From Streptomyces sp. NBC_00820 (lineage in GTDB: Bacteria; Actinomycetota; Actinomycetes; Streptomycetales; Streptomycetaceae), in contig NZ_CP108882.1 of assembly GCF_036347055.1 (NCBI RefSeq), positions 4,313,501-4,377,500 on the forward strand: DNA of 64,000 bases, given 5' to 3'. A model generated the notes under the pieces. The model saw only the letters and a list, made by a program, of their open reading frames with translations, did no database searches and was not told the DNA's origin. Made by a program: the position numbers and the translations under genes. Each line of letters begins with the position of its first letter. The first letter of the stretch is position 1. This document shows, in pieces, positions 1 to 64,000 of this stretch.

Positions 1-34
1 CATCCGGCGCCCCCGTCTCGATACGCTTGCGCCC

Positions 35-505
35 ATGTACGGCTACGACCAGAACGCTGGCGCTCAGCAGCAGTACGCCCCGCCGCAGCAGCCGGGTGGT
101 GTCGGCGGGTACGGCCAGCAGCCGCCGCTCTACCCGGAGCCGTCGCCGCCCTCGCTCGCGGACGCGGTGCGCGCCTTCACGACCGGCCAGATGGCCGCCG
201 AGGACTTCCAGCAGATCTTCGCCACGTCGAAGGTGTACTGCCCGCGCGGTGACACCCCCGGCTTCCTCGCGCTGCACAACACCCAGCAGCCGGTGATCCC
301 GATGTTCACCTCGCTCAAGGAGCTGCGCCGGTACGCGGGCAAGGAGTCCAAGTACTTCGTGATCACCGGTTCCGAGGTGATCGACCTGCTGCCGACCGGC
401 TACGGCTTCGTCCTGGACATGGAGGGCGAGCACCGGATGGTGTTCGACGCCAAGGCCGTGGAGCAGATGGTCGACTTCGCGATGCGCCGGATGTACGGCG
501 GCTGA
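35..505 (+). CDS. SseB-like (SseB N-terminal domain) protein
   Basis: A 156-aa soluble protein. Residues 1-45 are a Gln/Pro/Gly/Tyr-rich disordered leader (AQQQYAPPQQPGG). Residues about 50-156 form one alpha/beta domain of the SseB type, with TPGFLALHNTQQPVIPMFTS and a C-terminal helix ending DFAMRRMYGG. Streptomyces carry many such proteins; their biochemical role is unknown, and the SseB name comes from a Salmonella secretion protein of only distant similarity. The ATG at 35 has no clear Shine-Dalgarno sequence before it, but only 34 bases upstream are visible. It stands alone, with a hairpin terminator just after it. Family call is fairly confident; function unknown. Confidence 0.75.
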   Translation: MYGYDQNAGAQQQYAPPQQPGGVGGYGQQPPLYPEPSPPSLADAVRAFTTGQMAAEDFQQIFATSKVYCPRGDTPGFLALHNTQQPVIPMFTSLKELRRYAGKESKYFVITGSEVIDLLPTGYGFVLDMEGEHRMVFDAKAVEQMVDFAMRRMYGG

Positions 506-530
506 GCGGTTTCCTCGCGTGACATCCGCA

Positions 531-565
531 GGGCCCGGAGGGAATTCCTTCCGGGCCCCGTTCGT
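531..565 (+). terminator. intrinsic terminator of the SseB-like gene
   Basis: A GC-rich inverted repeat (GGGCCCGGA with TCCGGGCCC) about 25 bases after the stop codon, with a short AT-rich loop and a T-containing tail (CGTTCGTTCTG). Confidence 0.7.
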
Positions 566-579
566 TCTGACTGGCAGAA

Positions 580-595
580 AGTTCAACGCTCAACT
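580..595. promoter_or_regulatory. candidate operator upstream of the pirin gene
   Basis: AGTT-N8-AACT forms a small palindrome, and the halves also read as a direct repeat (TCAACGC, TCAACTA). It lies 29-44 bases before the pirin start in a locally AT-rich patch, where a repressor of MarR or similar type could bind. Inferred from symmetry and position only. Confidence 0.35.
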
Positions 596-623
596 AAAGT
601 GACTGTACAAGGAGGTACCGACC

Positions 624-1601
624 ATGCCTGCAGTGACCGTTGAGAACCCGCTCGCGCTGCCCCGCGTGACCGCTCCCGCCGACGCCGTGGCGCGTCCCGT
701 GATCGCCGTCGCGACCGCCCCGAGCGGATTCGAGGGCGAGGGCTTCCCGGTGCGCCGTGCGTTCGCCGGGATCAACTACCGCCACCTCGACCCGTTCATC
801 ATGATGGACCAGATGGGTGAGGTGGACTACGCGCCGGGCGAGCCCAAGGGCACCCCGTGGCACCCGCACCGCGGCTTCGAGACCGTCACCTACATCATCG
901 ACGGCACCTTCGACCACCAGGACTCCAACGGCGGTGGCGGCACCATCACCAACGGCGACACCCAGTGGATGACCGCGGGCTCGGGTCTGCTGCACATCGA
1001 GGCCCCGCCGGAGGCCCTCGTCATGTCCGGCGGTCTCTTCCACGGCCTCCAGCTGTGGGTGAACCTCCCGGCCAAGGACAAGATGATGGCCCCGCGCTAC
1101 CAGGACATCCGCGGCGGCAGCGTCCAGCTGCTCACCTCCCCCGACGGGGGCGCGCTGCTCCGTGTCATCGCCGGTGAGCTGGACGGCCACGCGGGCCCCG
1201 GCATCACCCACACCCCGATCACGATGATCCACGCGACCCTCGCGCCGGGCGCCGAGATCACGCTGCCCTGGCGCGAGGACTTCAACGGCCTCGCCTACGT
1301 CATGGCGGGCCGCGGCAGCGTCGGCGCCGAGCGCCGGCCCATCCACCTGGGGCAGACCGCCGTCTTCGGCGCGGGCTCCTCGCTCACCGTGCGCGCCGAC
1401 GAGAAGCAGGACTCGCACACCCCCGACCTGGAGGTCGTCCTCCTCGGCGGACAGCCCATCCGCGAGCCCATGGCCCACTACGGCCCGTTCGTCATGAACA
1501 ACAAGCAGGAGCTGATGCAGGCCTTCGAGGACTTCCAGAAGGGCCGGCTGGGCACGATCCCGGCCGTGCACGGGATGTCGGAGTCGGGCCCCCAGGACTG
1601 A
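624..1601 (+). CDS. pirin family cupin protein
   Basis: A 325-aa bicupin of the pirin family, at the upper end of the usual length. The N-terminal cupin has the metal-binding signature WHPHRGFETVTYIIDG (around residues 82-97) and the later LLHIEAPPE, which supplies the third His and the Glu ligand; FHGLQLWVNLP follows. The C-terminal cupin (about 190-300) is typical. Pirins are iron-binding proteins used as redox-responsive regulators, and some act as quercetin dioxygenases; the substrate here is unknown. The start has a near-perfect Shine-Dalgarno sequence (AAGGAGGT), so strong expression is likely. A palindrome 30-45 bases upstream may be its operator. Confidence 0.9.
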   Translation: MPAVTVENPLALPRVTAPADAVARPVIAVATAPSGFEGEGFPVRRAFAGINYRHLDPFIMMDQMGEVDYAPGEPKGTPWHPHRGFETVTYIIDGTFDHQDSNGGGGTITNGDTQWMTAGSGLLHIEAPPEALVMSGGLFHGLQLWVNLPAKDKMMAPRYQDIRGGSVQLLTSPDGGALLRVIAGELDGHAGPGITHTPITMIHATLAPGAEITLPWREDFNGLAYVMAGRGSVGAERRPIHLGQTAVFGAGSSLTVRADEKQDSHTPDLEVVLLGGQPIREPMAHYGPFVMNNKQELMQAFEDFQKGRLGTIPAVHGMSESGPQD

Positions 1602-1672
1602 CCGCCGCCCCACGGCGGCCGAAGCCCGCCCCGCCCACTTCTCGGCTCACCGGGCCGGGCGGTGGGCGGTCG
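1602..1672 (+). terminator. two hairpins after the pirin gene
   Basis: CCGCCG-ccca-CGGCGG lies directly after the stop codon. It is followed by an 8-bp inverted repeat CCGCCCAC...GTGGGCGG at 1631-1669 with a larger loop. Neither has a T-run, which is common for Streptomyces terminators. Confidence 0.45.
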
Positions 1673-1831
1673 CGCGTTTCGGGGTCCAGCCGCGGGTTTC
1701 GGGGGGTCCAGGGGGGCGGGGCCGTCCGGTACGGCGGTGCGGGCCGCCCGGTACGCACGGCGGTGCGGGGCGCCTCACCCACCCGGGCCGCTGCGCAGGA
1801 CAGTGAACCCCCGCCGTGATCCGCTGGACGC

Positions 1832-2878
1832 GTGCAGCTGCTGCCCGAGTCCGTACGCCGCGTCGCCGCCTGGTGTGCCGTCCTGCTGCTCGTCGCCGGG
1901 GTGGGCTGGGTCGGGGTGCGGCTCTGCTCGGAGTTCCGTACCGCCGTCACCCCCGTCCTGCTCGCCCTGCTCGGCAGCGCGCTGCTCGGACCGCTGTACC
2001 GCAGGCTGGTGCAGGCGAAGGTCAACTCCTCGCTCGCGGCAGGGCTGACCTGCGTCGCCGTGCTCGCCGTGGTCGGCGGCGCCCTCTACATCGTCGTCGC
2101 CGCGCTCATCGACACCGGCGACGAGATCATCGCCTCGCTCCGGAACGCCGTCCGGTCCCTCGCCCGCCACTTCGGGGTCGCGGGGACGGGCCTCGACGAC
2201 GTCGCGGGCAACGTGCGCGAGCTGCTGGGCAAGTTCGGCGCGACGGCCGTCTCCAACGTCATCAGCGGGGTCAGCGTGGTCGGCGAGACCATCGCCGTGG
2301 CCGTGCTCGCGCTGCTGCTCGTCTTCTTCTTCCTGCGCGACTCCCAGCGTGCCGTCGACGGCCTCAGGTCCATCGCCCCCCACGGCACCGCCGACATCGT
2401 GGAGGCCATGGCGCGGCGCGCCTTCGAGCGCGTGGAGGGGTTCATGCGGGGGACGACCCTCATCGCGCTCATCGACGCCGTCTGCATCACCGTCGGCCTG
2501 CTCATCCTCCGGGTGCCCGGTGCCGTCGGCCTCGGCGCGCTCGTCTTCGTCGGCGCCTACATCCCCTACCTCGGTGCCTTCATCTCCGGCGCGGTGGCCG
2601 TCCTGGTCGCCCTCGCCGACCGGGGCTTCGTCATCGCGCTGTGGGCGCTCGGGGTCGTCCTCGCGGTGCAGGTGCTGGAGGGGCATGTGCTGCAGCCGGC
2701 CATCCAGAGCCGGACCGTGCAGATGCACCCGGCGGTGGTGCTGCTCGCGATCACCGCGGGAGCCTCCGTCGCCGGCGTCCTCGGCATGCTCCTCTCGGTC
2801 CCGCTGACGGCGGCCGTCTTCGGGGTCGTCCACGAGCTGCGGGAACGGCACGGCACGCCGGAACCGTCGGACCCGTAG
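1832..2878 (+). CDS. AI-2E family (PerM/YhhT-type) membrane transporter
   Basis: A 348-aa polytopic membrane protein with about eight hydrophobic segments and the fold order of the AI-2E transporter family: an N-terminal TM pair (VAAWCAVLLLVAGVGW), a long soluble amphipathic middle region (DEIIASLRNAVRSLARHFG), then a membrane half with VPGAVGLGALVFVGAYIPY and a conserved C-terminal EGHVLQPAIQSRTVQMHP. That last block is the most diagnostic. Family members export small molecules or Na+; the substrate cannot be read from sequence. The GTG at 1832 is used because hydrophobic coding begins soon after, although its ribosome site is weak. Its last codons and stop are duplicated just downstream. 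Confidence 0.85.
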   Translation: MQLLPESVRRVAAWCAVLLLVAGVGWVGVRLCSEFRTAVTPVLLALLGSALLGPLYRRLVQAKVNSSLAAGLTCVAVLAVVGGALYIVVAALIDTGDEIIASLRNAVRSLARHFGVAGTGLDDVAGNVRELLGKFGATAVSNVISGVSVVGETIAVAVLALLLVFFFLRDSQRAVDGLRSIAPHGTADIVEAMARRAFERVEGFMRGTTLIALIDAVCITVGLLILRVPGAVGLGALVFVGAYIPYLGAFISGAVAVLVALADRGFVIALWALGVVLAVQVLEGHVLQPAIQSRTVQMHPAVVLLAITAGASVAGVLGMLLSVPLTAAVFGVVHELRERHGTPEPSDP

Positions 2879-2910
2879 CGACGCCCGAGCCGTCGGGCCC
2901 GTAGCGGCGC
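2861..2910 (+). repeat. 26-bp tandem duplication spanning a stop codon
   Basis: Two copies (2861-2884 and 2887-2910) of a 24-bp element with three differences. The first contains the final codons and TAG of the AI-2E gene; the second repeats them, including a second TAG, in the 64-bp convergent gap. Confidence 0.75.
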
Positions 2911-2942
2911 GGGCCGTACGTCTCATCGCGCCTCACCGCGCC

Positions 2943-5093
2943 TCACTGGCCGTCCGGCTCGTGCAGTGCGAACCAGATGCTCTTCCCCTCCCCCCGCGGC
3001 TCCACGCCCCACGCTTCCGCGAGCAGTTCGATCAGCACGAGGCCGCGGCCGGAGGAGGCCAGTTCGCCGGGACTGCGTTTGTGCGGGAGGTCGTCGCCCG
3101 TGTCGGTGACCTTCACCTGAAGCCGGCGCCCGCCCGGTTCCCCGGAGATCTCGGCGAGCACCAGCGCGTCGGCGTCCGTGTGGACGAGGACGTTGGTGAT
3201 CATCTCGGAGAGCAGCAGGACGGCGGAGTCGACCTGGTCGGCCGAGGACCAGTCGTGCAGGAGTTCGCGCAGGTGCTGACGGGCCTCGGCGATGCGCTCG
3301 GGCTCGTCCTGCGCCACCGACAGCAGCGTGTGCCGCACCTGGGGCCGTACGGCCAGGGCGCCGCCGTGCCCGTCGCCGGGGCGGCACAGCAGCACGAGCG
3401 CGATGTCGTCCTCGCGGCGGTCGGTCAGCGGGCCGGTCATGTAGTGCGAGGAGGGCCCGTGGACGCCCTGCACCAGCGCGTCGGCCAGCCGCTCCAGGCC
3501 GACCTCGCCGTCCCCGGACCCGTCCTGGACGTCGTGGTCCTCCAGGATCGCGCGGATGCGCCGCCAGCCGCTCTCCATGTCGTGGCCGCCGGTCTCGATC
3601 AGGCCGTCGGTGCAGAGCAGCATCGTCTCGCCGGGCTCCAGCGTGAACCGGGTCGTCGGGTAGTCGGCGTCCGGGTCGACACCCAGGGGCAGCCCGCCCG
3701 CGATCGGCCGCCGCATCACCGTGCCGTCGGCCATCCGGATCACCGGGTCCGGGTGCCCGGCGCGGGCGACCTCCAGCTCGCCGGTCGCCGGGTCCACCTC
3801 CGCGTACAGACAGGTCGCGAAGCGCAGGTCGGGCAGGTGGTCGGCCGGGTGCGCGTCATGGGTGACGCCGTGCAGGAAGCGGGAGGCGCGGGAGAGCACG
3901 GCGTCGGGTCGGTGCCCCTCGGAGGCGTAGGCGCGCAGGGCGATGCGGAGCTGTCCCATCAGGCCCGCCGCGCGTACGTCATGCCCCTGCACATCCCCGA
4001 TGACCAGGGCGATCCTGTCTTCGCCGGGCAGCGGGATCATGTCGTACCAGTCGCCGCCGACCTGGAGTCCGCCGCCGGTGGGGATGTAGCGGGCGGCCAC
4101 GGCCATCCCGGGGATCTCCGGGCCGAGCGAGGGCAGCATGGAGCGCTGCAGGCCCTCGGTCAGCTCCCGCTGGGTCTCGGCGGCGCCGGCCCGGCTGAGC
4201 GCCTGGCCGAGCATCCGGGCGACCGTGTTCAGCACCGCCCGTTCGTCGGGCGTGAACGTCACCGGATAGGAGAACGCCGCCAGCCACGCGCCCATCATGC
4301 GCCCGCCCGCCGTCAGCGGCAGGAACGCCCACGAGCGGCGTCCGAGGGGCTCGGCCAGCGGCCAGGTGGCCGGATAGCGCTCGCGGTACTCCTCCGGGGA
4401 GGAGAGGTAGACGGCACGGCCGGTGCGGACGACGTCGGCGGCCGGGTACTTCGTGGCCAGCGGCATGTGGGCGAAGGACGCCTCGTCGCCGGGCTGGTAC
4501 CCGTGCTGGCCGATGATCGTCAGCCAGTCGCCCTCCACGGCGAACACCACCAGGCCGTCCGGGGTGAAGCCCGGCATGGACAGTCCGGCCGCGACCCGCA
4601 GCACCTCCGCCGTCGACCGGGCCTCCGCCAGCGCCCGGCCCGCGTCCAGCAGGAACGCCTCCCGGGAGCGCCGCCAGTCCCCGGTGACCGCGCTGCGCCC
4701 GGCCGGTGTGCCCGGGGTCGGCTCGGTGACCTCCTGGAGGGTGCCGATCAGCACGTACGCCCCGCGCTCCGGGTCGTGGGACGGCTTCGAGCGGCTGCGT
4801 ACGACGCGGACGATCCGCCCCCGCTCGTCCATGATCCGGACGCGCACCTCGGCCAGCGTGCCCTCGGCGACCGCCAGCTGCACCACTCCGGTGATCTCGT
4901 TCCAGTCGACCGGGTGCAGCCGGGCGCGGGTCTGCGCCTCGGTCAGGGTGGTGGGTGCCGCGGGCAGCCCGAGCAGGCGTGCCGCCTCCGCGTCGACGGT
5001 GACCAGCCCGGAGGCGGTGTCCCAGTGCCACAGTCCGGTCGCGAGGGCGGCGAGTACGTCCTCGACGGACGGCAGGGGCTCGCCTGTGCGCAT
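2943..5093 (-). CDS. PAS-GAF-SpoIIE phosphatase-ATPase signalling protein
   Basis: A 716-aa cytoplasmic signalling protein. Rough order: PAS domain (1-120, WHWDTASGLVTVDAEAARLL), GAF domain (150-310), PP2C/SpoIIE serine phosphatase (330-545, with metal-binding GGDWYDM, VIGDVQGHD and LLCTDGLIE), and a C-terminal GHKL anti-sigma-type ATPase (575-710, LLLSEMITNVLVHTDADALV and SGRGLVLIELLA). Such proteins control anti-anti-sigma factors: the ATPase phosphorylates and the PP2C module dephosphorylates. The ATG at 5093 is chosen because the reading frame further upstream runs into the aspS promoter and is proline/arginine-rich without domain character; an in-frame GTG at 5129 is possible. It is divergent from aspS with a 238-bp gap. 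Confidence 0.88.
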   Translation of the reverse strand: MRTGEPLPSVEDVLAALATGLWHWDTASGLVTVDAEAARLLGLPAAPTTLTEAQTRARLHPVDWNEITGVVQLAVAEGTLAEVRVRIMDERGRIVRVVRSRSKPSHDPERGAYVLIGTLQEVTEPTPGTPAGRSAVTGDWRRSREAFLLDAGRALAEARSTAEVLRVAAGLSMPGFTPDGLVVFAVEGDWLTIIGQHGYQPGDEASFAHMPLATKYPAADVVRTGRAVYLSSPEEYRERYPATWPLAEPLGRRSWAFLPLTAGGRMMGAWLAAFSYPVTFTPDERAVLNTVARMLGQALSRAGAAETQRELTEGLQRSMLPSLGPEIPGMAVAARYIPTGGGLQVGGDWYDMIPLPGEDRIALVIGDVQGHDVRAAGLMGQLRIALRAYASEGHRPDAVLSRASRFLHGVTHDAHPADHLPDLRFATCLYAEVDPATGELEVARAGHPDPVIRMADGTVMRRPIAGGLPLGVDPDADYPTTRFTLEPGETMLLCTDGLIETGGHDMESGWRRIRAILEDHDVQDGSGDGEVGLERLADALVQGVHGPSSHYMTGPLTDRREDDIALVLLCRPGDGHGGALAVRPQVRHTLLSVAQDEPERIAEARQHLRELLHDWSSADQVDSAVLLLSEMITNVLVHTDADALVLAEISGEPGGRRLQVKVTDTGDDLPHKRSPGELASSGRGLVLIELLAEAWGVEPRGEGKSIWFALHEPDGQ

Positions 5094-5331
5094 GCCCCAC
5101 TTTAAGAAGATATGACCGGGCGTTGCCACCGAAGACGGCCCCGGATCCGCCACCGGAGGCGAGCGCGGTCCGCCGCGACGGACGACCGGGGCCCGCGGGG
5201 GAAGGCTGCCGGGCGGTAATGGTGGGGAGCCGATCATGGGCTGCCCGGTACCCTTGATGGGTCCGGGCCCCGTGCCCGTACCCGGCCGTGGAGAGCACCG
5301 CGGCTTCCCGAACGAAGGACGATGAACGACG

Positions 5332-7095
5332 ATGCATCGGTACAGGTCCCACACCTGCGGCCAGCTCCGCGCCTCTGACGTCGGTGCTGACGTCCGGCTG
5401 AGCGGCTGGCTGCACAATCGCCGAGACCTGGGCGGCATCCTCTTCATCGATCTGCGCGATCACTACGGCATCACGCAGCTGGTGGCCCGTCCCGGCACGC
5501 CCGCGTACGAGGCGCTGGACAAGCTCTCCAAGGAGACGGTCGTCCGCGTCGACGGCAAGGTTGTTTCACGTGGAACCGAGAACGTGAACGCCGAGCTGCC
5601 CACCGGTGAGGTCGAGGTCGAGGTCGGCGAGGTCGAGGTCCTGGGTTCCGCGGCCCCCCTCCCCTTCACGATCAACGCCGAGGACGGGGTCAACGAGGAG
5701 CGGCGCCTGGAGTACCGCTTCCTGGACCTGCGCCGCGAGCGCATGCACCGCAACATCATGCTGCGTACCGCCGTGATCTCGGCGATGCGCCACAAGATGG
5801 TCGCGATGGGCTTCAACGAGATGGCGACGCCGATCCTGTCCGCCACCTCCCCCGAGGGCGCCCGCGACTACGTGGTCCCCTCCCGGGTGCACGCGGGCCG
5901 CTTCTACGCCCTGCCGCAGGCCCCGCAGCAGTTCAAGCAGCTGCTGATGATCTCCGGCTTCGACCGCTACTTCCAGATCGCGCCCTGCTTCCGCGACGAG
6001 GACGCCCGCGCCGACCGCTCGCCGGGCGAGTTCTACCAGCTCGACGTCGAGATGAGCTTCGTCGAGCAGGAGGACATCTTCCAGCCGATCGAGAAGCTCA
6101 TGACCGAGCTGTTCGAGGAGTTCGGCGGCGGCCGCCACGTCACCTCCCCCTTCCCGCGCATCCCGTTCCGCGAGGCGATGCTCAAGTACGGCTCCGACAA
6201 GCCGGACCTGCGCGCCAAGCTGGAGCTCGTCGACATCACCGACGTCTTCGAGGGCTCGGCCTTCAAGGCGTTCGCCGGCAAGCACGTGCGCGCCCTGGCG
6301 GTACCGGACGTCGCGTCGCAGACGCGCAAGTTCTTCGACCAGCTCGGCGAGTTCGCCGTCTCGCAGGGCGCGCAGGGCCTGGCCTGGGTCCGCGTCGGCG
6401 AGGACGGCACGCTGTCCGGTCCGATCGCGAAGTTCCTCACCGAGGAGAACGTCGCCGAGCTGACCAAGCGCCTCTCTCTGGCCCCCGGCCACGCGGTGTT
6501 CTTCGGCGCCGGCGAGTTCGACGAGGTCTCGAAGATCATGGGCGCCGTGCGCGTCGAGGCCGCCAAGCGGGCCGGCCAGTTCGAGGACGGCGTCTTCCGC
6601 TTCTGCTGGATCGTCGACTTCCCGATGTACGAGCGGGACGAGGAGACCGGCAAGATCGACTTCTCGCACAACCCGTTCTCGATGCCGCAGGGCGGTCTGG
6701 AGGCCCTGGAGACCCAGGACCCGCTGGACATCCTGGGCTGGCAGTACGACATCGTCTGCAACGGTGTCGAGCTGTCCTCCGGCGCCATCCGGAACCACGA
6801 GCCGGACATCATGCTCAAGGCCTTCGAGATCGCGGGCTACGACCGTGAGACGGTCGAGGAGAAGTTCGCGGGCATGCTCCGCGCGTTCCGCCTGGGTGCC
6901 CCGCCGCACGGCGGCATCGCCCCCGGCGTGGACCGCATCGTCATGCTCCTCGCGGACGAGCCCAACATCCGCGAGACGATCGCCTTCCCGCTCAACGGCA
7001 ACGCCCAGGACCTCATGATGGGCGCGCCGACGGAGCTGGACGAGTCCCGCCTGCGCGAGCTGCACCTGACGGTGCGCAAGCCGCAGCCGAAGTAG
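5332..7095 (+). CDS. aspS: aspartyl-tRNA synthetase
   Basis: Charges tRNA-Asp (class II aminoacyl-tRNA synthetase). It has 587 aa, the normal bacterial length. The N-terminal OB-fold anticodon domain begins [16 protein letters not shown], followed by the catalytic core with motif 2 ([19 protein letters not shown], about residue 220), the bacterial GAD insertion, and motif 3 ([14 protein letters not shown], about 527). A second ATG ten bases upstream (5322) is out of frame. A parS-like 14-mer sits inside codons 78-82 and forces a run of rare codons (GTT TCA CGT GGA). A strong hairpin terminator follows, so it is probably a single-gene transcript. Confident. Confidence 0.97.
5563..5576. promoter_or_regulatory. 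parS: parS-like ParB-binding site inside aspS
   Basis: GTTTCACGTGGAAC differs at one position from the 14-bp Streptomyces parS core GTTTCACGTGAAAC. It uses codons almost absent elsewhere in this GC-rich gene (GTT, GTT, TCA, CGT, GGA in a row), which suggests selection on the DNA itself. ParB bound at parS clusters around oriC organises chromosome segregation. No second copy was seen in the window. Confidence 0.75.
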
Positions 7096-7127
7096 GGCCG
7101 GTAAGGCTCGGAAAGAGCCAAGCGGAA

Positions 7128-7158
7128 GCGCCCGGGGGCTGCGGTCCCCGGGCGCTTT
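7128..7158 (+). terminator. aspS terminator
   Basis: A perfect 10-bp stem GCGCCCGGGG / CCCCGGGCGC with an 8-base loop and a TTT tail, 32 bases after the aspS stop. Confidence 0.85.
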
Positions 7159-7199
7159 CGTGTGTGTGCGTATGTGCGTGCGTGTGCGTGTGCGTGCGC
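7159..7199. repeat. GT/GC alternating low-complexity tract
   Basis: About 40 bp of nearly pure alternating purine-pyrimidine sequence (GTGTGTGTGCGTATGTGCG...), lying between the aspS terminator and the end of the converging nucleotidyltransferase gene. Such tracts can adopt Z-DNA. Confidence 0.8.
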
Positions 7200-7215
7200 C
7201 TGGTCGGCCGGGCTG

Positions 7216-7947
7216 TCACGCGCCCGGGTTCGCCCCGGACCCCTCCCCGGACTCCTCCTCGGCCCCTTCCTCGGACTCCTCGTCGGGTGACGCGCCGTCT
7301 TCCATCAGCCGTTCGGCGATGTCGTCGGACCAGTGCTGGGCCCAGGCGCGTACCTCGGCGACCTGTGGTTCCGTCAGGCCGTACCGCATGAAGTCGCCGT
7401 CGGAGTAGAAGTCCGTGCCGGTCAGGCGGGACTGGAGCGTGGGCAGGTCGAAGGTGTCGTAGGCGTGACGGCGCCCCAGTTCCTCCAGGCCGGGCAGGGG
7501 GAATCGGGCCGCCGCGGCCTGTGCGTCGATCAGGTCGACGGCCGCGCCCCGGTCGTACAGGGCACGGATCTTGGTGCCGACGGCGTCCTCCAGGGAGAGG
7601 GCGGGTCCGAGGTCGGTGAGCTCGGGAGGCTGCCAGAAGGCCTCTTTGTGCAGGGCCAGTGCGCAGGTCTCGCCGGTGGGCGGATCGGTCACCGTCAGCT
7701 GGGCCGTCAGCGTGCTCACGGACTCCACCCGCACCTGCCGGCCCCGCGCCTCCAGTGCCGCACCGAGCGCGCCGGCGATCCGGTCCATGGGTTCGGGGCT
7801 CTCGGTGGCGAAGTCGAGGTCGGCATGCGGGCGGCGGAGCAGGCCGTGCGCCTGGAGGGCGTAACCGCCGGCCAGTACCAGGACGTACGGGCTTCCGGCT
7901 GTGACGACGTCCGCGAGGAGCCTGCGGTGGGGTTCGGGGAGGTTCAC
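7216..7947 (-). CDS. AbiEii-type nucleotidyltransferase family protein
   Basis: A 243-aa protein with the nucleotidyltransferase fold of the AbiEii/toxin family. The core is AGGYALQAHGLLRRPHADLDF (about residues 25-45): the GG helix turn followed by the Asp-x-Asp metal pair. Later blocks EDAVGTKIRALYDRGAAVDL and the AYDTFDLP region also fit. The C-terminal 25 residues are acidic and disordered (SPDEESEEGAEEESGEGSG). AbiEii toxins pair with an AbiEi antitoxin; none is adjacent, so this is more likely one of the many solitary actinobacterial relatives. Substrate unknown. The start MNLPEPHRRLLADV leaves a complete N-terminal helix. Confidence 0.75.
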   Translation of the reverse strand: MNLPEPHRRLLADVVTAGSPYVLVLAGGYALQAHGLLRRPHADLDFATESPEPMDRIAGALGAALEARGRQVRVESVSTLTAQLTVTDPPTGETCALALHKEAFWQPPELTDLGPALSLEDAVGTKIRALYDRGAAVDLIDAQAAAARFPLPGLEELGRRHAYDTFDLPTLQSRLTGTDFYSDGDFMRYGLTEPQVAEVRAWAQHWSDDIAERLMEDGASPDEESEEGAEEESGEGSGANPGA

Positions 7948-8006
7948 GGGACCCGTACTCTGCCAGACCCGACGTCAGGTGTTCGCGTGCCTCGCCCCGG
8001 TGTTCC

Positions 8007-8282
8007 TCAGGCCGAGGGAGGTGCGGGGGTGTAGGTGGTCCCTGTGAAGAGGTCCTCGGCGTGGTCGACCGAACCTGCCCGGTCGAGCCAGTCGTTGACA
8101 CGTTCGAGGTCGGTGCAGGTGAGGATGCGTTCGCGTGCGTCGTCGGAGACGGGGATGCCGCGGACTTCGAGGACCCGCAGAACACCCTTGGCCTCACCCC
8201 TGGCCTCGCCCTTGGCTTCGCCCTCCAGGAACGTCCGCTCGATCAGAGTGCCCCGGCCCGGGAAGTAGTTCACGAACGTCAT
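8007..8282 (-). CDS. short protein resembling the C-terminal tail of Rpn/DUF4351-type proteins
   Basis: A 91-aa protein. It contains a charged repeat EGEAKGEARGEAKG, then LRVLEVRGIPVSDDARERIL and the ending TDLERVNDWLDRA. I recognise this pattern as the tail of larger (about 300-aa) Streptomyces proteins of the Rpn recombination-promoting nuclease/DUF4351 group; the catalytic PD-(D/E)XK part is missing. The start at 8282 has a very good ribosome site (GGAGG, 7-base spacing), so it is probably translated. Either a gene remnant that kept or gained a start, or a small stand-alone relative. Function unknown. Confidence 0.6.
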   Translation of the reverse strand: MTFVNYFPGRGTLIERTFLEGEAKGEARGEAKGVLRVLEVRGIPVSDDARERILTCTDLERVNDWLDRAGSVDHAEDLFTGTTYTPAPPSA

Positions 8283-8476
8283 GATGTGCCTCCATTTGAG
8301 CTGATGTGACCATGAGTGGAAGCTAGGAGGCGCCAGGGACGGGTGCCGGTGGACCGGATCGGGTTCACTCGTTCGAGGGGCGAGGGAACGTTCAGTCCGG
8401 GAGCTGTCACACATGTGGGGGCGTGGTCGTCAGTGAGGTGTCCGTACCTCGGCCGACCGATTCACGGGAGCACGCC

Positions 8477-8824
8477 ATGCACATCGCCCACATCGTCGTC
8501 ACCCTTCTCGCCGCCCTCATGGCCGGCTTCTCCGGTGCCGTGCTGCTGGCCCGCGCCCAGTGGATCGTCCGGGCGCTGGAGGACTACCGGGTGCCGGAGC
8601 CGTGGTGGACCTGGCTCGGGCTCGCCAAGGCCGCGGGAGCCCTGGGGCTGGTGGCCGGGCTGTTCGTCCCGGTGATCGGGGTGATCGCGGGGGTGGCGCT
8701 GGTGACGTACTTCGCCGGCGCGGCCGTCACCGTGGCCCGGGCGCGCTGGTACACCCACGTTCCCTACCCGCTCGTCTACGCCGCCCCCGTCGTCGCCGCG
8801 CTCGCGCTGGGGTACGCGGCCTGA
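8477..8824 (+). CDS. DoxX-like family membrane protein
   Basis: A 115-aa integral membrane protein with four hydrophobic segments (HIVVTLLAALMAGFSGAVLL, then GLAKAAGALGLVAGLFVP, VIAGVALVTYFAGAAVTV and YAAPVVAALALGY). Segment pattern, size and the central WWTWLGLAKAAGALGL block match the DoxX-like family. These are small membrane proteins of uncertain role, in some cases linked to thiosulfate or quinone redox. The ATG at 8477 is preceded by GGGAG; an in-frame GTG at 8423 would add 18 residues without hydrophobic character. Confidence 0.75.
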   Translation: MHIAHIVVTLLAALMAGFSGAVLLARAQWIVRALEDYRVPEPWWTWLGLAKAAGALGLVAGLFVPVIGVIAGVALVTYFAGAAVTVARARWYTHVPYPLVYAAPVVAALALGYAA

Positions 8825-8840
8825 ACGGCCGCGTGCACGA

Positions 8841-8878
8841 CGACGCCGGCCCGCCCCTCACGGGACGAGCCGGCGTCG
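8841..8878. terminator. bidirectional terminator between doxX-like gene and metG
   Basis: A perfect 10-bp inverted repeat CGACGCCGGC...GCCGGCGTCG around an 18-base loop, in the 78-bp gap where the two genes converge. Confidence 0.65.
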
Positions 8879-8902
8879 GTGCTGCCTGCGAGGGGCCTGG
8901 CG

Positions 8903-10618
8903 TCAGCCCTCCGTGCCGCCGAAGCGCTCCTTGTACGTCTCCAGGTCCTCGTCCGTCAGCTTGGCGAACAGGACCGGCGGGACGGTGAAGGGGGTGCCGG
9001 CGGGGACGGCGGTCAGGGCGCGGGCCTCGTCGGCCGTCACCCACGTCGCCGTGTCGTCCGCGAGGGTGAACGCCTCGCGCATCGCCTTCGCCGTCGCCGG
9101 GATGAGGGGCTCCGAGACCACCGAGTAGAGGTGGATCAGGTTCATCGCCGTGCGCAGGGTGAGGGCCGCGCCGTCCTTGTCGGTCTTGATCTCCAGCCAG
9201 GGGGCCTTCTCCTCCAGGTAGGAGTTGCCGGCCGACCACAGGGCACGCAGGGCCGCGGCGGCCTTGCGGAACTGGAGAGCCTCCATCTGCTCTTCGTACT
9301 CGGCGAGCAGGCGCGCGATCTCCTCGCCCAGCTTCGCCTCCGCCTCGCCGGGCTCGCCGCCCGCCGGGACGTCGTCGCCGAAGCGCTTGCGGGAGAAGGA
9401 CAGGACACGGTTGACGAAGTTGCCGAGGGTGTCGGCGAGGTCCTTGTTGACCGTGGCGGTGAAGTGCTCCCACGTGAAGGACGAGTCGTCCGACTCGGGC
9501 GCGTTGGCGATGAGGAAGTAGCGCCAGTAGTCCGCCGGGAGGATCTCCAGGGCCTGGTCGGTGAAGACGCCGCGCTTCTGCGAGGTGGAGAACTTGCCGC
9601 CGTAGTACGTCAGCCAGTTGAAGGCCTTGACGTAGTCGACCTTCTTCCACGGCTCGCGCACGCCCAGCTCGGTGGCCGGGAACATCACCGTGTGGAACGG
9701 GACGTTGTCCTTGGCCATGAACTGCGTGTAGCGGACGTCGGCGTCGGCGTCGTACCACCACGACTTCCAGTCGCGGTCGTCCGCGTTCTGGTCCGCCCAC
9801 TCCTTCGTCGCGCCGATGTACTCGATCGGGGCGTCGAACCAGACGTAGAAGACCTTGCCCTCGGCCGCCAGCTCCGGCCAGGTGTCCGCCGGGACGGGCA
9901 CGCCCCAGTCCAGGTCACGGGTGATCGCGCGGTCGTGCAGGCCCTCGGTCAGCCACTTGCGGGCGATGGAGGAGGCCAGCTGCGGCCAGTCCGCCTCGTG
10001 CCGGGCGACCCACTCCTCGACCTCGTGCTGCAGCTTGGACTGCAGGAGGAAGAGGTGCTTGGTCTCGCGGACCTCCAGGTCCGTGGAGCCGGAGATCGCC
10101 GAGCGCGGCTCGATCAGGTCGGTCGGGTCCAGGACGCGGGTGCAGTTCTCGCACTGGTCGCCACGGGCCTTGTCGTAGCCGCAGTGCGGGCAGGTGCCCT
10201 CGACGTAGCGGTCCGGCAGGAAGCGGCCGTCGGTGGGCGAGTAGACCTGGCGGATCGCCCGCTCCTCGATGAAGCCGTTCTCGTTCAGCTTCCGGGCGAA
10301 GTGCTGGGTGATCTCGCGGTTCTCGGCGGAGGAGCTGCGGCCGAAGTAGTCGAAGGCCAGCGCGAAGCCGTCGTAGACCGCCTTCTGCGCGTCGTGGGCC
10401 TGCGCGCAGAACTCGGCGACCGGCAGGTCCCGGTCCTTGGCGGCCAGCTCGGCCGGGGTGCCGTGCTCGTCGGTCGCGCAGATGTAGAGGACGTCCTCGC
10501 CGCGCTGGCGGAGGTACCGGGAGTACACGTCCGCCGGGAGCATGGACCCCACCATGTTGCCCAGGTGCTTGATCCCGTTGATGTACGGAAGGGCGCTGGT
10601 GATGAGGTGTCGAGCCAT
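8903..10618 (-). CDS. metG: methionyl-tRNA synthetase
   Basis: Charges tRNA-Met (class I synthetase). The 571-aa protein starts [21 protein letters not shown], where KHLGN is the HIGH signature. A zinc knuckle follows (CPHCGY...CENC, near residues 143-160) as in the zinc-containing form. The KMSKS-equivalent loop is KFSTSQ near residue 343, typical of actinobacterial enzymes. A C-terminal anticodon-binding helical domain completes it; there is no C-terminal EMAP-like extension. The start at 10618 is set by conservation; sequence further upstream does not look coding. The promoter probably lies in the 206-bp gap after the upstream VWA gene's terminator. Confident. Confidence 0.96.
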
Positions 10619-10678
10619 CGGGGGCTGCTCCCAGGTCGCTACGGGTACGAACCTTGAAATCGTAGCCGACGTGTGTAT

Positions 10679-10718
10679 GCCGCCCGCTTCCCGTTTTACG
10701 GGGTGGGAAGCGGGCGGC
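10679..10718 (-). terminator. terminator of the VWA-domain gene
   Basis: A perfect 14-bp stem (GCCGCCCGCTTCCC / GGGAAGCGGGCGGC) with a 12-base loop, between the VWA gene and metG. There is no clear T-tract in either direction. Confidence 0.7.
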
Positions 10719-10722
10719 ACAT

Positions 10723-10758
10723 GGGGGGTACGGGGAGTGGGGGTGGGGATACGGGGGG
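10723..10758 (+). other. G-quadruplex motif
   Basis: Five G-runs of four to six bases separated by 1-4 bases (GGGGGG-tac-GGGG-agt-GGGGG-t-GGGG-atac-GGGGGG). This fits a strong intramolecular quadruplex on the + strand, which is the template strand of the flanking leftward genes. Confidence 0.7.
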
Positions 10759-10824
10759 TTACTCGGGTTCTCCCCGGCTTCTCCCTGGCTTTCCCGCCCC
10801 GGCTTTCCCCGGGTTCACCTGCGT

Positions 10825-12900
10825 TTACGGTCGCCAGGAGGCGAGTACGCCTTCGTACAGCTCGGTGTCCGTCAGTTCGCGGGGGGTCGGGCCGGCGTGG
10901 AAGAAGGACGTGTTGTCGGTCTTCAGCTTGCGGAGGTAGTCGAAGGCCTTGTTGTCGTGCTCTCCGAAGGCCACGAAGGAGAAGAAGACGCGGGGGTGGT
11001 TCTGCGCGGCCTCGGTGAGGGACTGGGTGGCGGGGGTCTTGGCGTCGGGGGCGCCGTCGGTCTGGAAGACGACCAGGGCCGGGGTGTCCGGGGTCGTGTT
11101 CTTCCCGTGGTGGGCGAGTACGGCTTCCACGGCGACGTGGTAGCTGGTACGGCCCATGCGGCCGAGGGTGCCGTGGACGTCGTCGATCTTGGACTCGTGG
11201 TCCGGGGTGAGGGTGAGGTCGGCGGTGCCGTCCACCTCCGTGGAGAAGAAGACGACGTGGACCGTGGCCTCGGGGTCCAGGTGGGCGGCGAGAGCGAGGG
11301 TCTGGTCGGCGAGGGCCTGCGTGGAGCCGTCCTTGTAGTACGGGCGCATGCTCGCCGAGCGGTCGAGGACCAGGTAGAGCTTGGCCCGGGTGCCGGTGAG
11401 GCCGGTCTTCTCGAGGGTGGTGGCGGCGGCGGTGTAGGCGGTGGTGAGGGAGGGGGTGCGGGTCTGGAGGTCGGTGGGGTCGGCGAGGGTGGTGGGGGTG
11501 AGGGGGGCTTCTGCCTCCGTCTCCGGCTCCGGCTGCGGCTCCGGCTCTGCGGCTGCCTCCGCCTCGGCTTCGCCTTCGGCGTCGGTCGTGTTCCCACCCG
11601 CACCACCCGTGCGGGTTTCGTTGCCGGGTGCAGGTGCCTCCTGTGGGGCGTCCTCGCCGTCGGCGTCCGCCGGGTCGTTCTCCGGCTGGGTGTCCTGCTC
11701 GGCCTCGGCCTCGGCCGCGGGCTCGGTTACCGGCTGCGCGACGATCTCGGTGACCGGCTCGGGCTCGGGCTCGGCTTCCGCCTTCGCGTCGACCGCTGCC
11801 TCGGCGTCAGCCTGCGGCTCCGCCTCGGTTTCAGCCGTGGCCTCGGCTTCGGCGTCGGCCACCGCAGTGGCCTCTGCCTCTGCCCCGGCCGCCGACTCGA
11901 CCTCGGCTTCCGGGCTCACCTCAGGCGCGGCCTCGGGCTCGGGCTGCGGCTCGGCTTCGGCCGCGGGTTCGGGGGCCGACTCCGGCTTCACGGCAGGAGC
12001 CGCTTCGGCCTCGGCGGCCGGCTCGGGGTCTGCCACAGCCTCCGGCTCGGTCTCGGTCTCGGCCTCCACCGTGGCTTCGGCTTCGGCTTCGTTCGTGGGC
12101 TCGGGCTCGGGTTCCGCCGCAGCCTGCGGATCGGACTCGATCTCGACCTCGGGCTCCGCCACAGCCTCGGCCTCCGCCTCGGCCTTTACCGCGGTTTCAG
12201 CCGCGGGCTCGGGCTCGGCCGGGGGCAGGATCTCGGATTCCGCCTCGTCCGCCGGGGCGGCTTCGGCCACGGGCTCGGGCTGTGCTGCGGCCTCCGGCAC
12301 GTCCTCGGTTTCGGTCTTCGCCTCAGCCTCGGTGGTGGGCTCGACCGCGGTCTCGCTCGCCGCTTCGGCTTCCACCTCTGCCTCGGCCGTCGGCTCGGTG
12401 TCAGCCGTCGGCTGCTTCTCGGCCTTGGCCTCAGCCTCGACCTCAGCCGTCGGCTCCGCCTCAGAGGCGTCCTCGACCTCGACCTCTGCCTCAGCCGCGG
12501 GCTGGTGCTCAGCGGTGTCCTCGGCCTTGGCCTCGGTCGCGGCAGCCTCTGCCTCGGCCGTCGGCTTCGTTTCAGCCGCGTTCTCGACCTCGGCCTCAGC
12601 CGTCGGCTGCTCCTCGACCTTGGCCTCAGCCTCTGCCTTGGCTTCGGGCTCAGCCAGCTGCTGCTCGGCTGTGCCCTCGGCCTCGGTCTCGGCTTCCTGG
12701 CGTGGTTCGGTTCCCTGCCTCGGGACCGTCACGTTGTCGAAGGCCTTGGAGACCAAGTCGTGTTCGGAGCGGGGTTCGGGGACCTGAGGTGTCTGGTCGA
12801 GGTGGTTCTGCGAAGGTGCTGTATTCGCACTCTCCGCTTCGGCGGAACGGCCTTTGCGGCCGCGGCCGAATGCGTTCCGCAGGAGAGTCAGAATGCCCAT
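10825..12900 (-). CDS. VWA-domain protein with giant Ala/Glu/Pro linker
   Basis: A 691-aa protein. The short N-terminus [19 protein letters not shown] is a basic amphipathic helix. A roughly 400-residue linker of imperfect Ala-Glu(-Pro/-Val/-Thr) repeats follows. The C-terminal 215 residues are a von Willebrand A domain with an intact MIDAS signature (VLDRSASM; later FQTDGAPD) and FSFVAFGEH. The domain resembles TerF/tellurite-associated VWA proteins. MIDAS domains bind Mg2+ and partner proteins; the partner is unknown. There is no signal peptide, so it is probably cytosolic or attached at the inner membrane face. The ATG at 12900 has an AAGGG ribosome site. A hairpin and a G-quadruplex follow. 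Confidence 0.85.
11505..12715 (-). repeat. Ala/Glu-coding low-complexity repeat
   Basis: About 1.2 kb of degenerate GCCTCGGCC/TCAGCC-type repeats (+ strand sense) encoding AEAEAEAE and [14 protein letters not shown] strings in the VWA gene. Codon choice varies between copies, so the pattern is maintained at protein level or is old. It gives long spurious open frames on the opposite strand. Confidence 0.85.
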
Positions 12901-13001
12901 GTGCGCAACCCTTCGCGTGAGTTGATGCCGTCGATCCCTGGCCAGGACGGACACGTAAGGTTAACGGCCCTGGCAGGGGTTTCCGTCGCTCGCCGGAACG
13001 G

Positions 13002-14939
13002 TCAGTGCGGTGTCGCGACGGCCCGGGCGGCCGCCACCTCTTGGCGCAGGGGTTCGAGGACGCTGTCAGCGGGGCCGGTCAGATGGGTGGGGATGGCGGT
13101 GAGGGTGTCGGCCTCCCGTACGCCCTCGGCGAGTTCGCGGAGTTGCAGGGCCAGGTGGCGCACCTCGGTGGGGGACGGCGGCGCGGCTCCGTGGCGGACG
13201 CGGACGTGGGCCGCCGTCGTCGCGTCGACGATGCGTTCCACCGCCACGACCAGTGGCCACCACGCGGCGGCGCGGCGGCCGGTGGGCGGGGGTTCGGTCA
13301 GGGCCCGCTGGAACTCCGTGCGGATGACGGACAGGTCGCGGTAGAGGAGGCGGCGCATGCGGGCGCGGGCCGTCGGGTCGGTGGCCGGGCCGAACGCCGC
13401 CTCGATGTACGCCGTCGTGTCCAGCACCGCGTCCGCCAGGCGGTCGCCGACCCGGGTGTGCCAGCTCTCCGGCCACAGGAGGTAGCCGGCGACCAGGGCG
13501 ATCGCGCAGCCCATGAGGGAATCCAGGAGGCGGGGCAGCAGCAGGGCCGTGCCCTGGTGGTTGAGGATGTCGGACACGAGGAGGATCACCGGGGTGATCG
13601 CCGCGGTCTGGAAGCCGTAGCCGCGCGGGGTGAGCACGGGGACGAGCGGGGCCAGGAGCGCCATCGTGGGGACGTCCCACCAGCCGATCGGCACCTCCGT
13701 CAGGACCGCCGCGGCGATCACCAGCCCCACGACCGTGCCGAGCGCGCGCAGCAGGGCCCGGGAGAAGACCGAGCCGAAGTCGGGCTTGAGGACGAAGGTG
13801 ATGGTGAGGGCGACCCAGTAGGAGCGGGGGACGGGGATGAGGGAGACCAGGGACTGGGCGATGGCGATGCACAGCGCCAGGCGCAGGCCGTAGCGCCAGG
13901 AGTTCGCGGACAGCATGACGGTGCGGGTGGCGCGGGCGGTGCGGACACCGAGCCCGGGCCGGCCGAAGCGGTCGTCGACGCCGTGCGGGTCGACGTCGGG
14001 GGCGGCGACGACCGAGGCGACGTGCCGCAGCGCGTGGTCCACGGCCCGGGAGGTCTCGGTGGTGGGCAGGGGGAGGATCGGCAGGTCCGGGTGGCCGGTG
14101 CGGCCGGTCTCGACGGCGTCGGCCAGGCGGCGCACCGCCTCGGCGACTCCCGGCGGGAGCGGCCGGCCGGCCAGGTGGACGGCGGGTGCCGCCTCGATGA
14201 CCGGGGTGATCGCGTTCAACTGGGCCAGCAGCCGGGTCAGTTCCTGGCTGCGGCCGTGGTGGCGGGCACGGTGGGAGAGGATCAGGTCGTACGACTGGTT
14301 CAGCGCCCGGGTGACGTCGAAACGGTTGCTGATGTACCGGTCCGGGCTGCCGCAGGACGCGAGCAGGTCGGCCACTTCGCGGTACACGACGGCGACCGAG
14401 GCGCGCTCCGGCACCCCGGCCCTGAGTGGCCAGCCCAGCAGGGCCAGGGCCAGGACGAGCAGGCCGCCGCCGGTCATCAGCACGGGCGCCAGCCACCAGG
14501 GGTGGGGCAGCGGGAGGCCCGCGCCCACGACGCAGTTGAGTAGGAGCAGCAGTCCCGACACGGAGGCGACCGCGCCGATCGTGGAGATCATCCCGGACAC
14601 CAGCGCCACGGCGGTGACGATGGCGACCGCGTACCACCCCTGGCCGAAGGCCAGCGTGCCCAGGATGACGCCGACGGCACCGACGAACTGGGGGATGGCG
14701 ATGAAGATGACGCGCATGCGGTAGGCGTCGGCGGTGTCGCCGATGACGCCGTTCAGGGCGCCCATGGAGGCGAGCGCGCCGTAGGCGGGGTATCCGGTCG
14801 CGAAGCCGATCGCGAGGGGCAGGGCCATGGCGATGGCGGCCCGGGTGGCGGCGGCCCAGTTCACGGGCGCCTGCTGGGGACGGAGGTTCCGGACCAGCCA
14901 GTCGGGAGGGGTGAGGCCGATGGGGAACTCGCGGGACAT
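13002..14939 (-). CDS. FUSC family (aromatic acid/fusaric acid type) membrane transporter
   Basis: A 645-aa membrane protein with two TM bundles separated by a large cytoplasmic region. The first bundle includes WAAATRAAIAMALPLAIGFA and repeated hydrophobic segments to about residue 190. The helical soluble middle (about 195-330) contains NRFDVTRALNQSYDLILSHR. The second bundle begins SWRYGLRLALCIAIAQ with the diagnostic PRSYWVALTITFVLKPDFGS. This is the FUSC/YccS arrangement, linked to efflux of aromatic acids or cell-envelope functions. The start MSREFPIGLTPPDWLVRN at 14939 is favoured because upstream codons are Arg/Pro-rich and non-hydrophobic. Substrate not predictable. Confidence 0.85.
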   Translation of the reverse strand: MSREFPIGLTPPDWLVRNLRPQQAPVNWAAATRAAIAMALPLAIGFATGYPAYGALASMGALNGVIGDTADAYRMRVIFIAIPQFVGAVGVILGTLAFGQGWYAVAIVTAVALVSGMISTIGAVASVSGLLLLLNCVVGAGLPLPHPWWLAPVLMTGGGLLVLALALLGWPLRAGVPERASVAVVYREVADLLASCGSPDRYISNRFDVTRALNQSYDLILSHRARHHGRSQELTRLLAQLNAITPVIEAAPAVHLAGRPLPPGVAEAVRRLADAVETGRTGHPDLPILPLPTTETSRAVDHALRHVASVVAAPDVDPHGVDDRFGRPGLGVRTARATRTVMLSANSWRYGLRLALCIAIAQSLVSLIPVPRSYWVALTITFVLKPDFGSVFSRALLRALGTVVGLVIAAAVLTEVPIGWWDVPTMALLAPLVPVLTPRGYGFQTAAITPVILLVSDILNHQGTALLLPRLLDSLMGCAIALVAGYLLWPESWHTRVGDRLADAVLDTTAYIEAAFGPATDPTARARMRRLLYRDLSVIRTEFQRALTEPPPTGRRAAAWWPLVVAVERIVDATTAAHVRVRHGAAPPSPTEVRHLALQLRELAEGVREADTLTAIPTHLTGPADSVLEPLRQEVAAARAVATPH

Positions 14940-15340
14940 ACGCCCATTATCGTCGCGCGGTCGGTCCGGGGCCGGGACCGGGGCCGGGGCATCGCTCGTG
15001 CGAGCGGTTCCGGGTCGGTTTCGGGGATGCTCCGGGTCGGCTCTGGCTCGGGGCCGGGACGTTCCGGGCCGGTGCGTGGTGTTCGGGGGTGTTCCGGGCG
15101 GCCGGGCGGCGGCGCGGCACTCTCGCGAGCGGTTCCGGGCCGCGCCGAGCTGCACCGTGCCGGGTGTGGTGCCGTGCCGCTCCGAGCCAGGCCTTCGGCC
15201 TTTCCGGCGCGGGCCGGGGCCGTGTGGTGCATGGCGTCGCCAGGCCCTGCTCGGCTCTGCCCGGTCCCGCTCGGCTGCGCCCGGCCCTGCCCGGCCCCGG
15301 CCCCGCCCCGCCCCGCTCGGCTGAGCCCACCGCGAGCGGG
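14940..15340. other. 401-bp gene-free, GC-rich repetitive spacer
   Basis: No credible gene. It contains a dispersed copy pair of a GCGAGCGGTTCCGGG-like element (about 15000 and 15124) and tandem TGCCCGG/GCTCGGC pentamer-hexamer variants from about 15240 to 15320. The promoter of the leftward FUSC gene should lie near its left end. Confidence 0.5.
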
Positions 15341-15356
15341 CCGCCGGCGCCGGCGG
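15341..15356. terminator. 16-bp perfect palindrome after hydrolase gene
   Basis: CCGCCGGCGCCGGCGG directly abuts the stop codon of the leftward hydrolase gene. It probably acts as its terminator, although no T-run is present. Confidence 0.45.
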
Positions 15357-16139
15357 TCAGTCGATCGTCGTCAGGAACAGGTCGAGCGCCTTGTTGAAAT
15401 CCTCCGGCCGTTCCAGGTTCGGCATGTGCGCCGCCGTCTCGACGACGTGCAGCCGGGAGTCGGGGAGGGCCGCGTGCATCGCCGCGGCGTCGGAGACCGG
15501 GGTGTAGGTGTCGTCCGCGCCGACCACGACGAGGGCCGGTGCGGTGACCCTGGTGAGCAGGGGACGGTAGTCGGGGCGATCGGCGCGGCCGCGCAGGGAC
15601 GCGGCGGCGCCCTGCGGGGAGGTGGCCGTCATCATGCGGTGCACGTGGGCCTTGACCCCGGGGTCGGCGCCGGGCGCGACCATCTTCTCCAGGACCTCGT
15701 CGGCGTAGCCGCGCATGCCCTCGGCGAGCAGCCGGTCGGCCATGGCGGCGCGGCTCCGCCGGCCCTCGGGCGTCTCGGGGGCGGGGAAGGTGTCCGCGAG
15801 GACCAGGCCCCGGACGCGGTCGCCGAAGCGGGCGTAGCACTCCATGGCGATCTGGCCGCCCATGGACAGGCCGGCCAGGACGAAGGTGTCCACCCCGAGG
15901 AGGTCCAGCAGGTCCTCGATGTCCCGGGCGTGCCGGGAGAGCGGGACGTTGCCGGGGGTCACCGGGGAGGCGCCGTAGCCGCGCAGGTCGGGGGCGATCA
16001 CCCGGCGGCCGGTGGAGAACTCCGCGACCTGCGGCGACCACATCGTGCGGTCGAAGGGGTGGCCGTGGACGAGGACCAGAGGCAGTCGCGCGGTCGCGGT
16101 TTCGGGGCCTTTGTCGTCGTATGCGAGGAAGGGCGGCAT
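15357..16139 (-). CDS. alpha/beta hydrolase
   Basis: A 260-aa alpha/beta-hydrolase with the full triad. The oxyanion block is LVLVHGHPFDRTMW, followed by APDLRGYGAS; the nucleophile Ser is in LAGLSMGGQIAM, the acid is in VVGADDTYTPV, and the catalytic His is in VVETAAHMPNLERP. It is most like 3-oxoadipate enol-lactonase/arylesterase-type hydrolases, but the substrate is open. The ATG at 16139 directly precedes a complete N-terminal strand; upstream codons are non-coding in character. It is divergent from the MocR regulator gene (88-bp gap), a pairing in which the regulator often controls its neighbour. Confidence 0.85.
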   Translation of the reverse strand: MPPFLAYDDKGPETATARLPLVLVHGHPFDRTMWSPQVAEFSTGRRVIAPDLRGYGASPVTPGNVPLSRHARDIEDLLDLLGVDTFVLAGLSMGGQIAMECYARFGDRVRGLVLADTFPAPETPEGRRSRAAMADRLLAEGMRGYADEVLEKMVAPGADPGVKAHVHRMMTATSPQGAAASLRGRADRPDYRPLLTRVTAPALVVVGADDTYTPVSDAAAMHAALPDSRLHVVETAAHMPNLERPEDFNKALDLFLTTID

Positions 16140-16227
16140 GTGATCGACCCTAGGGTTCGCCCGCTTCTCGGTGCAATGAAATCTTTGCCCTCGGTGCAAT
16201 CCGACTGGCTCGACCTCAGGGAGACTT

Positions 16228-17571
16228 GTGAGGGACTTCCGGCTCATCGCCGACCGGATCGCGGCCGACATCGCCGGCGGGCGGCTCCGGGCGGGGCAAC
16301 GGCTGCCGCCGCAGCGGGCGTTCGCGCGCCGGCACGGGATCGCGGCCTCGACCGCGGAGCGGGTGTACGGCGAACTCGCGCGCCGAGGGCTGGTGGTGGG
16401 TGAGGTCGGACGCGGGACGTTCGTGAGGGCCACCGAGCCCGACGCGCAGCCGGGGCGTTCCCTGACGGAGGCGGCCGCCGGTGCCGCGCCGGTGAACCTT
16501 GAGCTGAACTACCCCGTCGTGGACGGCCAGTCGGAGCTGCTGGCCCCGGCCCTCGCGCCCCTGCTGCGGCCGGACGCCCTGGCCGAGGGCTTGCACCTGC
16601 CCGCCCCGGTGGCCGGGACCGCCGCCGCCCGGGTGGCGGTCGCGGGGCTGCTGGCCACCGGTGGGTGGCGGCCCGACCCGGCGAGGATCCTGTTCGCCGG
16701 CAACGCCCGTCAGGTCATTGCCGCCACCCTCGCCTCCCTGGTCCGGCCGGGCGGCCGGATCGGGGTCGAGGCGCTGACGTATCCGCTGGTCAGGGAGACG
16801 GCCGCCCGGCTCGGCGCCCTCCTCGTCCCGCTCGACTGCGACGAACGGGGACCGCTGGCCGAGTCGGTCGCGGCCGCCCACCGCACCGCTCCCCTGTCCG
16901 CGCTCTACCTCCAGCCGACCCTGCACAACCCGACCTCGCTGACCATGGGCACCGAACGGCGCGCCCAACTGGCCGACGCCATCCACAGCTTGGGGATACC
17001 GGTCGTGGAGGACCGCGTCTGGTCCTTCCTGCACACGGGCGGTGAACCGCCGCTCGCCGCGCTCGCCCCCGGGCTCGTCCACCTCGTCGACGGGCTGTCC
17101 AAGAGGGTCGCGCCGGGGCTCACCGCCGGGTTCGCCGTCGTGCCGGCCGACCGGACCGAGGCGGTGGCGCGGGCCGTGCGGTCCGGGGGATGGAGCGCGG
17201 GCTCCTTCGCGCTGGAGGCGACCGTACGGTGGATCGGGGACGGGACCGTGGACCGGCTGGCGGCGGCCAAGCGGCGGGACGCGCGGCGGCGGCAGCGGCT
17301 GGCCGCCGGGGAGCTGGACGGCTTCGCCGTGCGGTCCGATCCCGCGTCCTGTTTCGTCTGGTGGCGGCTGCCCGCCCCCTGGCGGGCCGACACCTTCACG
17401 GCGGCGGCGAGGGCGCGCGGCATCGCGGTCACCCCGGGCACCGCCTTCTCGGCGGGGCCCGGCCGCACCCCGGACGCCGTCAGGCTCGGGCTCGGGTCGG
17501 TGCCGGAGCGGGTGCTGGTGCGGGCGCTGCGGGATCTCGCCGGCGTCGCGCGGGGCGCAGGTGCCGGGTGA
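16228..17571 (+). CDS. MocR-type GntR-aminotransferase transcriptional regulator
   Basis: A 447-aa fusion. The N-terminal GntR winged helix (RIAADIAGGRLRAGQRLPPQ, TAERVYGELARRGLV, RGTFVRA; residues 1-75) is followed by a fold-type I aminotransferase-like domain. The PLP-binding Lys is kept in DGLSKRVAPGLTAGFAV, and YLQPTLHNPTS is typical. MocR regulators sense PLP or amino-compound ligands. GTG start with a GGGAGA ribosome site 4 bases upstream. Divergent from the hydrolase gene, its most likely target. Its last 92 bp overlap the end of the converging membrane-protein gene. Confidence 0.9.
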   Translation: MRDFRLIADRIAADIAGGRLRAGQRLPPQRAFARRHGIAASTAERVYGELARRGLVVGEVGRGTFVRATEPDAQPGRSLTEAAAGAAPVNLELNYPVVDGQSELLAPALAPLLRPDALAEGLHLPAPVAGTAAARVAVAGLLATGGWRPDPARILFAGNARQVIAATLASLVRPGGRIGVEALTYPLVRETAARLGALLVPLDCDERGPLAESVAAAHRTAPLSALYLQPTLHNPTSLTMGTERRAQLADAIHSLGIPVVEDRVWSFLHTGGEPPLAALAPGLVHLVDGLSKRVAPGLTAGFAVVPADRTEAVARAVRSGGWSAGSFALEATVRWIGDGTVDRLAAAKRRDARRRQRLAAGELDGFAVRSDPASCFVWWRLPAPWRADTFTAAARARGIAVTPGTAFSAGPGRTPDAVRLGLGSVPERVLVRALRDLAGVARGAGAG

Positions 17572-18412
17572 GCCAGGTGATCAGGGCGACCGTGAGGCCC
17601 AGACCGAGGAGGACCCAGGAGGCCGTGCGCAGGGTGCCGGTCAGGGCGTCGTAGACCGCGCCCGCGGCCGGGTGGGGTATGCCGGCCGGCAGGTCGGTGA
17701 GGGTCAGGCTGCGGCCGATGGTGAGGGCGAGGGCCAGCAGGCCGCCGCCCAGAGCGGCGCCCAGGGCGGTGGCCACGACGGCGCGGCGGCGGTGGACGGC
17801 GAGGGCGATCCCGGCGGCGGCGAACGTGACGGCCGCGACCGGCAGCCAGAAACCGGCGACTTCGAGCACGTGGAACCCCTTCCGGAGATGGCGCAGTTCG
17901 CCCGCCGAGAGCACCGACACCGCGGTGTGTTCCACGGGTATGCGGGCGGCGAGCGGCATGTGGTCCTGGGTGAGCTGCTCTTTGACCTGGGCGGTGACGG
18001 GGGCGAGGTCGACGGTCACCGGGCCCTGCGTCGCGTCCTCGGCCCGGCCCTCCTCGCGCAGGGCGCGCAGCACGGCGTCGTGCGTGATCCGGTTGCCGGT
18101 GTCCCAGGCCATCTGGAAGGCGCGGGTCTGGGTGAAGGAGCGCACCGCGTCGTGCACGAAGGGGACCACCGAGCCGCGTACCGGGCGAACGTCCATGTGC
18201 TGGTCCACCTGGCGCAGGATGTCGTTTCCGACCGTCTCCGCGACGGCCTCCCGTACGTCCGGATCGGCTGCGAGCGGCGCCAGCGTGGTGACGTACCGGC
18301 CCGTGTCGGTGAGCGTGTAGGCCGCCCAGGCACCGAGCGCGCCGAACGGCACGAGCAGGCAGGCCAGGGCGATCAGCACGGCTGACAGGACGCTCCTGAG
18401 ACGGGGGGACAC
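17480..18412 (-). CDS. membrane protein of unknown function with extracytoplasmic domain
   Basis: A 310-aa protein. An N-terminal TM helix (SVLSAVLIALACLLVPFGALGAW) leads into a roughly 150-residue soluble region that looks extracytoplasmic (TDTGRYVTTLAPLAADPDV, repeated HDAVRSFTQTRAFQ-like helices). Three C-terminal TM helices follow, with a Pro/Ala/Arg tail (RRRDPAAPAPAPAPAPTRARA). I do not recognise a named family, although architecture and TDTGRYVTT-type motif occur in many actinobacterial membrane proteins. GTG at 18412 is the best start near the TM segment; GTG 18487 is an alternative. A possible promoter lies at 18450-18478. Its 3' end overlaps the MocR gene tail-to-tail. Confidence 0.7.
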   Translation of the reverse strand: MSPRLRSVLSAVLIALACLLVPFGALGAWAAYTLTDTGRYVTTLAPLAADPDVREAVAETVGNDILRQVDQHMDVRPVRGSVVPFVHDAVRSFTQTRAFQMAWDTGNRITHDAVLRALREEGRAEDATQGPVTVDLAPVTAQVKEQLTQDHMPLAARIPVEHTAVSVLSAGELRHLRKGFHVLEVAGFWLPVAAVTFAAAGIALAVHRRRAVVATALGAALGGGLLALALTIGRSLTLTDLPAGIPHPAAGAVYDALTGTLRTASWVLLGLGLTVALITWLTRHLRPARRRRDPAAPAPAPAPAPTRARA

Positions 18413-18449
18413 CCTTCCAGGCAACGGCCCCGGACCCCCGCGCGCGAGT

Positions 18450-18478
18450 GATATGCGTACATTCGAGCGAAAAGTCAA
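18450..18478 (-). promoter_or_regulatory. candidate sigma-70-type promoter
   Basis: Reading leftward: TTGACT at 18478-18473, a 17-base spacer and CATATC at 18455-18450, followed by the GTG start at 18412. The -35 is good (5/6), the -10 weak (3/6). Confidence 0.4.
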
Positions 18479-18718
18479 GCCGAACACCCCCTCCCTGTGG
18501 TGCGGCTGGGGATCCCGTTCTCCGGTGGAGGGTTCACCCGAACGGGTGTTTCCTGGTGCATGGGACAAGGCGGCTTCGGCCACGTGTCCCACGCGTCCCC
18601 CTCCGGCCCCGCGGACCTCGGACACCCGTGTGTGTGCGGGCCGCGTCCCCGGAGCGGGGCGGGTAGGTCGCCGGGTGAGTGGAGCGAGCCCGGCGGCTGC
18701 TGAGGAGGGAACAGGGGA

Positions 18719-18754
18719 GTGCGTGGGCCCGGCCGGGAGGCAGGGCCCACGCAC
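18719..18754. terminator. strong hairpin in intergenic region
   Basis: Perfect 12-bp arms GTGCGTGGGCCC / GGGCCCACGCAC with a 12-base loop. It lies about 95 bases downstream of the leftward 163-aa membrane-protein gene, within a 435-bp gene-free stretch (18413-18847) that otherwise holds the promoter region of the preceding leftward gene. Confidence 0.6.
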
Positions 18755-18805
18755 GGGGCACGGGCTCCGCGGGGTTCCGGGAGGCCGGACGCCTCGGGGC
18801 GTTAC

Positions 18806-18851
18806 CTAGGGGGCGTCGCTGACCCGAGCTGATCCAAACGACACCCCCTAG
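18806..18851 (-). terminator. inverted repeat at the stop codon of the next gene
   Basis: CTAGGGGGCGTCG...CGACACCCCCTAG, 13-bp arms with one mismatch around 20 bases. The right arm includes the stop codon of the leftward gene. It could be a terminator or a protein-binding palindrome. Confidence 0.5.
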
Positions 18852-19339
18852 TGAACCCGCTGTCCCACCGCGTCCTCACGCGTGTAGAACCGGTAGAAGA
18901 AGATGACGAACGTGGCCGCCGCGATCAGCAGCGAGATGCCCACCGAGCGGTACATCGAGTCGCCGGTCTGGCTGTAGAGGAAGCCGAACGCGCAGCCGAC
19001 GAACACCGCCCACATCAGGGCGTGCGCCTCCCGCCGTACACGGGGGATCGCCGTCAGCAGCGCGATGAGCAGGACCGCGAACACGATCGCCGTCACGAAC
19101 CCGAACAGCACGTTCCAGCCGGTGATGGGGCCGCCGCTGCGGCGGTTGGCGGCCGCCCAGTAGCCGTAGACCAGTGCCAGCAGGACCGGCACCACGATCC
19201 GGCCGACCCGGTGGGTGCGCGTGTCGAAGACGTCGGGCGGACGCTGGGCGATGGCCGGGACCGCGCCGGCGGCGCCGGGTGTGCGGCCGGTGCGGCCGGT
19301 GCGGGGCGTGCCGCCGGGTGCGGGTGCCGCATGAGCCAT
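18848..19339 (-). CDS. small integral membrane protein
   Basis: A 163-aa protein with a cytosolic Ala/Pro/Gly-rich N-terminus (about 45 residues, with TGRTGRT repeats) and four TM helices (VGRIVVPVLLALVYGYWAAA, FGFVTAIVFAVLLIALLTAI, LMWAVFVGCAFGFLY and ISLLIAAATFVIFFYRFY). No enzymatic motif. The start at 19339 has an AGGAG ribosome site. Family not recognised. It diverges from the neighbouring PP2C phosphatase gene. Confidence 0.75.
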   Translation of the reverse strand: MAHAAPAPGGTPRTGRTGRTPGAAGAVPAIAQRPPDVFDTRTHRVGRIVVPVLLALVYGYWAAANRRSGGPITGWNVLFGFVTAIVFAVLLIALLTAIPRVRREAHALMWAVFVGCAFGFLYSQTGDSMYRSVGISLLIAAATFVIFFYRFYTREDAVGQRVH

Positions 19340-19543
19340 GGGAGCACTCCTCTCTCTCCTCGTCTCTCCTCGCCCCCGCCTTCCAGGGCACACCTGGGGG
19401 GTCGGCCCGGCAACTCGGCCGGGGCGGGGGTGCGTGCCCCGATACGGCGCGTGCCCGCCCCCGATGCGGCGCGGGTGCCCGGATGCCCGGATGCGGCGCG
19501 TGTGCCCGCGTGTTTCGCTGAGAGGCATGGAGGGCTGCCCGCC

Positions 19544-20698
19544 GTGACGCAGATGGAGTACCGGCACCGGCGGCAGGTGTTGAGGGTGCGCGGTCACAGC
19601 GTGGCCTGGGTCCCGCCGCTCGTGCTGCTCATGGGCATCGTGCTGGTGGACCTCGAGACGGGCGAGGGATTCCGGATCGTCTCCTGGATCGTCCTGGTCC
19701 CCGGTATCGCCGCCGCGCTCTGCGGCGTGTGGACGACCACCGGGTTCGCCCTGCTGTCCCTGGTGACCTACGTCGGCGTGGACACCGTCTACCCCGACCA
19801 GTACCGGGCCGGCACCACCGACTTCGCCCTGGTCGCGGTCGGCGGTGCGCTGGCCGTGCTGGCCTCCGCCGCGCGCGTGCGTCAGGAGCGGCAGTCCCTG
19901 CACATGCAGGACATCGCCGAGACGACCCGCCGTACCGTGCTGCGCCCCCTGCCGCCCGACTGGGCCGGCCTGGAACACGCGGGGGTGTACCTGGCCGCCG
20001 ACAGCGACGCCCGCGTCGGCGGCGACTTCTATGACATCCAGCCCGGCCCGCACGGCACCCGCGTCCTCGTCGGCGACGTACAGGGCAAGGGCCTGGGCGC
20101 GGTGGAGACGGCGGCGGCACTGCTCGGCACCTTCCGGGAGGCCGGATACCACGAGGCAGACCTGGCGACCGTCGCCGAACGGCTGGAGGTACGCATGCAC
20201 CGGCACCGCGGGCACGTCGCCGCGCTCGGCGGGAACGACAGCGACCGGTTCGCCACCGCCGTGCTGCTCGGCTTCCCCGAGGACGACCCGGACGCCGTCG
20301 AGCTGGTCAACTTCGGTCACGAACCCCCGCTCGCCGTCGGCCCCCACGGCGTCCGCGTGCTGCCCTGCGGCGACTGCCTGCCCATCGGGCTCGGCGACCT
20401 CACCGAGGGCCGCCCGCCCGTGCACCGGGTGCGCCTGGGCCGCGACGAGACGCTCCTGATGGTGACCGACGGGGTGACCGAGGCCCGCGACCGTGCCGGG
20501 GAGTTCTACCCGCTCACCCGCGAGGTGGTCCGCGCTATCGCGGCCGACCCGCGCCGGGCCGACCCCAAGCGGCTGGTGCGCCGCGTCCGCGACGGCGTGG
20601 TGCGGCACAGCCAGGGCCACCTCGGGGACGACACCACGGTGTTCGCCGTCCGGCGCCTCTCCGGCAACGCCCCCGTACGGAGGCGTTTGCAGGCCTGA
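19544..20698 (+). CDS. membrane-anchored SpoIIE/PP2C serine phosphatase
   Basis: A 384-aa protein. The N-terminal third holds three to four TM helices (WVPPLVLLMGIVLVD, WIVLVPGIAAALCGVW, ALLSLVTYVGVDTVY, FALVAVGGALAVLA). The rest is a PP2C domain of SpoIIE/RsbU type with metal sites VGGDFYDI, VGDVQGKGLGA, LMVTDGVTEARD and GDDTTVF. This is the common Streptomyces membrane phosphatase that acts on anti-anti-sigma factors. The GTG at 19544 is preferred for its GGAGGG site; ATG at 19553 is the alternative. It is followed at 83 bp by the next rightward gene. Confidence 0.88.
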   Translation: MTQMEYRHRRQVLRVRGHSVAWVPPLVLLMGIVLVDLETGEGFRIVSWIVLVPGIAAALCGVWTTTGFALLSLVTYVGVDTVYPDQYRAGTTDFALVAVGGALAVLASAARVRQERQSLHMQDIAETTRRTVLRPLPPDWAGLEHAGVYLAADSDARVGGDFYDIQPGPHGTRVLVGDVQGKGLGAVETAAALLGTFREAGYHEADLATVAERLEVRMHRHRGHVAALGGNDSDRFATAVLLGFPEDDPDAVELVNFGHEPPLAVGPHGVRVLPCGDCLPIGLGDLTEGRPPVHRVRLGRDETLLMVTDGVTEARDRAGEFYPLTREVVRAIAADPRRADPKRLVRRVRDGVVRHSQGHLGDDTTVFAVRRLSGNAPVRRRLQA

Positions 20699-20781
20699 GG
20701 CGCCCCTTTGCACCAGCAGCGGCTACGGTGCTGACGTGCAGGCTCGCGCAGGGCCGCAGGGCGACCCACAGGGGAGGGACG

Positions 20782-21927
20782 ATGCCCGGAACCGTGCTGC
20801 TGCTCGCGGCCTCGCCACTGGGCCGGGGGCGGCTGGTGGACGCGGCCGGCGTGCTGCCCGTCCTGGCCGCGGTGGCCCCCGCCGTGCTGGCCGGCACCGG
20901 CACCGCGAACGTGGTCGAACTCGCCGACCCGCTGGACCCGCAGGCCGTCCTGACCCGGCTGCGCGCCGCCGCGGCGGCGCCCGGACCGCTCACCGTGTAC
21001 CTCACCGGGCAGCTGCATCTGGACCGCCGCCAGCGCCTGCCCCACCTGGCGCTGGCCCGCACCACACCGGCCACCGTCCGCTACACCGCGCTGCCCTGGC
21101 ACTGGATCAGGGAGGAGCTGCGGCTCCGCTCGGCCGCGGACACCGCGCTCGTCGTCGACCTGCACGCGGACGCGGAGGCCTGGCGGCACCTGGCCGAGCG
21201 ACCCCTGGACTCCGGCCGCACGGCGGCCGTCTACGGCCGTGTCGCCCCGCCGCCGTCCGGCCGGCGGGGACCGGCCGAGCCGTCGTACATGAAGGCGGTG
21301 GCGACGCTGCTGCGCAGCGGGCACCGGCCGCCGCTCGAGCGGCTGCACGCGCAGGCGCTCGCGCGGATCGCCGATTCCGGTGCCGCCGGCCGGGACATGG
21401 TGCTGGCCGGACCCGGCGGCTTCGCGCCCGGGTCCCCGTACCGTCCTGGAGTGCCTCACCAGCAGACTCCCCCGGACGGGCCGGGCGGTGTACGGCCCGA
21501 CACCGGCATGGATCCCCACGCCGCCATCAGCGCCGCCGTCCGGTCCGGCCGGCACGCCGAGGCCGACGTGCTCGCCGCCCGGTACGAGCAGAGCGTCGTA
21601 CGGGCGTACGGTCCCGCCTCCGCCGAGGCGCTGCACTGGGCCGAAGTGCGGGCGGACCTGGCGATGTTCGCGGGGGACGCGGCGGGCAGTTGCCGGGCGT
21701 GGCTGCGGGTCGCCGGGGTGCGGCTGGCGGCGGGCCAGGCGGTGGACGCGCCTGCCGTGGAGGCGGCCGCGGACCGGGCGCATCACCAGTGGGGCCGTAT
21801 CGACGACGTGGCGCGGGCCCGTGAACTCGGGCCCGAACTGGCGCAGCTGAGGCTTCGGGTGCCGGGGCGCCGGCAGGGCGCGCTGGAGAACGTCCAGCGG
21901 CAGCTGCGGGAGCTGCCGACGGGCTGA
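20782..21927 (+). CDS. protein of unknown function, alpha/beta N-domain plus helical C-domain
   Basis: A 381-aa cytosolic protein. Residues 1-230 look alpha/beta: hydrophobic strands alternate with charged helices (GTVLLLAASPLGRGRLV, LTVYLTGQLHLDRRQRLP, DTALVVDLHADAEAW), a pattern compatible with a caspase/CHAT-like or Rossmann fold. Residues 250-381 are helical and TPR-like (RSGRHAEADVLAARYEQSVV, SAEALHWAEVRADLAMFAGD). No catalytic motif can be assigned. The start at 20782 is supported by GGGAGG 3 bases upstream. Rightward, in the same direction as the phosphatase gene, so possibly co-transcribed. Confidence 0.65.
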   Translation: MPGTVLLLAASPLGRGRLVDAAGVLPVLAAVAPAVLAGTGTANVVELADPLDPQAVLTRLRAAAAAPGPLTVYLTGQLHLDRRQRLPHLALARTTPATVRYTALPWHWIREELRLRSAADTALVVDLHADAEAWRHLAERPLDSGRTAAVYGRVAPPPSGRRGPAEPSYMKAVATLLRSGHRPPLERLHAQALARIADSGAAGRDMVLAGPGGFAPGSPYRPGVPHQQTPPDGPGGVRPDTGMDPHAAISAAVRSGRHAEADVLAARYEQSVVRAYGPASAEALHWAEVRADLAMFAGDAAGSCRAWLRVAGVRLAAGQAVDAPAVEAAADRAHHQWGRIDDVARARELGPELAQLRLRVPGRRQGALENVQRQLRELPTG

Positions 21928-21940
21928 GGTCCTCAGCCGG

Positions 21941-21996
21941 CGTCTTCCGGGCCGCCTCGGCCCTGACGCCGTCTTCCGGACCGCTTCGGCCCTACC
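21941..21996. repeat. 28-bp tandem duplication including the stop of the LCP gene
   Basis: CGTCTTCCGG(G/A)CCGC(C/T)TCGGCCCT-type units at 21941-21968 and 21969-21996. The gene-proximal copy contains the reverse complement of the LCP stop codon. Confidence 0.75.
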
Positions 21997-23572
21997 AGGT
22001 GTACCCCTCCTGGACCTTCATGCAGCCCTCCTCGTCGCCGTGCTGCACCGCCGCGCTCGCCGGGAGCTTGTTCGGGGTCGTGCCCTTCGGGTAGGCGTCT
22101 CCGGTGCGCCAGTCGGCGCCGACGGTCAGGGTGATGCCCGAGACGTCGGTCGACTTGTGGACGTGGCCCGGCGGGATGCCGAGCGCCTTGGCCACCGCCT
22201 GGGCGTCGCCTTCCAGGTCGGCGCTCGGGAACTGGATGACGGTGTCGGTCTCGGAGGCGGCCGTGCTGTCCCGCAGGGCCTTGGTGAAACCCTTGCCCTG
22301 CAGGACCTGGGCGATCGCGTCGCCCCGCTGGGGTGCCGGGGCGCGGGTGGCCGACCCGGTGCCGTTGCGGACCTGCACCGCGATGTCGGCGGCCGGGGCG
22401 GCGTCGTCCGTGGACTGCTGCTCGGGCTCGTGCTGGGCGGCGCGACCGTCCATCGGGGTGTCGTCACTGATCATCGAGAGCACCTGGTCGGCATTGCCGG
22501 GGGCGGGCATCCGCCGGTTGCGGTCCTGCGGCCACTCCACGACGGGCAGCGTGGTCGTGGTGATCCGCTTGGTGGGCACCTTCTGCATCTCGCCCATGAG
22601 GTCGTACAGCTTCTTGATCGTGTCGAGGCCTTCGTCGACCACGAGTGCGCTGGTCGCGGCCTCCGCGAGCTTGCGCATCTCGGCGGGGTTGCCGAGTTGG
22701 GCGTTCTTGCGCAGCTCGCGGACCATCGAGTTCATGTACATGTGCTGGGCGTGGGTGCGGCCGATGTCGGTGCCGTCCTCGAAGCCGTAGCGGGTGCGCA
22801 GCCACTGCAGGGCCTGTTCGCCCATGACCTTGGTCTTGCCCTTGCGCAGTTTCAGGCCCGAGCCGTGGCGTGACCAGACGTTCTGGTCGACGCAGACCGG
22901 AACACCGCCGATGGCGTCGGCCATGTCGACCACGCCGGAGAAGTCGACCATCATGAAGTGGTCGATGTGCACCCGGTGATGGGTCAGTTCCGTCCAGGTG
23001 GCGACGGTGCAGCCAGGGCCGCCGCGCTCCAGCGACCGGTTGGCCATGGCCAGGGGGATGGGGTCGTACACGTGCCCGTTCTTCGGGTCGGTGCACTTGG
23101 GGATCGGGATCATGGTGTCGCGGGGCAGGCTGACGACGGACATGTTGCTGCGGTCGGCCGAGATGTGCACCAGCATCTGCACGTCCGCGAGGGGCGGTCG
23201 GCCCACGTCGTTCCTGGAGCCGCCGAGCTTGAGGTTCCTCGCGGTGTTCCGGCTGTCGGAGCCGATCAGCAGGATGTTCATCGGCGTCTGGCCGGCGGCG
23301 TTCGGGGTCGCCTCGGGCGCGGCGGACTCGCCGAGGTTCAGCTTGGCCTTCTTGATGTTGTGGTTGAGGTGCTCGTAGTAGAGGTAGCCCGCGCCGGCGG
23401 TGCCGAGGAGGAGCAACGCCAGGCTCGCCGCGGACCAGCGGAGTATTCGGCCCCCGCGTCGCGGCGAGTCACGCCGTGCGTCGCGTTCGCGGCGGCTTGC
23501 GTCCTTTCCCGGGCGCCCGTTCCCGGCGGGTGGCGTCGAGTCCGCCTTCGTGTGCACGCTGCTGTCCGTCAT
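21992..23572 (-). CDS. LCP (LytR-CpsA-Psr) family cell-wall glycopolymer transferase
   Basis: A 526-aa type II membrane protein: cytoplasmic basic N-terminus (about 45 residues, PGKDASRRERDARRD), one TM helix (WSAASLALLLLGTAGAGYLY), then an extracellular LCP domain (about 85-310). The LCP core shows MNILLIGSDSRN, the Arg-rich SLPRDTMIPIP, and a second Arg block LQWLRTRYGFEDGTDIGRTHAQ. A C-terminal LytR_C domain (about 380-480) follows. LCP enzymes attach teichoic-acid-like polymers or arabinogalactan to peptidoglycan from polyprenyl-phosphate carriers. The ATG at 23572 with GGGAGGG upstream is preferred to the in-frame GTG at 23590. Confidence 0.92.
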   Translation of the reverse strand: MTDSSVHTKADSTPPAGNGRPGKDASRRERDARRDSPRRGGRILRWSAASLALLLLGTAGAGYLYYEHLNHNIKKAKLNLGESAAPEATPNAAGQTPMNILLIGSDSRNTARNLKLGGSRNDVGRPPLADVQMLVHISADRSNMSVVSLPRDTMIPIPKCTDPKNGHVYDPIPLAMANRSLERGGPGCTVATWTELTHHRVHIDHFMMVDFSGVVDMADAIGGVPVCVDQNVWSRHGSGLKLRKGKTKVMGEQALQWLRTRYGFEDGTDIGRTHAQHMYMNSMVRELRKNAQLGNPAEMRKLAEAATSALVVDEGLDTIKKLYDLMGEMQKVPTKRITTTTLPVVEWPQDRNRRMPAPGNADQVLSMISDDTPMDGRAAQHEPEQQSTDDAAPAADIAVQVRNGTGSATRAPAPQRGDAIAQVLQGKGFTKALRDSTAASETDTVIQFPSADLEGDAQAVAKALGIPPGHVHKSTDVSGITLTVGADWRTGDAYPKGTTPNKLPASAAVQHGDEEGCMKVQEGYTW

Positions 23573-23854
23573 CTCCGTGCCCTCCCCCACCCTTGGCCCC
23601 CCGGCCCCTGACCCCGCAAGGCATCCCGGCCCGGCGGCCGGGCGGGCACGCCACGGCGCGGGCAGACGGGATGGCTCACCTTAGACACGCTGTTCGCCGT
23701 CAAGTCCTGACGGTGAGATATTCCACTCTCGTACAACCGTCGATCGGTCCCGCTTTGCGGAGAACGGTTCCCGGATCTTGGGCCACGTTTTACCCGAGAG
23801 TATGCGTGATCTTGAACTGGCCGTGTTTCAGGTGGCGTTGGCGTTGGCGGTGAG

Positions 23855-23883
23855 GGCGGCCAAGGCGGCCAAGGCGGCCAGGG
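23855..23883. repeat. 9-bp tandem repeat GCGGCCAAG
   Basis: Three copies in a row in the 682-bp divergent region between the LCP and XRE-TPR genes (23573-24254). The rest of that region holds both promoters and one weak small-ORF candidate. Confidence 0.6.
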
Positions 23884-23934
23884 GGGTCGGCGCGGTCCGC
23901 GCGGTCACGTGCCGGCGGTGCCGGCGGGGACCGG

Positions 23935-24141
23935 TCAGCGCTGGGCGTGCCGGGCCGGCGGCGGGGGCGCGGGGGTGTCCGACGCCCGGGCGGGGCCCGC
24001 GGCCGATGCCGCGATCAGGGCCGCTACGGCGATCACGGCGGCGGCGACACCCCGTGCGACGGGGCTCCTGGCGCCGGCGGGAAGCCGCGGCGGGGAAAGG
24101 GTGTCGGGGCGTCCGTAGGGCGCGGAAGTACGTCCGAGCAC
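23935..24141 (-). CDS. possible small secreted or membrane protein
   Basis: A 68-aa reading frame starting GTG at 24141 with GAGG five bases before it. It has one hydrophobic segment (VARGVAAAVIAVAALIAASAAG) followed by PARASDTPAPPPPARH. This could be a signal-anchored peptide with a short Pro-rich extracellular tail. The composition is also what a GC-rich non-coding frame gives, so this is only a candidate. Confidence 0.3.
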   Translation of the reverse strand: MLGRTSAPYGRPDTLSPPRLPAGARSPVARGVAAAVIAVAALIAASAAGPARASDTPAPPPPARHAQR

Positions 24142-24169
24142 GGCGACCTCGCAATGACAGCGACGTATC

Positions 24170-24199
24170 AAGCATGCTTAACCCGCCGTTTAACCTAGG
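24170..24199. promoter_or_regulatory. palindrome and repeat upstream of the XRE-TPR gene
   Basis: A perfect palindrome AAGCATGCTT (24170-24179) is followed by two TTAACC units (TTAACCCGCCGTTTAACC), 56-85 bases before the ATG. This is the only AT-rich spot nearby, a sensible promoter-operator position, possibly autoregulatory. Confidence 0.4.
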
Positions 24200-24254
24200 G
24201 GCTGTGGGGCGCCAACGGCAAGAGGCGCCAAGAGAGTTGGGGGCGGGCGGGGGA

Positions 24255-25598
24255 ATGCGGGAGCGCGACGAACCAGAGGTCATAGGACGGCGTGTGCAGC
24301 AGCTGCGCACCCAGCGCGGGCTGACCCAACGGCAGTTGGCGGAGCCCGCCTACAGCCCCGCCTACATCTCCACCCTGGAGGCCGGCCGGGTCAGGGCCTC
24401 CGACGAGGCGCTGCGGCACATCGCGGGCCGGCTCGGGGTCGCCTTCGACGAGCTCGCCGTCGGCCGGCCCGCCGGTCTCGCCACCGATCTGCGGCTGCGG
24501 CTCACCGAGGCGCGGCGCGCCCTGGCCGACGGCAAGGCGGAGGAGGCCGCCGCGCAGTACGCGGAGCTGCTGGCGGAGGCGGAGAGGCACGAACTCGGCG
24601 CCGAGCGGGCCGACGCGCTGCTCGGGCTCGGCGAGAGCGCGCTGGAGACCGGTGAACTCGGCAAGGCGCACGAGTACTTCGAGGGCGCCGAGGAGCAACT
24701 GGCGGGTCAGTCCCTGCCGGTCCGGGTGCCCGCCCTGCGCGGGCGGGCCGTCGCCCACTACCTCGGGGGCGAACTCCGGTACGCCGTCTACCTCCTGGAG
24801 TCCACGCTCGACGAACTCAACCGCGGTGGCCTGCACGACCCCGACGCCCTGCTGCTCCTGTACGCCAGCGTCATCGGCCCCTACATGGACATGGGCGCCC
24901 ACGCCCGTGCCGCCCAGGCCGCCGAGTTCGCCCTCGCGCTCGCCCCGCGGGCCGCCGACCCCGTGCTGATCGCCCGCATGCACCGCTCGGTCGCCCGCAC
25001 CCTGCTCGCCGAGGGCCGTGTCGCCGAGGCCGACGCCTCCCTGGCCAAGGCGGCCGAGCTGTACCGGCAGCTGCAACTGCGCACCGAACTCGCCAACTGC
25101 CACTGGATGCGCGGCTACGTCTACGCCCAGAACGGCGAACTGGAGCGTGCCGAAGCCGAGTTGCGGCAGGCCCACACCATGCTCTCGGAGACCCGTGCGG
25201 CCCTCTACCGCAGTCAGGCCGCCGTGGAGCTGGCCGACGTCCTGCACCGGCGCGGCAAGTCGGCGGAGGCCGCCACGCTGCTGGACGGCGTCCTCGGTGA
25301 CTTCTCCTCCGAGCGCGGCGCCGTTCACGCGGCCGCCGCGCACCGCCTCCTCGGCATCATCGCCGAAGACGCCCGCGACACCGAGTCCGCCGAGGAGCAC
25401 TACGTCCGCGCCCTCAGCCTCCTCGAACGCGCGGGCGCGGCCGGTGACCTGGCCGACCTCTGCCGCCTCCTCGGCGACCTCCTGCGCCGCACCGGCCGCA
25501 CCGAAGCGGCCCTCGACGCCTACCGGACCGGCCTCGGCCACCGCACGGCCCCGGGCACGACCACCCTGGGCCCGGCCCCGGCCCAGCCACCGCTGTAG
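24255..25598 (+). CDS. XRE-family HTH regulator with TPR repeats
   Basis: A 447-aa protein. The N-terminal HTH (VIGRRVQQLRTQRGLTQRQLAE, AYISTLEAGRVRASDEALRHIAGRLGV; residues 8-70) is followed by about 370 residues of helical repeats with clear TPR spacing (LGLGESALETGELGKAHEYF, CHWMRGYVYAQNGELERAEA, HRLLGIIAEDARDTESAEEHY). Such proteins bind DNA and are usually tuned by peptide or protein ligands held in the TPR superhelix. An unusual AEPAYSPAYIS replaces the common second HTH helix. GTG at about 24203 is an alternative start. It ends directly in a bidirectional terminator. Confidence 0.85.
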   Translation: MRERDEPEVIGRRVQQLRTQRGLTQRQLAEPAYSPAYISTLEAGRVRASDEALRHIAGRLGVAFDELAVGRPAGLATDLRLRLTEARRALADGKAEEAAAQYAELLAEAERHELGAERADALLGLGESALETGELGKAHEYFEGAEEQLAGQSLPVRVPALRGRAVAHYLGGELRYAVYLLESTLDELNRGGLHDPDALLLLYASVIGPYMDMGAHARAAQAAEFALALAPRAADPVLIARMHRSVARTLLAEGRVAEADASLAKAAELYRQLQLRTELANCHWMRGYVYAQNGELERAEAELRQAHTMLSETRAALYRSQAAVELADVLHRRGKSAEAATLLDGVLGDFSSERGAVHAAAAHRLLGIIAEDARDTESAEEHYVRALSLLERAGAAGDLADLCRLLGDLLRRTGRTEAALDAYRTGLGHRTAPGTTTLGPAPAQPPL

Positions 25599-25627
25599 GG
25601 GCGGGCGGTCAGACCTGCGCCCGCCCC
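25598..25627. terminator. bidirectional terminator shared by two converging genes
   Basis: A perfect 10-bp stem GGGGCGGGCG / CGCCCGCCCC with a 10-base loop. It starts right after the XRE-TPR stop and extends into the last codons of the lipoprotein gene. Confidence 0.75.
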
Positions 25628-26397
25628 TGCCGGCGTACGTCCGCCAGGCGGAGCGCGCCGATCTGGACCGCGGCCTGGGTCGCGTCGTTCGGCACGTCGC
25701 CCAGCCCGCCGTTGGTGAGGGCGAAGGCGTCCTCACCGACGCGGACGGCGGCCACGTCCAGCGTGAGGAAGGCCTCGTCCTCTCCTTCGGTGGAGACGGC
25801 CGCGAGGGTGACGCGCAGACCCTGGCGGACGTCCCCGACCTCCGGCAGCGGGGCGTCGGTGACCTGGACGTCCTCGGTCAGTCCGAGTTCCGTCGTGGCC
25901 GTGAACCTCGCGCACTTGGCCGGCATCGTCCGCAGCCAGTCGAGCGTGGTGTCCACGTCGGCCGGTCGGCGCGCGCCGATCTGGTAGCGGAGCTGGGCGT
26001 CGGTGTCGGCGTCGTCGAGGCCGACGGCGACACGGGAGGGACCGCCGAGGAGTTCGTCGGTGTAGAGGGCGTCGAGGAGCGGCTGGCAGTCCCCGGCCTC
26101 GGTGGTCGCCTTCAGCAGCCCGTCCCGCCAGGTGGCCGCCCCGCGCGTCGCCGCCCAGGGGGCGCCGAGGTCGGTCTCGGTGAGGAGCGCGGCCTGGGCC
26201 TGCGCGTCGGTGAGCGTGGAGCCGTCGCCCCGCGTCGGCTCCTTCGGCTTCGGCTTCGGCCTGTCGATCGTGGGCAGGGGCTGCGGCGCGGTCGCCGGGG
26301 TCTCGAGACCGAGGGTCGCGCAGCCCGTGAGGGTGAGGAGGCCGACGGCGAGGGCGACGGCGCCCCGGGGGCCACGGGTGCGTATGACAGCGGTCAT
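25609..26397 (-). CDS. putative lipoprotein of unknown function
   Basis: A 262-aa exported lipoprotein. The signal peptide has Arg residues near its start (MTAVIRTRGPRG), a hydrophobic core and a lipobox LTGC with Cys26. A Pro/Lys linker (RPKPKPKEPTRG) leads to an alpha/beta domain of the type found in many Streptomyces sensor-like or PknH-like extracytoplasmic lipoproteins (ALLTETDLGAPWAATRG, CARFTATTELGL, VAAVRVGEDAFALTN). The start at 26397 has AGGAGG six bases upstream. The ligand is unknown. Its upstream region (26398-26818) also serves the divergent GH13 gene. Confidence 0.8.
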   Translation of the reverse strand: MTAVIRTRGPRGAVALAVGLLTLTGCATLGLETPATAPQPLPTIDRPKPKPKEPTRGDGSTLTDAQAQAALLTETDLGAPWAATRGAATWRDGLLKATTEAGDCQPLLDALYTDELLGGPSRVAVGLDDADTDAQLRYQIGARRPADVDTTLDWLRTMPAKCARFTATTELGLTEDVQVTDAPLPEVGDVRQGLRVTLAAVSTEGEDEAFLTLDVAAVRVGEDAFALTNGGLGDVPNDATQAAVQIGALRLADVRRQGRAQV

Positions 26398-26530
26398 CGG
26401 AGGCCTCCTGGGCGGGCCGTCGGGTGGGGTGCCTGCTCCCACGGCATCACCGCCCGCACCCGCTCACCAGCGCTCCGGGCCGTCCGGGTGAGGGACCCCG
26501 GGGAAACCGCCGTACGGCGCGACCGGCCCG

Positions 26531-26629
26531 GCCGTCGTACGCCTCCGGGGAGGCCGGTCGTACGCCTCCGGGACGGCCGGTCGTACGCCTCCGTTCCGGC
26601 CGTCGTACGTCTCCGGGACGGCCGGTCGG
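26531..26629. repeat. four imperfect tandem copies of a 23-25 bp element
   Basis: Units of the form GTACGCCTCCGGGACGGCCG, separated by TC/GTC, in the 421-bp divergent region between the lipoprotein and GH13 genes. The third and fourth copies carry point changes. Confidence 0.75.
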
Positions 26630-26702
26630 CGGCGATACCGGGACGGTGCCGCGCATCTGGTCCAGGGCCGGCGGCGAGGAAGGAGCGGAGCGGCTCATTC
26701 GG

Positions 26703-26713
26703 GCAAACGTTCG
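26703..26713. promoter_or_regulatory. possible LacI-family half-palindrome
   Basis: GCAAACGTTCG keeps the AACGTT core and left half of the LacI-type sugar operator consensus (GCAAACGTTTGC), but the right half is degenerate. It lies about 110 bases before the alpha-glucosidase start, where such an operator would be expected. Confidence 0.25.
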
Positions 26714-26818
26714 AAGTGGCTCCGGGAAGGTTCCCTTTCGGGGTGATGTGGACAGATTCTGTAGCGTCGATCCTCCGGCGTCCCGTCCCCTCCGGCGTCC
26801 CGTCCGAACGGAGCCCGT

Positions 26819-28465
26819 ATGGCAGACCTCTCGTCCAGGAACCCCGACTGGTGGCGGCAGGCCGTCATCTACCAGGTCTATCCGCGCAGCTTCGCCGACG
26901 CCGACGGGGACGGCCTCGGCGACCTCCGGGGCGTCACCGAGCGCCTGAACCACCTGGCCACGCTCGGCGTCGACGCCCTGTGGCTGAGCCCCTTCTACCC
27001 CTCGGAACTCGCGGACGGCGGCTACGACGTCGCCGACCACCGGGACGTCGACCCGCGGCTGGGCACCCTGGACGACTTCGACGCCATGGTGGCCGAGGCC
27101 CACCGGCTGGGCCTGAAGATCGTCGTCGACATCGTCCCCAACCACACCTCGCACCTGCATCCCTGGTTCCAGGAGGCTCTGCGGGACGGCCCCGGATCAG
27201 CCGCCCGCGACCGCTACGTGTTCCGCCTGGGGCGCGGAGCGCACGGCGAACTCCCGCCCACGGACTGGCATTCGGTGTTCGGCGGCAGCGCCTGGCAGCG
27301 GGTCCCGGACGGCGAGTGGTACCTGCATCTGTTCGCCCGCGAACAGCCCGACCTCAACTGGGACGCCGAGGAGGTCCGCGCGGACTTCCGCACCACCCTG
27401 CGCTTCTGGTCCGACCGGGGCGTCGACGGCTTCCGCGTCGACGTCGCCCACGGACTGTCCAAGGACCTCGCCGAGCCGCTCCGGGACGTGGCAGCCCTCG
27501 GCGCCACCGGCGAGGACGCCCTGCTGCTCGTGCCGCCCGGCAGCCACCCCTACTGGGACCGCGACGCGGTCCACGAGATCTACCGCGACTGGCGCACGAT
27601 CTTCGACGCCTATGACCCGCCCCGCACCGCCGTCGCCGAGGCCTGGGTCCCGGACACCCGCCGGGCCCTGTACGCCCGCCCCGACGAACTCGGCCAGGCC
27701 TTCAACTTCGAATACCTGGCGGCCCGCTGGGACGCGGAGGAGCTGCGGCGGGTCATCACCGGCTCCCTCGCCACCGCGCACGCCGCGGGCGCCTCGGCCA
27801 CCTGGGTCCTCTCCAACCACGACGTCGTGCGCCACGCCTCCCGGCTGGTGATCCCGCCCGGCACCGACTCCGACGCGTGGCTGCTGTCCGGCGGCACCGC
27901 GCCGGCGGTCGACCGGGAGAGGGGCCTGCGCCGGGCCAGGGCCGCGACGCTGCTGATGCTGGCGCTGCCCGGGTCCGCGTACCTCTACCAGGGCGAGGAA
28001 CTGGGCCTGCCCGAGGTCGCCGACCTGCCCGCCGAGGTGCTCCAGGACCCGGTGTGGACGCAGACCGGTCACACCCGCAAGGGCAGGGACGGCTGCCGGG
28101 TTCCCCTGCCGTGGACGCCGACGGGACCGTCGTACGGCTTCGGGCCGGGCGGGGCCTGGCTGCCGCAGCCGGAGTCGTTCGCGGCGTACGCCGTCGCGGC
28201 GCAGGCCGGTGTCGAGGGCTCGACCCTGGAGCTGTACCGCACCGCGCTGCGGCTGCGCCGCAAGCTGCTCGACGGCGAGGCGCTGACCTGGACGACCGGA
28301 GCCCCGGCCGGCGTCCTGGACTTCGGCCGCGGGCCGGGCTGGCGGTGCGTCGCCAACACCGGCGACACGAGTGTGCCGCTCCCGCCGGGTGAGATCCTCG
28401 CGTCCAGCGCCCCGCTGAACCCGGCGGGCATCCTCCCGCCGGACACCACCGTCTGGCTCGCCTAG
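26819..28465 (+). CDS. GH13 alpha-glucosidase/oligo-1,6-glucosidase type enzyme
   Basis: A 548-aa glycoside hydrolase family 13 protein without signal peptide, so probably cytosolic. It starts WWRQAVIYQVYPRSFADADGD. It has conserved regions VDIVPNHTS, DGFRVDVAHG (nucleophile Asp208), AVAEAWV (acid/base Glu274) and SNHDVVRH (Asp335), with the C-terminal beta domain shortened but present. It cleaves non-reducing alpha-glucosides such as maltose, trehalose-like sugars or isomalto-oligosaccharides; exact specificity is not readable. No sugar ABC transporter is adjacent, unlike the usual agl/mal loci. The start at 26819 has GGAG five bases upstream. Confidence 0.9.
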   Translation: MADLSSRNPDWWRQAVIYQVYPRSFADADGDGLGDLRGVTERLNHLATLGVDALWLSPFYPSELADGGYDVADHRDVDPRLGTLDDFDAMVAEAHRLGLKIVVDIVPNHTSHLHPWFQEALRDGPGSAARDRYVFRLGRGAHGELPPTDWHSVFGGSAWQRVPDGEWYLHLFAREQPDLNWDAEEVRADFRTTLRFWSDRGVDGFRVDVAHGLSKDLAEPLRDVAALGATGEDALLLVPPGSHPYWDRDAVHEIYRDWRTIFDAYDPPRTAVAEAWVPDTRRALYARPDELGQAFNFEYLAARWDAEELRRVITGSLATAHAAGASATWVLSNHDVVRHASRLVIPPGTDSDAWLLSGGTAPAVDRERGLRRARAATLLMLALPGSAYLYQGEELGLPEVADLPAEVLQDPVWTQTGHTRKGRDGCRVPLPWTPTGPSYGFGPGGAWLPQPESFAAYAVAAQAGVEGSTLELYRTALRLRRKLLDGEALTWTTGAPAGVLDFGRGPGWRCVANTGDTSVPLPPGEILASSAPLNPAGILPPDTTVWLA

Positions 28466-28477
28466 GCCGTGTCCGGA

Positions 28478-28529
28478 GAGCGTGCCGGCCCGCCGTGCCC
28501 GGGAAGCGTGCCGGCTCGCCGTGTCAGGG
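28478..28529. repeat. 26-bp tandem duplication in a convergent gap
   Basis: Two copies of (G/A)AGCGTGCCGGC(C/T)CGCCGTG-type sequence at 28478-28503 and 28504-28529, between the GH13 stop (28465) and the DUF4142 stop (28536). Confidence 0.75.
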
Positions 28530-28535
28530 AGCGGG

Positions 28536-29321
28536 CTAGCCGACGGTCGGGGGAGCCCCGGCGGCGGGGGCGCCGCTTCCCGCTCCGCCGCCGGTCAGGC
28601 CGCTCAGGTCCAGCGGGGTGGACGTGGCGTTCGCCGGAGGCGTGAGCACCACCTCCGGTTGGCCCGGCACCGGGGGCGGCGGGGTCAGGTCCGTGGTGGG
28701 CAGCTTCGGCGGGGTGGTCTGCTGGAAGATGGTCTGGTCGAAGTCGACCAGACCGGTCTTCTCCATCACCGTCATGTGGTCGAGCACGGTGTCGTTGGCC
28801 TGGTCGGCGAGGGCCCGCACCAGGGAGTTCTTGCTGGTGGAGCGGATCTTCGCGATCGTGTTGAAGATCGAGCCGTGGGTCATGCGCAGGATGTTGGCGA
28901 AGTCCGAGTCGAACTTCTTTCCGCTGTCCGACTTCAGGGTGGCCACGAAGCCCTGCTGCTGCGGGCTCGCCAGGTTCGGCAGCGTGATGTTCAGCATCGG
29001 CGCGATCTTGCGGCAGGAGGCGTCCAGCGCGGCGTGCCCGTCGATCAGGTGCTTGCTCGCGGTGAGGACACCCTTCGTGGTGCCCTTCTGCAGGCCTATC
29101 TGGCCCACCGGGTACTCCCACAGACCGGCGGCCCGTACCTTCACCACGAAGTCGCGGTCCTGCTCGGTGAGAGGGCCCCACTGGGTGTTGGCGACCAGGC
29201 GTGTCTGCGAGGCGGACACCGTGTCCAGGCCGAGCATGCCCGGGTAGGCGAGTGCCGCGAGGGTCAGGGCCATCGCACCGCCCACGAAGAGCGTTCCCGT
29301 CGCGTTCCGCGAAAAGCGCAC
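28536..29321 (-). CDS. DUF4142 domain exported protein
   Basis: A 261-aa exported or membrane-anchored protein: N-terminal hydrophobic helix (TLFVGGAMALTLAALAYPG), then a four-helix DUF4142 bundle (residues about 48-195; LTEQDRDFVVKVRAAGLWE, QKGTTKGVLTASKHLIDGH, HGSIFNTIAKIRS), and a Pro/Gly/Ala-rich tail from about 200. DUF4142 is a ferritin-like predicted fold of unknown function. The GTG at 29321 has AGGAGG four bases upstream. A GGAAC element upstream on the same strand (about 29397-29401) might be part of an ECF-sigma promoter, but the -10 is not clear. Confidence 0.85.
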   Translation of the reverse strand: MRFSRNATGTLFVGGAMALTLAALAYPGMLGLDTVSASQTRLVANTQWGPLTEQDRDFVVKVRAAGLWEYPVGQIGLQKGTTKGVLTASKHLIDGHAALDASCRKIAPMLNITLPNLASPQQQGFVATLKSDSGKKFDSDFANILRMTHGSIFNTIAKIRSTSKNSLVRALADQANDTVLDHMTVMEKTGLVDFDQTIFQQTTPPKLPTTDLTPPPPVPGQPEVVLTPPANATSTPLDLSGLTGGGAGSGAPAAGAPPTVG

Positions 29322-29581
29322 CGTACCTCCTGCCACGTGAATCCCGCCCAAGAGCGGTTCGGACGCACAGCAGTACGGATGCGGAGGCGATTCGTATCGA
29401 CGTTCCGGGTAAAAATTCCGGACGCGTTCCGCAGCCCCCACCCGCGTCACCCCTCGCGGCCCCCTCGCAGCCGCGCCAGCGGCCCCACCTGCTGCCACCG
29501 GCCGCGGCCGTCACGGCAGTTGGTGAAAGGTTGACCATTCCTCGGGAGAAGGCAGGGGAAGCACGGTTCTAGATTCGCCGC

Positions 29582-30280
29582 ATGCCCCCACAGCCGCCCC
29601 CACAGCCATGGCCCGCGAGGCCCGCCGCACTCCCCGTCCTGCCCTACCGCAAGCCCACCAAGGGCCGCGACTACTGGGTCCTGGACGACGCGCTGCCCGA
29701 CGTCGACGCCGTACGGGAGCGCTGCCTGGCCAAGGACGACTGGGTCGAGGGGTACCCGTACACCTCCGAGACCTGGCCCGGACTGCGCGCCATGCCCGGA
29801 CTGGAGCCGGGCGAACTCGGACGCATCGAGCGGTTGGTGAAGAAGGCGACCGGGGCGAAGGAGCTGTGGGTGCAGCGGGCGCCCGGCGGCGGCACTCTCA
29901 ACCACAACTGCGTCCAGGTGGTCGGCGAGGGCGAGAGCGAGCCGCGCCCGCACACGGACTCGCGCGCGCTGTGCCGGTACGCGGCCGTGCTGTACCTCAA
30001 CCCGCACGTGCCCAAGGACTGCGGCACCAGCTTCTACCGCCAGTCCCTGCCCGGCGGCCGGCTCGGCGGCAACGTCGTCCAGGCCCCGCACAACAACCTC
30101 GTCGAGGCCCTCGGCACCCGCTTCGTCGCCCCCGACGCCTTCGAGGAGGACGTCCGCGTCCCCCACAAGTACAACCGCCTGCTCCTTTACAACGCCAACC
30201 TCGTGCACAGCGCGACCGGGTACTTCGGGCAGTCGCTGGCGGAGAAGCGGATGACGGCCGTCTTCTTCTGGATGGCCTGA
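29582..30280 (+). CDS. DUF6445 / 2OG-Fe(II) oxygenase-like protein
   Basis: A 232-aa protein with the metal triad pattern of 2-oxoglutarate Fe(II) oxygenases: His-x-Asp in RPHTDSRALCRY (about residue 122), distal His in NLVHSATGYFG and a following basic block EKRMTAVFFW. LYLNPHVPKDCGTSFYRQ is typical of the DUF6445 group. It presumably hydroxylates an unknown substrate. No ribosome site is near the ATG and a TAGATT hexamer sits seven bases before it, so a leaderless transcript is possible; no good -35 was found. It begins with a Pro-rich stretch and ends in a tandem-repeat region. Confidence 0.7.
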   Translation: MPPQPPPQPWPARPAALPVLPYRKPTKGRDYWVLDDALPDVDAVRERCLAKDDWVEGYPYTSETWPGLRAMPGLEPGELGRIERLVKKATGAKELWVQRAPGGGTLNHNCVQVVGEGESEPRPHTDSRALCRYAAVLYLNPHVPKDCGTSFYRQSLPGGRLGGNVVQAPHNNLVEALGTRFVAPDAFEEDVRVPHKYNRLLLYNANLVHSATGYFGQSLAEKRMTAVFFWMA

Positions 30281-30360
30281 GCCGCCTGCGCCCGGACGGC
30301 CGGGCACCCGGACGCCTGAGCCGCCTGAGCCGCCTGAGCCCGGACGCCTGGACGGCCGGT
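30276..30360 (+). repeat. 9-bp GCCTGAGCC repeats and larger duplication after a stop codon
   Basis: GCCTGAGCC occurs at the stop codon (30276-30284) and three times in tandem at 30314-30340. Flanking CCCGGACG(G)CC(G)GG blocks are also duplicated. Confidence 0.75.
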
Positions 30361-30468
30361 CTTCCGTGTCGTTCACCCGTTCGGAGTAGTTCCCGTGGTC
30401 ACCCGGGCGGGTGAGCCGGATCGTCGTACGTACGACCTGCTCGGGGCGACCACGGCGGAGGTGCGGCC

Positions 30469-31005
30469 ATGACCCAGCAGCAGACGCAACCGACGGCCCA
30501 TGACACATCCCCCATACGGCACGGAGGGTGGGCAGCGGGAGGCACCGTCTTCGCGGGCGTGCTGATGCTGATGGACGGCATCCTCGCGATCCTCCAGGGC
30601 ATCTCCGCGATCGCGTCCGACGACGTGTACCGCCGCTTCGGCGACTACGTCTACAAGGTGGACCTCACCGGGTGGGGCTGGATCCTCCTCGGCCTCGGCA
30701 TCGTGGTGACGCTCACCGGTGCGGGCGTCCTGATGGGGATGGCCTGGGCGCGGGTGGTGGGCATCGTGCTCGCCGCGCTGAGCATGATCGCCCACATCAT
30801 GTTCCTGCCGTACAACCCCATCTGGTCCCTGATCATGGTCGGCATCGACTTCTTCGTGATCTGGTCCCTGGCGTCGTACCACCCGCACATCGGCGCGCCC
30901 CACGCCGCCACGAACCAGCCCGGCCCCGCGACGCCGCACTCGGACCCGGGCACGCCCCGGCCGAACCCCGGCACCACGCCTCAGCCCGACCGCCCGGTGA
31001 CCTGA
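30469..31005 (+). CDS. DUF7144-type small membrane protein
   Basis: A 178-aa protein with four TM helices between residues 20 and 135 (GTVFAGVLMLMDGILAILQG, GWILLGLGIVVTLTGAGVL, ARVVGIVLAALSMIAHIMF, WSLIMVGIDFFVIWSLA) and the YRRFGDYVYKVDLTGWGW block between TM1 and TM2 that is typical of this actinobacterial family. The Pro-rich C-terminal tail (about 40 residues) is probably cytosolic. Function unknown. GGAGG seven bases before the ATG. The stop codon lies in a 9-bp tandem repeat. Confidence 0.8.
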   Translation: MTQQQTQPTAHDTSPIRHGGWAAGGTVFAGVLMLMDGILAILQGISAIASDDVYRRFGDYVYKVDLTGWGWILLGLGIVVTLTGAGVLMGMAWARVVGIVLAALSMIAHIMFLPYNPIWSLIMVGIDFFVIWSLASYHPHIGAPHAATNQPGPATPHSDPGTPRPNPGTTPQPDRPVT

Positions 31006-31023
31006 GTGACCTGAGTGACCTCA
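30997..31023 (+). repeat. 9-bp repeat (GTGACCTGA) over a stop codon
   Basis: Three tandem units; the first includes the TGA of the DUF7144 gene and the second supplies another in-frame TGA. Confidence 0.85.
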
Positions 31024-31445
31024 GAGCACTCGCCCGGCGCGCCGGCCTCTCCTCCGCCGCTCGCCCGCCGTCCGCCCGGCTCCGGCCGGGCGGGCCGTGG
31101 ATCCCGCGCGGCATCGTCGCCGACGCCTACCGGTGCACCGTCCCGGGCCGGAAGCTGCCCGTCTCGGTCAACGTGTGGTGGGTGCTCTGGCTGATCGGAG
31201 GGGTGACCGGAGGGATCGCCGGGGGAGTCGGACTCGCCCGCGGTGTCACCACCGACCAGGTCATCGCCCGTGCCTACGGGGAGATATGGCCCCTGCTGAT
31301 GTCCGACGCCGTCGTCATCGGGGCGGCCGTCGCCGGCGCCTGCGTCGTACGGGCCGTGACGGCCGTGCAGATGGAGCGGATCGCCACGGACGCGCGTGCG
31401 GACGCGCCGGAAGCGGCGGACACGGCGGCCGAGTTCGTCGGGTAG
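31002..31445 (+). pseudogene. N-terminally truncated DUF4328-like membrane protein fragment
   Basis: The open frame contains GGPWIPRGIVADAYRCTVPGR, VNVWWVLWLIGGVTGGIAGG, a TM pair and AVTAVQMERI. This is what I recognise as the C-terminal half of DUF4328 proteins. The N-terminal TM helices expected in the family are missing, and the frame runs back into the DUF7144 gene in another phase with no ribosome site. It may be a decayed gene or a deletion junction; a start at the GTG of NVWW would leave under 90 residues. Confidence 0.5.
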
Positions 31446-31500
31446 GGGCCGCGGGTCTCTGACGGAGCGGGTCTCTGACAGTCGGTCCCCTGACGGCGAC

Positions 31501-31541
31501 GGCGGTTACCCCGGACGGCGGTTACCCCGGACGGCGGTTGC
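31501..31541. repeat. 16-bp tandem repeat GGCGGTTACCCCGGAC
   Basis: Two full copies plus a partial third, upstream of the aquaglyceroporin gene. Confidence 0.75.
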
Positions 31542-31614
31542 CGCCCTGCGGGGTGACCGTTTGTGGGACAAGATGGCGATGTTGGCCGTTTCGCTCCTCT
31601 TCAAGGGGGCCCGC

Positions 31615-32577
31615 ATGGCTGTCGAGATCCATCCGCTCGTCAAACCGTCCCGGTTCAAGCACCGGGGCGGTCTGGTGGGCGAGTGCATGGCGGAGTTTCT
31701 CGGGACCTTCGTCCTCATCTCCTTCGGGTGCGGCGTGGTCGCGATGGCGGTGGCCGCGCTGCCCAGCTCCGGCCGTGCCGCCACCACCACGACGGTCTTC
31801 CTCGCGGCCGGTGACTGGCTGCTGATCGCCTGGGGCTGGGCCTTCGCCGTGGTCTTCGGCATCTACGTGGCCGGCGGCGTCAGCGGCGCCCATCTGAACC
31901 CCGCCGTCACCCTGGCCATGGCCGTGCGCCGCGGGTTCCCCTGGATCAAGGTGGTGCCGTTCTGGTGCGCCCAGGTCGCGGGCGCGTTCGTCGGCGCCGC
32001 GCTGGTCTACCTCGTCTACCACAACGCGATCGACACCTTCGACGCGGCCGTCAAGGGGCCCAAGGTGGACGGGCACACGCTCTCCACCTTCTCGATCTTC
32101 GCCACCTTCCCGGCGGACTACTTCCACGGCGGAATCTGGGGCCCGCTGATCGACCAGATCGTCGGCGCCGCCTTCCTCGTCATGTTCGTGGTGGCAGTCC
32201 TCGACCTGCGCAACCAGGCCGTGAAGGCCAACCTCGGCCCGCTGATGGTGGGTTTCGCCGTCGCCGCCATCGGCATGTCCTACGGCGCCAACGCGGGCTA
32301 CGCCATCAACCCCGCCCGCGACTTCGGCCCGCGCGTGTTCACCTGGGTGGCCGGCTGGGGGAGCCTGGCCTTCCCGGGCAACTCGGCGGGGTACTTCCAC
32401 GACTTCTGGTGGGTCCCCATCGTCGGTCCCTTCATCGGCGGCATCGTCGGCATCCTGGTCTACGACCTCTTCATCGGCGACGTCCTCCAAGTCCGCGCCG
32501 AGCTGGGAGAGTTGCCGGAACCCGGGCGAGGGGCGCGGCCCATGCGGACGGTGGACCCGGACCAGAAGAACGTGTAG
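31615..32577 (+). CDS. aquaglyceroporin (glycerol facilitator, MIP family)
   Basis: A 320-aa channel with six TM helices and both MIP signature loops: SGAHLNPAVTLA (loop B) and GYAINPARDFGPR (loop E). The Asp after the second NPAR marks the glycerol-facilitator subgroup rather than strict aquaporins. It admits glycerol and small polyols by diffusion. No glycerol kinase or glpD follows, which is unusual for GlpF; the gene stands alone between repeats. The start at 31615 has AAGGGGG five bases upstream; an in-frame ATG upstream (MAMLAVSLLFK) is less likely. The C-terminus is hydrophilic (about 30 residues). Confidence 0.9.
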   Translation: MAVEIHPLVKPSRFKHRGGLVGECMAEFLGTFVLISFGCGVVAMAVAALPSSGRAATTTTVFLAAGDWLLIAWGWAFAVVFGIYVAGGVSGAHLNPAVTLAMAVRRGFPWIKVVPFWCAQVAGAFVGAALVYLVYHNAIDTFDAAVKGPKVDGHTLSTFSIFATFPADYFHGGIWGPLIDQIVGAAFLVMFVVAVLDLRNQAVKANLGPLMVGFAVAAIGMSYGANAGYAINPARDFGPRVFTWVAGWGSLAFPGNSAGYFHDFWWVPIVGPFIGGIVGILVYDLFIGDVLQVRAELGELPEPGRGARPMRTVDPDQKNV

Positions 32578-32584
32578 CGGCCGA

Positions 32585-32640
32585 TGCGTGCGGCGGTCGG
32601 TGCGTGCGTGCGGCGGTTGGTGCGTGCGTGCGCCGGTCGC
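32585..32640. repeat. 20-bp tandem repeat TGCGTGCGTGCGGCGGTTGG
   Basis: Three copies (the first four bases shorter) directly after the aquaglyceroporin stop, in the convergent gap. Confidence 0.8.
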
Positions 32641-32662
32641 CGCCCGCTCGCCAGCCGCCCGC

Positions 32663-34051
32663 TCACCAGCCGGTCAGCAGCAGGTGGTTGAGGAGCAGAG
32701 CCAGTACCGCCTGCGCGGTGAGCCAGGCCCGCGGGCGGGGCAGATACGCGCAGGCGGGCAGGAGCCACACGGCGAAGGGGAGCCAGATGCGTTCCGTCTC
32801 GGCCTTGCTCATGCCGGACAGGTCGGCGACGAGGAGGGCCAGCAGGGCGGCCGCGACGAGGACGGCGAGCCGCCGGTCGGCGGTCGGCGTCCGGGGGGTC
32901 AGGGCGGTGGCGGCGCGGCGGAGTCCGGCAGCGGTGGCCGGTCCGGTGATCAGGACCGCGCAGGCGAGGTTGGCCCAGACCCAGTAGCCGTAGGGGCGGA
33001 CGCCGCCGACGCCCTGGTAGTAGCGGGTGACCAGGAGGTGGTACGCCGTCCACCAGTCGAACCCGGCGAGTGTGAACGCCACCGGGACGACGGCCAGTCC
33101 GGCGAGGAGAGCGGCGAGGAGGGCCGGGCGGACGCCCCTTCTGCCGAGGAGGAGGACCGTCGCGCCGATCAGGGCGATGAGCGTGAGGCCGTAGGAGAGG
33201 TAGCAGGTCAGGCCGAAGAGGAGGCCGGAGGCCGCCGCCCGGGCGGGGGAACGGGTGGTGACCGCCAGGGCGAGGAGGGCCAGGGCCCAGGCGGCCGCCG
33301 CCGCGAAGTACGCGTCCGCCGAGGTGCCGAGCCAGACCGCGGCCGGGGCCAGGACCAGGAAGGGGGCGGCCCGGCGGGCCAGGGACTCGTCCGTCAGCGC
33401 GCGCAGCGCGATCAGTACGGCCGCGCAGGCGGAGGCGCCGAGCACCACGCACCACATCCCGGCCCAGCCGCCGCCCCGCAGCCCGATCCGGTCCAGCAGC
33501 ACGAAGGTGAGCGTGGCGCCCGGCGGATGGCCCGCGACATGGGCCGGCCAGGGGGACGGCGTGCCGGCGACGATGTGCTGGGTGAAGTCGCGCAGGGCGG
33601 CCGGGATGTCGTGGAAGCGGCCGGTCACCCGCAGGTACTCCTCGCGTGTCGTGAGGCGGCCCGCGATGCCCCGGTGCCAGCCGTCGACCAGGGCGAGGGA
33701 GACGACCCACGCGGTGGACGCCGCCCACGCCGTCAGGGGCAGAAGACGCCAGGGCAGCCGGTCGGCCAGCCGCGGGCCCCAGACGACCGTGGCCACCGCG
33801 AGGAGCACGGCGGCCGGGGTGCCCGGGCCGACGTGCGGGTCCCACTCGGCCAGCACGGGCGGCCAGTGCACGAACAGGGTGTGGCGCGTGTCCTGGATGT
33901 GCCGGCCGACCAGCACGGCCGCCGTCACGAGCAGGGCGGCGGCCACGGCGGCGGCCAGGTCGCGGAGCAGGGGCGCGCGGGTGGAGGCGGGCGTGCCGGG
34001 GGCGTCCGGCGCACGGTGCGGGTGGGCGGGAGCGGGGTGGCGGGGGGTCAC
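32663..34051 (-). CDS. polytopic membrane protein, probably GT-C glycosyltransferase-like
   Basis: A 462-aa protein with about 11 TM helices. After TM1 a first extracytoplasmic loop contains FVHWPPVLAEWDPHVGPG, where acidic residues sit as in GT-C polyprenol-sugar transferases. A later loop VAGHPPGATLTFVLLDRIGL and WWTAYHLLVTRYYQGVGGV resemble uncharacterised actinobacterial GT-C-like proteins. I cannot assign a donor or acceptor. GTG start at 34051 with weak ribosome site; the N-terminal 25 residues are His/Pro/Ala-rich. Divergent from the molybdopterin oxidoreductase gene. Confidence 0.65.
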   Translation of the reverse strand: MTPRHPAPAHPHRAPDAPGTPASTRAPLLRDLAAAVAAALLVTAAVLVGRHIQDTRHTLFVHWPPVLAEWDPHVGPGTPAAVLLAVATVVWGPRLADRLPWRLLPLTAWAASTAWVVSLALVDGWHRGIAGRLTTREEYLRVTGRFHDIPAALRDFTQHIVAGTPSPWPAHVAGHPPGATLTFVLLDRIGLRGGGWAGMWCVVLGASACAAVLIALRALTDESLARRAAPFLVLAPAAVWLGTSADAYFAAAAAWALALLALAVTTRSPARAAASGLLFGLTCYLSYGLTLIALIGATVLLLGRRGVRPALLAALLAGLAVVPVAFTLAGFDWWTAYHLLVTRYYQGVGGVRPYGYWVWANLACAVLITGPATAAGLRRAATALTPRTPTADRRLAVLVAAALLALLVADLSGMSKAETERIWLPFAVWLLPACAYLPRPRAWLTAQAVLALLLNHLLLTGW

Positions 34052-34164
34052 ACCGGCACGCTAGGCCGCGCGGGCACGGGAAAGCCTCCGTACGGGGCCG
34101 ATGTCAGCGTTTCGTCATGGGTCACGTGCTCTTTTCCGAGCCCCCCGCGCCCTACCGTCGGGGC

Positions 34165-35595
34165 ATGCGCGACCAACCTCGGCTTCCCACCTCACCCGCG
34201 TTCTGGCGCAGCCCCGTGCGCGGCACCTGGTTCACGTCGGTGCTCGGCCTGGTCCTCCTCGCCGGGATCACCGTGATGTTCGTGACCGGCCTGGTGTCGT
34301 ACGCCGCCTACAACCCGGACCTGTCCCCGGTGAACGACACCACCCCGGACAAGGGGATCCTCGGCTTCTACCTCTTCGACTGGCCGGCCGGACCGTCGTG
34401 GCTGTACCGGCTCAGCCAGGGCGTCCACGTCACCCTCGGCGTCACCCTGGTCCCGGTCCTGCTGGCCAAGCTGTGGTCGGTGGTGCCGAAGCTGTTCGCG
34501 CTGCCGCCGGCCCGCTCCCTCGCGCACGCGCTGGAACGCGTCTCGCTGTTGCTCCTGGTCGGCGGCGGACTGTTCGAGTTCACCACCGGGATCTTCAACA
34601 TCCAGCTGAACTACGTCTTCCCGGGCTCCTTCTACCCGCTGCACTTCTACGGCGCCTGGGTCTTCTTCTCCGCCTTCGTGGCCCACGCCGCGCTGAAGGC
34701 ACCGGCGGCGGTACGCACCGTGCGGGGGCGCGGGAGAGGGGGTGACGGCGGCGCGGGTGACGGCGGCGAGGGGAACGCGGGCGAAGGCCGTACGGACGAA
34801 GGCGGCGAGGGGAACTCGGGCGACGGCCATGCGGGTGACGGCCGTACGGGGAGCGCGGGTGACGGCCGTACGGGGAACGCGGGTGACGGTCGTACGGGGA
34901 GTGCGGCCGGGGGTGTCCCGGGACCGGCTTCCGTGAGCTCCGACGACCTGGCCGCTCCCAGCCCCCACCCGCCCACCGTCTCCCGGCGCGGTGCGCTGTG
35001 GCTGGTCGGCGGCGGCTCGCTGCTGCTGTTCGTGTCGGTCGTCGGGCAGAGCCTGGGCGGGCCCTTCCGCCGTACCGCCCTGCTCGCGCCGCACGGCGGC
35101 CCCGATCCGGACGGCGGACCGAACGGCTTCCAGATCAACAAGACGGCCGCGTACGCCGGGATCACGCACGCCGACACGGATCCCGACGCGTGGCGGCTCG
35201 TCGTCACCGGACGCACGGGGACCGTCCGGCTCGGCCGTGCCGAACTGCTCGCCCTGCCGCTGCGCAGCTCCTCCCTCCCCATCGCCTGCGTCGAGGGCTG
35301 GTCGACCGCCGACCAGTGGTGGCGCGGGGTGCGGCTGAGCGATCTCGCGGCGCTCGTCGGGTACGACGGCGATCCGCCGGACGTGTTCGTGGAGTCCCTG
35401 CAACGGCACGGCGCCTTCCGGCGCGCGGCCCTGCGCGCCAACCAGGTGGCCGACCCGCGTTCCCTGCTCGCCCTGTACGTCAACGGCGAGGAACTGTCCC
35501 CCGACCACGGCTATCCCGCCCGGGTCATCGTGCCCGCGGCACCCGGCGTGCTCAACACCAAGTGGGTGGCCCGGCTGACCTTCGGAGACCTGTGA
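34165..35595 (+). CDS. membrane molybdopterin-dependent oxidoreductase (sulfite oxidase-type)
   Basis: A 476-aa protein in three parts. Residues 10-190: four to five TM helices of cytochrome b561-like type (GTWFTSVLGLVLLAGITVMF, HVTLGVTLVPVLLAKLW, HFYGAWVFFSAFVAHAALK). Residues about 195-250: a Gly/Asp-rich linker coded by a minisatellite (GDGRTGNA, GDGRTGSA). Residues about 280-476: another TM helix and a sulfite-oxidase-fold domain with molybdenum ligand Cys in LPIACVEGWSTADQWWRG and the closing VLNTKWVARLTF. It probably oxidises or reduces a small substrate at the membrane with electrons via the N-terminal heme domain. The ATG at 34165 is preferred to 34117. Its stop overlaps the next gene by one base. 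Confidence 0.85.
   Translation: MRDQPRLPTSPAFWRSPVRGTWFTSVLGLVLLAGITVMFVTGLVSYAAYNPDLSPVNDTTPDKGILGFYLFDWPAGPSWLYRLSQGVHVTLGVTLVPVLLAKLWSVVPKLFALPPARSLAHALERVSLLLLVGGGLFEFTTGIFNIQLNYVFPGSFYPLHFYGAWVFFSAFVAHAALKAPAAVRTVRGRGRGGDGGAGDGGEGNAGEGRTDEGGEGNSGDGHAGDGRTGSAGDGRTGNAGDGRTGSAAGGVPGPASVSSDDLAAPSPHPPTVSRRGALWLVGGGSLLLFVSVVGQSLGGPFRRTALLAPHGGPDPDGGPNGFQINKTAAYAGITHADTDPDAWRLVVTGRTGTVRLGRAELLALPLRSSSLPIACVEGWSTADQWWRGVRLSDLAALVGYDGDPPDVFVESLQRHGAFRRAALRANQVADPRSLLALYVNGEELSPDHGYPARVIVPAAPGVLNTKWVARLTFGDL
34741..34908 (+). repeat. 24-bp coding minisatellite
   Basis: Imperfect copies of GCGGGTGACGGCCGTACGGGGA(A/G)C, the last three nearly identical. They encode GDGRTGSA-type octapeptides between the two halves of the molybdopterin oxidoreductase. 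Earlier copies are variants (GEGN, GDGH). Confidence 0.85.
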
Positions 35596-36053
35596 TGAGA
35601 CCGCGTGTTCCGGTCGGCAGCCCCTTGCAACTGCTGCTGCTCGCCGCCTCGTTCGCCCTCGCCGGGTACGCGGGGGTACGGCTGCTGGCCGGTGACTGGC
35701 TGGGCGTGCTGGTGTGGTTCGTGGGGGCCGCGCTGCTGCACGACCTCGTGCTGGTGCCGCTGTACTCCGGGCTGGACCGCGCCCTCGTGGGCGGTCTCGG
35801 CGCGGCCGGACGGCGGGACCGGGTGCCGTACGTGCGGGTGCCCGTCGTGCTGTCCGGGCTGCTGCTGCTCGTGTGGTTCCCGCTGATCCTGGACCTGGTG
35901 GGCCCGCGCTACCGCGCCGCCACCGGTCAGTCGGCCGACGTCTTCCTCGCCCGCTGGCTGCTGATCAGCGCCGTACTCTTCGGCTGCTCGGCGCTGCTGC
36001 TGGTGGTGCGGGTGCGCAGGGCGACGAAACGGCGCCCGCCGGCGGCCCACTGA
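35595..36053 (+). CDS. small membrane protein coupled to the oxidoreductase
   Basis: A 152-aa protein with four TM helices (LQLLLLAASFALAGYAGVRL, VWFVGAALLHDLVLVPLYSGL, VVLSGLLLLVWFPLILDL, LLISAVLFGCSALLLVVRV). Start and upstream stop share a base (TGATG), so translation is coupled to the molybdopterin oxidoreductase and the two probably work together. Function unknown; the HDLVLVPLYSG block recurs in small actinobacterial membrane proteins. Its final 127 bp are antisense to the end of the converging methyltransferase gene. Confidence 0.8.
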   Translation: MRPRVPVGSPLQLLLLAASFALAGYAGVRLLAGDWLGVLVWFVGAALLHDLVLVPLYSGLDRALVGGLGAAGRRDRVPYVRVPVVLSGLLLLVWFPLILDLVGPRYRAATGQSADVFLARWLLISAVLFGCSALLLVVRVRRATKRRPPAAH

Positions 36054-36742
36054 GCGTGCGCGCGCCAGCCGGCACGGTCCGCGAGCCGGAGCAGCGCGGG
36101 GGTGCCGACGCGTGCCCAGGGGAAGAGGGAGCCGGGAGCGTCCTGTTGCGCGGGATGCGCGGGATGCTCAAGGTGCGCGTGGTGTTCAGGGTGCTCGGGT
36201 TCGGGTGCGGCCGGGCCGTTCCCGGCGCCGTCGACCACCTGCACCCGGGCGCGCTCGTCGACGTCCGGCGCGGCGGTCTCCGCGATCAACAGGCCGCCGG
36301 GCGAGAGGAGTTGCGTCATCCGGCGGAGCAGGGCGCCCGGATCGCCGCCGATGCCGATGTTGCCGTCCATGAGCAGCACCGTGCCCCAGCGGCCCTCGCC
36401 GGGCAGCGGCTCGAAGACCGAGCGGCGCAGCGCGCGGCCCCCGAGGGCGTGCGTACGGGCGACGGCGGCCTCGCTGATGTCGACGCCGAGGACCGTACGG
36501 CCCCGGGCGGCCAGCTCCGCGACCAGCCGGCCCGGTCCGCAGCCGACGTCGAGCACCGTGCCCTCGCAGCGGTCGAGGACCGCACGGTCCACCGCGTCCG
36601 CGCCGGCGCACCACCGCTCCACCTCCAGCGGCAGCAGCCAGCCGTCGGCGCGGCGCAGGAACAGCGGGCCCCGGCCGGTGCGCAGGGCGGTGGCGTAGGG
36701 GTCGGAGGCGGCCCAGGCGGGCGCGGTCGCCGTGGCGCTCAT
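35927..36742 (-). CDS. class I SAM-dependent methyltransferase
   Basis: A 271-aa Rossmann methyltransferase: motif I VLDVGCGPGRLVAEL (about residue 65), motif II LGVDISEAAVART, then VLLMDGNIGIGGD and LLSPGGLLIAETA. A His/Glu/Pro-rich insertion (EPEHPEHHAHLEHPAHPAQQ) interrupts the C-terminal half. The last 40 residues (TSSSAEQPKSTALISSQ) come from the overlap with the opposite gene and look unlike the family. Start at 36742, four-base overlap with the preceding gene; last gene of a three-gene operon with a TIGR04282 protein and a GT2. Likely modifies a glycan or lipid-linked product. Substrate unknown. Confidence 0.8.
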   Translation of the reverse strand: MSATATAPAWAASDPYATALRTGRGPLFLRRADGWLLPLEVERWCAGADAVDRAVLDRCEGTVLDVGCGPGRLVAELAARGRTVLGVDISEAAVARTHALGGRALRRSVFEPLPGEGRWGTVLLMDGNIGIGGDPGALLRRMTQLLSPGGLLIAETAAPDVDERARVQVVDGAGNGPAAPEPEHPEHHAHLEHPAHPAQQDAPGSLFPWARVGTPALLRLADRAGWRAHAQWAAGGRRFVALRTRTTSSSAEQPKSTALISSQRARKTSAD

Positions 36743-37350
36743 CGGGCCCCCGTACAGTCCGCGAGCCGCGCGGCGAACGTGCCGTGCGGGACGAGGGCGG
36801 CCACGGCACGGGCGTCGGCCGCGGTGTCGACGTCCCGCAGGCGGGGCAGGTCCCGTACCCGCAGTCCGGCGCCCACCAGCCGCCGCCGTTGCAGGGCCCC
36901 GGTCTGCGGCGAGGACATCGGGACGCCCCGCAACAGCGCGGGGTCGGGCCGGTTCAGGCCCAGCGCCCAGAAGCCGCCGTCCTCGGCGGGCCCGAACCAG
37001 GCGTCGCAGCCGGTGAAGTCCACGGTGAGCAGGTCCGGGGTGACCTGCGGGGTGTCCATGCCGATGAGCAGGGCGGGGCCGGAGCAGCGGGCGAAGGCGT
37101 CGGCGAGCCGGACGTCGAGCCCTCCCGCGCACTGCGGTACGACGTCGAAGCCGGGCGGCAGCCAGGGGCCGGGCCGGCCGTCCAGCACGAGCACGCGCCG
37201 CTTGGCCGGCGTGGCCGCCACCACCCGCAGCGTGTCGGCGAGCGACGCCTCGGCGAGCGCGGCGGCCTGTTCCGGTGAGAAGGGGGGCGTGAGCCTGGTC
37301 TTGACCCGGCCGGGCCGGGGCTCCTTGGCGATGACGAGAAGGGTGGTCAT
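36739..37350 (-). CDS. TIGR04282/DUF2064 glycosyltransferase-like protein
   Basis: A 203-aa protein of the DUF2064/TIGR04282 group ('arsenosugar biosynthesis glycosyltransferase'). It starts TTLLVIAKEPRPGRVKTRL, has the nucleotide-sugar-like core LLIGMDTPQVTPDLL and AWFGPAEDGGFWALGL, and ends RLRDVDTAADARAVAAL. The GPAEDGGFW block is diagnostic. The fold is that of nucleotidyl-diphospho-sugar transferases. Coupled at both ends (ATGA overlaps) to the methyltransferase and the GT2 gene, a conserved trio in Streptomyces. Exact reaction unproven. Confidence 0.85.
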   Translation of the reverse strand: MTTLLVIAKEPRPGRVKTRLTPPFSPEQAAALAEASLADTLRVVAATPAKRRVLVLDGRPGPWLPPGFDVVPQCAGGLDVRLADAFARCSGPALLIGMDTPQVTPDLLTVDFTGCDAWFGPAEDGGFWALGLNRPDPALLRGVPMSSPQTGALQRRRLVGAGLRVRDLPRLRDVDTAADARAVAALVPHGTFAARLADCTGAR

Positions 37351-38087
37351 CGTGTCTCCTCCCGCTCCGGACCCTCGTTCAGGACGCGGCTCATGTCCCG
37401 TACCGCCTGCCAGGTGCCGCGCCAGGTGCCCGTGACCTTGGAGGCGCCGGTGCGGGGGAGGTAGGGGACGTCGTGCTCGGTGACACGCCAGCCGGTGTCG
37501 GCCGCGCGGACCACCATCTGCAGCGGGTAGCCGCTGCGCCGGTCGGTCAGACCGAGGGCGAGCAGCGGCTCGCGGCGGGCGGCGCGCAGGGGGCCGAGGT
37601 CGTGCAGGCGCAGTCCGGTGCGGCGGCGCAGCAGCACGGAGAGCGCGATGTTGGCGGCGCGGGCGTGGAGCGGCCAGCTTCCGCCGGGGCGCCGGGACCG
37701 GGGGGACCGGGCGGACTCCGGCGGCCGTTGCGGGCGGCGCCTGCCGAGCACCAGGTCGGCCTCGCCGGCGCGGATCTCGCGGACGAAGGGGACCAGTTCA
37801 CCGGGGTCGAGGGAGGCGTCGCAGTCGCAGAAGCAGACCACGTCGGCGGTCGCCGCGAGCAGCCCCGCGTGGCAGGCCGCGCCGAACCCGCGCCGTTCCT
37901 CGGTCACGACGGTCGCGCCGAGGGAACGGGCCAGCTCGGCGGAGCCGTCGGTGGAGCCGTTGTCCACGACGAGGGCACGCCAGCCGGCCGGGATGCGCGC
38001 GAGGACCCAGGGCAGCGCCTCGGCCTCGTCGAGGCAGGGAAGCACGACGTCGACGCCGGCGGCGGCGGGGGGTGGGGTGGAAGTCAC
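37347..38087 (-). CDS. family 2 glycosyltransferase
   Basis: A 246-aa GT2 enzyme of dolichyl-phosphate glucose/mannose synthase type. The nucleotide-binding strand is VDVVLPCLDEAEALPWVLAR, followed by ALVVDNGSTDGSAELA, the metal-binding DxD region VVCFCDCDASLDPGELV, then DLVLGRRRPQ and RSGYPLQMVVRA. No C-terminal TM helix, so it is cytosolic or peripheral. The GTG at 38087 starts just before the first strand; 38114 ATG is an alternative. First gene of the operon. The promoter region (38088-38201) is shared with the divergent response regulator and has a 7-bp inverted repeat AGCCGAA...TTCGGCT at 38104-38133. Confidence 0.85.
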   Translation of the reverse strand: MTSTPPPAAAGVDVVLPCLDEAEALPWVLARIPAGWRALVVDNGSTDGSAELARSLGATVVTEERRGFGAACHAGLLAATADVVCFCDCDASLDPGELVPFVREIRAGEADLVLGRRRPQRPPESARSPRSRRPGGSWPLHARAANIALSVLLRRRTGLRLHDLGPLRAARREPLLALGLTDRRSGYPLQMVVRAADTGWRVTEHDVPYLPRTGASKVTGTWRGTWQAVRDMSRVLNEGPEREETR

Positions 38088-38201
38088 GGCGTTCACCCTA
38101 CGAAGCCGAACCATGACAAAGCGGGCTTCGGCTCCTTACGAAACGCGGACGTCGGGCGGGCGCGGGAGCCTCGGCGGCGGCGCGGTGCGAGGGTGGAAGA
38201 C

Positions 38202-39365
38202 ATGCAGCAGCCGTACGCGTCACCGCAGGCCGGACCGGACCCCGGCGCACCCCCGGGACCGGGATCCCGGGGCCGGATCCTCGTCGTCGACGACGACCCG
38301 ACCGTCGCCGAGGTCGTCGCCGGCTATCTGGACCGCGCCGGCTTCGCCGTGGACGGGGCCGCCGACGGCCCGGCCGCGCTCGCCCGCGCCGCCGCGCACC
38401 GGCCGGACCTGGTGGTGCTGGACCTGATGCTGCCCGGCATGGACGGCCTTCAGGTGTGCCGGCGGCTGCGTGCCGCGCACGGGCCGGTGCCGGTCGTCAT
38501 GCTCACCGCCCGCGGCGACGAGGAGGACCGCGTCCTCGGCCTGGAGGTGGGCGCCGACGACTACGTGACCAAGCCGTTCAGCCCGCGCGAGCTGGTGCTG
38601 CGGGTGGAGTCGGTGCTGCGCCGCGTCCGGCCCCCCGCCACCGCGGGCCCCGACGGCCCCGGCGGCCCCCGTGTCCCCGCGGGGCCGTTCGGCGCGGCCG
38701 GCCTCACCGTCGATCCGGCCGCCCGGCGGGCCACCAAAAACGGCAGCGAACTCGCCCTCACGCTCCGCGAGTTCGACCTGCTCGCCTTCTTCCTGCGTCA
38801 TCCGGGCCGGGCCTTCGGCAGGGAGGAGCTGATGCGGGAGGTGTGGGGCTGGGACTTCGGCGACCTGTCGACCGTGACGGTCCATGTCCGCCGCCTGCGC
38901 GGCAAGGTCGAGGACGACCCCGCCCGCCCCCGCTTCATCCAGACCGTATGGGGCGTCGGCTACCGCTTCGACCCGAACACTCCTGACAGTCCACGCAGCC
39001 CCGACACGCCCGGGAGCCCTGCGAGTCCCGCGAGCCCTGCGGGGCCGGGTGCACCCGGTGGACCGGTGGGCCCCGGTGAGCCCGCAGGACCGGGCGGACT
39101 CGACACGCCTGCGGGTACCGCTACGTCCGCTGGACCCGCCGTTCCCGCCGGCCACGAGGCTTCGGCGGAGCCCGTGGGGACCGGTGAGTCCGCTGGAGCC
39201 GCCGGTTCTGCCGGGCCTATCGGCCCCGTTGAGCCCGCTGAATCCGTGGGGCCTGATGCGCCCGCCGGGGTCGCCGGACCCGCCGGAGTCGCCGACCCCA
39301 CCGACCCCACCGCCCCCCACCCGCCCGCCGGGCCCGAACGGAAGGGGCGGGGGCCACATGCGTGA
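38202..39365 (+). CDS. OmpR/PhoB-type response regulator with collagen-like tail
   Basis: A 387-aa protein, about 130 residues longer than the family norm. Residues 25-140: receiver domain (ILVVDDDPTVAEVV; phosphoacceptor Asp in LVVLDLMLPGMDG; VMLTARG; YVTKPFSP). Residues about 165-258: winged-helix DNA-binding domain (LREFDLLAFFLRHPGRAF, TVTVHVRRLRGKVEDDP, VWGVGYRFDP). The remainder is a Pro/Gly/Ala/Ser tail with G-P-x and P-A-x periodicity. The receiver is preceded by a Pro/Gly-rich leader. It overlaps the kinase gene by 8 bp, so the tail is read through before kinase translation. Target genes unknown. Confidence 0.88.
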   Translation: MQQPYASPQAGPDPGAPPGPGSRGRILVVDDDPTVAEVVAGYLDRAGFAVDGAADGPAALARAAAHRPDLVVLDLMLPGMDGLQVCRRLRAAHGPVPVVMLTARGDEEDRVLGLEVGADDYVTKPFSPRELVLRVESVLRRVRPPATAGPDGPGGPRVPAGPFGAAGLTVDPAARRATKNGSELALTLREFDLLAFFLRHPGRAFGREELMREVWGWDFGDLSTVTVHVRRLRGKVEDDPARPRFIQTVWGVGYRFDPNTPDSPRSPDTPGSPASPASPAGPGAPGGPVGPGEPAGPGGLDTPAGTATSAGPAVPAGHEASAEPVGTGESAGAAGSAGPIGPVEPAESVGPDAPAGVAGPAGVADPTDPTAPHPPAGPERKGRGPHA

Positions 39366-40470
39366 CACCCTTCTCATCGCGCTCTACGCCTTCCTCGGAG
39401 CCGCCGCCACCGGGCTCGTGGGGGCCGGGGTGCTGCGGGTGATCCGGCGGCGTTCGCTGACCGCGTCGCTCGCCGTGGTGGCCGCCGTCGGGGTGGTGGC
39501 CATGCTCGCCGGGACCATGGCGGTGGCGCAGGCGATGTTCCTGTCCGCGCACGACCTGCGGGTCGTCACCACGGTCGTCGCCATGGCGGCCGCGGTCTCG
39601 CTGCTCACGGCGCTCCTGCTCGGCCGCTGGGTCGTCGCGCGCAGCCGCGAACTCACCGACGCCGCCCGGCATTTCGGCGACGGCGGCGCCTTCGCCGCGC
39701 CCGCCGTGCCGGCCACCGCCGAACTCGACGCCCTCAGCCGCGAGTTGGCGGCGACAAGCGCCAGACTGGCCGCCTCGCGGGAGCGGGAGCGCGCCCTGGA
39801 GGCGTCCCGGCGTGAACTCGTCGCCTGGATCTCGCACGACCTGCGCACCCCGCTCGCCGGCCTGCGCGCCATGTCGGAGGCGCTGGAGGACGGTGTGGCC
39901 GCCGACCCCGCCCGCTACCTCAGGCAGATCCGCGCCGAGGTGGAACGCCTCAACGGCATGGTCGGCGATCTCTTCGAACTCTCCCGCATCCACGCCGGAA
40001 CGCTCCCCCTCAGCCCTGCCCGGATCTCGCTCTACGACCTGGTCGGCGACGTCCTCGCGGGGGTCGGACCACTCGCCCGCGAGCACGGTGTACGGCTGGT
40101 CGGGGACGGCGTGGAGCCGGTGCCGGTCGAGGTGGACGGCAAGGAGATGAGCCGGGTCCTGGCCAATCTCCTGGTGAACGCCATCCGCCGTACCCCCGCC
40201 GACGGCACGGTCGCCATCGCCGCCGAACGGGCGCCCGACGGCGTCGTGTTGTCGGTGACGGACGGCTGCGGAGGCATCCCCGAGGACGACCTGCCCCGCG
40301 TCTTCGACACCGGCTGGCGCGGCACCGACGCCCGGACACCTCCGGCGGGCGCGGGGCTGGGGCTGGCGATCGTACGGGGGATCGTGGAGGCCCACCGGGG
40401 CCGGGCGACCGTACGGAACATCCCCGGCGGCTGCCGTTTCGAGGTGACCCTGCCGGCGGCGGAGGCGTAG
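39358..40470 (+). CDS. sensor histidine kinase
   Basis: A 370-aa membrane kinase: two TM helices (LLIALYAFLGAAATGLVGAG and VVTTVVAMAAAVSLLTALLL) with a short outside loop, HAMP-like segment, dimerisation/phosphoacceptor helix ELVAWISHDLRTPLAGLRAM (His in ISHDLRTP), then an HATPase domain with N box LVNAIRRTPADG, G1 VTDGCGGIPEDDL and G2 GAGLGLAIVRGIVEAHRG. Note that the usual N-box Asn-Ala is NAIRRT. The cognate regulator is directly upstream with 8-bp overlap. The small sensor loop suggests membrane or small-molecule sensing. Confidence 0.92.
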   Translation: MRDTLLIALYAFLGAAATGLVGAGVLRVIRRRSLTASLAVVAAVGVVAMLAGTMAVAQAMFLSAHDLRVVTTVVAMAAAVSLLTALLLGRWVVARSRELTDAARHFGDGGAFAAPAVPATAELDALSRELAATSARLAASRERERALEASRRELVAWISHDLRTPLAGLRAMSEALEDGVAADPARYLRQIRAEVERLNGMVGDLFELSRIHAGTLPLSPARISLYDLVGDVLAGVGPLAREHGVRLVGDGVEPVPVEVDGKEMSRVLANLLVNAIRRTPADGTVAIAAERAPDGVVLSVTDGCGGIPEDDLPRVFDTGWRGTDARTPPAGAGLGLAIVRGIVEAHRGRATVRNIPGGCRFEVTLPAAEA

Positions 40471-40520
40471 GGGATCAGGTCCGGGGGCGTGTCCCACACC
40501 CGTCCCGAGGAGCCGCCCGC

Positions 40521-41510
40521 TCACCGAGCCCGCGCGAACTCCCGCATCCCCTCGGCGAACCCGATCTCCGGCTTCCACCCCAGCTCCGCCCGCAGCCGGG
40601 AGGAGTCCGCCGTGATGTGCCGGACGTCGCCCAGGCGGTACTCGCCGGTGATCACCGGGTCGGGGCCACCGTAGGCGGCGGACAGGGCGCGGGCCAGGTC
40701 GCCCACGGTGTGGGGCTCGCCGCTGCCGGTGTTGTACGCGGTGAGGGTGCCGGGGCGTGCCGGGGACGTCAGCGCGGTCACGTTGGCGGCGGCCACGTCC
40801 CGTACGTGGACGAAGTCCCGCCGCTGGGCCCCGTCCTCGAACACGCGCGGCGGCGCACCGCGTTCGAGGGCCGAGCGGAAGAAGGAGGCGACACCGGCGT
40901 ACGGAGTGTCGCGGGGCATCCGGGGGCCGTACACGTTGTGGTAGCGCAGCGAGACGGCCGTGCCGTGCGTGGCGCGCGCCCAGGCGGCGGCCAGGTGTTC
41001 CTGGGCGAGCTTGGTGGCGGCGTACACGTTGCGCGGGTCGGCGGGGGCGTCCTCGGCGACCAGTCCGGGCGCCAACTCCGTTCCGCAGACCGGGCAGAGG
41101 GGGTCGAAGCGGCCTGCCCGCAGGTCGGTCTCGGCGCGCGGGCCGGGGCGTACGACACCGTGGGCGGGGCACTCGTAGCGGCCCTCCCCGTAGACCACCA
41201 TCGACCCGGCCAGCACCAGCCGTGGCACGCCCGCGTCGGCCATCGCGGCGAGCAGGACGGCGGTGCCGAGGTCGTTGCGGGAGACGTACTCGGCCGCGTC
41301 GGCGACCCCGTTGCCGAGGCCCACCATGGCCGCCTGATGGCAGACGGCGTCCACACCGGCGAGCGCGCGGGCGACGGCCGCCGGGTCGCGCACGTCGGCG
41401 GCCGGGTCGTCCCGGACGTCGTACACGACCGCCTCGTGCCCGCGCGCCCGCAGCGCGTCCACGACATGAGACCCGATGAACCCGGCGCCGCCGGTGACCA
41501 GTACACGCAT
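40521..41510 (-). CDS. NAD-dependent epimerase/dehydratase with Cys-rich insert
   Basis: A 329-aa extended SDR. NAD-binding VTGGAGFIGSHVVDAL at the N-terminus, catalytic YxxxK in NVYAATKLAQEHL, and RYHNVYGPRMP and RDFVHVRDVAAANV typical of sugar-nucleotide 4-epimerases/dehydratases. Between residues about 112 and 150 an insertion carries ECPAHG and LCPVCGTEL, a CxxH plus CxxC set that could hold zinc. Product likely a nucleotide-sugar. Faces the sensor kinase end (50-bp convergent gap) and is divergent from the large secreted protein gene. Confidence 0.85.
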   Translation of the reverse strand: MRVLVTGGAGFIGSHVVDALRARGHEAVVYDVRDDPAADVRDPAAVARALAGVDAVCHQAAMVGLGNGVADAAEYVSRNDLGTAVLLAAMADAGVPRLVLAGSMVVYGEGRYECPAHGVVRPGPRAETDLRAGRFDPLCPVCGTELAPGLVAEDAPADPRNVYAATKLAQEHLAAAWARATHGTAVSLRYHNVYGPRMPRDTPYAGVASFFRSALERGAPPRVFEDGAQRRDFVHVRDVAAANVTALTSPARPGTLTAYNTGSGEPHTVGDLARALSAAYGGPDPVITGEYRLGDVRHITADSSRLRAELGWKPEIGFAEGMREFARAR

Positions 41511-41731
41511 ACCGACACGCTAGGCCCGCGAGGGACCGCCCCCCGGTGCGACGGACCGCCGGTCACCACTTCGTAAGGAGTTCGCGCGGTGACGGAAAAG
41601 ACATGCGGGCAGCACAACCAAAGACAGGTGGAGAGGGTCGTATGGATGTCCGGAGTCCCAACGGCAAAGTTCCTGTTCAGCGGCAGGCGCTGTCGTCCGG
41701 CGGCCTGTTCCCCCCTTTCCTCAGGAGCACC

Positions 41732-44290
41732 ATGCGCCTCAAGCAGGTCTCGCTCGTGGCGGCGATATCCGTCGTCACCGGGCTGACCACCGCCACCGTC
41801 GGCCTCACCGGCACCGCCTGGGCCGACGGCACCACCACGGCCGCGCTGCCGCTGTCGCACTACGCGCACATGGCGGTCGACACCGCACACCAGCACCTCT
41901 TCTTCAGCCAGGGCGCCGGCACGAGCAGCATCGTGGTGACCGACCTGTCCGGCAACCCCGTCACCACCATCGACGGTGAGCAGGGCGCCGACGGCCTGGC
42001 GCTGTCCGCCGACGGCCACACGCTCTACGCCGCCCTGACGGACGGTGACGCGGTCGCCGCCATCGACACGGCCACGCTCACCGAGTCCGGCCGGACCGAC
42101 ACCGGCACCGGCAGCGCCCCGGTCTCCGTCGCCGTGGCCGGCGGCAAGGTCTGGTACGGGTACTCGGCCGACGGAAAGGGCGCCATCGGCGCGGTGGACC
42201 CCTCCGCCGACGAACCGGCGGCGACACCGCAGCCCCAGATGTCGAACTGGGCGGCCGCCCCTCAGCTCGCCACGGGCGGCGGGGTGCTCGCGGCCGAGGA
42301 GTCGCACTCCTCCATGACCCACCTGGCCACCTACGACGTCTCCTCCGGGACCGCGTCCCCCAAGGCCGACACGAACCTCGGCGGCGACGTGACGGGCGGC
42401 GTCCAGGTCTCCCGCGACGGCACGAGGATGCTGGTCCCGCAGCCGCACATGGTGGCCGCGTACCGCACGTCGGACCTCGAAGCGGCCAACGACCCCTTCG
42501 GGTACTACACCGGCGGCGTGTACTCCGGCCCGGACGCCCTCGCGATCGACACCGACGGGACGATCGCCGCCGGCAGCACGGCGGGCTCGGGCGCGGGCGT
42601 CTACGTCTACGCGGGGTCGAACCTCGCCGAGAACCACATCACGATCGCGCCCGAGACGGTGGCCCGGGACGGCCTGGCGTGGGGTGCCGACGGCGTCACG
42701 CTCTACGCCGTCACCCGGGACGCGTCGGGTGCCTACACGCTCGACGTGCTCGGCGACGCCAAGCTCACCGACACCGAACTGTCCCTGAAGCAGTCGTCGT
42801 ACGCGGTTCCCACCCAGCAGTTCACGGTCACCGGATCGCTGAGCACCAAGGGGCTCGTACCGGCCGGCGCCGCGCTCCAGGTCACCCGTGACGGTGCGGC
42901 GCTGCCCGACGCCACGGTCGGCGCCGACGGCTCGTTCGCCGTCAGCGACACCCGCCAGGACGAGGGCTCGTACACCTACCAGGTGTCGTACGCCGGTGAC
43001 GGGGCGCACAAGCCCGCGACGGCCTCGCTGACGGTGGGCGTGGCGAAGCTGTCCACCTCCATCCCGTTCCCGGAGTTCAGCTCCGCGACGCCGCACGACG
43101 TGGTCTTCACCGGCTCGCTCACGACAGAGATGAACCTCGGCGGCCTCCCCCAGGGCACCACCGTCCAGGTGTCCAGGACCGACGAGGACACCCAGGAGAC
43201 CACGCAGCTCGCGCCGGTCACGGTCGACCCGGCCACCACCGAGTTCACCGTCCACGACTTCCCGGACAAGGCAGGCCGGTTCACCTACCACCTGTCGTAC
43301 GCCGGTGGCGCCACGCGTCGGCCGACGTCCAACGACTACACCGTGCAGATCTCTCCGTACGCCCCGGCCCTCACCCTCAAGGCCCCCGCGACCGCCACCC
43401 GCGCCGCCGCCCTGAGCTTCGGCGGCAAGCTGGGCGACGGGCCGTACCGCGCCGGCGAGACGGTCACCGTGACCCGTACGGACGCGGCGCACACGACCAC
43501 GCCCGCGAAGTGGACCGTGCCCGTCGCCTCCGACGGCACGGTCACCGTCAAGGACACGCCGTCCGTCGGCGGCGCCAACACCTACACGGTCGCCTACGCG
43601 GGCGACTCCTCGCACGAGGCGGCCACCGCCTCCGCGATCGTCCAGGTGTCGCGCACCGCGACGACCGTGTCCGTCGCCACCAACGCCTCGACGTACGCGT
43701 ACGGCGCGACGGCCACCGTCACCGCCCACCTGGGCACGACGTACAACAGCCGTACGGTCTCGATCTACGCCCAGCCGGCCGGCGGCAAGAAGACCCTGGT
43801 CAAGTCCGCCACCGTGGACAGCAAGGGCAACGTCTCGGCCACGTACAAGCTCACCCACAACACGACGTTCACCGCGTCCTTCGCGGGTGACTACCGCTAC
43901 GCCCCGGCGTCGGCCACGCGCACCGTGAGCGACCAGGCGAAGGTCGCGGAGACGCTGGGCGGTTACTACACGAGCACCACGTACAGCGGCACCACCTACC
44001 GCGTCTACCACCACACCGCGAAGCCGCTCGTGACCGCCACCGTGTCGCCGAACAAGGCCGGCCAGTGCGCGCACTTCCAGCTCCAGCAGTACTACAGCGG
44101 GGCCTGGCACACGCTCACCACCTCGGGCTGCTTCACGCTCGACGCGAAGAGCACCGCCGTCGCGCAGCTGGCCCTCACCAACGCGGTCAACCAGAAGTTC
44201 CGGGTGCGCGCGGAGTACGTGCACAGCTCGAAGGACACCACCAACCCCAGCACCTGGGGCGGCTGGCTCCACTTCACCGTCAGGACCTGA
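41732..44290 (+). CDS. large secreted beta-propeller and Ig-like repeat protein
   Basis: An 852-aa exported protein with signal peptide (MRLKQVSLVAAISVVTGLTT..., cleavage near AWA-DG). Residues about 35-350 form a YVTN/YncE-like propeller (GADGLALSADGHTLYAAL, GLAWGADGVTLYAVT). Residues about 355-740 carry four or five Ig-like domains, each ending YxVSYAGD-type (YTYQVSYAGDGAHKPATA, YTVAYAGDSSHEAATA). A C-terminal module (LGGYYTSTTYSGTTYRVYHH) follows. No sortase motif or TM tail. Probably an extracellular surface or matrix protein. The start at 41732 has AGGAG four bases upstream. A 15-bp repeat over its stop is followed by a 17-bp-stem terminator. Confidence 0.85.
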   Translation: MRLKQVSLVAAISVVTGLTTATVGLTGTAWADGTTTAALPLSHYAHMAVDTAHQHLFFSQGAGTSSIVVTDLSGNPVTTIDGEQGADGLALSADGHTLYAALTDGDAVAAIDTATLTESGRTDTGTGSAPVSVAVAGGKVWYGYSADGKGAIGAVDPSADEPAATPQPQMSNWAAAPQLATGGGVLAAEESHSSMTHLATYDVSSGTASPKADTNLGGDVTGGVQVSRDGTRMLVPQPHMVAAYRTSDLEAANDPFGYYTGGVYSGPDALAIDTDGTIAAGSTAGSGAGVYVYAGSNLAENHITIAPETVARDGLAWGADGVTLYAVTRDASGAYTLDVLGDAKLTDTELSLKQSSYAVPTQQFTVTGSLSTKGLVPAGAALQVTRDGAALPDATVGADGSFAVSDTRQDEGSYTYQVSYAGDGAHKPATASLTVGVAKLSTSIPFPEFSSATPHDVVFTGSLTTEMNLGGLPQGTTVQVSRTDEDTQETTQLAPVTVDPATTEFTVHDFPDKAGRFTYHLSYAGGATRRPTSNDYTVQISPYAPALTLKAPATATRAAALSFGGKLGDGPYRAGETVTVTRTDAAHTTTPAKWTVPVASDGTVTVKDTPSVGGANTYTVAYAGDSSHEAATASAIVQVSRTATTVSVATNASTYAYGATATVTAHLGTTYNSRTVSIYAQPAGGKKTLVKSATVDSKGNVSATYKLTHNTTFTASFAGDYRYAPASATRTVSDQAKVAETLGGYYTSTTYSGTTYRVYHHTAKPLVTATVSPNKAGQCAHFQLQQYYSGAWHTLTTSGCFTLDAKSTAVAQLALTNAVNQKFRVRAEYVHSSKDTTNPSTWGGWLHFTVRT

Positions 44291-44341
44291 CCCGTCGGGA
44301 CCTGACCCGTCGGGACCCGACCCGTCGGGACCCGACCCGGT
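44282..44341 (+). repeat. 15-bp tandem repeat GGGACCTGACCCGTC over a stop codon
   Basis: Four units. The first contains the natural TGA stop of the secreted-protein gene; the second gives an identical in-frame TGA 15 bases later; the third and fourth have CGA instead. Confidence 0.9.
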
Positions 44342-44374
44342 CCCGCTCGACCCTGCTCGACCCCGCTCGACCAC

Positions 44375-44418
44375 GCCCGGCCCGGACACCGAAGACGGTG
44401 TCCGGGCCGGGCGTTTCT
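44375..44418 (+). terminator. strong intrinsic terminator
   Basis: A perfect 17-bp stem GCCCGGCCCGGACACCG / CGGTGTCCGGGCCGGGC with a 4-base loop AAGA and a GTTTCT tail. Confidence 0.92.
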
Positions 44419-44434
44419 CCGTCATCGACACAGA

Positions 44435-44463
44435 GTCGGATATGGAGGAACTGTGCATACAAT
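44435..44463 (+). promoter_or_regulatory. candidate promoter for the MHYT gene
   Basis: TACAAT at 44458-44463 is a near-consensus -10 (5/6) in a rare AT-rich patch 72 bases before the ATG. The -35 position (GTCGGA, 17-base spacer) is poor. Confidence 0.4.
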
Positions 44464-44534
44464 GCGATCAAGCAGTGGAAATATTCAGCCAGATGGCGCG
44501 TTTTCACCGTTCGTCAGCAAGAAGGGTGTGGACG

Positions 44535-45335
44535 ATGAGCGCCACCGTGTCCGAATTCCACTACGGCGTGATCACGCCGGTAGTCGCCTATCTGATGGCG
44601 ACTCTGGGCGCGGCCCTGGGCCTGCGCTGCACGACCCGTTCCCTGCGCAACGTCCGTGGTGAACGGGGGCTCGCGTGGCTGACGCTGGGCGCGGTGTCCA
44701 TCGGCTGCGGCATCTGGACCATGCACTTCATCGCGATGATCGGCTTCAGCGTCCAGGGCGCCCTGGTCGGTTACGACACCTCGATGACGCTCCTGAGCCT
44801 CCTGGTCGCCATCGTCGTGGTGGCCGTGGGGGTGTTCCTGGTCGGCTTCCGGGGCACCGGCCCGCTCACCCTGGGTGCCGCGGGCACCTTCACCGGACTG
44901 GGCGTCGCCGCGATGCACTACCTCGGCATGGCCGCCCTGCGGACCGGTGGCACCGTGCGCTACGACCTGGCGACCGTCGCCCTCTCCGTCGTCATCGCGA
45001 TCGTCGCCGCGACGGCCGCCCTCTGGGCCGCCGTGTCGATCAGCGCCGTCTGGGCGACCCTGGGCGCGAGCCTCGTGATGGGTGGCGCGGTGTCCCTCAT
45101 GCACTACACGGGCATGTCCGCCGTCAGCGTCCAGCTCGTCGCCGGCAGCCCCGCCGTCTCCACGGCGGGGACGAGCCAGCTCTCCCTGCTCCTGATCATG
45201 CTCGCCGGCCCGATGACCGTCCTGCTCCTCGCCGGCGTGATCGTCATGTTCGACCCGGAGGTCGTGCTCGGCCAGGGCGACTGGAACGCCGGCTCGCGCA
45301 CCCGCCGGTCCGTGCCCGGGGCGAACCGGGTGTGA
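44535..45335 (+). CDS. MHYT-domain membrane sensor protein
   Basis: A 266-aa integral membrane protein of seven TM helices built almost entirely of MHYT units. Three copies of the motif are present (WTMHFIAM, AAMHYLGM, SLMHYTGM), where Met/His/Tyr are thought to bind copper and sense a diatomic gas or redox state. No GGDEF, EAL or kinase domain follows, so it is a stand-alone sensor or transporter. The ATG at 44535 has AAGGG upstream; 44442 would add a hydrophilic leader. Family firm, role unknown. Confidence 0.88.
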   Translation: MSATVSEFHYGVITPVVAYLMATLGAALGLRCTTRSLRNVRGERGLAWLTLGAVSIGCGIWTMHFIAMIGFSVQGALVGYDTSMTLLSLLVAIVVVAVGVFLVGFRGTGPLTLGAAGTFTGLGVAAMHYLGMAALRTGGTVRYDLATVALSVVIAIVAATAALWAAVSISAVWATLGASLVMGGAVSLMHYTGMSAVSVQLVAGSPAVSTAGTSQLSLLLIMLAGPMTVLLLAGVIVMFDPEVVLGQGDWNAGSRTRRSVPGANRV

Positions 45336-45340
45336 ACCAC

Positions 45341-45360
45341 CGGGCCGACCGCTCGGTCCG
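45341..45360. terminator. weak hairpin between MHYT and metK genes
   Basis: CGGGCCGA-ccgc-TCGGTCCG, an 8-bp stem with one G-T pair, just after the MHYT stop in the convergent gap. Confidence 0.35.
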
Positions 45361-45402
45361 CCCCGCTCGCCCCACCCCGCTCACCCCGCTCGCCCCGCCC
45401 GC

Positions 45403-46611
45403 TCAGTCCACCCCGGCCGCCGACCGCAGGCGGTCCGCGCGGTCGGTGCGCTCCCAGGTGAAGTCGGGCAGGTCCCGGCCGAAGTGGCCGTAGGCGGCGG
45501 TCTGGGCGTAGATCGGGCGCAGGAGGTCCAGGTCGCGGACGATGGCGGCCGGGCGCAGGTCGAAGACCTCGGTCACCGCGTGCTGGATCCGCGCGACGGA
45601 CACGGTCTCCGTGCCGAAGGTCTCCACGAAGAGGCCGACCGGCGCGGCCTTGCCGATCGCGTAGGCCACCTGCACCTCGGCGCGCCGGGCCAGCCCGGCC
45701 GCCACGATGGTCTTGGCGACCCAGCGCATGGCGTACGCGGCGCTGCGGTCGACCTTGGAGGGGTCCTTGCCCGAGAAGGCGCCGCCCCCGTGCCGGGCCA
45801 TGCCGCCGTACGTGTCGATGATGATCTTGCGCCCGGTGAGTCCCGCGTCGCCCATCGGGCCGCCGATCTCGAAGCGGCCGGTGGGATTGACCAGCAGGCG
45901 GTAGCCCTCGGTGTCGATGCCGAGCGCGGCGAGTTCCGGCTCGACCACGTGCGTGCGGATGTCCGGCACCAGGGTGGAGCCGAGGTCGGTGCCGGCGGCG
46001 TGCTGCGTGGAGACGACCACGGTGTCGAGGCGGACCGGGCGGTCGCCGTCGTACTCGACGGTGACCTGCGTCTTGCCGTCGGGCCGCAGGTAGGGGAGCG
46101 TGCCGTCCTTGCGCACCGCGGAGAGCCGGTGGGCCAGCCGGTGGGCCAGGGTGATCGGCAGGGGCATGAGCTGGGGCGTCTCGTCACAGGCGTACCCGAA
46201 CATCAGCCCCTGGTCGCCCGCGCCCTGCCGGTCCAGTTCGTCCGCCGGGCCGCCGGCGTCCGTGGCCGTCCGTGACTCGTAGGCGCTGTCCACACCCTGT
46301 GCGATGTCGGGCGACTGGGCGCCGATGGACACGGATATCCCGCAGGAGTTGCCGTCGAAGCCCTTGAGCGAGCTGTCGTAGCCGATCTGGAGGATCTTGC
46401 TCCGGACCAGGGAGGCGATCGGGGCGTACGCGGTGGTCGTCACCTCTCCGGCGACATGCACCAGTCCGGTGGTGACGAGGGTCTCCACGGCGACCCGCGA
46501 GGACGGGTCCTCCTTGAGCAGCGCGTCGAGAACGGTGTCGCTGATCTGGTCGGCGATCTTGTCGGGGTGGCCTTCGGTCACGGACTCCGAAGTGAACAGA
46601 CGACGGGACAC
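45403..46611 (-). CDS. metK: S-adenosylmethionine synthetase
   Basis: Makes SAM from methionine and ATP. The 402-aa protein has all signatures: [20 protein letters not shown] (ATP and metal site), P-loop-like [20 protein letters not shown], and [19 protein letters not shown]. Nothing suggests inactivity. Its place at the edge of a cluster with at least four SAM-using proteins suggests a pathway-dedicated copy; in S. coelicolor the housekeeping metK is far from aspS/metG, but this genome's other copy cannot be checked here. It is downstream of the tautomerase and A-domain genes; the 171-bp gap before it is filled with TGGTCTC/CTGATGC repeats. Confidence 0.96.
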
Positions 46612-46647
46612 GGGGCTCCTCAGGGGTAGTGGCGCGCTCGTACGGGT

Positions 46648-46750
46648 CTGGTCTCTGATGCCTGGTCTCTGGTCTCTGGTCTCTTGTCTCTTGTTTCTGA
46701 TACCTGGTCTCTGATGCGTGATGTCTGATGTCCGGTGCCTGATGTCTGTG
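46648..46750. repeat. heptamer-type repeats (TGGTCTC, TGATGCC) upstream of metK
   Basis: About 100 bp of imperfect short repeats (TGGTCTCTGATGCC, TGGTCTC three times, TTGTCTC, then TGATGTC variants) between metK and the tautomerase gene. AT content is clearly higher than in surrounding DNA. Confidence 0.85.
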
Positions 46751-46782
46751 ACGACCGACGTCCCGGCCCTCGGTGCGGCGTC

Positions 46783-47178
46783 CTAGGGGGCCACTCCGGC
46801 CGGATCCGGCGCGTCCCCCGCCCAGACGTCTCCCCGGACCAGCAACTCCCCGGCCACGGCCCGGTGCACGGCGAGGTAGACCTCCTCGGCCGGCACGTTC
46901 AGCAGGGTGCTCAGCTCGTCGCGCAGCATCCGCAGCAGCTGGGCCACCGTCTCCTGGGGGTACGACTCCTTGCAGGTGACGAAGCCGATGGGGGCGCACG
47001 GTCCCGAGGGTGCCCGCAGCCACTCCGGGCGGTGTGCCGCGTCGGGGTCGAGCCGCTGCCAGGTCACCCAGCAGTGCTCCTCGGCGATCCGCAGCAGCCC
47101 GGTGACCGCCTTGGCGATCCGGGCCAGCGCGGGACGCCCCGGGCTCGGGTCGGGCGACATGAGGGTGATGACGGGCAT
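46783..47178 (-). CDS. tautomerase-superfamily protein
   Basis: A 131-aa protein starting MPVITL, so the catalytic Pro1 of the 4-oxalocrotonate tautomerase/MIF superfamily would be exposed after Met removal. Two beta-alpha-beta halves are visible: PVITL...LARIAKAVTGLLRIAEEHCWVTWQRL and IGFVTCKESYPQETVAQLLRMLRDELSTLLNVPAEEVYLAVHRAV. This is the fused-dimer layout of MIF or cis-CaaD types. It may isomerise an enol/keto or dehalogenate/hydrate an acid; in this cluster it could act on an amino-acid precursor. The start at 47178 is preferred over 47217 because it exposes Pro2 and has GAGG upstream. Confidence 0.75.
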   Translation of the reverse strand: MPVITLMSPDPSPGRPALARIAKAVTGLLRIAEEHCWVTWQRLDPDAAHRPEWLRAPSGPCAPIGFVTCKESYPQETVAQLLRMLRDELSTLLNVPAEEVYLAVHRAVAGELLVRGDVWAGDAPDPAGVAP

Positions 47179-47293
47179 GGCACAGCACCTCTCTGGGGCG
47201 GGGCATGGGTTCTCCACCGGCGTTCCCCGCGGCCGCGCGCGGGGCGGGCGCAGGGGCGCCGGGACGGGACCGGGGGCGCCGGGACGGTGGCGG

Positions 47294-48922
47294 TCACCCC
47301 GGCAGCAGGGTCAGCAGCCGGGCGCGGTCGACCTTGCCGTTGGCGGTGACCGGCAGCCGGTCCACCCGCTGGACGACGTCCGGCACCGCGTGACCGGGCA
47401 GCAGCCGGCCGAGCGAACGGCGCAGCAGGACGGAGTCCTCCGTGTCGTCGGCGGTGGAGGTGTAGAAGAGCGCCAGACGGTCGTAGGTGCCCAGTTGGCC
47501 GGGGACGGGTACGGCCACGCAGTGCGCGATCCCGGGCAGACCGGCCGCGTGCGCCTCGATCTCCTCGGGCTCGATGCGGTGGCCGCGGATCTTCACCTGG
47601 CGGTCGGTGCGCCCGGTGAAGTGCAGGACGCCGTCGGTGTCGCGCAGGCCGTGGTCGCCGGTGCGGTAGACGCGCAGGGAGGCGCCGCCGATCGTCCGCT
47701 CCGGGAAGCGGGCGGCGGTCAGCGCGGGGTCGCCGAGGTACTCCCGGGCCAGGCCGCCCCCGCTGACGCACAGTTCACCGACGACGCCGGCCGGACAGGG
47801 CCGGCCGTCCGCGTCGAGGACGTGCACCGCGGTCCCCGGCACCTCACGGCCGATGGGCACGCCGTGCTCCGCCTCGCAGTCCCGCGCCGAGACGGGGTGG
47901 ACGGTGGCGAACACACAACTCTCCACCGGGCCGTACCCGTTGAACAGGCGGGTTCCGGGATGCCGGGCGAGGAAGGAGCCGACGTGCGCGGTCGACAGCT
48001 TCTCGCCCCCGGTGTAGAGGCGCTCCAGGCCCTGGAAGCAGTCGGGGTCGATCTCGGTGAAGAGGTGGAAGAGGGAGGCCGTCAGCCACGCCGTGCCGAC
48101 CCCGTGGTCCTCGATCGCCTGCCGCAGCGTGTCGGGGAGGAGATGGTCCTCCCGGGCCGTGACACAGGTGCCGCCGGTGGTGAGAGCGCCCCACAGTTCG
48201 AGGGAGAAGGCGTCCCAGGGCGCCGGGGCCGCCTGCAGCATCACGGTGCCCGGACCGAACGCGAGCGGGCCGTCCGCCGCGAACAGGCGTGTGGTGGCCG
48301 CGTGCGGTGACACCACTCCCTTCGGCGCGCCGCTGGTGCCGGAGGTGAAGAAGACGGCGGCGGGCACGTCCGCCGGGCCGTCGTACGCGAGGAAGCCGTC
48401 GTCCGTGGGGCGGCTGGCGTCTGCGGAGAAGGCCTCCCCCGCGGGGGAGCCGTCGTCCGAGGCGAAGCCGTCGCCCAAGGTAAGGCCGTCGTACGCCGGG
48501 AAGCCGTCGCCCGCGGTACCGCCCTCGCCGCCCGTCGGCCCGCCCGTCGGCCCGGTCGGCGGGCGCCACACCGGCTGCCGCGCGGACGACTCCCGCAGGT
48601 CGGTCACCAGCACCGGAGCGTTCAACTGGGCCAGCACTCCGTCGATCCGCTCCGCCGGCCACCGGGGGTCCAGTGCCGCGTAGCCCGCACCGCACTTGAG
48701 CACCGCGAGCAGGGCGACGTAGAGCCGGGCGGAACGCGGCAGGAGCACCGGGACCAGCGTGCCCGGGCCGGCCCCGGCGGCCGCCAGTCGCCGCGCCCAC
48801 GCGTCGGCCGTCGCGTCGAGGTCCGCGTAGTCGAGGCGGATCGCGCCGTCCACCACGGCGAGGGCCCGCGGCGCGGTCCTGGCCCGGTGTGCGACGGCCT
48901 GGTGTATGAGCTCCACTCCCAT
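47294..48922 (-). CDS. stand-alone NRPS-type adenylation domain
   Basis: A 542-aa amino-acid-activating enzyme without carrier or condensation domains. Core motifs: A3 FFTSGTSGAPKGVV, A4-A5 region APWDAFSLELWGAL and NGYGPVESCVF, A7 VYRTGDHG, A8 GRTDRQVKIRGHRIEPEEIE, A10 PVTANGKVDR with the catalytic Lys. My hand alignment gives pocket residues D-A-L-L-Y-G-G-V-F-K, nearest to small aliphatic codes such as Val; treat as tentative. A roughly 55-residue Gly/Asp-rich insertion (GDGF repeats, about 120-180) precedes A3. It presumably loads the PCP-thioesterase encoded at 51192. The start at 48922 has GGAGG eight bases upstream. Confidence 0.9.
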   Translation of the reverse strand: MGVELIHQAVAHRARTAPRALAVVDGAIRLDYADLDATADAWARRLAAAGAGPGTLVPVLLPRSARLYVALLAVLKCGAGYAALDPRWPAERIDGVLAQLNAPVLVTDLRESSARQPVWRPPTGPTGGPTGGEGGTAGDGFPAYDGLTLGDGFASDDGSPAGEAFSADASRPTDDGFLAYDGPADVPAAVFFTSGTSGAPKGVVSPHAATTRLFAADGPLAFGPGTVMLQAAPAPWDAFSLELWGALTTGGTCVTAREDHLLPDTLRQAIEDHGVGTAWLTASLFHLFTEIDPDCFQGLERLYTGGEKLSTAHVGSFLARHPGTRLFNGYGPVESCVFATVHPVSARDCEAEHGVPIGREVPGTAVHVLDADGRPCPAGVVGELCVSGGGLAREYLGDPALTAARFPERTIGGASLRVYRTGDHGLRDTDGVLHFTGRTDRQVKIRGHRIEPEEIEAHAAGLPGIAHCVAVPVPGQLGTYDRLALFYTSTADDTEDSVLLRRSLGRLLPGHAVPDVVQRVDRLPVTANGKVDRARLLTLLPG

Positions 48923-48991
48923 GGAAGGCCCCTCCAGATCTGCCGGGTTGACGAAGACCGGACCACCGGGAATCCACCGCGGTCCGCAGCA

Positions 48992-49021
48992 GGTATACGG
49001 GGCCGTTCCTTCCGGTGTCAC
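48992..49021 (-). promoter_or_regulatory. candidate promoter for the A-domain/tautomerase/metK genes
   Basis: Reading leftward: GTGACA (49021-49016), an 18-base spacer and TATACC (48997-48992), about 70 bases before the ATG. It sits in the 203-bp divergent control region of the cluster. Confidence 0.5.
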
Positions 49022-49050
49022 GTACCCGGTTCCGGGGACGGGGGGACGCG

Positions 49051-49080
49051 TTGACGTACCGGGCGACCGGTCGGGAGTCT
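49051..49080 (+). promoter_or_regulatory. candidate promoter for the rightward cluster operon
   Basis: TTGACG at 49051-49056 with GAGTCT after an 18-base spacer, about 45 bases before the first rightward ATG. The -35 is strong, the -10 weak, as expected for an activator-dependent (SARP-type) promoter. Confidence 0.45.
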
Positions 49081-49125
49081 GACGGGGGCCGTCACCCCGG
49101 CCATTTCTCAAGGGGGGTTTGTCCG

Positions 49126-49872
49126 ATGAGGGCCTTCAGACAGGAAGCCGGAGAGGCAGCGCCGGTCCTTCCCCGGCCGCTGCTGGCGGAGGACGCCGGC
49201 GGGGTCGAACTGCTCGACTACGACGCCGCGCCCGGGCTTCCCGGAGCCGGCGGAGCACCGGGCAGCATGCTCCTGCTGCACGGGTTCGGCGGGGACAAGG
49301 GGCAGTTGCGGCCGGTCGGCGACGCGCTGTGCCCGCAGGACTCGGTCGCCGTCTACCCCTCCCTGCGCGCCCACGGCGACAGCCACCAGCCCGCCTGGGG
49401 CTACTCCGTGCTGGACTTCGCCGCCGACCTGCACCGCATCGGCGACATCCTGCCGGGCGACCTGCACCTGGTCGGCTACTCGTACGGCGGGCTCGTGGCG
49501 GCCGTCTCCGCGGTCACCTGGGGCGCGTCCCGGGTGCGCAGCCTGGTGGTGATCGACCAGTCCTTCGACGCCCACCCCGACCTGCACGTGGCGGACGAGT
49601 GGGCCGAGGGCAGCCTGCTGCGCTGGACCTACGACTTCGGGCACCTCCCGGACCTGCTGGAACGGCTCGGCATCCCGGTCCTGGTCCTGGCCGCCGCCGA
49701 GAGCCGGAACATCCTGGCCGACGAGCGGGACCGCCTAGCCCGGCGCGACGACGCGTTCCTGCGGCTGGAACGCATCCAGGGCGCCCACGCCGACTGCCAC
49801 CGCAACACGGACGAGATCACCGCCGCCATGCGGGCCTTCTACCGGGACCGCTTCGAGAAGGAGACCCCGTGA
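49126..49872 (+). CDS. alpha/beta hydrolase (possible type II thioesterase-like)
   Basis: A 248-aa hydrolase: SMLLLHGFGGDKGQLRPV (oxyanion), PSLRAHGDSHQP, nucleophile elbow LVGYSYGGLVAAV, acid-side strand VLVLAAAESRNI and catalytic His region IQGAHADCHRNTDEI. First gene of the rightward operon; AAGGGGGG ribosome site. It overlaps the MFS gene by four bases. In an NRPS-like setting it may clear mis-loaded carrier proteins or hydrolyse a late intermediate; the sequence does not decide. Confidence 0.8.
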   Translation: MRAFRQEAGEAAPVLPRPLLAEDAGGVELLDYDAAPGLPGAGGAPGSMLLLHGFGGDKGQLRPVGDALCPQDSVAVYPSLRAHGDSHQPAWGYSVLDFAADLHRIGDILPGDLHLVGYSYGGLVAAVSAVTWGASRVRSLVVIDQSFDAHPDLHVADEWAEGSLLRWTYDFGHLPDLLERLGIPVLVLAAAESRNILADERDRLARRDDAFLRLERIQGAHADCHRNTDEITAAMRAFYRDRFEKETP

Positions 49873-51107
49873 AAGCCTCCTTCGTCGAGGAAGGACCCGC
49901 GCGCACCCTGGTCCTGGGCACACTCGCCAACTCCCTCGGAAACGGTGCGTTCCTGACCTGCTCCGCGCTCTACTTCGTGCGGATCGCGGGCTTTTCGCCG
50001 GGGCGCCTCGGCCTCGGGCTCAGCATCGCCGGCGTCGCGGGCCTGTTCGCCGGAGTCCCGCTCGGCCACCTCGCCGACCGCAGGGGACCGCGCGGCACCT
50101 CGGCGGCGCTCCTGATCCTGGCCGGCCTCGCCACCGCCGCGTACCTCACGACCGACTCCTACCCCGCGTTCGTCACGATCGCCTTCCTGTACGCCCTGTT
50201 CGAGCGGGGCGCGCACGCGGCGCGGCAGGCGCTGATCCCGGGCGTGCTGAGCGGCGAGAGCCTCGTCCGGGTCCGCGCCAAGATCCGCGTGGTCACCAAC
50301 GCGGGTGTGTCCCTGGGCGCCGCGCTGGGCGGTCTCGCCCTGCTGTGGGACACCAGAGCCGCCTACCAGCTCACCTTCGCCGTGAACGCGCTGAGCTTCG
50401 TCGTGTGCGGGCTGCTCTTCCTGCGCCTGCCCGCCGTGCCCCGCTCGCCCGAACGCCGGGCCGGCGAACCACGGCTCGCGGTGCTGCGCGACACCCCGTA
50501 CGCGGTCCTCGCGCTGATCAACATGGTGATGCTGCTGCACATCCCGATCCTGGAGGTCGTCCTCCCGCTCTGGATCGCGCTGCGCACCGACGCGCCCCAC
50601 TCGCTCACGGCACTGCTGCTGCTGTGCAACACCCTCGCCGTCGTCGCCCTCCAGGTGCCCGTCACCAAGCGGATCGACGCTCTGGAGCCGGCCGTCCGCG
50701 CGTTCCGGCTGGCCGGTGTGGCCCTGCTCGGCTGCTGTGCCGCCTTCGCCCTGTCCTCGGGCCGCGGTCCGGTGACGGCGACGGCCGTGCTGGTGGTCGC
50801 CGCGGCCCTGCACGTGTACGGCGAGATGGTGCAGTCGGCCGGCTCCTGGCTGATCGGCTACGAACTGGCTCCCGCCGACCGGCAGGGCCAGTACCAGGGC
50901 CTGTTCAACACCGGGATAGCCGCCGTGCAGATGTTCGGCCCGCTCTCGCTGACCCTGCTCCTCATCGACTGGGGCACGCCCGGCTGGCTGGTGCTCGGCG
51001 CGGTGTTCCTGGCCGGCGGCCTGTCGATGGCACCGGCCGTCCGCTGGGCACAGAGCCGCCGCGCCGGCGTCGCCCGGACCGGCCCGGCACCGGCCACCAC
51101 CGCCTGA
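49869..51107 (+). CDS. MFS exporter
   Basis: A 412-aa major facilitator with 12 predicted TM helices. The motif A-like loop GVPLGHLADRRGPRGTS lies between TM2 and TM3. YQLTFAVNALSFVVCGLLFL and the second-half RQGQYQGLFNTGIAAVQMFGP are typical of the drug-exporter group. GTGA overlap with the hydrolase stop implies translational coupling. It probably exports the cluster product or gives self-resistance. The C-terminus lies in a 13-bp tandem repeat that copies the stop codon. Confidence 0.88.
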   Translation: MKASFVEEGPARTLVLGTLANSLGNGAFLTCSALYFVRIAGFSPGRLGLGLSIAGVAGLFAGVPLGHLADRRGPRGTSAALLILAGLATAAYLTTDSYPAFVTIAFLYALFERGAHAARQALIPGVLSGESLVRVRAKIRVVTNAGVSLGAALGGLALLWDTRAAYQLTFAVNALSFVVCGLLFLRLPAVPRSPERRAGEPRLAVLRDTPYAVLALINMVMLLHIPILEVVLPLWIALRTDAPHSLTALLLLCNTLAVVALQVPVTKRIDALEPAVRAFRLAGVALLGCCAAFALSSGRGPVTATAVLVVAAALHVYGEMVQSAGSWLIGYELAPADRQGQYQGLFNTGIAAVQMFGPLSLTLLLIDWGTPGWLVLGAVFLAGGLSMAPAVRWAQSRRAGVARTGPAPATTA

Positions 51108-51151
51108 ACGGCCGCCTGAGCGGTCCGCCTGAGCGGTTCGCCCGAACGGTC
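51101..51151 (+). repeat. 13-bp tandem repeat CGCCTGAGCGGTC over a stop codon
   Basis: Four units; the first holds the MFS TGA stop and the second and third each carry another TGA. Confidence 0.85.
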
Positions 51152-51191
51152 CGAGGGACCGGCAGTACGACATCACCTGATGGGGGAGACG

Positions 51192-52274
51192 ATGGCAACC
51201 CGGGAATCCACCACGGCGCCGACCACCGGCCTCGGCCGCGACGGCGTCGAACTCCAGCTGTGCGACGTGTGGCGCAGGCTGCTCGGCCGCACCGACGTCG
51301 GCATCCACGACGACTTCTTCTCGCTCGGCGGGCACTCGCTGCTCGCCATCAAGCTGACCGTGGAGGTGCGCAGGCTCTTCCAGGTCGACCTCACCGCCGC
51401 CGACCTGCTGTCCGCCGCCACCGTCGCCGAACTGGCCGAGATCGTCCGCCGCGGCACCGCCGACCACCAGGGCCAGCTGGTCCGCATCCAGGCCGGCTCC
51501 GGCGGCAGCCCCGTCTACGCCCTGCCCCCGGTCTCCGGGACCGTGCTGCTGTACCCGCCGATCGCCCGCGCCATGGGCACCGACCAGCCCTTCTGGGGCG
51601 TGCAGTCGGTCGGACTGCTACCGGGCGAGGAGCCCCTCACCTCGATCGAGGAGATCTCCGAGACCTTCATCGAGCAGCTGCGCACCGTCCACCCCGAGGG
51701 CGCCGAGTGGAACCTGATCGGCTACTCCATGGGCGGCCTGCTGGCCTACGAGACCGCCCGCCGGCTGAAGGAACGCGGCGAGCGCGTCGGCCTCGTCGGA
51801 CTGCTCGACACCCGCGTCACCGTCGAACCCAGTGCCGACCCGGACTTCGCCCTGCGCGCCCTGCTCTGGCGGGGACTCAGGCTCGACGTCGACATCGACT
51901 GGCTGCGCGGCCTGGACCCGCGGACCAGGGCGGCCGAGCTGGTCCGGCGGTCCGTCGCCGCCGGGACCATGCCCGCCGACTTCGACGCCGACCGCCTGCG
52001 CCGCATGATCGACATGTACGGCTTCAACCTCGACGCCCTCGCCGCCTACCGGATCAAGCCCTACGACGGCACGGTCACCGTCTTCCGCGTGACCGACCGG
52101 TCCATGGAGGACGGCACGCTCCCCGACGACCTCGGATGGGGCGACCTCGCCGCCCACGCGGCCGTCGTCGACGTACCCGGCGACCACTTCACCATGGTCG
52201 AACCCGGCCAGGTCGAGGTCCTGGGCCGCCGGCTGCGCGAGCGGCTCGGCCCCGCGCCCGTGCCCACGGCCTGA
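51192..52274 (+). CDS. peptidyl carrier protein-thioesterase didomain
   Basis: A 360-aa NRPS termination module. Residues 15-92: carrier domain with phosphopantetheine Ser49 in DDFFSLGGHSLLAIKL. Residues about 100-350: type I thioesterase with nucleophile Ser179 in LIGYSMGGLLAYETA, acid in VGLLDTR, and His in VPGDHFTMVEPGQ. There is no condensation domain, so chain extension must come from elsewhere (ATP-grasp enzymes nearby) or the domain acts as a loading platform for amino-acid modification. Ribosome site GGGGGAG. 84 bp after the MFS gene, 35 bp before the TrmO-like gene. Confidence 0.93.
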   Translation: MATRESTTAPTTGLGRDGVELQLCDVWRRLLGRTDVGIHDDFFSLGGHSLLAIKLTVEVRRLFQVDLTAADLLSAATVAELAEIVRRGTADHQGQLVRIQAGSGGSPVYALPPVSGTVLLYPPIARAMGTDQPFWGVQSVGLLPGEEPLTSIEEISETFIEQLRTVHPEGAEWNLIGYSMGGLLAYETARRLKERGERVGLVGLLDTRVTVEPSADPDFALRALLWRGLRLDVDIDWLRGLDPRTRAAELVRRSVAAGTMPADFDADRLRRMIDMYGFNLDALAAYRIKPYDGTVTVFRVTDRSMEDGTLPDDLGWGDLAAHAAVVDVPGDHFTMVEPGQVEVLGRRLRERLGPAPVPTA

Positions 52275-52309
52275 CCCGCCCGCTCCCGTACGGAAGGGAA
52301 ACGCCCACC

Positions 52310-52864
52310 ATGCCCCCACAGCAGGAGCAGGAGCACGACCGGGAGCCGGAGCACGAGCAGGAGCGCGACCGGGACCGGCAGCCCGGCTCACCTCCCGCCT
52401 CGTACACCCTGCGGCCGATCGGTGTCGTCCGCTCGCCCCGCGCGGTGCCGGAGCACGACCACTGGGGCGGGGTCACCGCGCTCATCGAGCTGGACCCCGC
52501 TGTGCTGCGCCCCGAGGCCGTGACCGGTCTCGAGCTCTTCTCCCACCTCGAAGTGGTCTTCCACTTCCACCTCGTGCCCGAGTCCGACACCGTCACCGGA
52601 GCGGTCCACCCCCGCGGCCGTACCGACCTGCCGCGCCTCGGCATCCTCGCCCAGCGGCTCAAGGAACGCCCCAACCGGCTCGGCGTCTCCCGCTGCGAGC
52701 TGGTCGGCGTCGACGGACTCACCCTGCGCGTCCGGGCCCTCGACGCCCTGGACGGCACCCCGGTCCTCGACGTCAAGCCGTACCAGAGGCTCTTCCAGCC
52801 GGACCCGGCCGCCGTGCGCGAACCGCCCTGGCTGCACGAGGCGATGTCCGCCTACTACGCCTGA
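52310..52864 (+). CDS. TrmO (TsaA/YaeB) family SAM-dependent methyltransferase, copy 1
   Basis: A 184-aa protein of the TrmO beta-barrel methyltransferase family. Signatures: LRPIGVVRSPRAVPEHDHWG, ELFSHLEVVFHFH, HPRGRTDLPRLGILAQRLKERPNRLGVSRCEL and DALDGTPVLDVKPY. True TrmO methylates t6A37 in tRNA. A 28-residue highly charged leader (EQEHDREPEHEQERDRDRQ) is not part of the family. About 5 kb downstream lies a second homologue, so a role in the pathway rather than tRNA is likely. 35 bp after the PCP-TE gene; ribosome site GGAAGGGAA. Confidence 0.88.
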   Translation: MPPQQEQEHDREPEHEQERDRDRQPGSPPASYTLRPIGVVRSPRAVPEHDHWGGVTALIELDPAVLRPEAVTGLELFSHLEVVFHFHLVPESDTVTGAVHPRGRTDLPRLGILAQRLKERPNRLGVSRCELVGVDGLTLRVRALDALDGTPVLDVKPYQRLFQPDPAAVREPPWLHEAMSAYYA

Positions 52865-52866
52865 CG

Positions 52867-52947
52867 CCTCTCCCCTTCTGCCCTTTCGTCTCTTCTCTCT
52901 CTTCGCTCTCTCTTCCGACCTTTCTTCCGATCTCTCTTCCGACGCTC
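52867..52947 (+). other. polypyrimidine tract in the radical SAM leader
   Basis: About 80 bases of almost pure C and T on the + strand (TCTCTTCTCTCTCTTCGCTC...), with three CTTCCGA-type repeats. Two small hairpins (CCGGC-cacaa-GCCGG; ACGGG-tt-CCCGT) lie at 52964-52993 before the start. C-rich, G-poor RNA of this kind is the usual form of a Rho loading site. Confidence 0.75.
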
Positions 52948-53012
52948 CAGAACGCTCCCCTCATCCGGCCACAAGCCGGCACGGGTTCCCGTCCACAGCC
53001 AAGGAGACCACC

Positions 53013-54485
53013 ATGTCCCTCGCCGCACCCGGCAACGGCGTCACCCCGGTCGACCTCGAGCTCAACCTCGGCCGACTGCTCGACCGCAACCCCCAGCTCC
53101 AGATCCCCCGCGACGAGTACAACATCAACGTCACCTCGAACGAGGGCGAGCGGCTCACCGGCGACGAACTCGCCGCGGAGTACGGGGCGTTCCCCGGAGC
53201 GGGACACCCGGCGCACCTGTACTTCCACCTCCCGCTGTGCAACTACATCTGTCACTTCTGCAACTACGTCAAACGGCTGGTGCCACGCGGCAAGGAGGAC
53301 TCGGCGCTGCGCCTGTGGTCCGACCTGCTGATCGAGGAGTCCCGCCGCTACCTGGACCGCTACGAGTGGATACCCCGCTCCCGCGTCGAGTCCTTCTACA
53401 TCGGCGGCGGCACCGCGGCCCTGCTGCTCAACAGCCCCGAGTTCATCGAGCCGTTGGTGCGGCACGTACGGGAGAACTACGACCTGTCCGACGACATCGA
53501 GTTCAACATCGAGGGCAACCCCGAGAACTTCCAGCGCCACCACCTGGAGACCGCGCGGGAGCTGGGCTTCAACCGGTTCAGCCTCGGTGTGCAGTCGCTG
53601 CAGGACGAGGTCAACGACTTCACCAAGCGCCGGCACTCCTCCGCCCAGTCACTCGAAGCCGTGCGGAACCTCCTCGCGACCGAGTGCCCCTTCAACGTCG
53701 ACATGATGTTCGGACTGCCGTACCAGACCCCGGAGTCGGTGCGCCGCGACATGGAGATCCTCACCGACCTCGGTGTCCCCACCATCACCATCTACCGGCT
53801 GCGCAACGCGGACCGCGAGGAGATGGGCATCGGCAACCGCGCGGTGTGGAACAACCCCGCCGTACGCGAACGCCTCATCTCCGAGGGCAGGTTCCCGGAC
53901 CTGGACTCCACGTACGCGATGCGCCAGGAGGCCGTGGAGGTCCTGCTGGAGCAGGGTTACCACCCGAGCCCCTGCGGCTGGTGGAGCCGTCCGGGCACCT
54001 ACGAGGGCGGGAACATCCCGCAGACCTCGAAGAACAAGTGGGAGCACTACAACACCATGATTGCGTACGGTCCCGGGGCCTACGGCTGGCTCACCGGCGA
54101 CCAGGAGGAGTTCCTCCAGACGCACAACATCACCGACATCAGCAAGTACGTGTCCTTCATGCAGAACAACGAGGGCCTGCCGCTGAACTTCGGCCGCCGC
54201 CTCTCCGGGCACAAGGCCATCGGCACCGCTCTCGGCTTCAACTTCAAGGCCAACCAGCCGATCGTGCTCGACCGTTACCGGGAGCGCTTCGGCGCCGACC
54301 TGCTCACCATGGAGCCCTTCGCCTCGGCGTTCGCGGAACTGCTGGAGCGCGGACTGGTGGAGACGGTGGACGACGGCGCCGCGCTGCGGCCGACCCTGGA
54401 CGGCGAGGCGCTGCACGAGGAGATCATCTTCCACTACTTCCACCAGCGCATCGGCCTGTCCGACGCGCCCGTGTGCCGGCGGTGA
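53013..54485 (+). CDS. HemN-like radical SAM enzyme
   Basis: A 490-aa radical SAM protein of the HemN/class C methylase type. The iron-sulfur triad is Cys76, Cys80, Cys83 in HLPLCNYICHFCNYVKR. SAM-binding blocks follow: FYIGGGTAALL, IEFNIEGNPENF, NRFSLGVQSLQDEVNDFTKR, FNVDMMFGLPYQTPESV. The C-terminal HemW-like domain (AYGPGAYGWLTGD, GLVETVDDGAALRPTLDG) is present. Class C enzymes use two SAM molecules to transfer a methyl or methylene carbon; together with a partner methyltransferase some form cyclopropanes. AAGGAG ribosome site; stop overlaps the next gene (GTGA). It is separated from the previous gene by a C/T-rich leader. Confidence 0.9.
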   Translation: MSLAAPGNGVTPVDLELNLGRLLDRNPQLQIPRDEYNINVTSNEGERLTGDELAAEYGAFPGAGHPAHLYFHLPLCNYICHFCNYVKRLVPRGKEDSALRLWSDLLIEESRRYLDRYEWIPRSRVESFYIGGGTAALLLNSPEFIEPLVRHVRENYDLSDDIEFNIEGNPENFQRHHLETARELGFNRFSLGVQSLQDEVNDFTKRRHSSAQSLEAVRNLLATECPFNVDMMFGLPYQTPESVRRDMEILTDLGVPTITIYRLRNADREEMGIGNRAVWNNPAVRERLISEGRFPDLDSTYAMRQEAVEVLLEQGYHPSPCGWWSRPGTYEGGNIPQTSKNKWEHYNTMIAYGPGAYGWLTGDQEEFLQTHNITDISKYVSFMQNNEGLPLNFGRRLSGHKAIGTALGFNFKANQPIVLDRYRERFGADLLTMEPFASAFAELLERGLVETVDDGAALRPTLDGEALHEEIIFHYFHQRIGLSDAPVCRR

Positions 54486-55540
54486 CCGTGCGAGCGACCC
54501 TGCCGACGGCCGACGCGCCGTCCCCCTCGCACGGCGCCGCGCGCCGGGTCGAGGACACCTTCGCCGCCCTGCACGGCGCCGGCTCGGCGCTGCTGGTCCC
54601 CGGCCTCGTCGCCGCCACGACGGCCACCCTGCTCGCGCTCACCAACCCGGGCGGCCACATCGTCGCCTCCGACCAGACCTGCGACCCGCTGCGCGCCGTC
54701 CTCACCGGGGAACTCACCGGCCTGGGACGGGCGGTCACCTTCGTCGACTGCACCGACGTGGACGCGGTGACGGCGGCCGTACGGCCCGCGACCCAGGTCG
54801 TGTACACACCGTCCCTGAGCGACCCGCTGATGCGCCTGTGCCCGCTCAACGACCTCGCCATCCACGCCCAGATGAACGACCTGCTGCTGGTCGTGGACAA
54901 CACCGCCCTCTCCCCGGCCCAGCTGCGCCCCCTGGAGGCGGGTGCCGTGGTCGTCGTCGAGGACACCTCGCCCTGCCTCGACGGGTGGGGCGAGGCGGGT
55001 GCCGCGCTGATCACGGGACTCGACCGGTACCTGCCGCGTATCCACGAACAGTGCGCGCGCTTCGGCGGCGAGGTCGACGACTGGGCGGCACACCTGCTGG
55101 AGCGCTCCCTGGCCACCCTGCACCTGCGCGTCGCGGCCCAGCGGGACAGCGCGGAGCGGATCGCCGGGGCGCTGCGCGCGCACCCCGCCGTACGAGCGGT
55201 GCACCGGCCGTCCTTCGACGAGGCCCCCTGGGCACTGGAGACCCACCAGGGCTTCGGCGGCCTGCTCTCCTTCGAGGTCCAGCCGTACGTCCGGGACCTC
55301 TCCGGGGTACTGGACGCCTGCCGACGCGACGGCACGGCCCTCACCACCACGGCACGCATCCCGGCCCGCACCACCCACGCCCACCTGAGCGAGCGGGTGC
55401 GCCGCGAGGCCGGCGTGTCCCGGCAACTGGTGCGTCTGTCGGCGGGCGTCGAGGACCCCGGCGCGCTGCTGCGCCGGCTCCGGCCCGCCCTGGACGCCTG
55501 CCTCGCCCAAGGCGAGGGGAACGGAGGAGAGCGATGCTGA
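54482..55540 (+). CDS. Cys/Met-metabolism PLP-fold protein lacking the catalytic lysine
   Basis: A 352-aa protein with the outline of cystathionine gamma-synthase/methionine gamma-lyase enzymes: GSALLVPGLVAATTATLLAL, NPGGHIVASDQTC, LLLVVDNTALSPAQLRPLEAGA (matching VDNTFATP...PLELGAD) and a C-terminal QLVRLSAGVEDPGALL. Where family members have SATK-Y-L-x-GH, this one reads VVEDTSPCLDGWGEA; Ser163 (TCG) takes the place of the Schiff-base lysine. It therefore cannot form the internal aldimine as usual and may be a pseudoenzyme, scaffold or new activity. Four-base overlap with the radical SAM gene and seven-base overlap with the OsmC-like gene. Confidence 0.8.
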   Translation: MTVRATLPTADAPSPSHGAARRVEDTFAALHGAGSALLVPGLVAATTATLLALTNPGGHIVASDQTCDPLRAVLTGELTGLGRAVTFVDCTDVDAVTAAVRPATQVVYTPSLSDPLMRLCPLNDLAIHAQMNDLLLVVDNTALSPAQLRPLEAGAVVVVEDTSPCLDGWGEAGAALITGLDRYLPRIHEQCARFGGEVDDWAAHLLERSLATLHLRVAAQRDSAERIAGALRAHPAVRAVHRPSFDEAPWALETHQGFGGLLSFEVQPYVRDLSGVLDACRRDGTALTTTARIPARTTHAHLSERVRREAGVSRQLVRLSAGVEDPGALLRRLRPALDACLAQGEGNGGERC

Positions 55541-56724
55541 ACGGCGTCGACCTGCGGGCCAGACAGGCCCTCGCCGAGCAGATCCGTGAGGACTCCTGGG
55601 AGGCACAGCTCAGCATCGGCGTGGCCGCTTACCCCGTGCCGGGCGGCCGCTGCCGGGTGGACACCGAGCCGATGCGGCTCGGCTCGACCCGGGTCGCGCG
55701 GGCCTTCGGCATCGAGCAGCGCTGCGAGGACACCGCCGGCGGCGACGTCCTCGACCCCGTCGGGTCGCTGCTCGTGGCGCTCGGCGCGTCCGTCGCGGAC
55801 AGCGTCGTCACGGCGCTGACCGGCGAGGGGTGCGGTCCCTCGGTCGTCGAGGTGCTGCCCTGCGCCTGGTTCCCCGCCGGGCCGCCCGACGGGGAACCAG
55901 GCGAGGACGGTCCGGCCCGGCTGTCGTACGAGATCCGGATCGAAGGGGACGTCTCGGCCGGACAGGCCCGGCGGGCGGTAGCGGCGGCGTGCGCGCGCGG
56001 CAGCGCCCATCGCACCCTCGCGGAGCCGAACGAGATCCGGGCCGTCGTGCAGACCGCCCGGGACGTGCACCTCACCAGCCGCCCGGTCCCCGCCCCGGCG
56101 CAGCCGCGCCCGGCGGTCCGGCGGCGCACGGCCCGGGTGACGTGGGAGGTGGGCACCCATGTGCTCGCCGAGGTGGACGGCGTACGCGCCGAGTCCGACC
56201 AGCCCAAGCAGCTCTTCGGCGCCGATCTCGCGCCCAGCGCCCAGGAGTACGTCCTGGCCGCCCTGGCGGCCGAGGCACTGCGGTACTCGGCGGACTCCGG
56301 CCCGGCCGCGGACGGACCGCCCGCCTCGGTCCACAGCTCCGGCCGCGTCGACCTGCGCGGCCCCTACACCGCGGGCGACGCCCCGGCCGGACTGCGCAAC
56401 ATCCTCGTCCAGCTGCTGCCCGCCGACCCCGCCGCCACGGGCGACGCCTCCGCCTCCGCCGGGGACGGGGACGGGGACGGGGACGGCGAGGGGGCGACCG
56501 GTCCCGTCGCGGCCATGCGCCGCTGGCTCGCCGAGGGCGACGCCCTGCGCCTGGTCAGGGACGCCCACCCGATCGCCGTCTCCCTGGTGCTGGACGGCAC
56601 CCCCGTCGCACTTCCGGCGGAGGGAACCGGCGAGACGCACCACCCGGACCACGCGAGCGACTCGCACAACTCGCACGACACGTACGACACGCACGACACG
56701 AAGGAGCGGCACCGTGCCCCGTGA
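55534..56724 (+). CDS. tandem OsmC-like protein without catalytic cysteines
   Basis: A 396-aa protein with two OsmC-type halves. Half 1 (about 20-180): DPVGSLLVALGASVADSV, with Ser86 where peroxiredoxin-type OsmC has Cys, then RLSYEIRIEGDVSAGQARRA. Half 2 (about 198-385): VTWEVGTHVLAEVDG, QLFGADLAPSAQEYVLAALAAEAL, with Glu247 at the Cys position. A DGDGDGDG linker and a His/Asp tail (HPDHASDSHNSHDTYDTH) are unusual and could bind metal. The fold assignment is by eye. GGAGGAG ribosome site; overlaps neighbours on both sides (7 and 11 bp), so it is made in step with the PLP-fold and methyltransferase proteins. Confidence 0.6.
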   Translation: MLNGVDLRARQALAEQIREDSWEAQLSIGVAAYPVPGGRCRVDTEPMRLGSTRVARAFGIEQRCEDTAGGDVLDPVGSLLVALGASVADSVVTALTGEGCGPSVVEVLPCAWFPAGPPDGEPGEDGPARLSYEIRIEGDVSAGQARRAVAAACARGSAHRTLAEPNEIRAVVQTARDVHLTSRPVPAPAQPRPAVRRRTARVTWEVGTHVLAEVDGVRAESDQPKQLFGADLAPSAQEYVLAALAAEALRYSADSGPAADGPPASVHSSGRVDLRGPYTAGDAPAGLRNILVQLLPADPAATGDASASAGDGDGDGDGEGATGPVAAMRRWLAEGDALRLVRDAHPIAVSLVLDGTPVALPAEGTGETHHPDHASDSHNSHDTYDTHDTKERHRAP

Positions 56725-57466
56725 ATGGGACGCCAAGACGTACGACTCGCTTCCCCTGCCCCACCAGCAGTGGGGCAAGCGCACCCTCGGCCGGCTGGAC
56801 CTCAAGGGCCACGAGACCGTCCTCGACGCCGGCTGCGGCACCGGGCGCGACACGGCCGCGCTGCTCGACCTGGTGCCGGACGGCCGGGTGATCGCCGTCG
56901 ACGGGTCCAGCCGGATGCTCGAACAGCTCCGGACGAAACTGGCCGACCGCCTCGACCGGCTCGAGGTCCTCGAGGCCGACCTCACCCGGCCGCTGCCGTT
57001 CACCGGCCAGGTCGACGCGATCACCAGCGTGGCCACCTTCCACTGGATCACCGACCACGCCGCGCTCTTCACCAACCTCGCCCGGCAGTTGCGGCCGGGC
57101 GGCCGGTTCGTCGCCGAATGCGGCGGCCAGGGCAACGTCGCGAGGATCAACGCCGCCGTCGAGGAGGTGCTCGGCGCCCCGCCCGCCCAGAAGGAGAAGG
57201 TCTGGTACTTCGCCGGGATCGAGGAGACCACCGAGCGGCTGCGCGCGGCCGGCTTCACCGACATCGAGGTCAGCCTGCTGCCCGACCCGGCACGGCTGGA
57301 GCCGGGCGAGCAGCTGTGGAGCTACCTGGCCACCGTCGTCCTCGGCTCCCACCTGGACCGCCTGCCCGAGGCCGTGCACGAGGAGTTCGTGCACGCGGTC
57401 GCCGCCCGGCTGCCCGAGCCCGTCGTCGACTACGTCCGGCTGAACATCACCGCCAGCCGGGCCTAG
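56714..57466 (+). CDS. class I SAM-dependent methyltransferase
   Basis: A 250-aa methyltransferase of trans-aconitate methyltransferase-like type: PREWDAKTYDSLPLPHQQWG, motif I TVLDAGCGTGRDTAALL, motif II VIAVDGSSRMLEQLR, post-motif VDAITSVATFHWITDH and LRPGGRFVAECGGQGN. GTG start with AAGGAG seven bases upstream, overlapping the OsmC-like gene by 11 bp. In CC-1065/yatakemycin-type pathways a HemN-like radical SAM enzyme works with such a methyltransferase to close a cyclopropane; co-occurrence here makes that worth testing. The stop codon is copied in a downstream repeat. Confidence 0.88.
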   Translation: MPREWDAKTYDSLPLPHQQWGKRTLGRLDLKGHETVLDAGCGTGRDTAALLDLVPDGRVIAVDGSSRMLEQLRTKLADRLDRLEVLEADLTRPLPFTGQVDAITSVATFHWITDHAALFTNLARQLRPGGRFVAECGGQGNVARINAAVEEVLGAPPAQKEKVWYFAGIEETTERLRAAGFTDIEVSLLPDPARLEPGEQLWSYLATVVLGSHLDRLPEAVHEEFVHAVAARLPEPVVDYVRLNITASRA

Positions 57467-57561
57467 AGCCGAACCGCCCGCCGGGCCTAGCCCGAACCGC
57501 CCGCCGGGCCTGGCTGGAACCGCCCGTCCCCTCCCCGAACCACCCGTCCCCTCCCCGAACC
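57457..57561 (+). repeat. 23-24 bp and 20 bp tandem repeats after the methyltransferase stop
   Basis: CCGGGCCTAG-N3-CGAACCGCCCG-type units at 57457-57480, 57481-57503 and 57504-57526; the first two contain TAG (the first is the real stop). They are followed by two TCCCCTCCCCGAACC(A/G) units. Confidence 0.85.
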
Positions 57562-57574
57562 GAAGGAGGCTCTC

Positions 57575-58936
57575 ATGGGGCACCCCGCTCCGCCCACGCT
57601 CCTGGTCGTCCACGACCAGGGCTCCGCCGGCCCCCTGCGCATCCTGTCGGCGGCTCGGGGACTGTGCCGGATCGTCTTCCTCTGCGAGGCGGAACACCCG
57701 CTGCTCGCACCCGAGTTGCGGCAGATCGCGGCACACGCGGACGTCGTGGACATCACCGGCCTCGACGAGGGGGAGGTGGGCGGCCTCGCCGCGCGGCTGG
57801 CGCCGGACGGCATCGTCACCTTCAGCGAGCACCGCCTGCGGCTCACCGCCGCGGTGGCCGCCCGCTGCGGGCTGCCCTTCCACTCCGCCGAAACCGCCGC
57901 CGCCCTCACCGACAAGTACCGCCAGCGGCAGGCGCTGGCGGCGGGCGGCGTCCAGGACACCGGCTGTGTCCTGGTCCGGCACCCGGACGAGTCCGCCGCC
58001 GCCCTCGCCGTCACGGGCACCCCCGCGGTGCTCAAGCCGCGGCACGGCGCGGGCAGCGTGGACACCTGCCTGGTCGGCTCGGCCGCCGAATGCCGCGACC
58101 GGCTGGCCGAGTTCACCGAGGCGGAGCCCCGGAAGTCCGTCCAGGAGTCCGCCAGAGAGTCCGCCCCGGAGCCCGTCCGGGAGTTCGTCCTGGAGGAGTA
58201 CCTGCGCGGGGATCCCGCGCTCGCCGCGTCGGGATGGGGCGACTTCGTCTCCGTGGAGTCCCTGGTCGTCGACGGCGAGCCCCGGACCGTCGCCGTCACC
58301 GGCAAGCCCCCGCTCGTCCCGCCGTTCCGGGAGACCGGGCACATCCTGCCCGCGCCCCTGACGTCCGCGACCGCCGCGGACGTCGTACGGCTGGAACAGC
58401 GGGCGCTCAGGGCGCTCGGCATCCGGCACGGCGTCACCCACACCGAGGTCAAACTCACCGCCGACGGACCCCGGATCATCGAGGTCAACGGGCGGCTGGG
58501 CGGTTTCATCGCCGAGATCGTGCAACGCCGCACGGGATTCGACATGGTGGCGGCCGCGCTGCGCCTGGCGCTCGGACTCCCCGTCACAGCCCCCGAGCCG
58601 CCGGCCCCGGGCCCGGCGGCCGGGGCGGTGGCCTTCCAGTACCTGCTGATCCCGCCCGCCGGCCCGGTGCGCCCGGGACCGCTCTCGCTCATCGAGACGC
58701 TGGAGGAGATCCCCGGGATCGACCTGGTCGACGTCAGCGCGCCGAAGGAGCCGGGGCGAGGGGACGCCGACGGCAGCTGGCGCCGGGGCACCCTCGGCGC
58801 GATCGGCGTCGTATACGGGACCGCCCCCGACCATGCCCAACTCGCCGGACTTCTGCGCCTGTTGGAGGAACGGATGGACCGTTTCTGGTACGGCGCCCCC
58901 GACGCGGACCCTGCAGTACGCTCGGGCGCCGCGTGA
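57575..58936 (+). CDS. ATP-grasp ligase
   Basis: A 453-aa ATP-grasp enzyme of the L-amino-acid ligase/carboxylate-amine ligase type. The N-terminal Rossmann-like region holds LLVVHDQGSAGPLRILSAA. The ATP-binding part has TDKYRQRQALAAGG, PAVLKPRHGAGSVDTC and EFVLEEYL. Magnesium ligands are intact in HTEVKLTADGPRIIEVNGR (Glu291, Glu303, Asn305), followed by RLGGF. It joins a carboxylate to an amine via acyl phosphate, so it may make a peptide bond in place of a condensation domain. GAAGGAGG ribosome site, 108 bp after the methyltransferase gene. Confidence 0.92.
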   Translation: MGHPAPPTLLVVHDQGSAGPLRILSAARGLCRIVFLCEAEHPLLAPELRQIAAHADVVDITGLDEGEVGGLAARLAPDGIVTFSEHRLRLTAAVAARCGLPFHSAETAAALTDKYRQRQALAAGGVQDTGCVLVRHPDESAAALAVTGTPAVLKPRHGAGSVDTCLVGSAAECRDRLAEFTEAEPRKSVQESARESAPEPVREFVLEEYLRGDPALAASGWGDFVSVESLVVDGEPRTVAVTGKPPLVPPFRETGHILPAPLTSATAADVVRLEQRALRALGIRHGVTHTEVKLTADGPRIIEVNGRLGGFIAEIVQRRTGFDMVAAALRLALGLPVTAPEPPAPGPAAGAVAFQYLLIPPAGPVRPGPLSLIETLEEIPGIDLVDVSAPKEPGRGDADGSWRRGTLGAIGVVYGTAPDHAQLAGLLRLLEERMDRFWYGAPDADPAVRSGAA

Positions 58937-59016
58937 CACACGAACCGCGGAGGCCGGGCGCGGAGCAACCGCACGGTCCTCACTCCACGAATCTCTGCGA
59001 AAGGCAGGCACGGCAG

Positions 59017-59499
59017 ATGTCCGAGAACAGCGCCACGGCCGAAGTGATCTCCCGCCCGGTGGGCCACGTGGTCGGTGGCCGGGAAGAGGTCCGCGACGAC
59101 GACTGGGGACAGGTCTCGGCCGTGATCCGCCTGGACGGCACCCAGTACGAGCCGGACGCGCTGGCCGGCCTGGACTCCTTCTCCCACCTGGAGGTCGTCT
59201 ACCACTTCGACCGGGTACCCGTGGCGAAGATCGAGTCCGGCGCCCGTCATCCGCGAGGCAACACCGAGTGGCCCCTGGTCGGCATCTTCGCCCAGCGCGG
59301 CAAGAACCGCCCCAACCGCATCGGCGTCTCCCGCTGCCGCCTGGTCAAGGTCGAGGGCCTCGACATCCACGTCGAGGGCCTCGACGCCGTCGACGGCACC
59401 CCCGTCCTCGACATCAAGCCCTACATGAGCGAGTTCGGCCCCCAGGGCCCCACCACCCAGCCCGACTGGGCCACCGAGATCATGCGCCGCTACTACTGA
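59017..59499 (+). CDS. TrmO (TsaA/YaeB) family SAM-dependent methyltransferase, copy 2
   Basis: A 160-aa TrmO-family protein without the charged leader of copy 1. Core: SRPVGHVVGGREEVRDDDWG, LDSFSHLEVVYHFDRVP, RHPRGNTEWPLVGIFAQRGK, NRPNRIGVSRCRLVKVEG, DAVDGTPVLDIKPYMSEFGP. It is similar in length to minimal family members. The two copies differ throughout, so this is not a recent duplication. They may form a heterodimer, because TrmO works as a dimer. 80 bp after the ATP-grasp gene, 62 bp before the ATP-grasp-like gene. Confidence 0.9.
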   Translation: MSENSATAEVISRPVGHVVGGREEVRDDDWGQVSAVIRLDGTQYEPDALAGLDSFSHLEVVYHFDRVPVAKIESGARHPRGNTEWPLVGIFAQRGKNRPNRIGVSRCRLVKVEGLDIHVEGLDAVDGTPVLDIKPYMSEFGPQGPTTQPDWATEIMRRYY

Positions 59500-59561
59500 C
59501 CGGTCCGCGCGTCTGCCGCAGGCCCACGGAAGCCACCCGCAGGACCACAGAAGGGGAGTCG

Positions 59562-60815
59562 GTGAACGGCAATCCACGGCGGGCACTGCTCCTGAGTCCC
59601 GACGCCGGGGTGCGCGAGGCGGCGGCCACGGCGGGGCTCGACACCTGGTCGGTGACGAGTCCCGCCGCCGTCACGGTCGCCGGGCGGCACACCGGCCGGC
59701 GGGTGACCGTGGACCTCGGTGACGCGGACGCGCTGCACCGCGCCCTGGTGGACACGGCCCGCGCGCACGGGATCGGGCACATCGTGTACCTCGGGGACAC
59801 GGAGGCCCTCCACCTCGCCGTCGAGCGGGCCCTGCGCGAGCTGTCCCCGGGGCGGGCGGAGCCGCTGCGCAGGCTGCGTGACCCCGTGACCGTGCGGCGG
59901 ATCCTCAACCAGGGCGGCGTGTCCGTCGTACGGGCCGAACCGGCCGCCACCGTGGCGGACGTCCGCGCGCTCGTCGCCCGCTCACCCCTGCCCGTGGCCG
60001 TCAGGACCGCCCACGCGCCGAAGCCGACGGTCATACGGAGCGGGGCGGACCTGGAGACCTGGGCGGCCGGTGCCCCCGCCGGCCCCCACCTCGTCGAGCA
60101 GTTCCCGACCGGACCGCGGATCAGTGTGGACACGCTGACCCGCGACGGCATGCACGAGGTGACCGGCATGACCACCCGGCTCGCGGGCGGTGCCGGCCTG
60201 CTGCGCCCGGCCCCGCTGCCCGAGGCGGACCGGGCCGGGGTCCGCGGAACGGTCCGGGCCCTGCTGGACCTCGCCGGTCTGCAGAGCGGCCCCGCCCACA
60301 CACAGGTCGTCCTCACCGGGGACGGCCCCCGGATCACCGCGGCCAAGGCCCGCCTCGGAGCCCCCGCGATCCGCCGCCTCGCGCGCGCCTCCACCGGCCG
60401 AGCCCCGGAGCACGACGTGCTCTCGGCCCTGGCCGGAGCACCGCGGCCGCCCGCGTGGTCCACGCCGCCCGGCCGCCCCGCGGCCCTCGCCCGCCTGGCC
60501 CCGCACCACGGCGGACGGGGCCAGGCCGCGAACCTGGACGCCCTCGCCCGGCTCGGCCACGTCGACGACGTCCGGGTGGTCCCCGCCGCGGCCGGTGCCC
60601 CCGCCCACGTGGAGGTCATCGTCCACGGGAGCACGCCCGAGGAGGCGGAGGAACGGCTCGACGCCGTACGCCGAGGGTGGGCGGACCCGGCGCGGTGGGG
60701 CCCCGACACCCCGGACGAGAGGACGGGAACGAGACGGGACCGGGACGGTATGCGCCCGGCCGACGCTGAGGACCTCACCACAAGTGACAGACCACAGGTG
60801 CCGGACCACACGTGA
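59562..60815 (+). CDS. ATP-grasp-like protein with lost metal ligands
   Basis: A 417-aa protein aligning by eye with the ATP-grasp gene two places upstream: DPVTVRRILNQGGVSVV against DKYRQRQALAAGGVQDT, PVAVRTAHAPKP against VLKPRHGAG, HLVEQFPTGPRISVDTL against the EEYL strand, and HTQVVLTGDGPRITAAKAR against the metal-binding strand. Glu, Glu and Asn there become Gln248, Ala260 and Lys262, and the ATP lysine block is also altered. Probably catalytically dead or altered. GTG start with AAGGGGAG. The acidic/basic C-terminal tail ends inside the CAC-N2-GTG repeat array. No function can be assigned. Confidence 0.7.
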   Translation: MNGNPRRALLLSPDAGVREAAATAGLDTWSVTSPAAVTVAGRHTGRRVTVDLGDADALHRALVDTARAHGIGHIVYLGDTEALHLAVERALRELSPGRAEPLRRLRDPVTVRRILNQGGVSVVRAEPAATVADVRALVARSPLPVAVRTAHAPKPTVIRSGADLETWAAGAPAGPHLVEQFPTGPRISVDTLTRDGMHEVTGMTTRLAGGAGLLRPAPLPEADRAGVRGTVRALLDLAGLQSGPAHTQVVLTGDGPRITAAKARLGAPAIRRLARASTGRAPEHDVLSALAGAPRPPAWSTPPGRPAALARLAPHHGGRGQAANLDALARLGHVDDVRVVPAAAGAPAHVEVIVHGSTPEEAEERLDAVRRGWADPARWGPDTPDERTGTRRDRDGMRPADAEDLTTSDRPQVPDHT

Positions 60816-60896
60816 GACCACACGTGGCCGGCCACCTGTGAGACCACGAGTGACGGAACACGAGTGACAGACCACAAGTGACAGTTCACCAGTGAC
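60777..60896 (+). repeat. array of nine CAC-N2-GTG palindromes at 12-14 bp spacing
   Basis: Core octamers start at 60779, 60793, 60807, 60819, 60833, 60845, 60859, 60873 and 60887 (steps 14, 14, 12, 14, 12, 14, 14, 14). Typical unit AGACCACAAGTGAC. The array starts in the last codons of the ATP-grasp-like gene, crosses its stop and ends 20 bases before the secreted-peptide ATG. Confidence 0.92.
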
Positions 60897-60916
60897 AGCG
60901 GTCGAGAAGGAGAATC

Positions 60917-61066
60917 ATGCGCAGCATGCTGGCCAGGTTCGCAGGGGTCCTCGCGGCGGCGGCCCTGGTGCTCGGCGCGACCGCGGCGGCGGGCTCGTCC
61001 GCCGGCGGAGCGCACGGCCACCACGTGAGCGCGGACAACCAGGGTCCCACCGTGGTCAGGGCCTGA
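60917..61066 (+). CDS. small secreted peptide (49 aa)
   Basis: A 49-aa reading frame with excellent ribosome site (AAGGAG, 4 bases before ATG). N-terminus MRSMLARFAGVLAAAALVLG is a clear signal peptide with cleavage likely near ATAAAGSSAG. The mature part is short and hydrophilic (AHGHHVSADNQGPTVVRA). It is directly downstream of the CAC-N2-GTG array and its last 11 bp overlap the converging SARP gene. It could be an extracellular signal, a chaperone-like peptide or a product precursor; no known family recognised. Confidence 0.7.
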   Translation: MRSMLARFAGVLAAAALVLGATAAAGSSAGGAHGHHVSADNQGPTVVRA

Positions 61067-64000
61067 GACCACCCTCGCCGGCCGGCGCGGGACAGCCCAG
61101 CGAGGCGAGCAGCGCCGTCGCGGCCGACCGGTGTTCCCGGGCCAGTACCGGATCACCGAGCGCCTCCACCGCCCGTGCCATCCCGCGCAACGCCCGTGCC
61201 CGCTCCGCCCGGTACCGGATGGCGGTGGCGAGCTCGCAGGCGTGCGTGTGCAGGGACAGGGCCCGCTCGTGGTCCTCGCGCCGCCGGCAGAACTCGCCGA
61301 GCAGGTTCTCGACCTTCGCCTGCCGGGTGGGGCTGCCGCTGACACGGGCCAGCTCCAGCGCCCGGGCCGCGAAACCGGTCGCCTCCGACCGGCGCCCCAG
61401 GCACTCGGCGACCTCGGCGGACAGGGCCAGGGCCAGGGCGACATCACCCGGCGGGCTCGACGCGTCGCACAGCGCGCGGGCCTCCTCCAGACAGGCGCCG
61501 GCGTCCGCGTACGCGCCCAGACCGATGTGGGCGAAGGCCAGATCGGTCAGCGCCATCACATGGTTGTCGCGGTAGTCGAAGCCGCGGTGCAGCTCCAGCG
61601 CCCGCCGCGCCGCCGCGGCCGCCTCCGGGTACCTGCCCCACTGCGCGTACAGCGTGCTGAGGTTGGTGAGCGTCTCGGCCTCCGCCCGCGGGACGTCCAG
61701 CTCCCGTTCCAGGCCGATGGCCCGCTCCAGGTGCGCGAGCGCCTCCGTGTGCCGGCCGAGCACGGTCAGCAGCAGCCCGATCGTGGACTCGCCGTGCGCC
61801 TCGGTGTGCTGGTCCCGCAGACGTACGGCGACGTCCCGCGCCTCCGTGGCCACCGCCAGCCCCTCGTCGAAGTTCCCCAGCTTCCAGCACGCGACACCGA
61901 GGTTGGACAGGCTGACACCGAGCAGGGCCACGTCCTGAAGCCGCCGCGCGGCCTCCACCGCGATCCGTCCGACGTCCCTGAACTCCTCGAACTGCCCCCG
62001 GGCGTTGAGCCGGAAGATGATGTTGCGGGTGAGGCACACCGTGTGGCGGTCCAGGCCGCGGCGGTGGGCCAGGGAGATCGCCGCGACCAGGTTGTCGTGC
62101 TCCCGGTCGAACCACCGCGCCGCCCGCTCCGCGTCCGGGAACGGCGGCTGCTCGCCGACATAGGGAGGTATGCCCGTCGCGCGGCGCCTGCGGCCGCTGA
62201 AGAGCAGCTCGCACACCGTCTCGGTGGTCGTGACGTAGTAGCCCAGCAGACGCTCCACGGCAGCGGCGTCGTCCTCGCCCGTGTCCGGACCGCACTGGCC
62301 GCGCGCGAAACTGCGCACCAGGTCGTGGAACCGGTACAGGCCGATGGCGGGCTGCTGCAGCAGGTGCACGTCCAGCAGCCGTTCCAGGACGGCCTCCGCC
62401 TCGTGCCGGCCCGTACCGAGCAGCGCGGCGGCCGCGTACGCGTCGATGTCGGCACCGGGATACAGCCCCAGGATGCGCAGGGCGACGCGGTGCTCCTCGT
62501 CCATGACCTGGTACGACAGCCGCAGGGACGCCGCGACGCTGCGCTCCCCCGCGCTCAGCTCCTCCAGCCGGCGGGTCTCGTCCCGCAGCCGGTCGACCAG
62601 GTACTCCACGGTCCACCGCGGCCGGTTGCGCAGCCGGGCGGCCACGATGCGCAGCGCCAGGGGGAGCCGGCCGCACAGATGCACCAGCTCCGCCGTCGCC
62701 GCCGGCTCGGCAGCGACGCGCGTAGCGCCGAGGATCTCCTCGATCAGCAGCGTGCTGTCCTCGTGGGACATCGGGCCGATCGAGAACCACTCGGCCCCGT
62801 CGAGGTCGACCAGCCGGGCCCGGCTGGTGATCAGGACCAGACAGCCGGGCGCGGCGGGCAGCAGCGGCAGGACCTGTCCGACGTCGATGACGTTGTCGAT
62901 CAGCAACAGCAGGCGGCGCCGGGCGAGGTGGGAGCGCCACAGCGCCGTCCGGGCCTGGACGCCGTCCGGTATCCGGTCGCCCGGCGTGCCGATCGCCCGG
63001 AGCAGGGTGTCCAGCGCGGTCGCCGGGGACACCGGTGACTCACCGGGCGTGAAACCGCGCAGGTCGAGATGGAGCTGCCCGTCCGGGAAGTCCGCGGCCA
63101 CCTGATGGGCGGCCCGTACGGCGAGCGAGGTCTTGCCGCTGCCTCCCATGCCGTCGATCGCCACGATCCGGCTGGAGCGCTGCCCCTCCTCCCGGCCGCC
63201 CCTGACACAGTCGACCAGGGCGTCCAGCTCCCGCTTGCGGCCGGTGAAGTCGCACAGGTCGGACGGCAAGGTACACGGAACGTGGGCGGACTCGGCCCGG
63301 GCGACGGCACTCGGGGCGGGGACGGTCAAGGCGGCGGCTGGCGGAGCGGGGGCCGAATCCGCCGTCGTGGGGGCGGCCGTCGAGGGTGCGGCGTCAGTGG
63401 GGGCGGCCGGTGTCGCGGGCGGGCCGGCGGACGGCCGGGCCGGGAACGCGGGCGAGGTCAGCTCCGGGGCCTCGCGCAGGATCGCGGCGTACAGCTCGCT
63501 CAGCCGGGGACCGGGGTCGATGCCGAGCTCCTCCAGCAGCAGCTCGCGGACCCTCTGGTACTCCTCCAGGGCCTCCGCCTGCCGGCCGCTGCGGTAGAGC
63601 GCCAGCATCAGCCGCGCCCGCAGGGTCTCACGCAACGGCTTCTGGGCGATGAGGTCCCGCAGGTCGCCGATCAGCTCCCCGGCCTCACCCAGATCGAGAC
63701 GCAGTTCGAAGAACCGCTCGGCCGCCGCCAGCCGGCGCTCGTCCAGCGCGGTACCGGCTGCCTGGATCAGGGCGCTTCCCGCGCCCGCCATGACGGGGCC
63801 GCGCCACAGCGCGAGCGCGCGGCGCAGCGCCTCAGCGGCCGTACCGGGGCTGCCCTCGGACAGGGCGCGGGACGCCTCGCCCATATAAGAGGTGAACTCG
63901 GTCAGGTCCAGTTCGGCGCCGGACACCACCGCGCGGTACCCCGGACCGTCGGTGACGATCACCCGGGCCCCGCCCGGAACCCGTCGGCGCAGATCGGCCA
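61056..64000 (-). CDS. SARP/AfsR-type pathway regulator (5' end outside window)
   Basis: At least 980 residues, partial: the N-terminal DNA-binding winged helix is cut off by the window end. Visible order: bacterial transcriptional activator domain (BTAD: LDLTEFTSYMGEASRAL, LIAQKPLRETLRARLMLALY, LLEELGIDPGPRLSELYAAIL), an Ala/Pro linker, an NB-ARC/STAND ATPase with Walker A IDGMGGSGKTSLA and Walker B region RLLLLIDNV, then about 380 residues of TPR repeats (LSNLGVACWKLGNFDEGLAV and others). AfsR-type activators switch on biosynthetic clusters, binding direct repeats near the -35. Its stop overlaps the converging peptide gene by 11 bp. Confidence 0.95.
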   Translation of the reverse strand, partial: ADLRRRVPGGARVIVTDGPGYRAVVSGAELDLTEFTSYMGEASRALSEGSPGTAAEALRRALALWRGPVMAGAGSALIQAAGTALDERRLAAAERFFELRLDLGEAGELIGDLRDLIAQKPLRETLRARLMLALYRSGRQAEALEEYQRVRELLLEELGIDPGPRLSELYAAILREAPELTSPAFPARPSAGPPATPAAPTDAAPSTAAPTTADSAPAPPAAALTVPAPSAVARAESAHVPCTLPSDLCDFTGRKRELDALVDCVRGGREEGQRSSRIVAIDGMGGSGKTSLAVRAAHQVAADFPDGQLHLDLRGFTPGESPVSPATALDTLLRAIGTPGDRIPDGVQARTALWRSHLARRRLLLLIDNVIDVGQVLPLLPAAPGCLVLITSRARLVDLDGAEWFSIGPMSHEDSTLLIEEILGATRVAAEPAATAELVHLCGRLPLALRIVAARLRNRPRWTVEYLVDRLRDETRRLEELSAGERSVAASLRLSYQVMDEEHRVALRILGLYPGADIDAYAAAALLGTGRHEAEAVLERLLDVHLLQQPAIGLYRFHDLVRSFARGQCGPDTGEDDAAAVERLLGYYVTTTETVCELLFSGRRRRATGIPPYVGEQPPFPDAERAARWFDREHDNLVAAISLAHRRGLDRHTVCLTRNIIFRLNARGQFEEFRDVGRIAVEAARRLQDVALLGVSLSNLGVACWKLGNFDEGLAVATEARDVAVRLRDQHTEAHGESTIGLLLTVLGRHTEALAHLERAIGLERELDVPRAEAETLTNLSTLYAQWGRYPEAAAAARRALELHRGFDYRDNHVMALTDLAFAHIGLGAYADAGACLEEARALCDASSPPGDVALALALSAEVAECLGRRSEATGFAARALELARVSGSPTRQAKVENLLGEFCRRREDHERALSLHTHACELATAIRYRAERARALRGMARAVEALGDPVLAREHRSAATALLASLGCPAPAGEGGLRP

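What the first reader, a model, noticed from the sequence alone, without database searches (positions are those of the whole stretch)
45403..64000. Candidate biosynthetic gene cluster with an unfamiliar, SAM-heavy enzyme set
One stand-alone A domain, a PCP-TE didomain, a HemN-like radical SAM enzyme, a class I methyltransferase, two TrmO-family proteins, an ATP-grasp ligase, several apparent pseudoenzymes, an MFS exporter, a tautomerase and a local metK lie beside a SARP regulator. I cannot match this combination to a cluster I know. The likely product is a small modified amino acid or dipeptide carrying SAM-derived carbon, loaded on one carrier protein and joined by ATP-grasp chemistry.
Basis: partly seen in the sequence, partly recalled or inferred. 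Interest (0 to 1): 0.87.

Follow-up and report, generated by a model that had tools for sequence, protein, structure and literature searches.

The report
SAM-heavy dipeptide cluster with dead enzymes
A rare bacterial gene set, found together in three genera, is predicted to load a valine-like amino acid on a carrier protein, remodel it with carbon from S-adenosylmethionine and likely join it to a second amino acid; part of its enzyme set recurs beside likely ribosomal-peptide genes, which suggests a reusable chemistry.

Summary
[quoted passage not shown] Nine of these genes recur in all 11 other carrier-type loci examined (Streptomyces, Streptacidiphilus, Actinoplanes); the radical SAM gene is rare (9 of 392 sampled genomes of the genus, own included). 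Three further Streptomyces loci share the radical SAM enzyme, a fused tautomerase-TrmO and an exporter, beside a SPASM radical SAM enzyme and a likely precursor peptide. The Streptacidiphilus locus shows no ATP-grasp gene; a PCP-C protein and an A domain with a threonine-type code lie there instead, which supports a dipeptide. Six of seven NocN (class C methylase) residues tested are kept, among them one that is His in HemN. Best reading: an NRPS-like pathway, undescribed as far as my searches reach, that adds SAM-derived carbon to a valine-like residue and couples it to a second amino acid. No product is known; the chemistry, above all the TrmO/tautomerase step, is inferred.

The parts
45403..46581 (-). 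metK, second S-adenosylmethionine synthetase of the genome (accessory)
   Evidence: TIGR01034 527.8 bits, cut-off 309.4; 84% identical to the other copy; seen in 6 of 12 loci
46783..47178 (-). Tautomerase-superfamily protein (cis-CaaD/Cg10062-like) with N-terminal Pro
   Evidence: AF2 pLDDT 81.5, Foldseek Cg10062 E 4.1e-8; fused to TrmO in L009, L025, L011, L012, L024
47294..48916 (-). Stand-alone adenylation domain, pocket code D-A-L-(L or W)-Y-G-G-V-F (Val-like by recall)
   Evidence: Pfam AMP-binding 8.4e-64; TIGR01733 336.6 bits over cut-off 317.4; code extraction
49126..49872 (+). alpha/beta-hydrolase with GYSYGG motif
   Evidence: Pfam Abhydrolase_1 1.4e-11; motif
49869..51107 (+). MFS exporter
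   Evidence: Pfam MFS_1 5.8e-28
51180..52274 (+). PCP-thioesterase didomain, active Ser of both domains and the thioesterase His present
   Evidence: Pfam PP-binding and Thioesterase; motifs LGGHSL, GYSMGG, GDH
52310..52864 (+). TrmO1: stand-alone TrmO_N SAM-binding domain
   Evidence: Pfam TrmO_N 7.1e-25; PDB relatives 1xqb, 7btu, 2nv4
53013..54485 (+). HemN-like radical SAM enzyme, class C methylase-like (CX3CX2C; Tyr70, Tyr129, Arg188, Arg206, Asp230, Arg264)
   Evidence: Pfam Radical_SAM; HutW 143.7 bits, HemN 99 bits, none over cut-off; PDB HemN 1olt 75.2 bits and NocN 9p2u 61.5 bits; residue test
54482..55540 (+). Cystathionine gamma-synthase/methionine gamma-lyase-fold protein, N-terminally short, PLP lysine replaced by Pro
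   Evidence: Pfam Cys_Met_Meta_PP 1.2e-49 from model position 56; alignment to 5dx5; 0 of 12 loci with Lys
55534..56724 (+). Tandem OsmC-like protein without active cysteine
   Evidence: 37 proteins found in the protein collection
56714..57466 (+). Class I SAM methyltransferase, intact SAM-binding motif
   Evidence: Pfam Methyltransf_25 6.2e-21; 68-88% identical in 11 other loci; alignment
57575..58936 (+). ATP-grasp ligase, BacD-like, predicted peptide-bond former
   Evidence: Pfam ATP-grasp_4 2.7e-12; BacD 3wnz 1.2e-22; IIEVNGRLGG motif
59017..59499 (+). TrmO2: stand-alone TrmO_N domain
   Evidence: Pfam TrmO_N 1.9e-27; the own-genome search found two TrmO_N genes, TrmO1 and TrmO2
59610..60815 (+). 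Degenerate ATP-grasp paralogue (accessory; also in L003)
   Evidence: alignment to the ATP-grasp ligases, ENG motif replaced; seen in 2 of 12 loci
61056..63962 (-). AfsR-like SARP regulator (BTAD, NB-ARC, TPR)
   Evidence: Pfam; NCBIfam AfsR 509.7 bits, cut-off 1430, so not AfsR itself; 79% identical at the same place in L003

Best explanation
The block at 46783-59499 is a conserved NRPS-like gene cluster that would load a likely valine-like amino acid on the PCP of the PCP-TE protein, where it is predicted to be remodelled with one-carbon units from SAM before it is released and likely joined by the ATP-grasp ligase to a second amino acid as an exported dipeptide. Inferred mechanism, step by step. 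(1) The A domain activates Val or a similar beta-branched residue and loads the PCP. (2) The HemN-like enzyme works as a class C radical SAM methylase: one SAM makes the 5'-deoxyadenosyl radical, which takes a hydrogen from the methyl group of a second SAM; the SAM methylene radical adds to an sp2 carbon of the substrate. (3) The class I methyltransferase encoded in the same coupled gene string finishes the reaction, most simply by ring closure to a cyclopropane as in CC-1065, otherwise by a further methylation. (4) The lysine-less PLP-fold protein and the OsmC-like protein, whose genes lie between these two and which were seen only in the carrier-protein type of cluster, act as non-catalytic substrate- or carrier-docking partners. 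(5) Tautomerase and TrmO, fused in some clusters, act in series: proton shift to an enol- or imidate-like form, then methyl transfer. (6) TE release, ATP-grasp ligation, MFS export; the extra metK supplies SAM. Shown: gene content, synteny, kept or lost catalytic residues, the fusions, and in L009 the PCP-C and A genes where other loci have the ATP-grasp gene. Inferred: every reaction and the product.
For: Conservation as a unit: A, hydrolase, MFS, PCP-TE, TrmO1, rSAM, PLP-fold, OsmC-like and MT genes in 12 of 12 carrier-type loci (window included), ATP-grasp in 11, TrmO2 in 11, tautomerase in 10 (L010 read). Coupling by called starts: rSAM and PLP-fold genes overlap or lie within 2 bp in 12 of 12, PLP-fold and OsmC-like genes overlap in 11 of 12. 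Class C residues: NocN Tyr34, Tyr96, Arg153, Arg171, Asp196 and Arg230 are kept and invariant in 15 of 15 rSAMs, Ser225 is Thr in 15 of 15; the Tyr96 position is His in HemN. PMC12871812 (passages) says Tyr96 binds SAM II in NocN and that the contact of Arg230 is not seen in HemN. The HutW profile scores above HemN. A HemN-like rSAM plus a methyltransferase is a demonstrated cyclopropanase (PMC6050322, passages). Dipeptide: BacD-like ligase; in L009 it is not seen in the 18 kb held, and PCP-C plus an A domain with code DFWNIGMVH (Thr by recall) follow the MT gene. Tautomerase-TrmO fusions in L009, L025, L011, L012, L024; 9 contig lengths are shared between an rSAM list and a TrmO list, 8 of them with fusions and one (P0230) with a stand-alone TrmO (36 of the 120 listed rSAM rows against 32 of the 120 listed TrmO rows, picked by eye).
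Against: No product, substrate or activity is known. HemN, not NocN, is the best PDB hit, and HemN shares five of the seven NocN positions tested, Ser225 included, so the class C call rests on few positions. The Val-like reading of the A-domain code is recalled; position 278 is L in the 12 loci of one alignment, while the stricter one resolved it in two loci only, L in L009 and W in L010. No gene plainly makes the sp2 carbon that a class C enzyme needs. In the ribosomal-type clusters the methyltransferase shares only 33% over 98 residues with the window's, so a fixed rSAM-MT pair is not shown across both types. In L010 no TrmO2 and no tautomerase are seen in the 21 kb held, and the A gene lies on the other side. 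8 of 33 full-length OsmC-like relatives keep a cysteine at the active position. TrmO's known substrate is tRNA, and term searches found no paper on a small-molecule TrmO (no paper held the terms together).
Confidence: 0.45

Rival explanations
1. The HemN-like enzyme keeps HemN-type chemistry: it oxidatively decarboxylates a propionate-like side chain (for example glutamate) to a vinyl group, giving a vinylglycine-type residue that the other genes elaborate.
For: HemN is the best PDB hit by sequence and shares five of the seven NocN positions tested; the likely precursor peptides of the ribosomal-type clusters end in VIEVEV or VIEVEI and so hold two glutamates near the end; the PLP-fold partner belongs to a family whose members handle vinylglycine-type intermediates (recalled).
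Against: The Tyr96 position follows NocN, not HemN, and the NocN Arg230 is kept; HutW outscores HemN; the PLP-fold protein lacks the catalytic lysine.
Confidence: 0.12
2. The TrmO proteins are not biosynthetic but act on tRNA-Thr t6A37, as a housekeeping or self-protection function placed in the cluster.
For: They are the two TrmO_N genes that the own-genome search found; TrmO relatives are plentiful (6470 of 8000 scored candidates pass, and many of the 120 listed are stand-alone proteins of Streptomyces, Kitasatospora and Actinoplanes); the Streptacidiphilus version has a threonine-type A domain.
Against: Both kinds of TrmO sit in 11 of 12 clusters, and TrmO is fused to a tautomerase in five loci, which fits small-molecule or peptide chemistry better.
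Confidence: 0.15
3. The cluster makes a compound that is already known but whose genes are described only in papers or databases I could not read.
For: Named carriers include known antibiotic producers such as S. griseofuscus and S. murinus (producer status recalled); MIBiG was not searchable and the paper library is open-licence only.
Against: Paper searches with the family names gave no match, judged from listings.
Confidence: 0.15
4. The PLP-fold and OsmC-like proteins are catalysts of an unrecognised kind (for example lysine-free PLP or PMP chemistry), not scaffolds.
For: The Asp of VDNT is kept in 12 of 12 loci and the Arg of the LVRLS-type stretch in 11 of 12, L009 being the exception; the second OsmC domain has a D(Q/R)PKQL(F/L)G motif in 33 of 33 full-length relatives, and 8 of 33 keep a first-domain cysteine.
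Against: The family match of the PLP-fold protein begins at model position 56, and Lys is Pro or Leu in 12 of 12.
Confidence: 0.2

Closest known systems
C10P/C10Q cyclopropanase of CC-1065 (PMC6050322, passages)
   Same: HemN-like radical SAM enzyme with a SAM methyltransferase encoded in the same cluster
   Different: Different substrate class (pyrrole-containing alkaloid), no PLP-fold, OsmC, TrmO or tautomerase partners that I know of (recalled); sequences of C10P and C10Q were not on hand for comparison
NocN/NosN class C radical SAM methylases (PDB 9p2u; PMC12871812, preprint, passages)
   Same: CX3CX2C and the Tyr34, Tyr96, Arg153, Arg171, Asp196, Arg230 positions kept
   Different: Low overall similarity (61.5 bits, mainly the radical SAM domain); no thiopeptide context
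Bacilysin-type dipeptide pathways (BacD ATP-grasp ligase)
   Same: BacD-like ATP-grasp ligase and MFS exporter beside enzymes for an odd amino acid
   Different: The amino acid would be built on a carrier protein with radical SAM chemistry rather than from prephenate (recalled)
TrmO, tRNA m6t6A37 methyltransferase
   Same: TrmO_N SAM-binding domain; TIGR00104 hits just under the cut-off (90.2 and 81.7 of 93.25 bits)
   Different: No C-terminal domain, two copies in one cluster, fused to a tautomerase in some relatives
cis-CaaD/Cg10062 tautomerase superfamily
   Same: Fold and N-terminal proline
   Different: About 20% identity, no Pfam hit, biosynthetic cluster context, fusion to TrmO

Membership tests
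Class C radical SAM methylase (HemN-like) | CX3CX2C cluster motif | tested here: met
   C76, C80, C83 align with NocN C40, C44, C47; shared by HemN too
Class C radical SAM methylase (HemN-like) | Residues that hold the second SAM (NocN Tyr34, Tyr96, Arg153, Asp196, Ser225) | tested here: met
   Four identical and invariant in 15 of 15, Ser225 is Thr in 15 of 15; of these four only the Tyr96 position differs in HemN (His)
Class C radical SAM methylase (HemN-like) | Transfers a SAM-derived carbon to an sp2 carbon | not testable with these tools
   needs an enzyme assay
HemN oxygen-independent coproporphyrinogen III oxidase | NCBIfam equivalog score over cut-off | tested here: not met
   TIGR00538 99 bits against cut-off 324.95
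PLP-dependent Cys/Met metabolism enzyme | Schiff-base lysine | tested here: not met
   Pro or Leu in 12 of 12 loci
OsmC/Ohr peroxidase | OsmC fold | tested here: inconclusive
   Pfam OsmC in 9 of 9 members at E up to 1, best 3.3e-9, window's own 0.24; Foldseek OsmC on top with E 9e-3 from a model of pLDDT 59; taken as likely
OsmC/Ohr peroxidase | Active cysteine pair | tested here: not met
   First-helix Cys absent in the window and in 25 of 33 full-length relatives, Cys at the second-domain position in 3 of 33 (4 of 37 short proteins left out)
TrmO tRNA methyltransferase | TIGR00104 equivalog cut-off | tested here: not met
   90.2 and 81.7 bits against 93.25
TrmO tRNA methyltransferase | TrmO_N domain over Pfam cut-off | tested here: met
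   87.9 and 96.3 bits against 26.8
Tautomerase superfamily | beta-alpha-beta fold and N-terminal Pro | tested here: met
ATP-grasp L-amino acid ligase | ATP-grasp fold with metal-binding E-x-N-G motif | tested here: met
   IIEVNGRLGG; BacD E 1.2e-22
ATP-grasp L-amino acid ligase | Ligates free amino acids | not testable with these tools
   needs an assay; the L009 locus supports the role indirectly
C10P/C10Q-type two-component cyclopropanase | Methyltransferase closes the ring with a catalytic His | not tested
   C10Q sequence not on hand; the MT has an invariant FHWI motif in the 12 loci aligned

The most novel reading that the evidence does not exclude
[quoted passage not shown] the tautomerase-TrmO fusion is a new kind of tautomerise-then-methylate enzyme, and in the carrier-bound version two catalytically dead proteins (lysine-less PLP fold, cysteine-less OsmC tandem) are the adaptor that presents the carrier-bound residue to a radical SAM/methyltransferase cyclopropanase.
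Probability: 0.3. Interest if true: 0.87.

Novelty: new variant of a known kind. Interest (0 to 1): 0.72.

Why it matters
If true, it would give the TrmO fold a role in natural-product biosynthesis, link it to tautomerase chemistry, and show one enzyme set serving both carrier-protein and ribosomal pathways. The OsmC-like tandem family (37 proteins found in the protein collection) is a ready genome-mining handle, and natural variants (ATP-grasp against C-A domains, fused against separate tautomerase-TrmO) make the role of each part testable by comparison.

Tried and rejected
Rejected: HemN or HutW itself (scores far under cut-off). Rejected: a working PLP enzyme of the gamma-lyase family (no lysine). 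Left out as unprovable here: naming a product; 1-methylcyclopropylglycine was considered as a valine-plus-one-carbon candidate from recall, and a paper search (57 papers hold at least one term, 12 listed) showed only unrelated ones in the list. Rejected: a TRAM domain in the cluster (one search found one TRAM gene, elsewhere in the genome). One search read one locus only, because all ten were in one file; one search repeated it properly.

The Actinoplanes locus L010 was counted with TrmO1 only; its 52% 'TrmO2' hit is that same gene. The OsmC-like gene of L010 was called short by my script; tblastn shows a match starting next to the PLP-fold gene. In the cysteine count, 4 of 37 proteins (short or of other make-up) were left out.

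Full report
Observation. The window is part of an 8.1 Mb single-contig genome. Its genus is Streptomyces by inference: 'same genus' genome G310 gives the rSAM at the coordinates of the named Streptomyces locus L004. Three proteins have no Pfam hit at E up to 0.1: the tautomerase, the OsmC-like protein (55534-56724) and a degenerate ATP-grasp paralogue (59610-60815). The tautomerase was settled by structure: pLDDT 81.5, Cg10062 and cis-CaaD on top, best E 4e-8. The OsmC assignment is likely rather than settled: Pfam OsmC hits in 9 of 9 aligned members at E up to 1 (best 3.3e-9, window's own 0.24), and Foldseek hits with E 9e-3 at best from a model of pLDDT 59.

Conservation. A scan of genome contigs with the radical SAM protein gave 10 loci. 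Eight of the ten loci (L003-L010) and three further ones (L025-L027) are of the carrier type; with the window that makes 12. A, hydrolase, MFS, PCP-TE, TrmO1, rSAM, PLP-fold, OsmC-like and MT genes are in 12 of 12, in a constant order from the hydrolase to the MT; the A gene lies on the other side in L010. The ATP-grasp gene is in 11, TrmO2 in 11 (as a fusion in L009), the tautomerase in 10 (L005 begins inside the A gene; it is not seen in the 21 kb of L010), metK in 6, the ATP-grasp paralogue in 2. Identity to the window: rSAM 79-94%, MT 68-88%, PLP-fold 46-82%, OsmC-like 44-74%. Flanking genes differ between several loci, though some are alike (L006 and L007; L003 and the window on the SARP side), so the block behaves as a unit. 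A profile search for the OsmC-like family found 37 proteins; locus tags place it two genes from the rSAM in Actinoplanes ianthinogenes (GCM10010168_09410 and _09430) and A. capillaceus (Aca07nite_68920 and _68900).

A second type of cluster. L011, L012 and L024 (Streptomyces) have the HemN-like rSAM (58-62%), a fused tautomerase-TrmO, an MFS exporter (34-35%), an alpha/beta-hydrolase not detectably alike in sequence to the window's, a class I MT of another subfamily (33% over 98 residues for L011), a flavin monooxygenase, and, upstream, a SPASM radical SAM enzyme (L011: best NCBIfam hit mycofactocin maturase, 97.9 bits under a cut-off of 265) with a 52-73-residue open frame ending in VIEVEV or VIEVEI. 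The frame has a purine-rich upstream stretch and keeps its protein sequence in L011 against L024 (6 changed bases in synonymous codons, 1 in nonsynonymous); in the two comparisons with L012 the balance is the other way (4 to 8 and 5 to 6), so the precursor is likely, not proven. What the two types share firmly is rSAM, tautomerase and TrmO. Tautomerase and TrmO are also fused in two carrier-type loci, L009 and L025. In the protein collection, 9 contig lengths are shared between an rSAM list and a TrmO list, 8 with fusions and 1 with a stand-alone TrmO (36 of the 120 rSAM rows listed and 32 of the 120 rows listed were entered, picked by eye; a shared length is a sign of one contig, not proof).

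Radical SAM enzyme. Profile searches give HutW above HemW and HemN, all far below cut-off; in the PDB only HemN (75.2 bits) and NocN (61.5 bits) match. A preprint on NocN (PMC12871812, passages) names the residues that hold both SAM molecules. Of seven positions tested besides the cysteines, six are identical in the window protein and invariant in 15 of 15 relatives; Ser225 is Thr in 15 of 15. HemN has the NocN residue at five of the seven, so these alone do not decide. The Tyr96 position is His in HemN, and the alignment to HemN ends before the Arg230 position, whose contact the preprint says is not seen in HemN. This favours one-carbon transfer over HemN decarboxylation, on few positions. 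With a class I MT encoded in the same coupled string, the closest demonstrated system is C10P/C10Q (PMC6050322, passages).

Pseudoenzymes. The PLP-fold protein aligns with methionine gamma-lyases from residue 20 on, matches the family model only from position 56, and has Pro or Leu at the lysine position in 12 of 12 loci, while the Asp of VDNT is kept in 12 of 12. The OsmC-like protein has lost the first-domain cysteine in 25 of 33 full-length relatives, the window's included; 8 of 33 keep it, and the second domain has the motif D(Q/R)PKQL(F/L)G in 33 of 33. Both were seen only in the carrier type among the 15 loci, between rSAM and MT. I read them as docking partners; a catalytic role stays open.

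Carrier protein and ligase. The A-domain pocket reads D-A-L-(L or W)-Y-G-G-V-F in the window: position 278 is L in one alignment of all 12 loci, while a stricter one resolved it only in L009 (L) and L010 (W); reading the motif without a gap gives W. From recall the code is closest to valine codes. PCP and TE motifs are kept. The ligase is BacD-like with its metal motif. In L009 (Streptacidiphilus jiangxiensis) no ATP-grasp gene is seen in the 18 kb held, and a PCP-condensation protein and a second A domain lie directly after the MT gene; the code of the latter is DFWNIGMVH, the threonine code by recall. This is the strongest sign that the product is a dipeptide, and it names a partner residue for that one relative.

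TrmO. Both TrmO_N proteins lack a C-terminal domain, score just under the TrmO equivalog cut-off, and are the two TrmO_N genes found in the genome. A tRNA role cannot be excluded. Fusion to a tautomerase and presence in both types of cluster make a step on the growing product likelier; the order 'tautomerise, then methylate' is my inference.

Literature. No described match was found in eight term searches, judged from listings; passages were read of PMC9062424, PMC6050322, PMC10491745 and PMC12871812. PMC10491745 held neither TrmO nor tautomerase in its main text. MIBiG could not be searched.

Verdict. A real, rare, conserved and, as far as these searches reach, undescribed biosynthetic cluster: a new variant of NRPS-like dipeptide pathways, with an unusual SAM-based enzyme set that partly recurs in likely ribosomal-peptide clusters.

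Noticed in passing
L011:8252-16807, L012:8089-17054, L024:7931-16967: Likely ribosomal-peptide clusters: SPASM radical SAM enzyme, short frame ending VIEVEV or VIEVEI, HemN-like rSAM, hydrolase, MT, fused tautomerase-TrmO, MFS and flavin monooxygenase.
   Followed up: partly
L009:11172-14644: PCP-condensation protein and A domain with a threonine-type code where other loci have the ATP-grasp ligase.
   Followed up: yes
rSAM relatives P0028, P0061, P0101: Relatives of the HemN-like enzyme at 53-59% identity in Bacillus toyonensis, Burkholderia thailandensis and Photorhabdus laumondii, named only radical SAM or coproporphyrinogen oxidase-family protein; their gene neighbourhoods were not seen.
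   Followed up: no
beyond the right end of the window (own contig, L001:5500-7307): LSU and 5S ribosomal RNA matches lie within some 7 kb of the SARP gene, so the cluster sits near an rRNA operon.
   Followed up: no
window 38193-40470 and 40521-45335: Response regulator and histidine kinase pair, an epimerase-family protein, an 852-residue protein with weak Ig-like hits and an MHYT protein left of metK.
   Followed up: no
second OsmC-like domain, window 55534-56724 (residues 222-229): D(Q/R)PKQL(F/L)G motif in 33 of 33 full-length relatives although the cysteines are mostly gone.
   Followed up: partly
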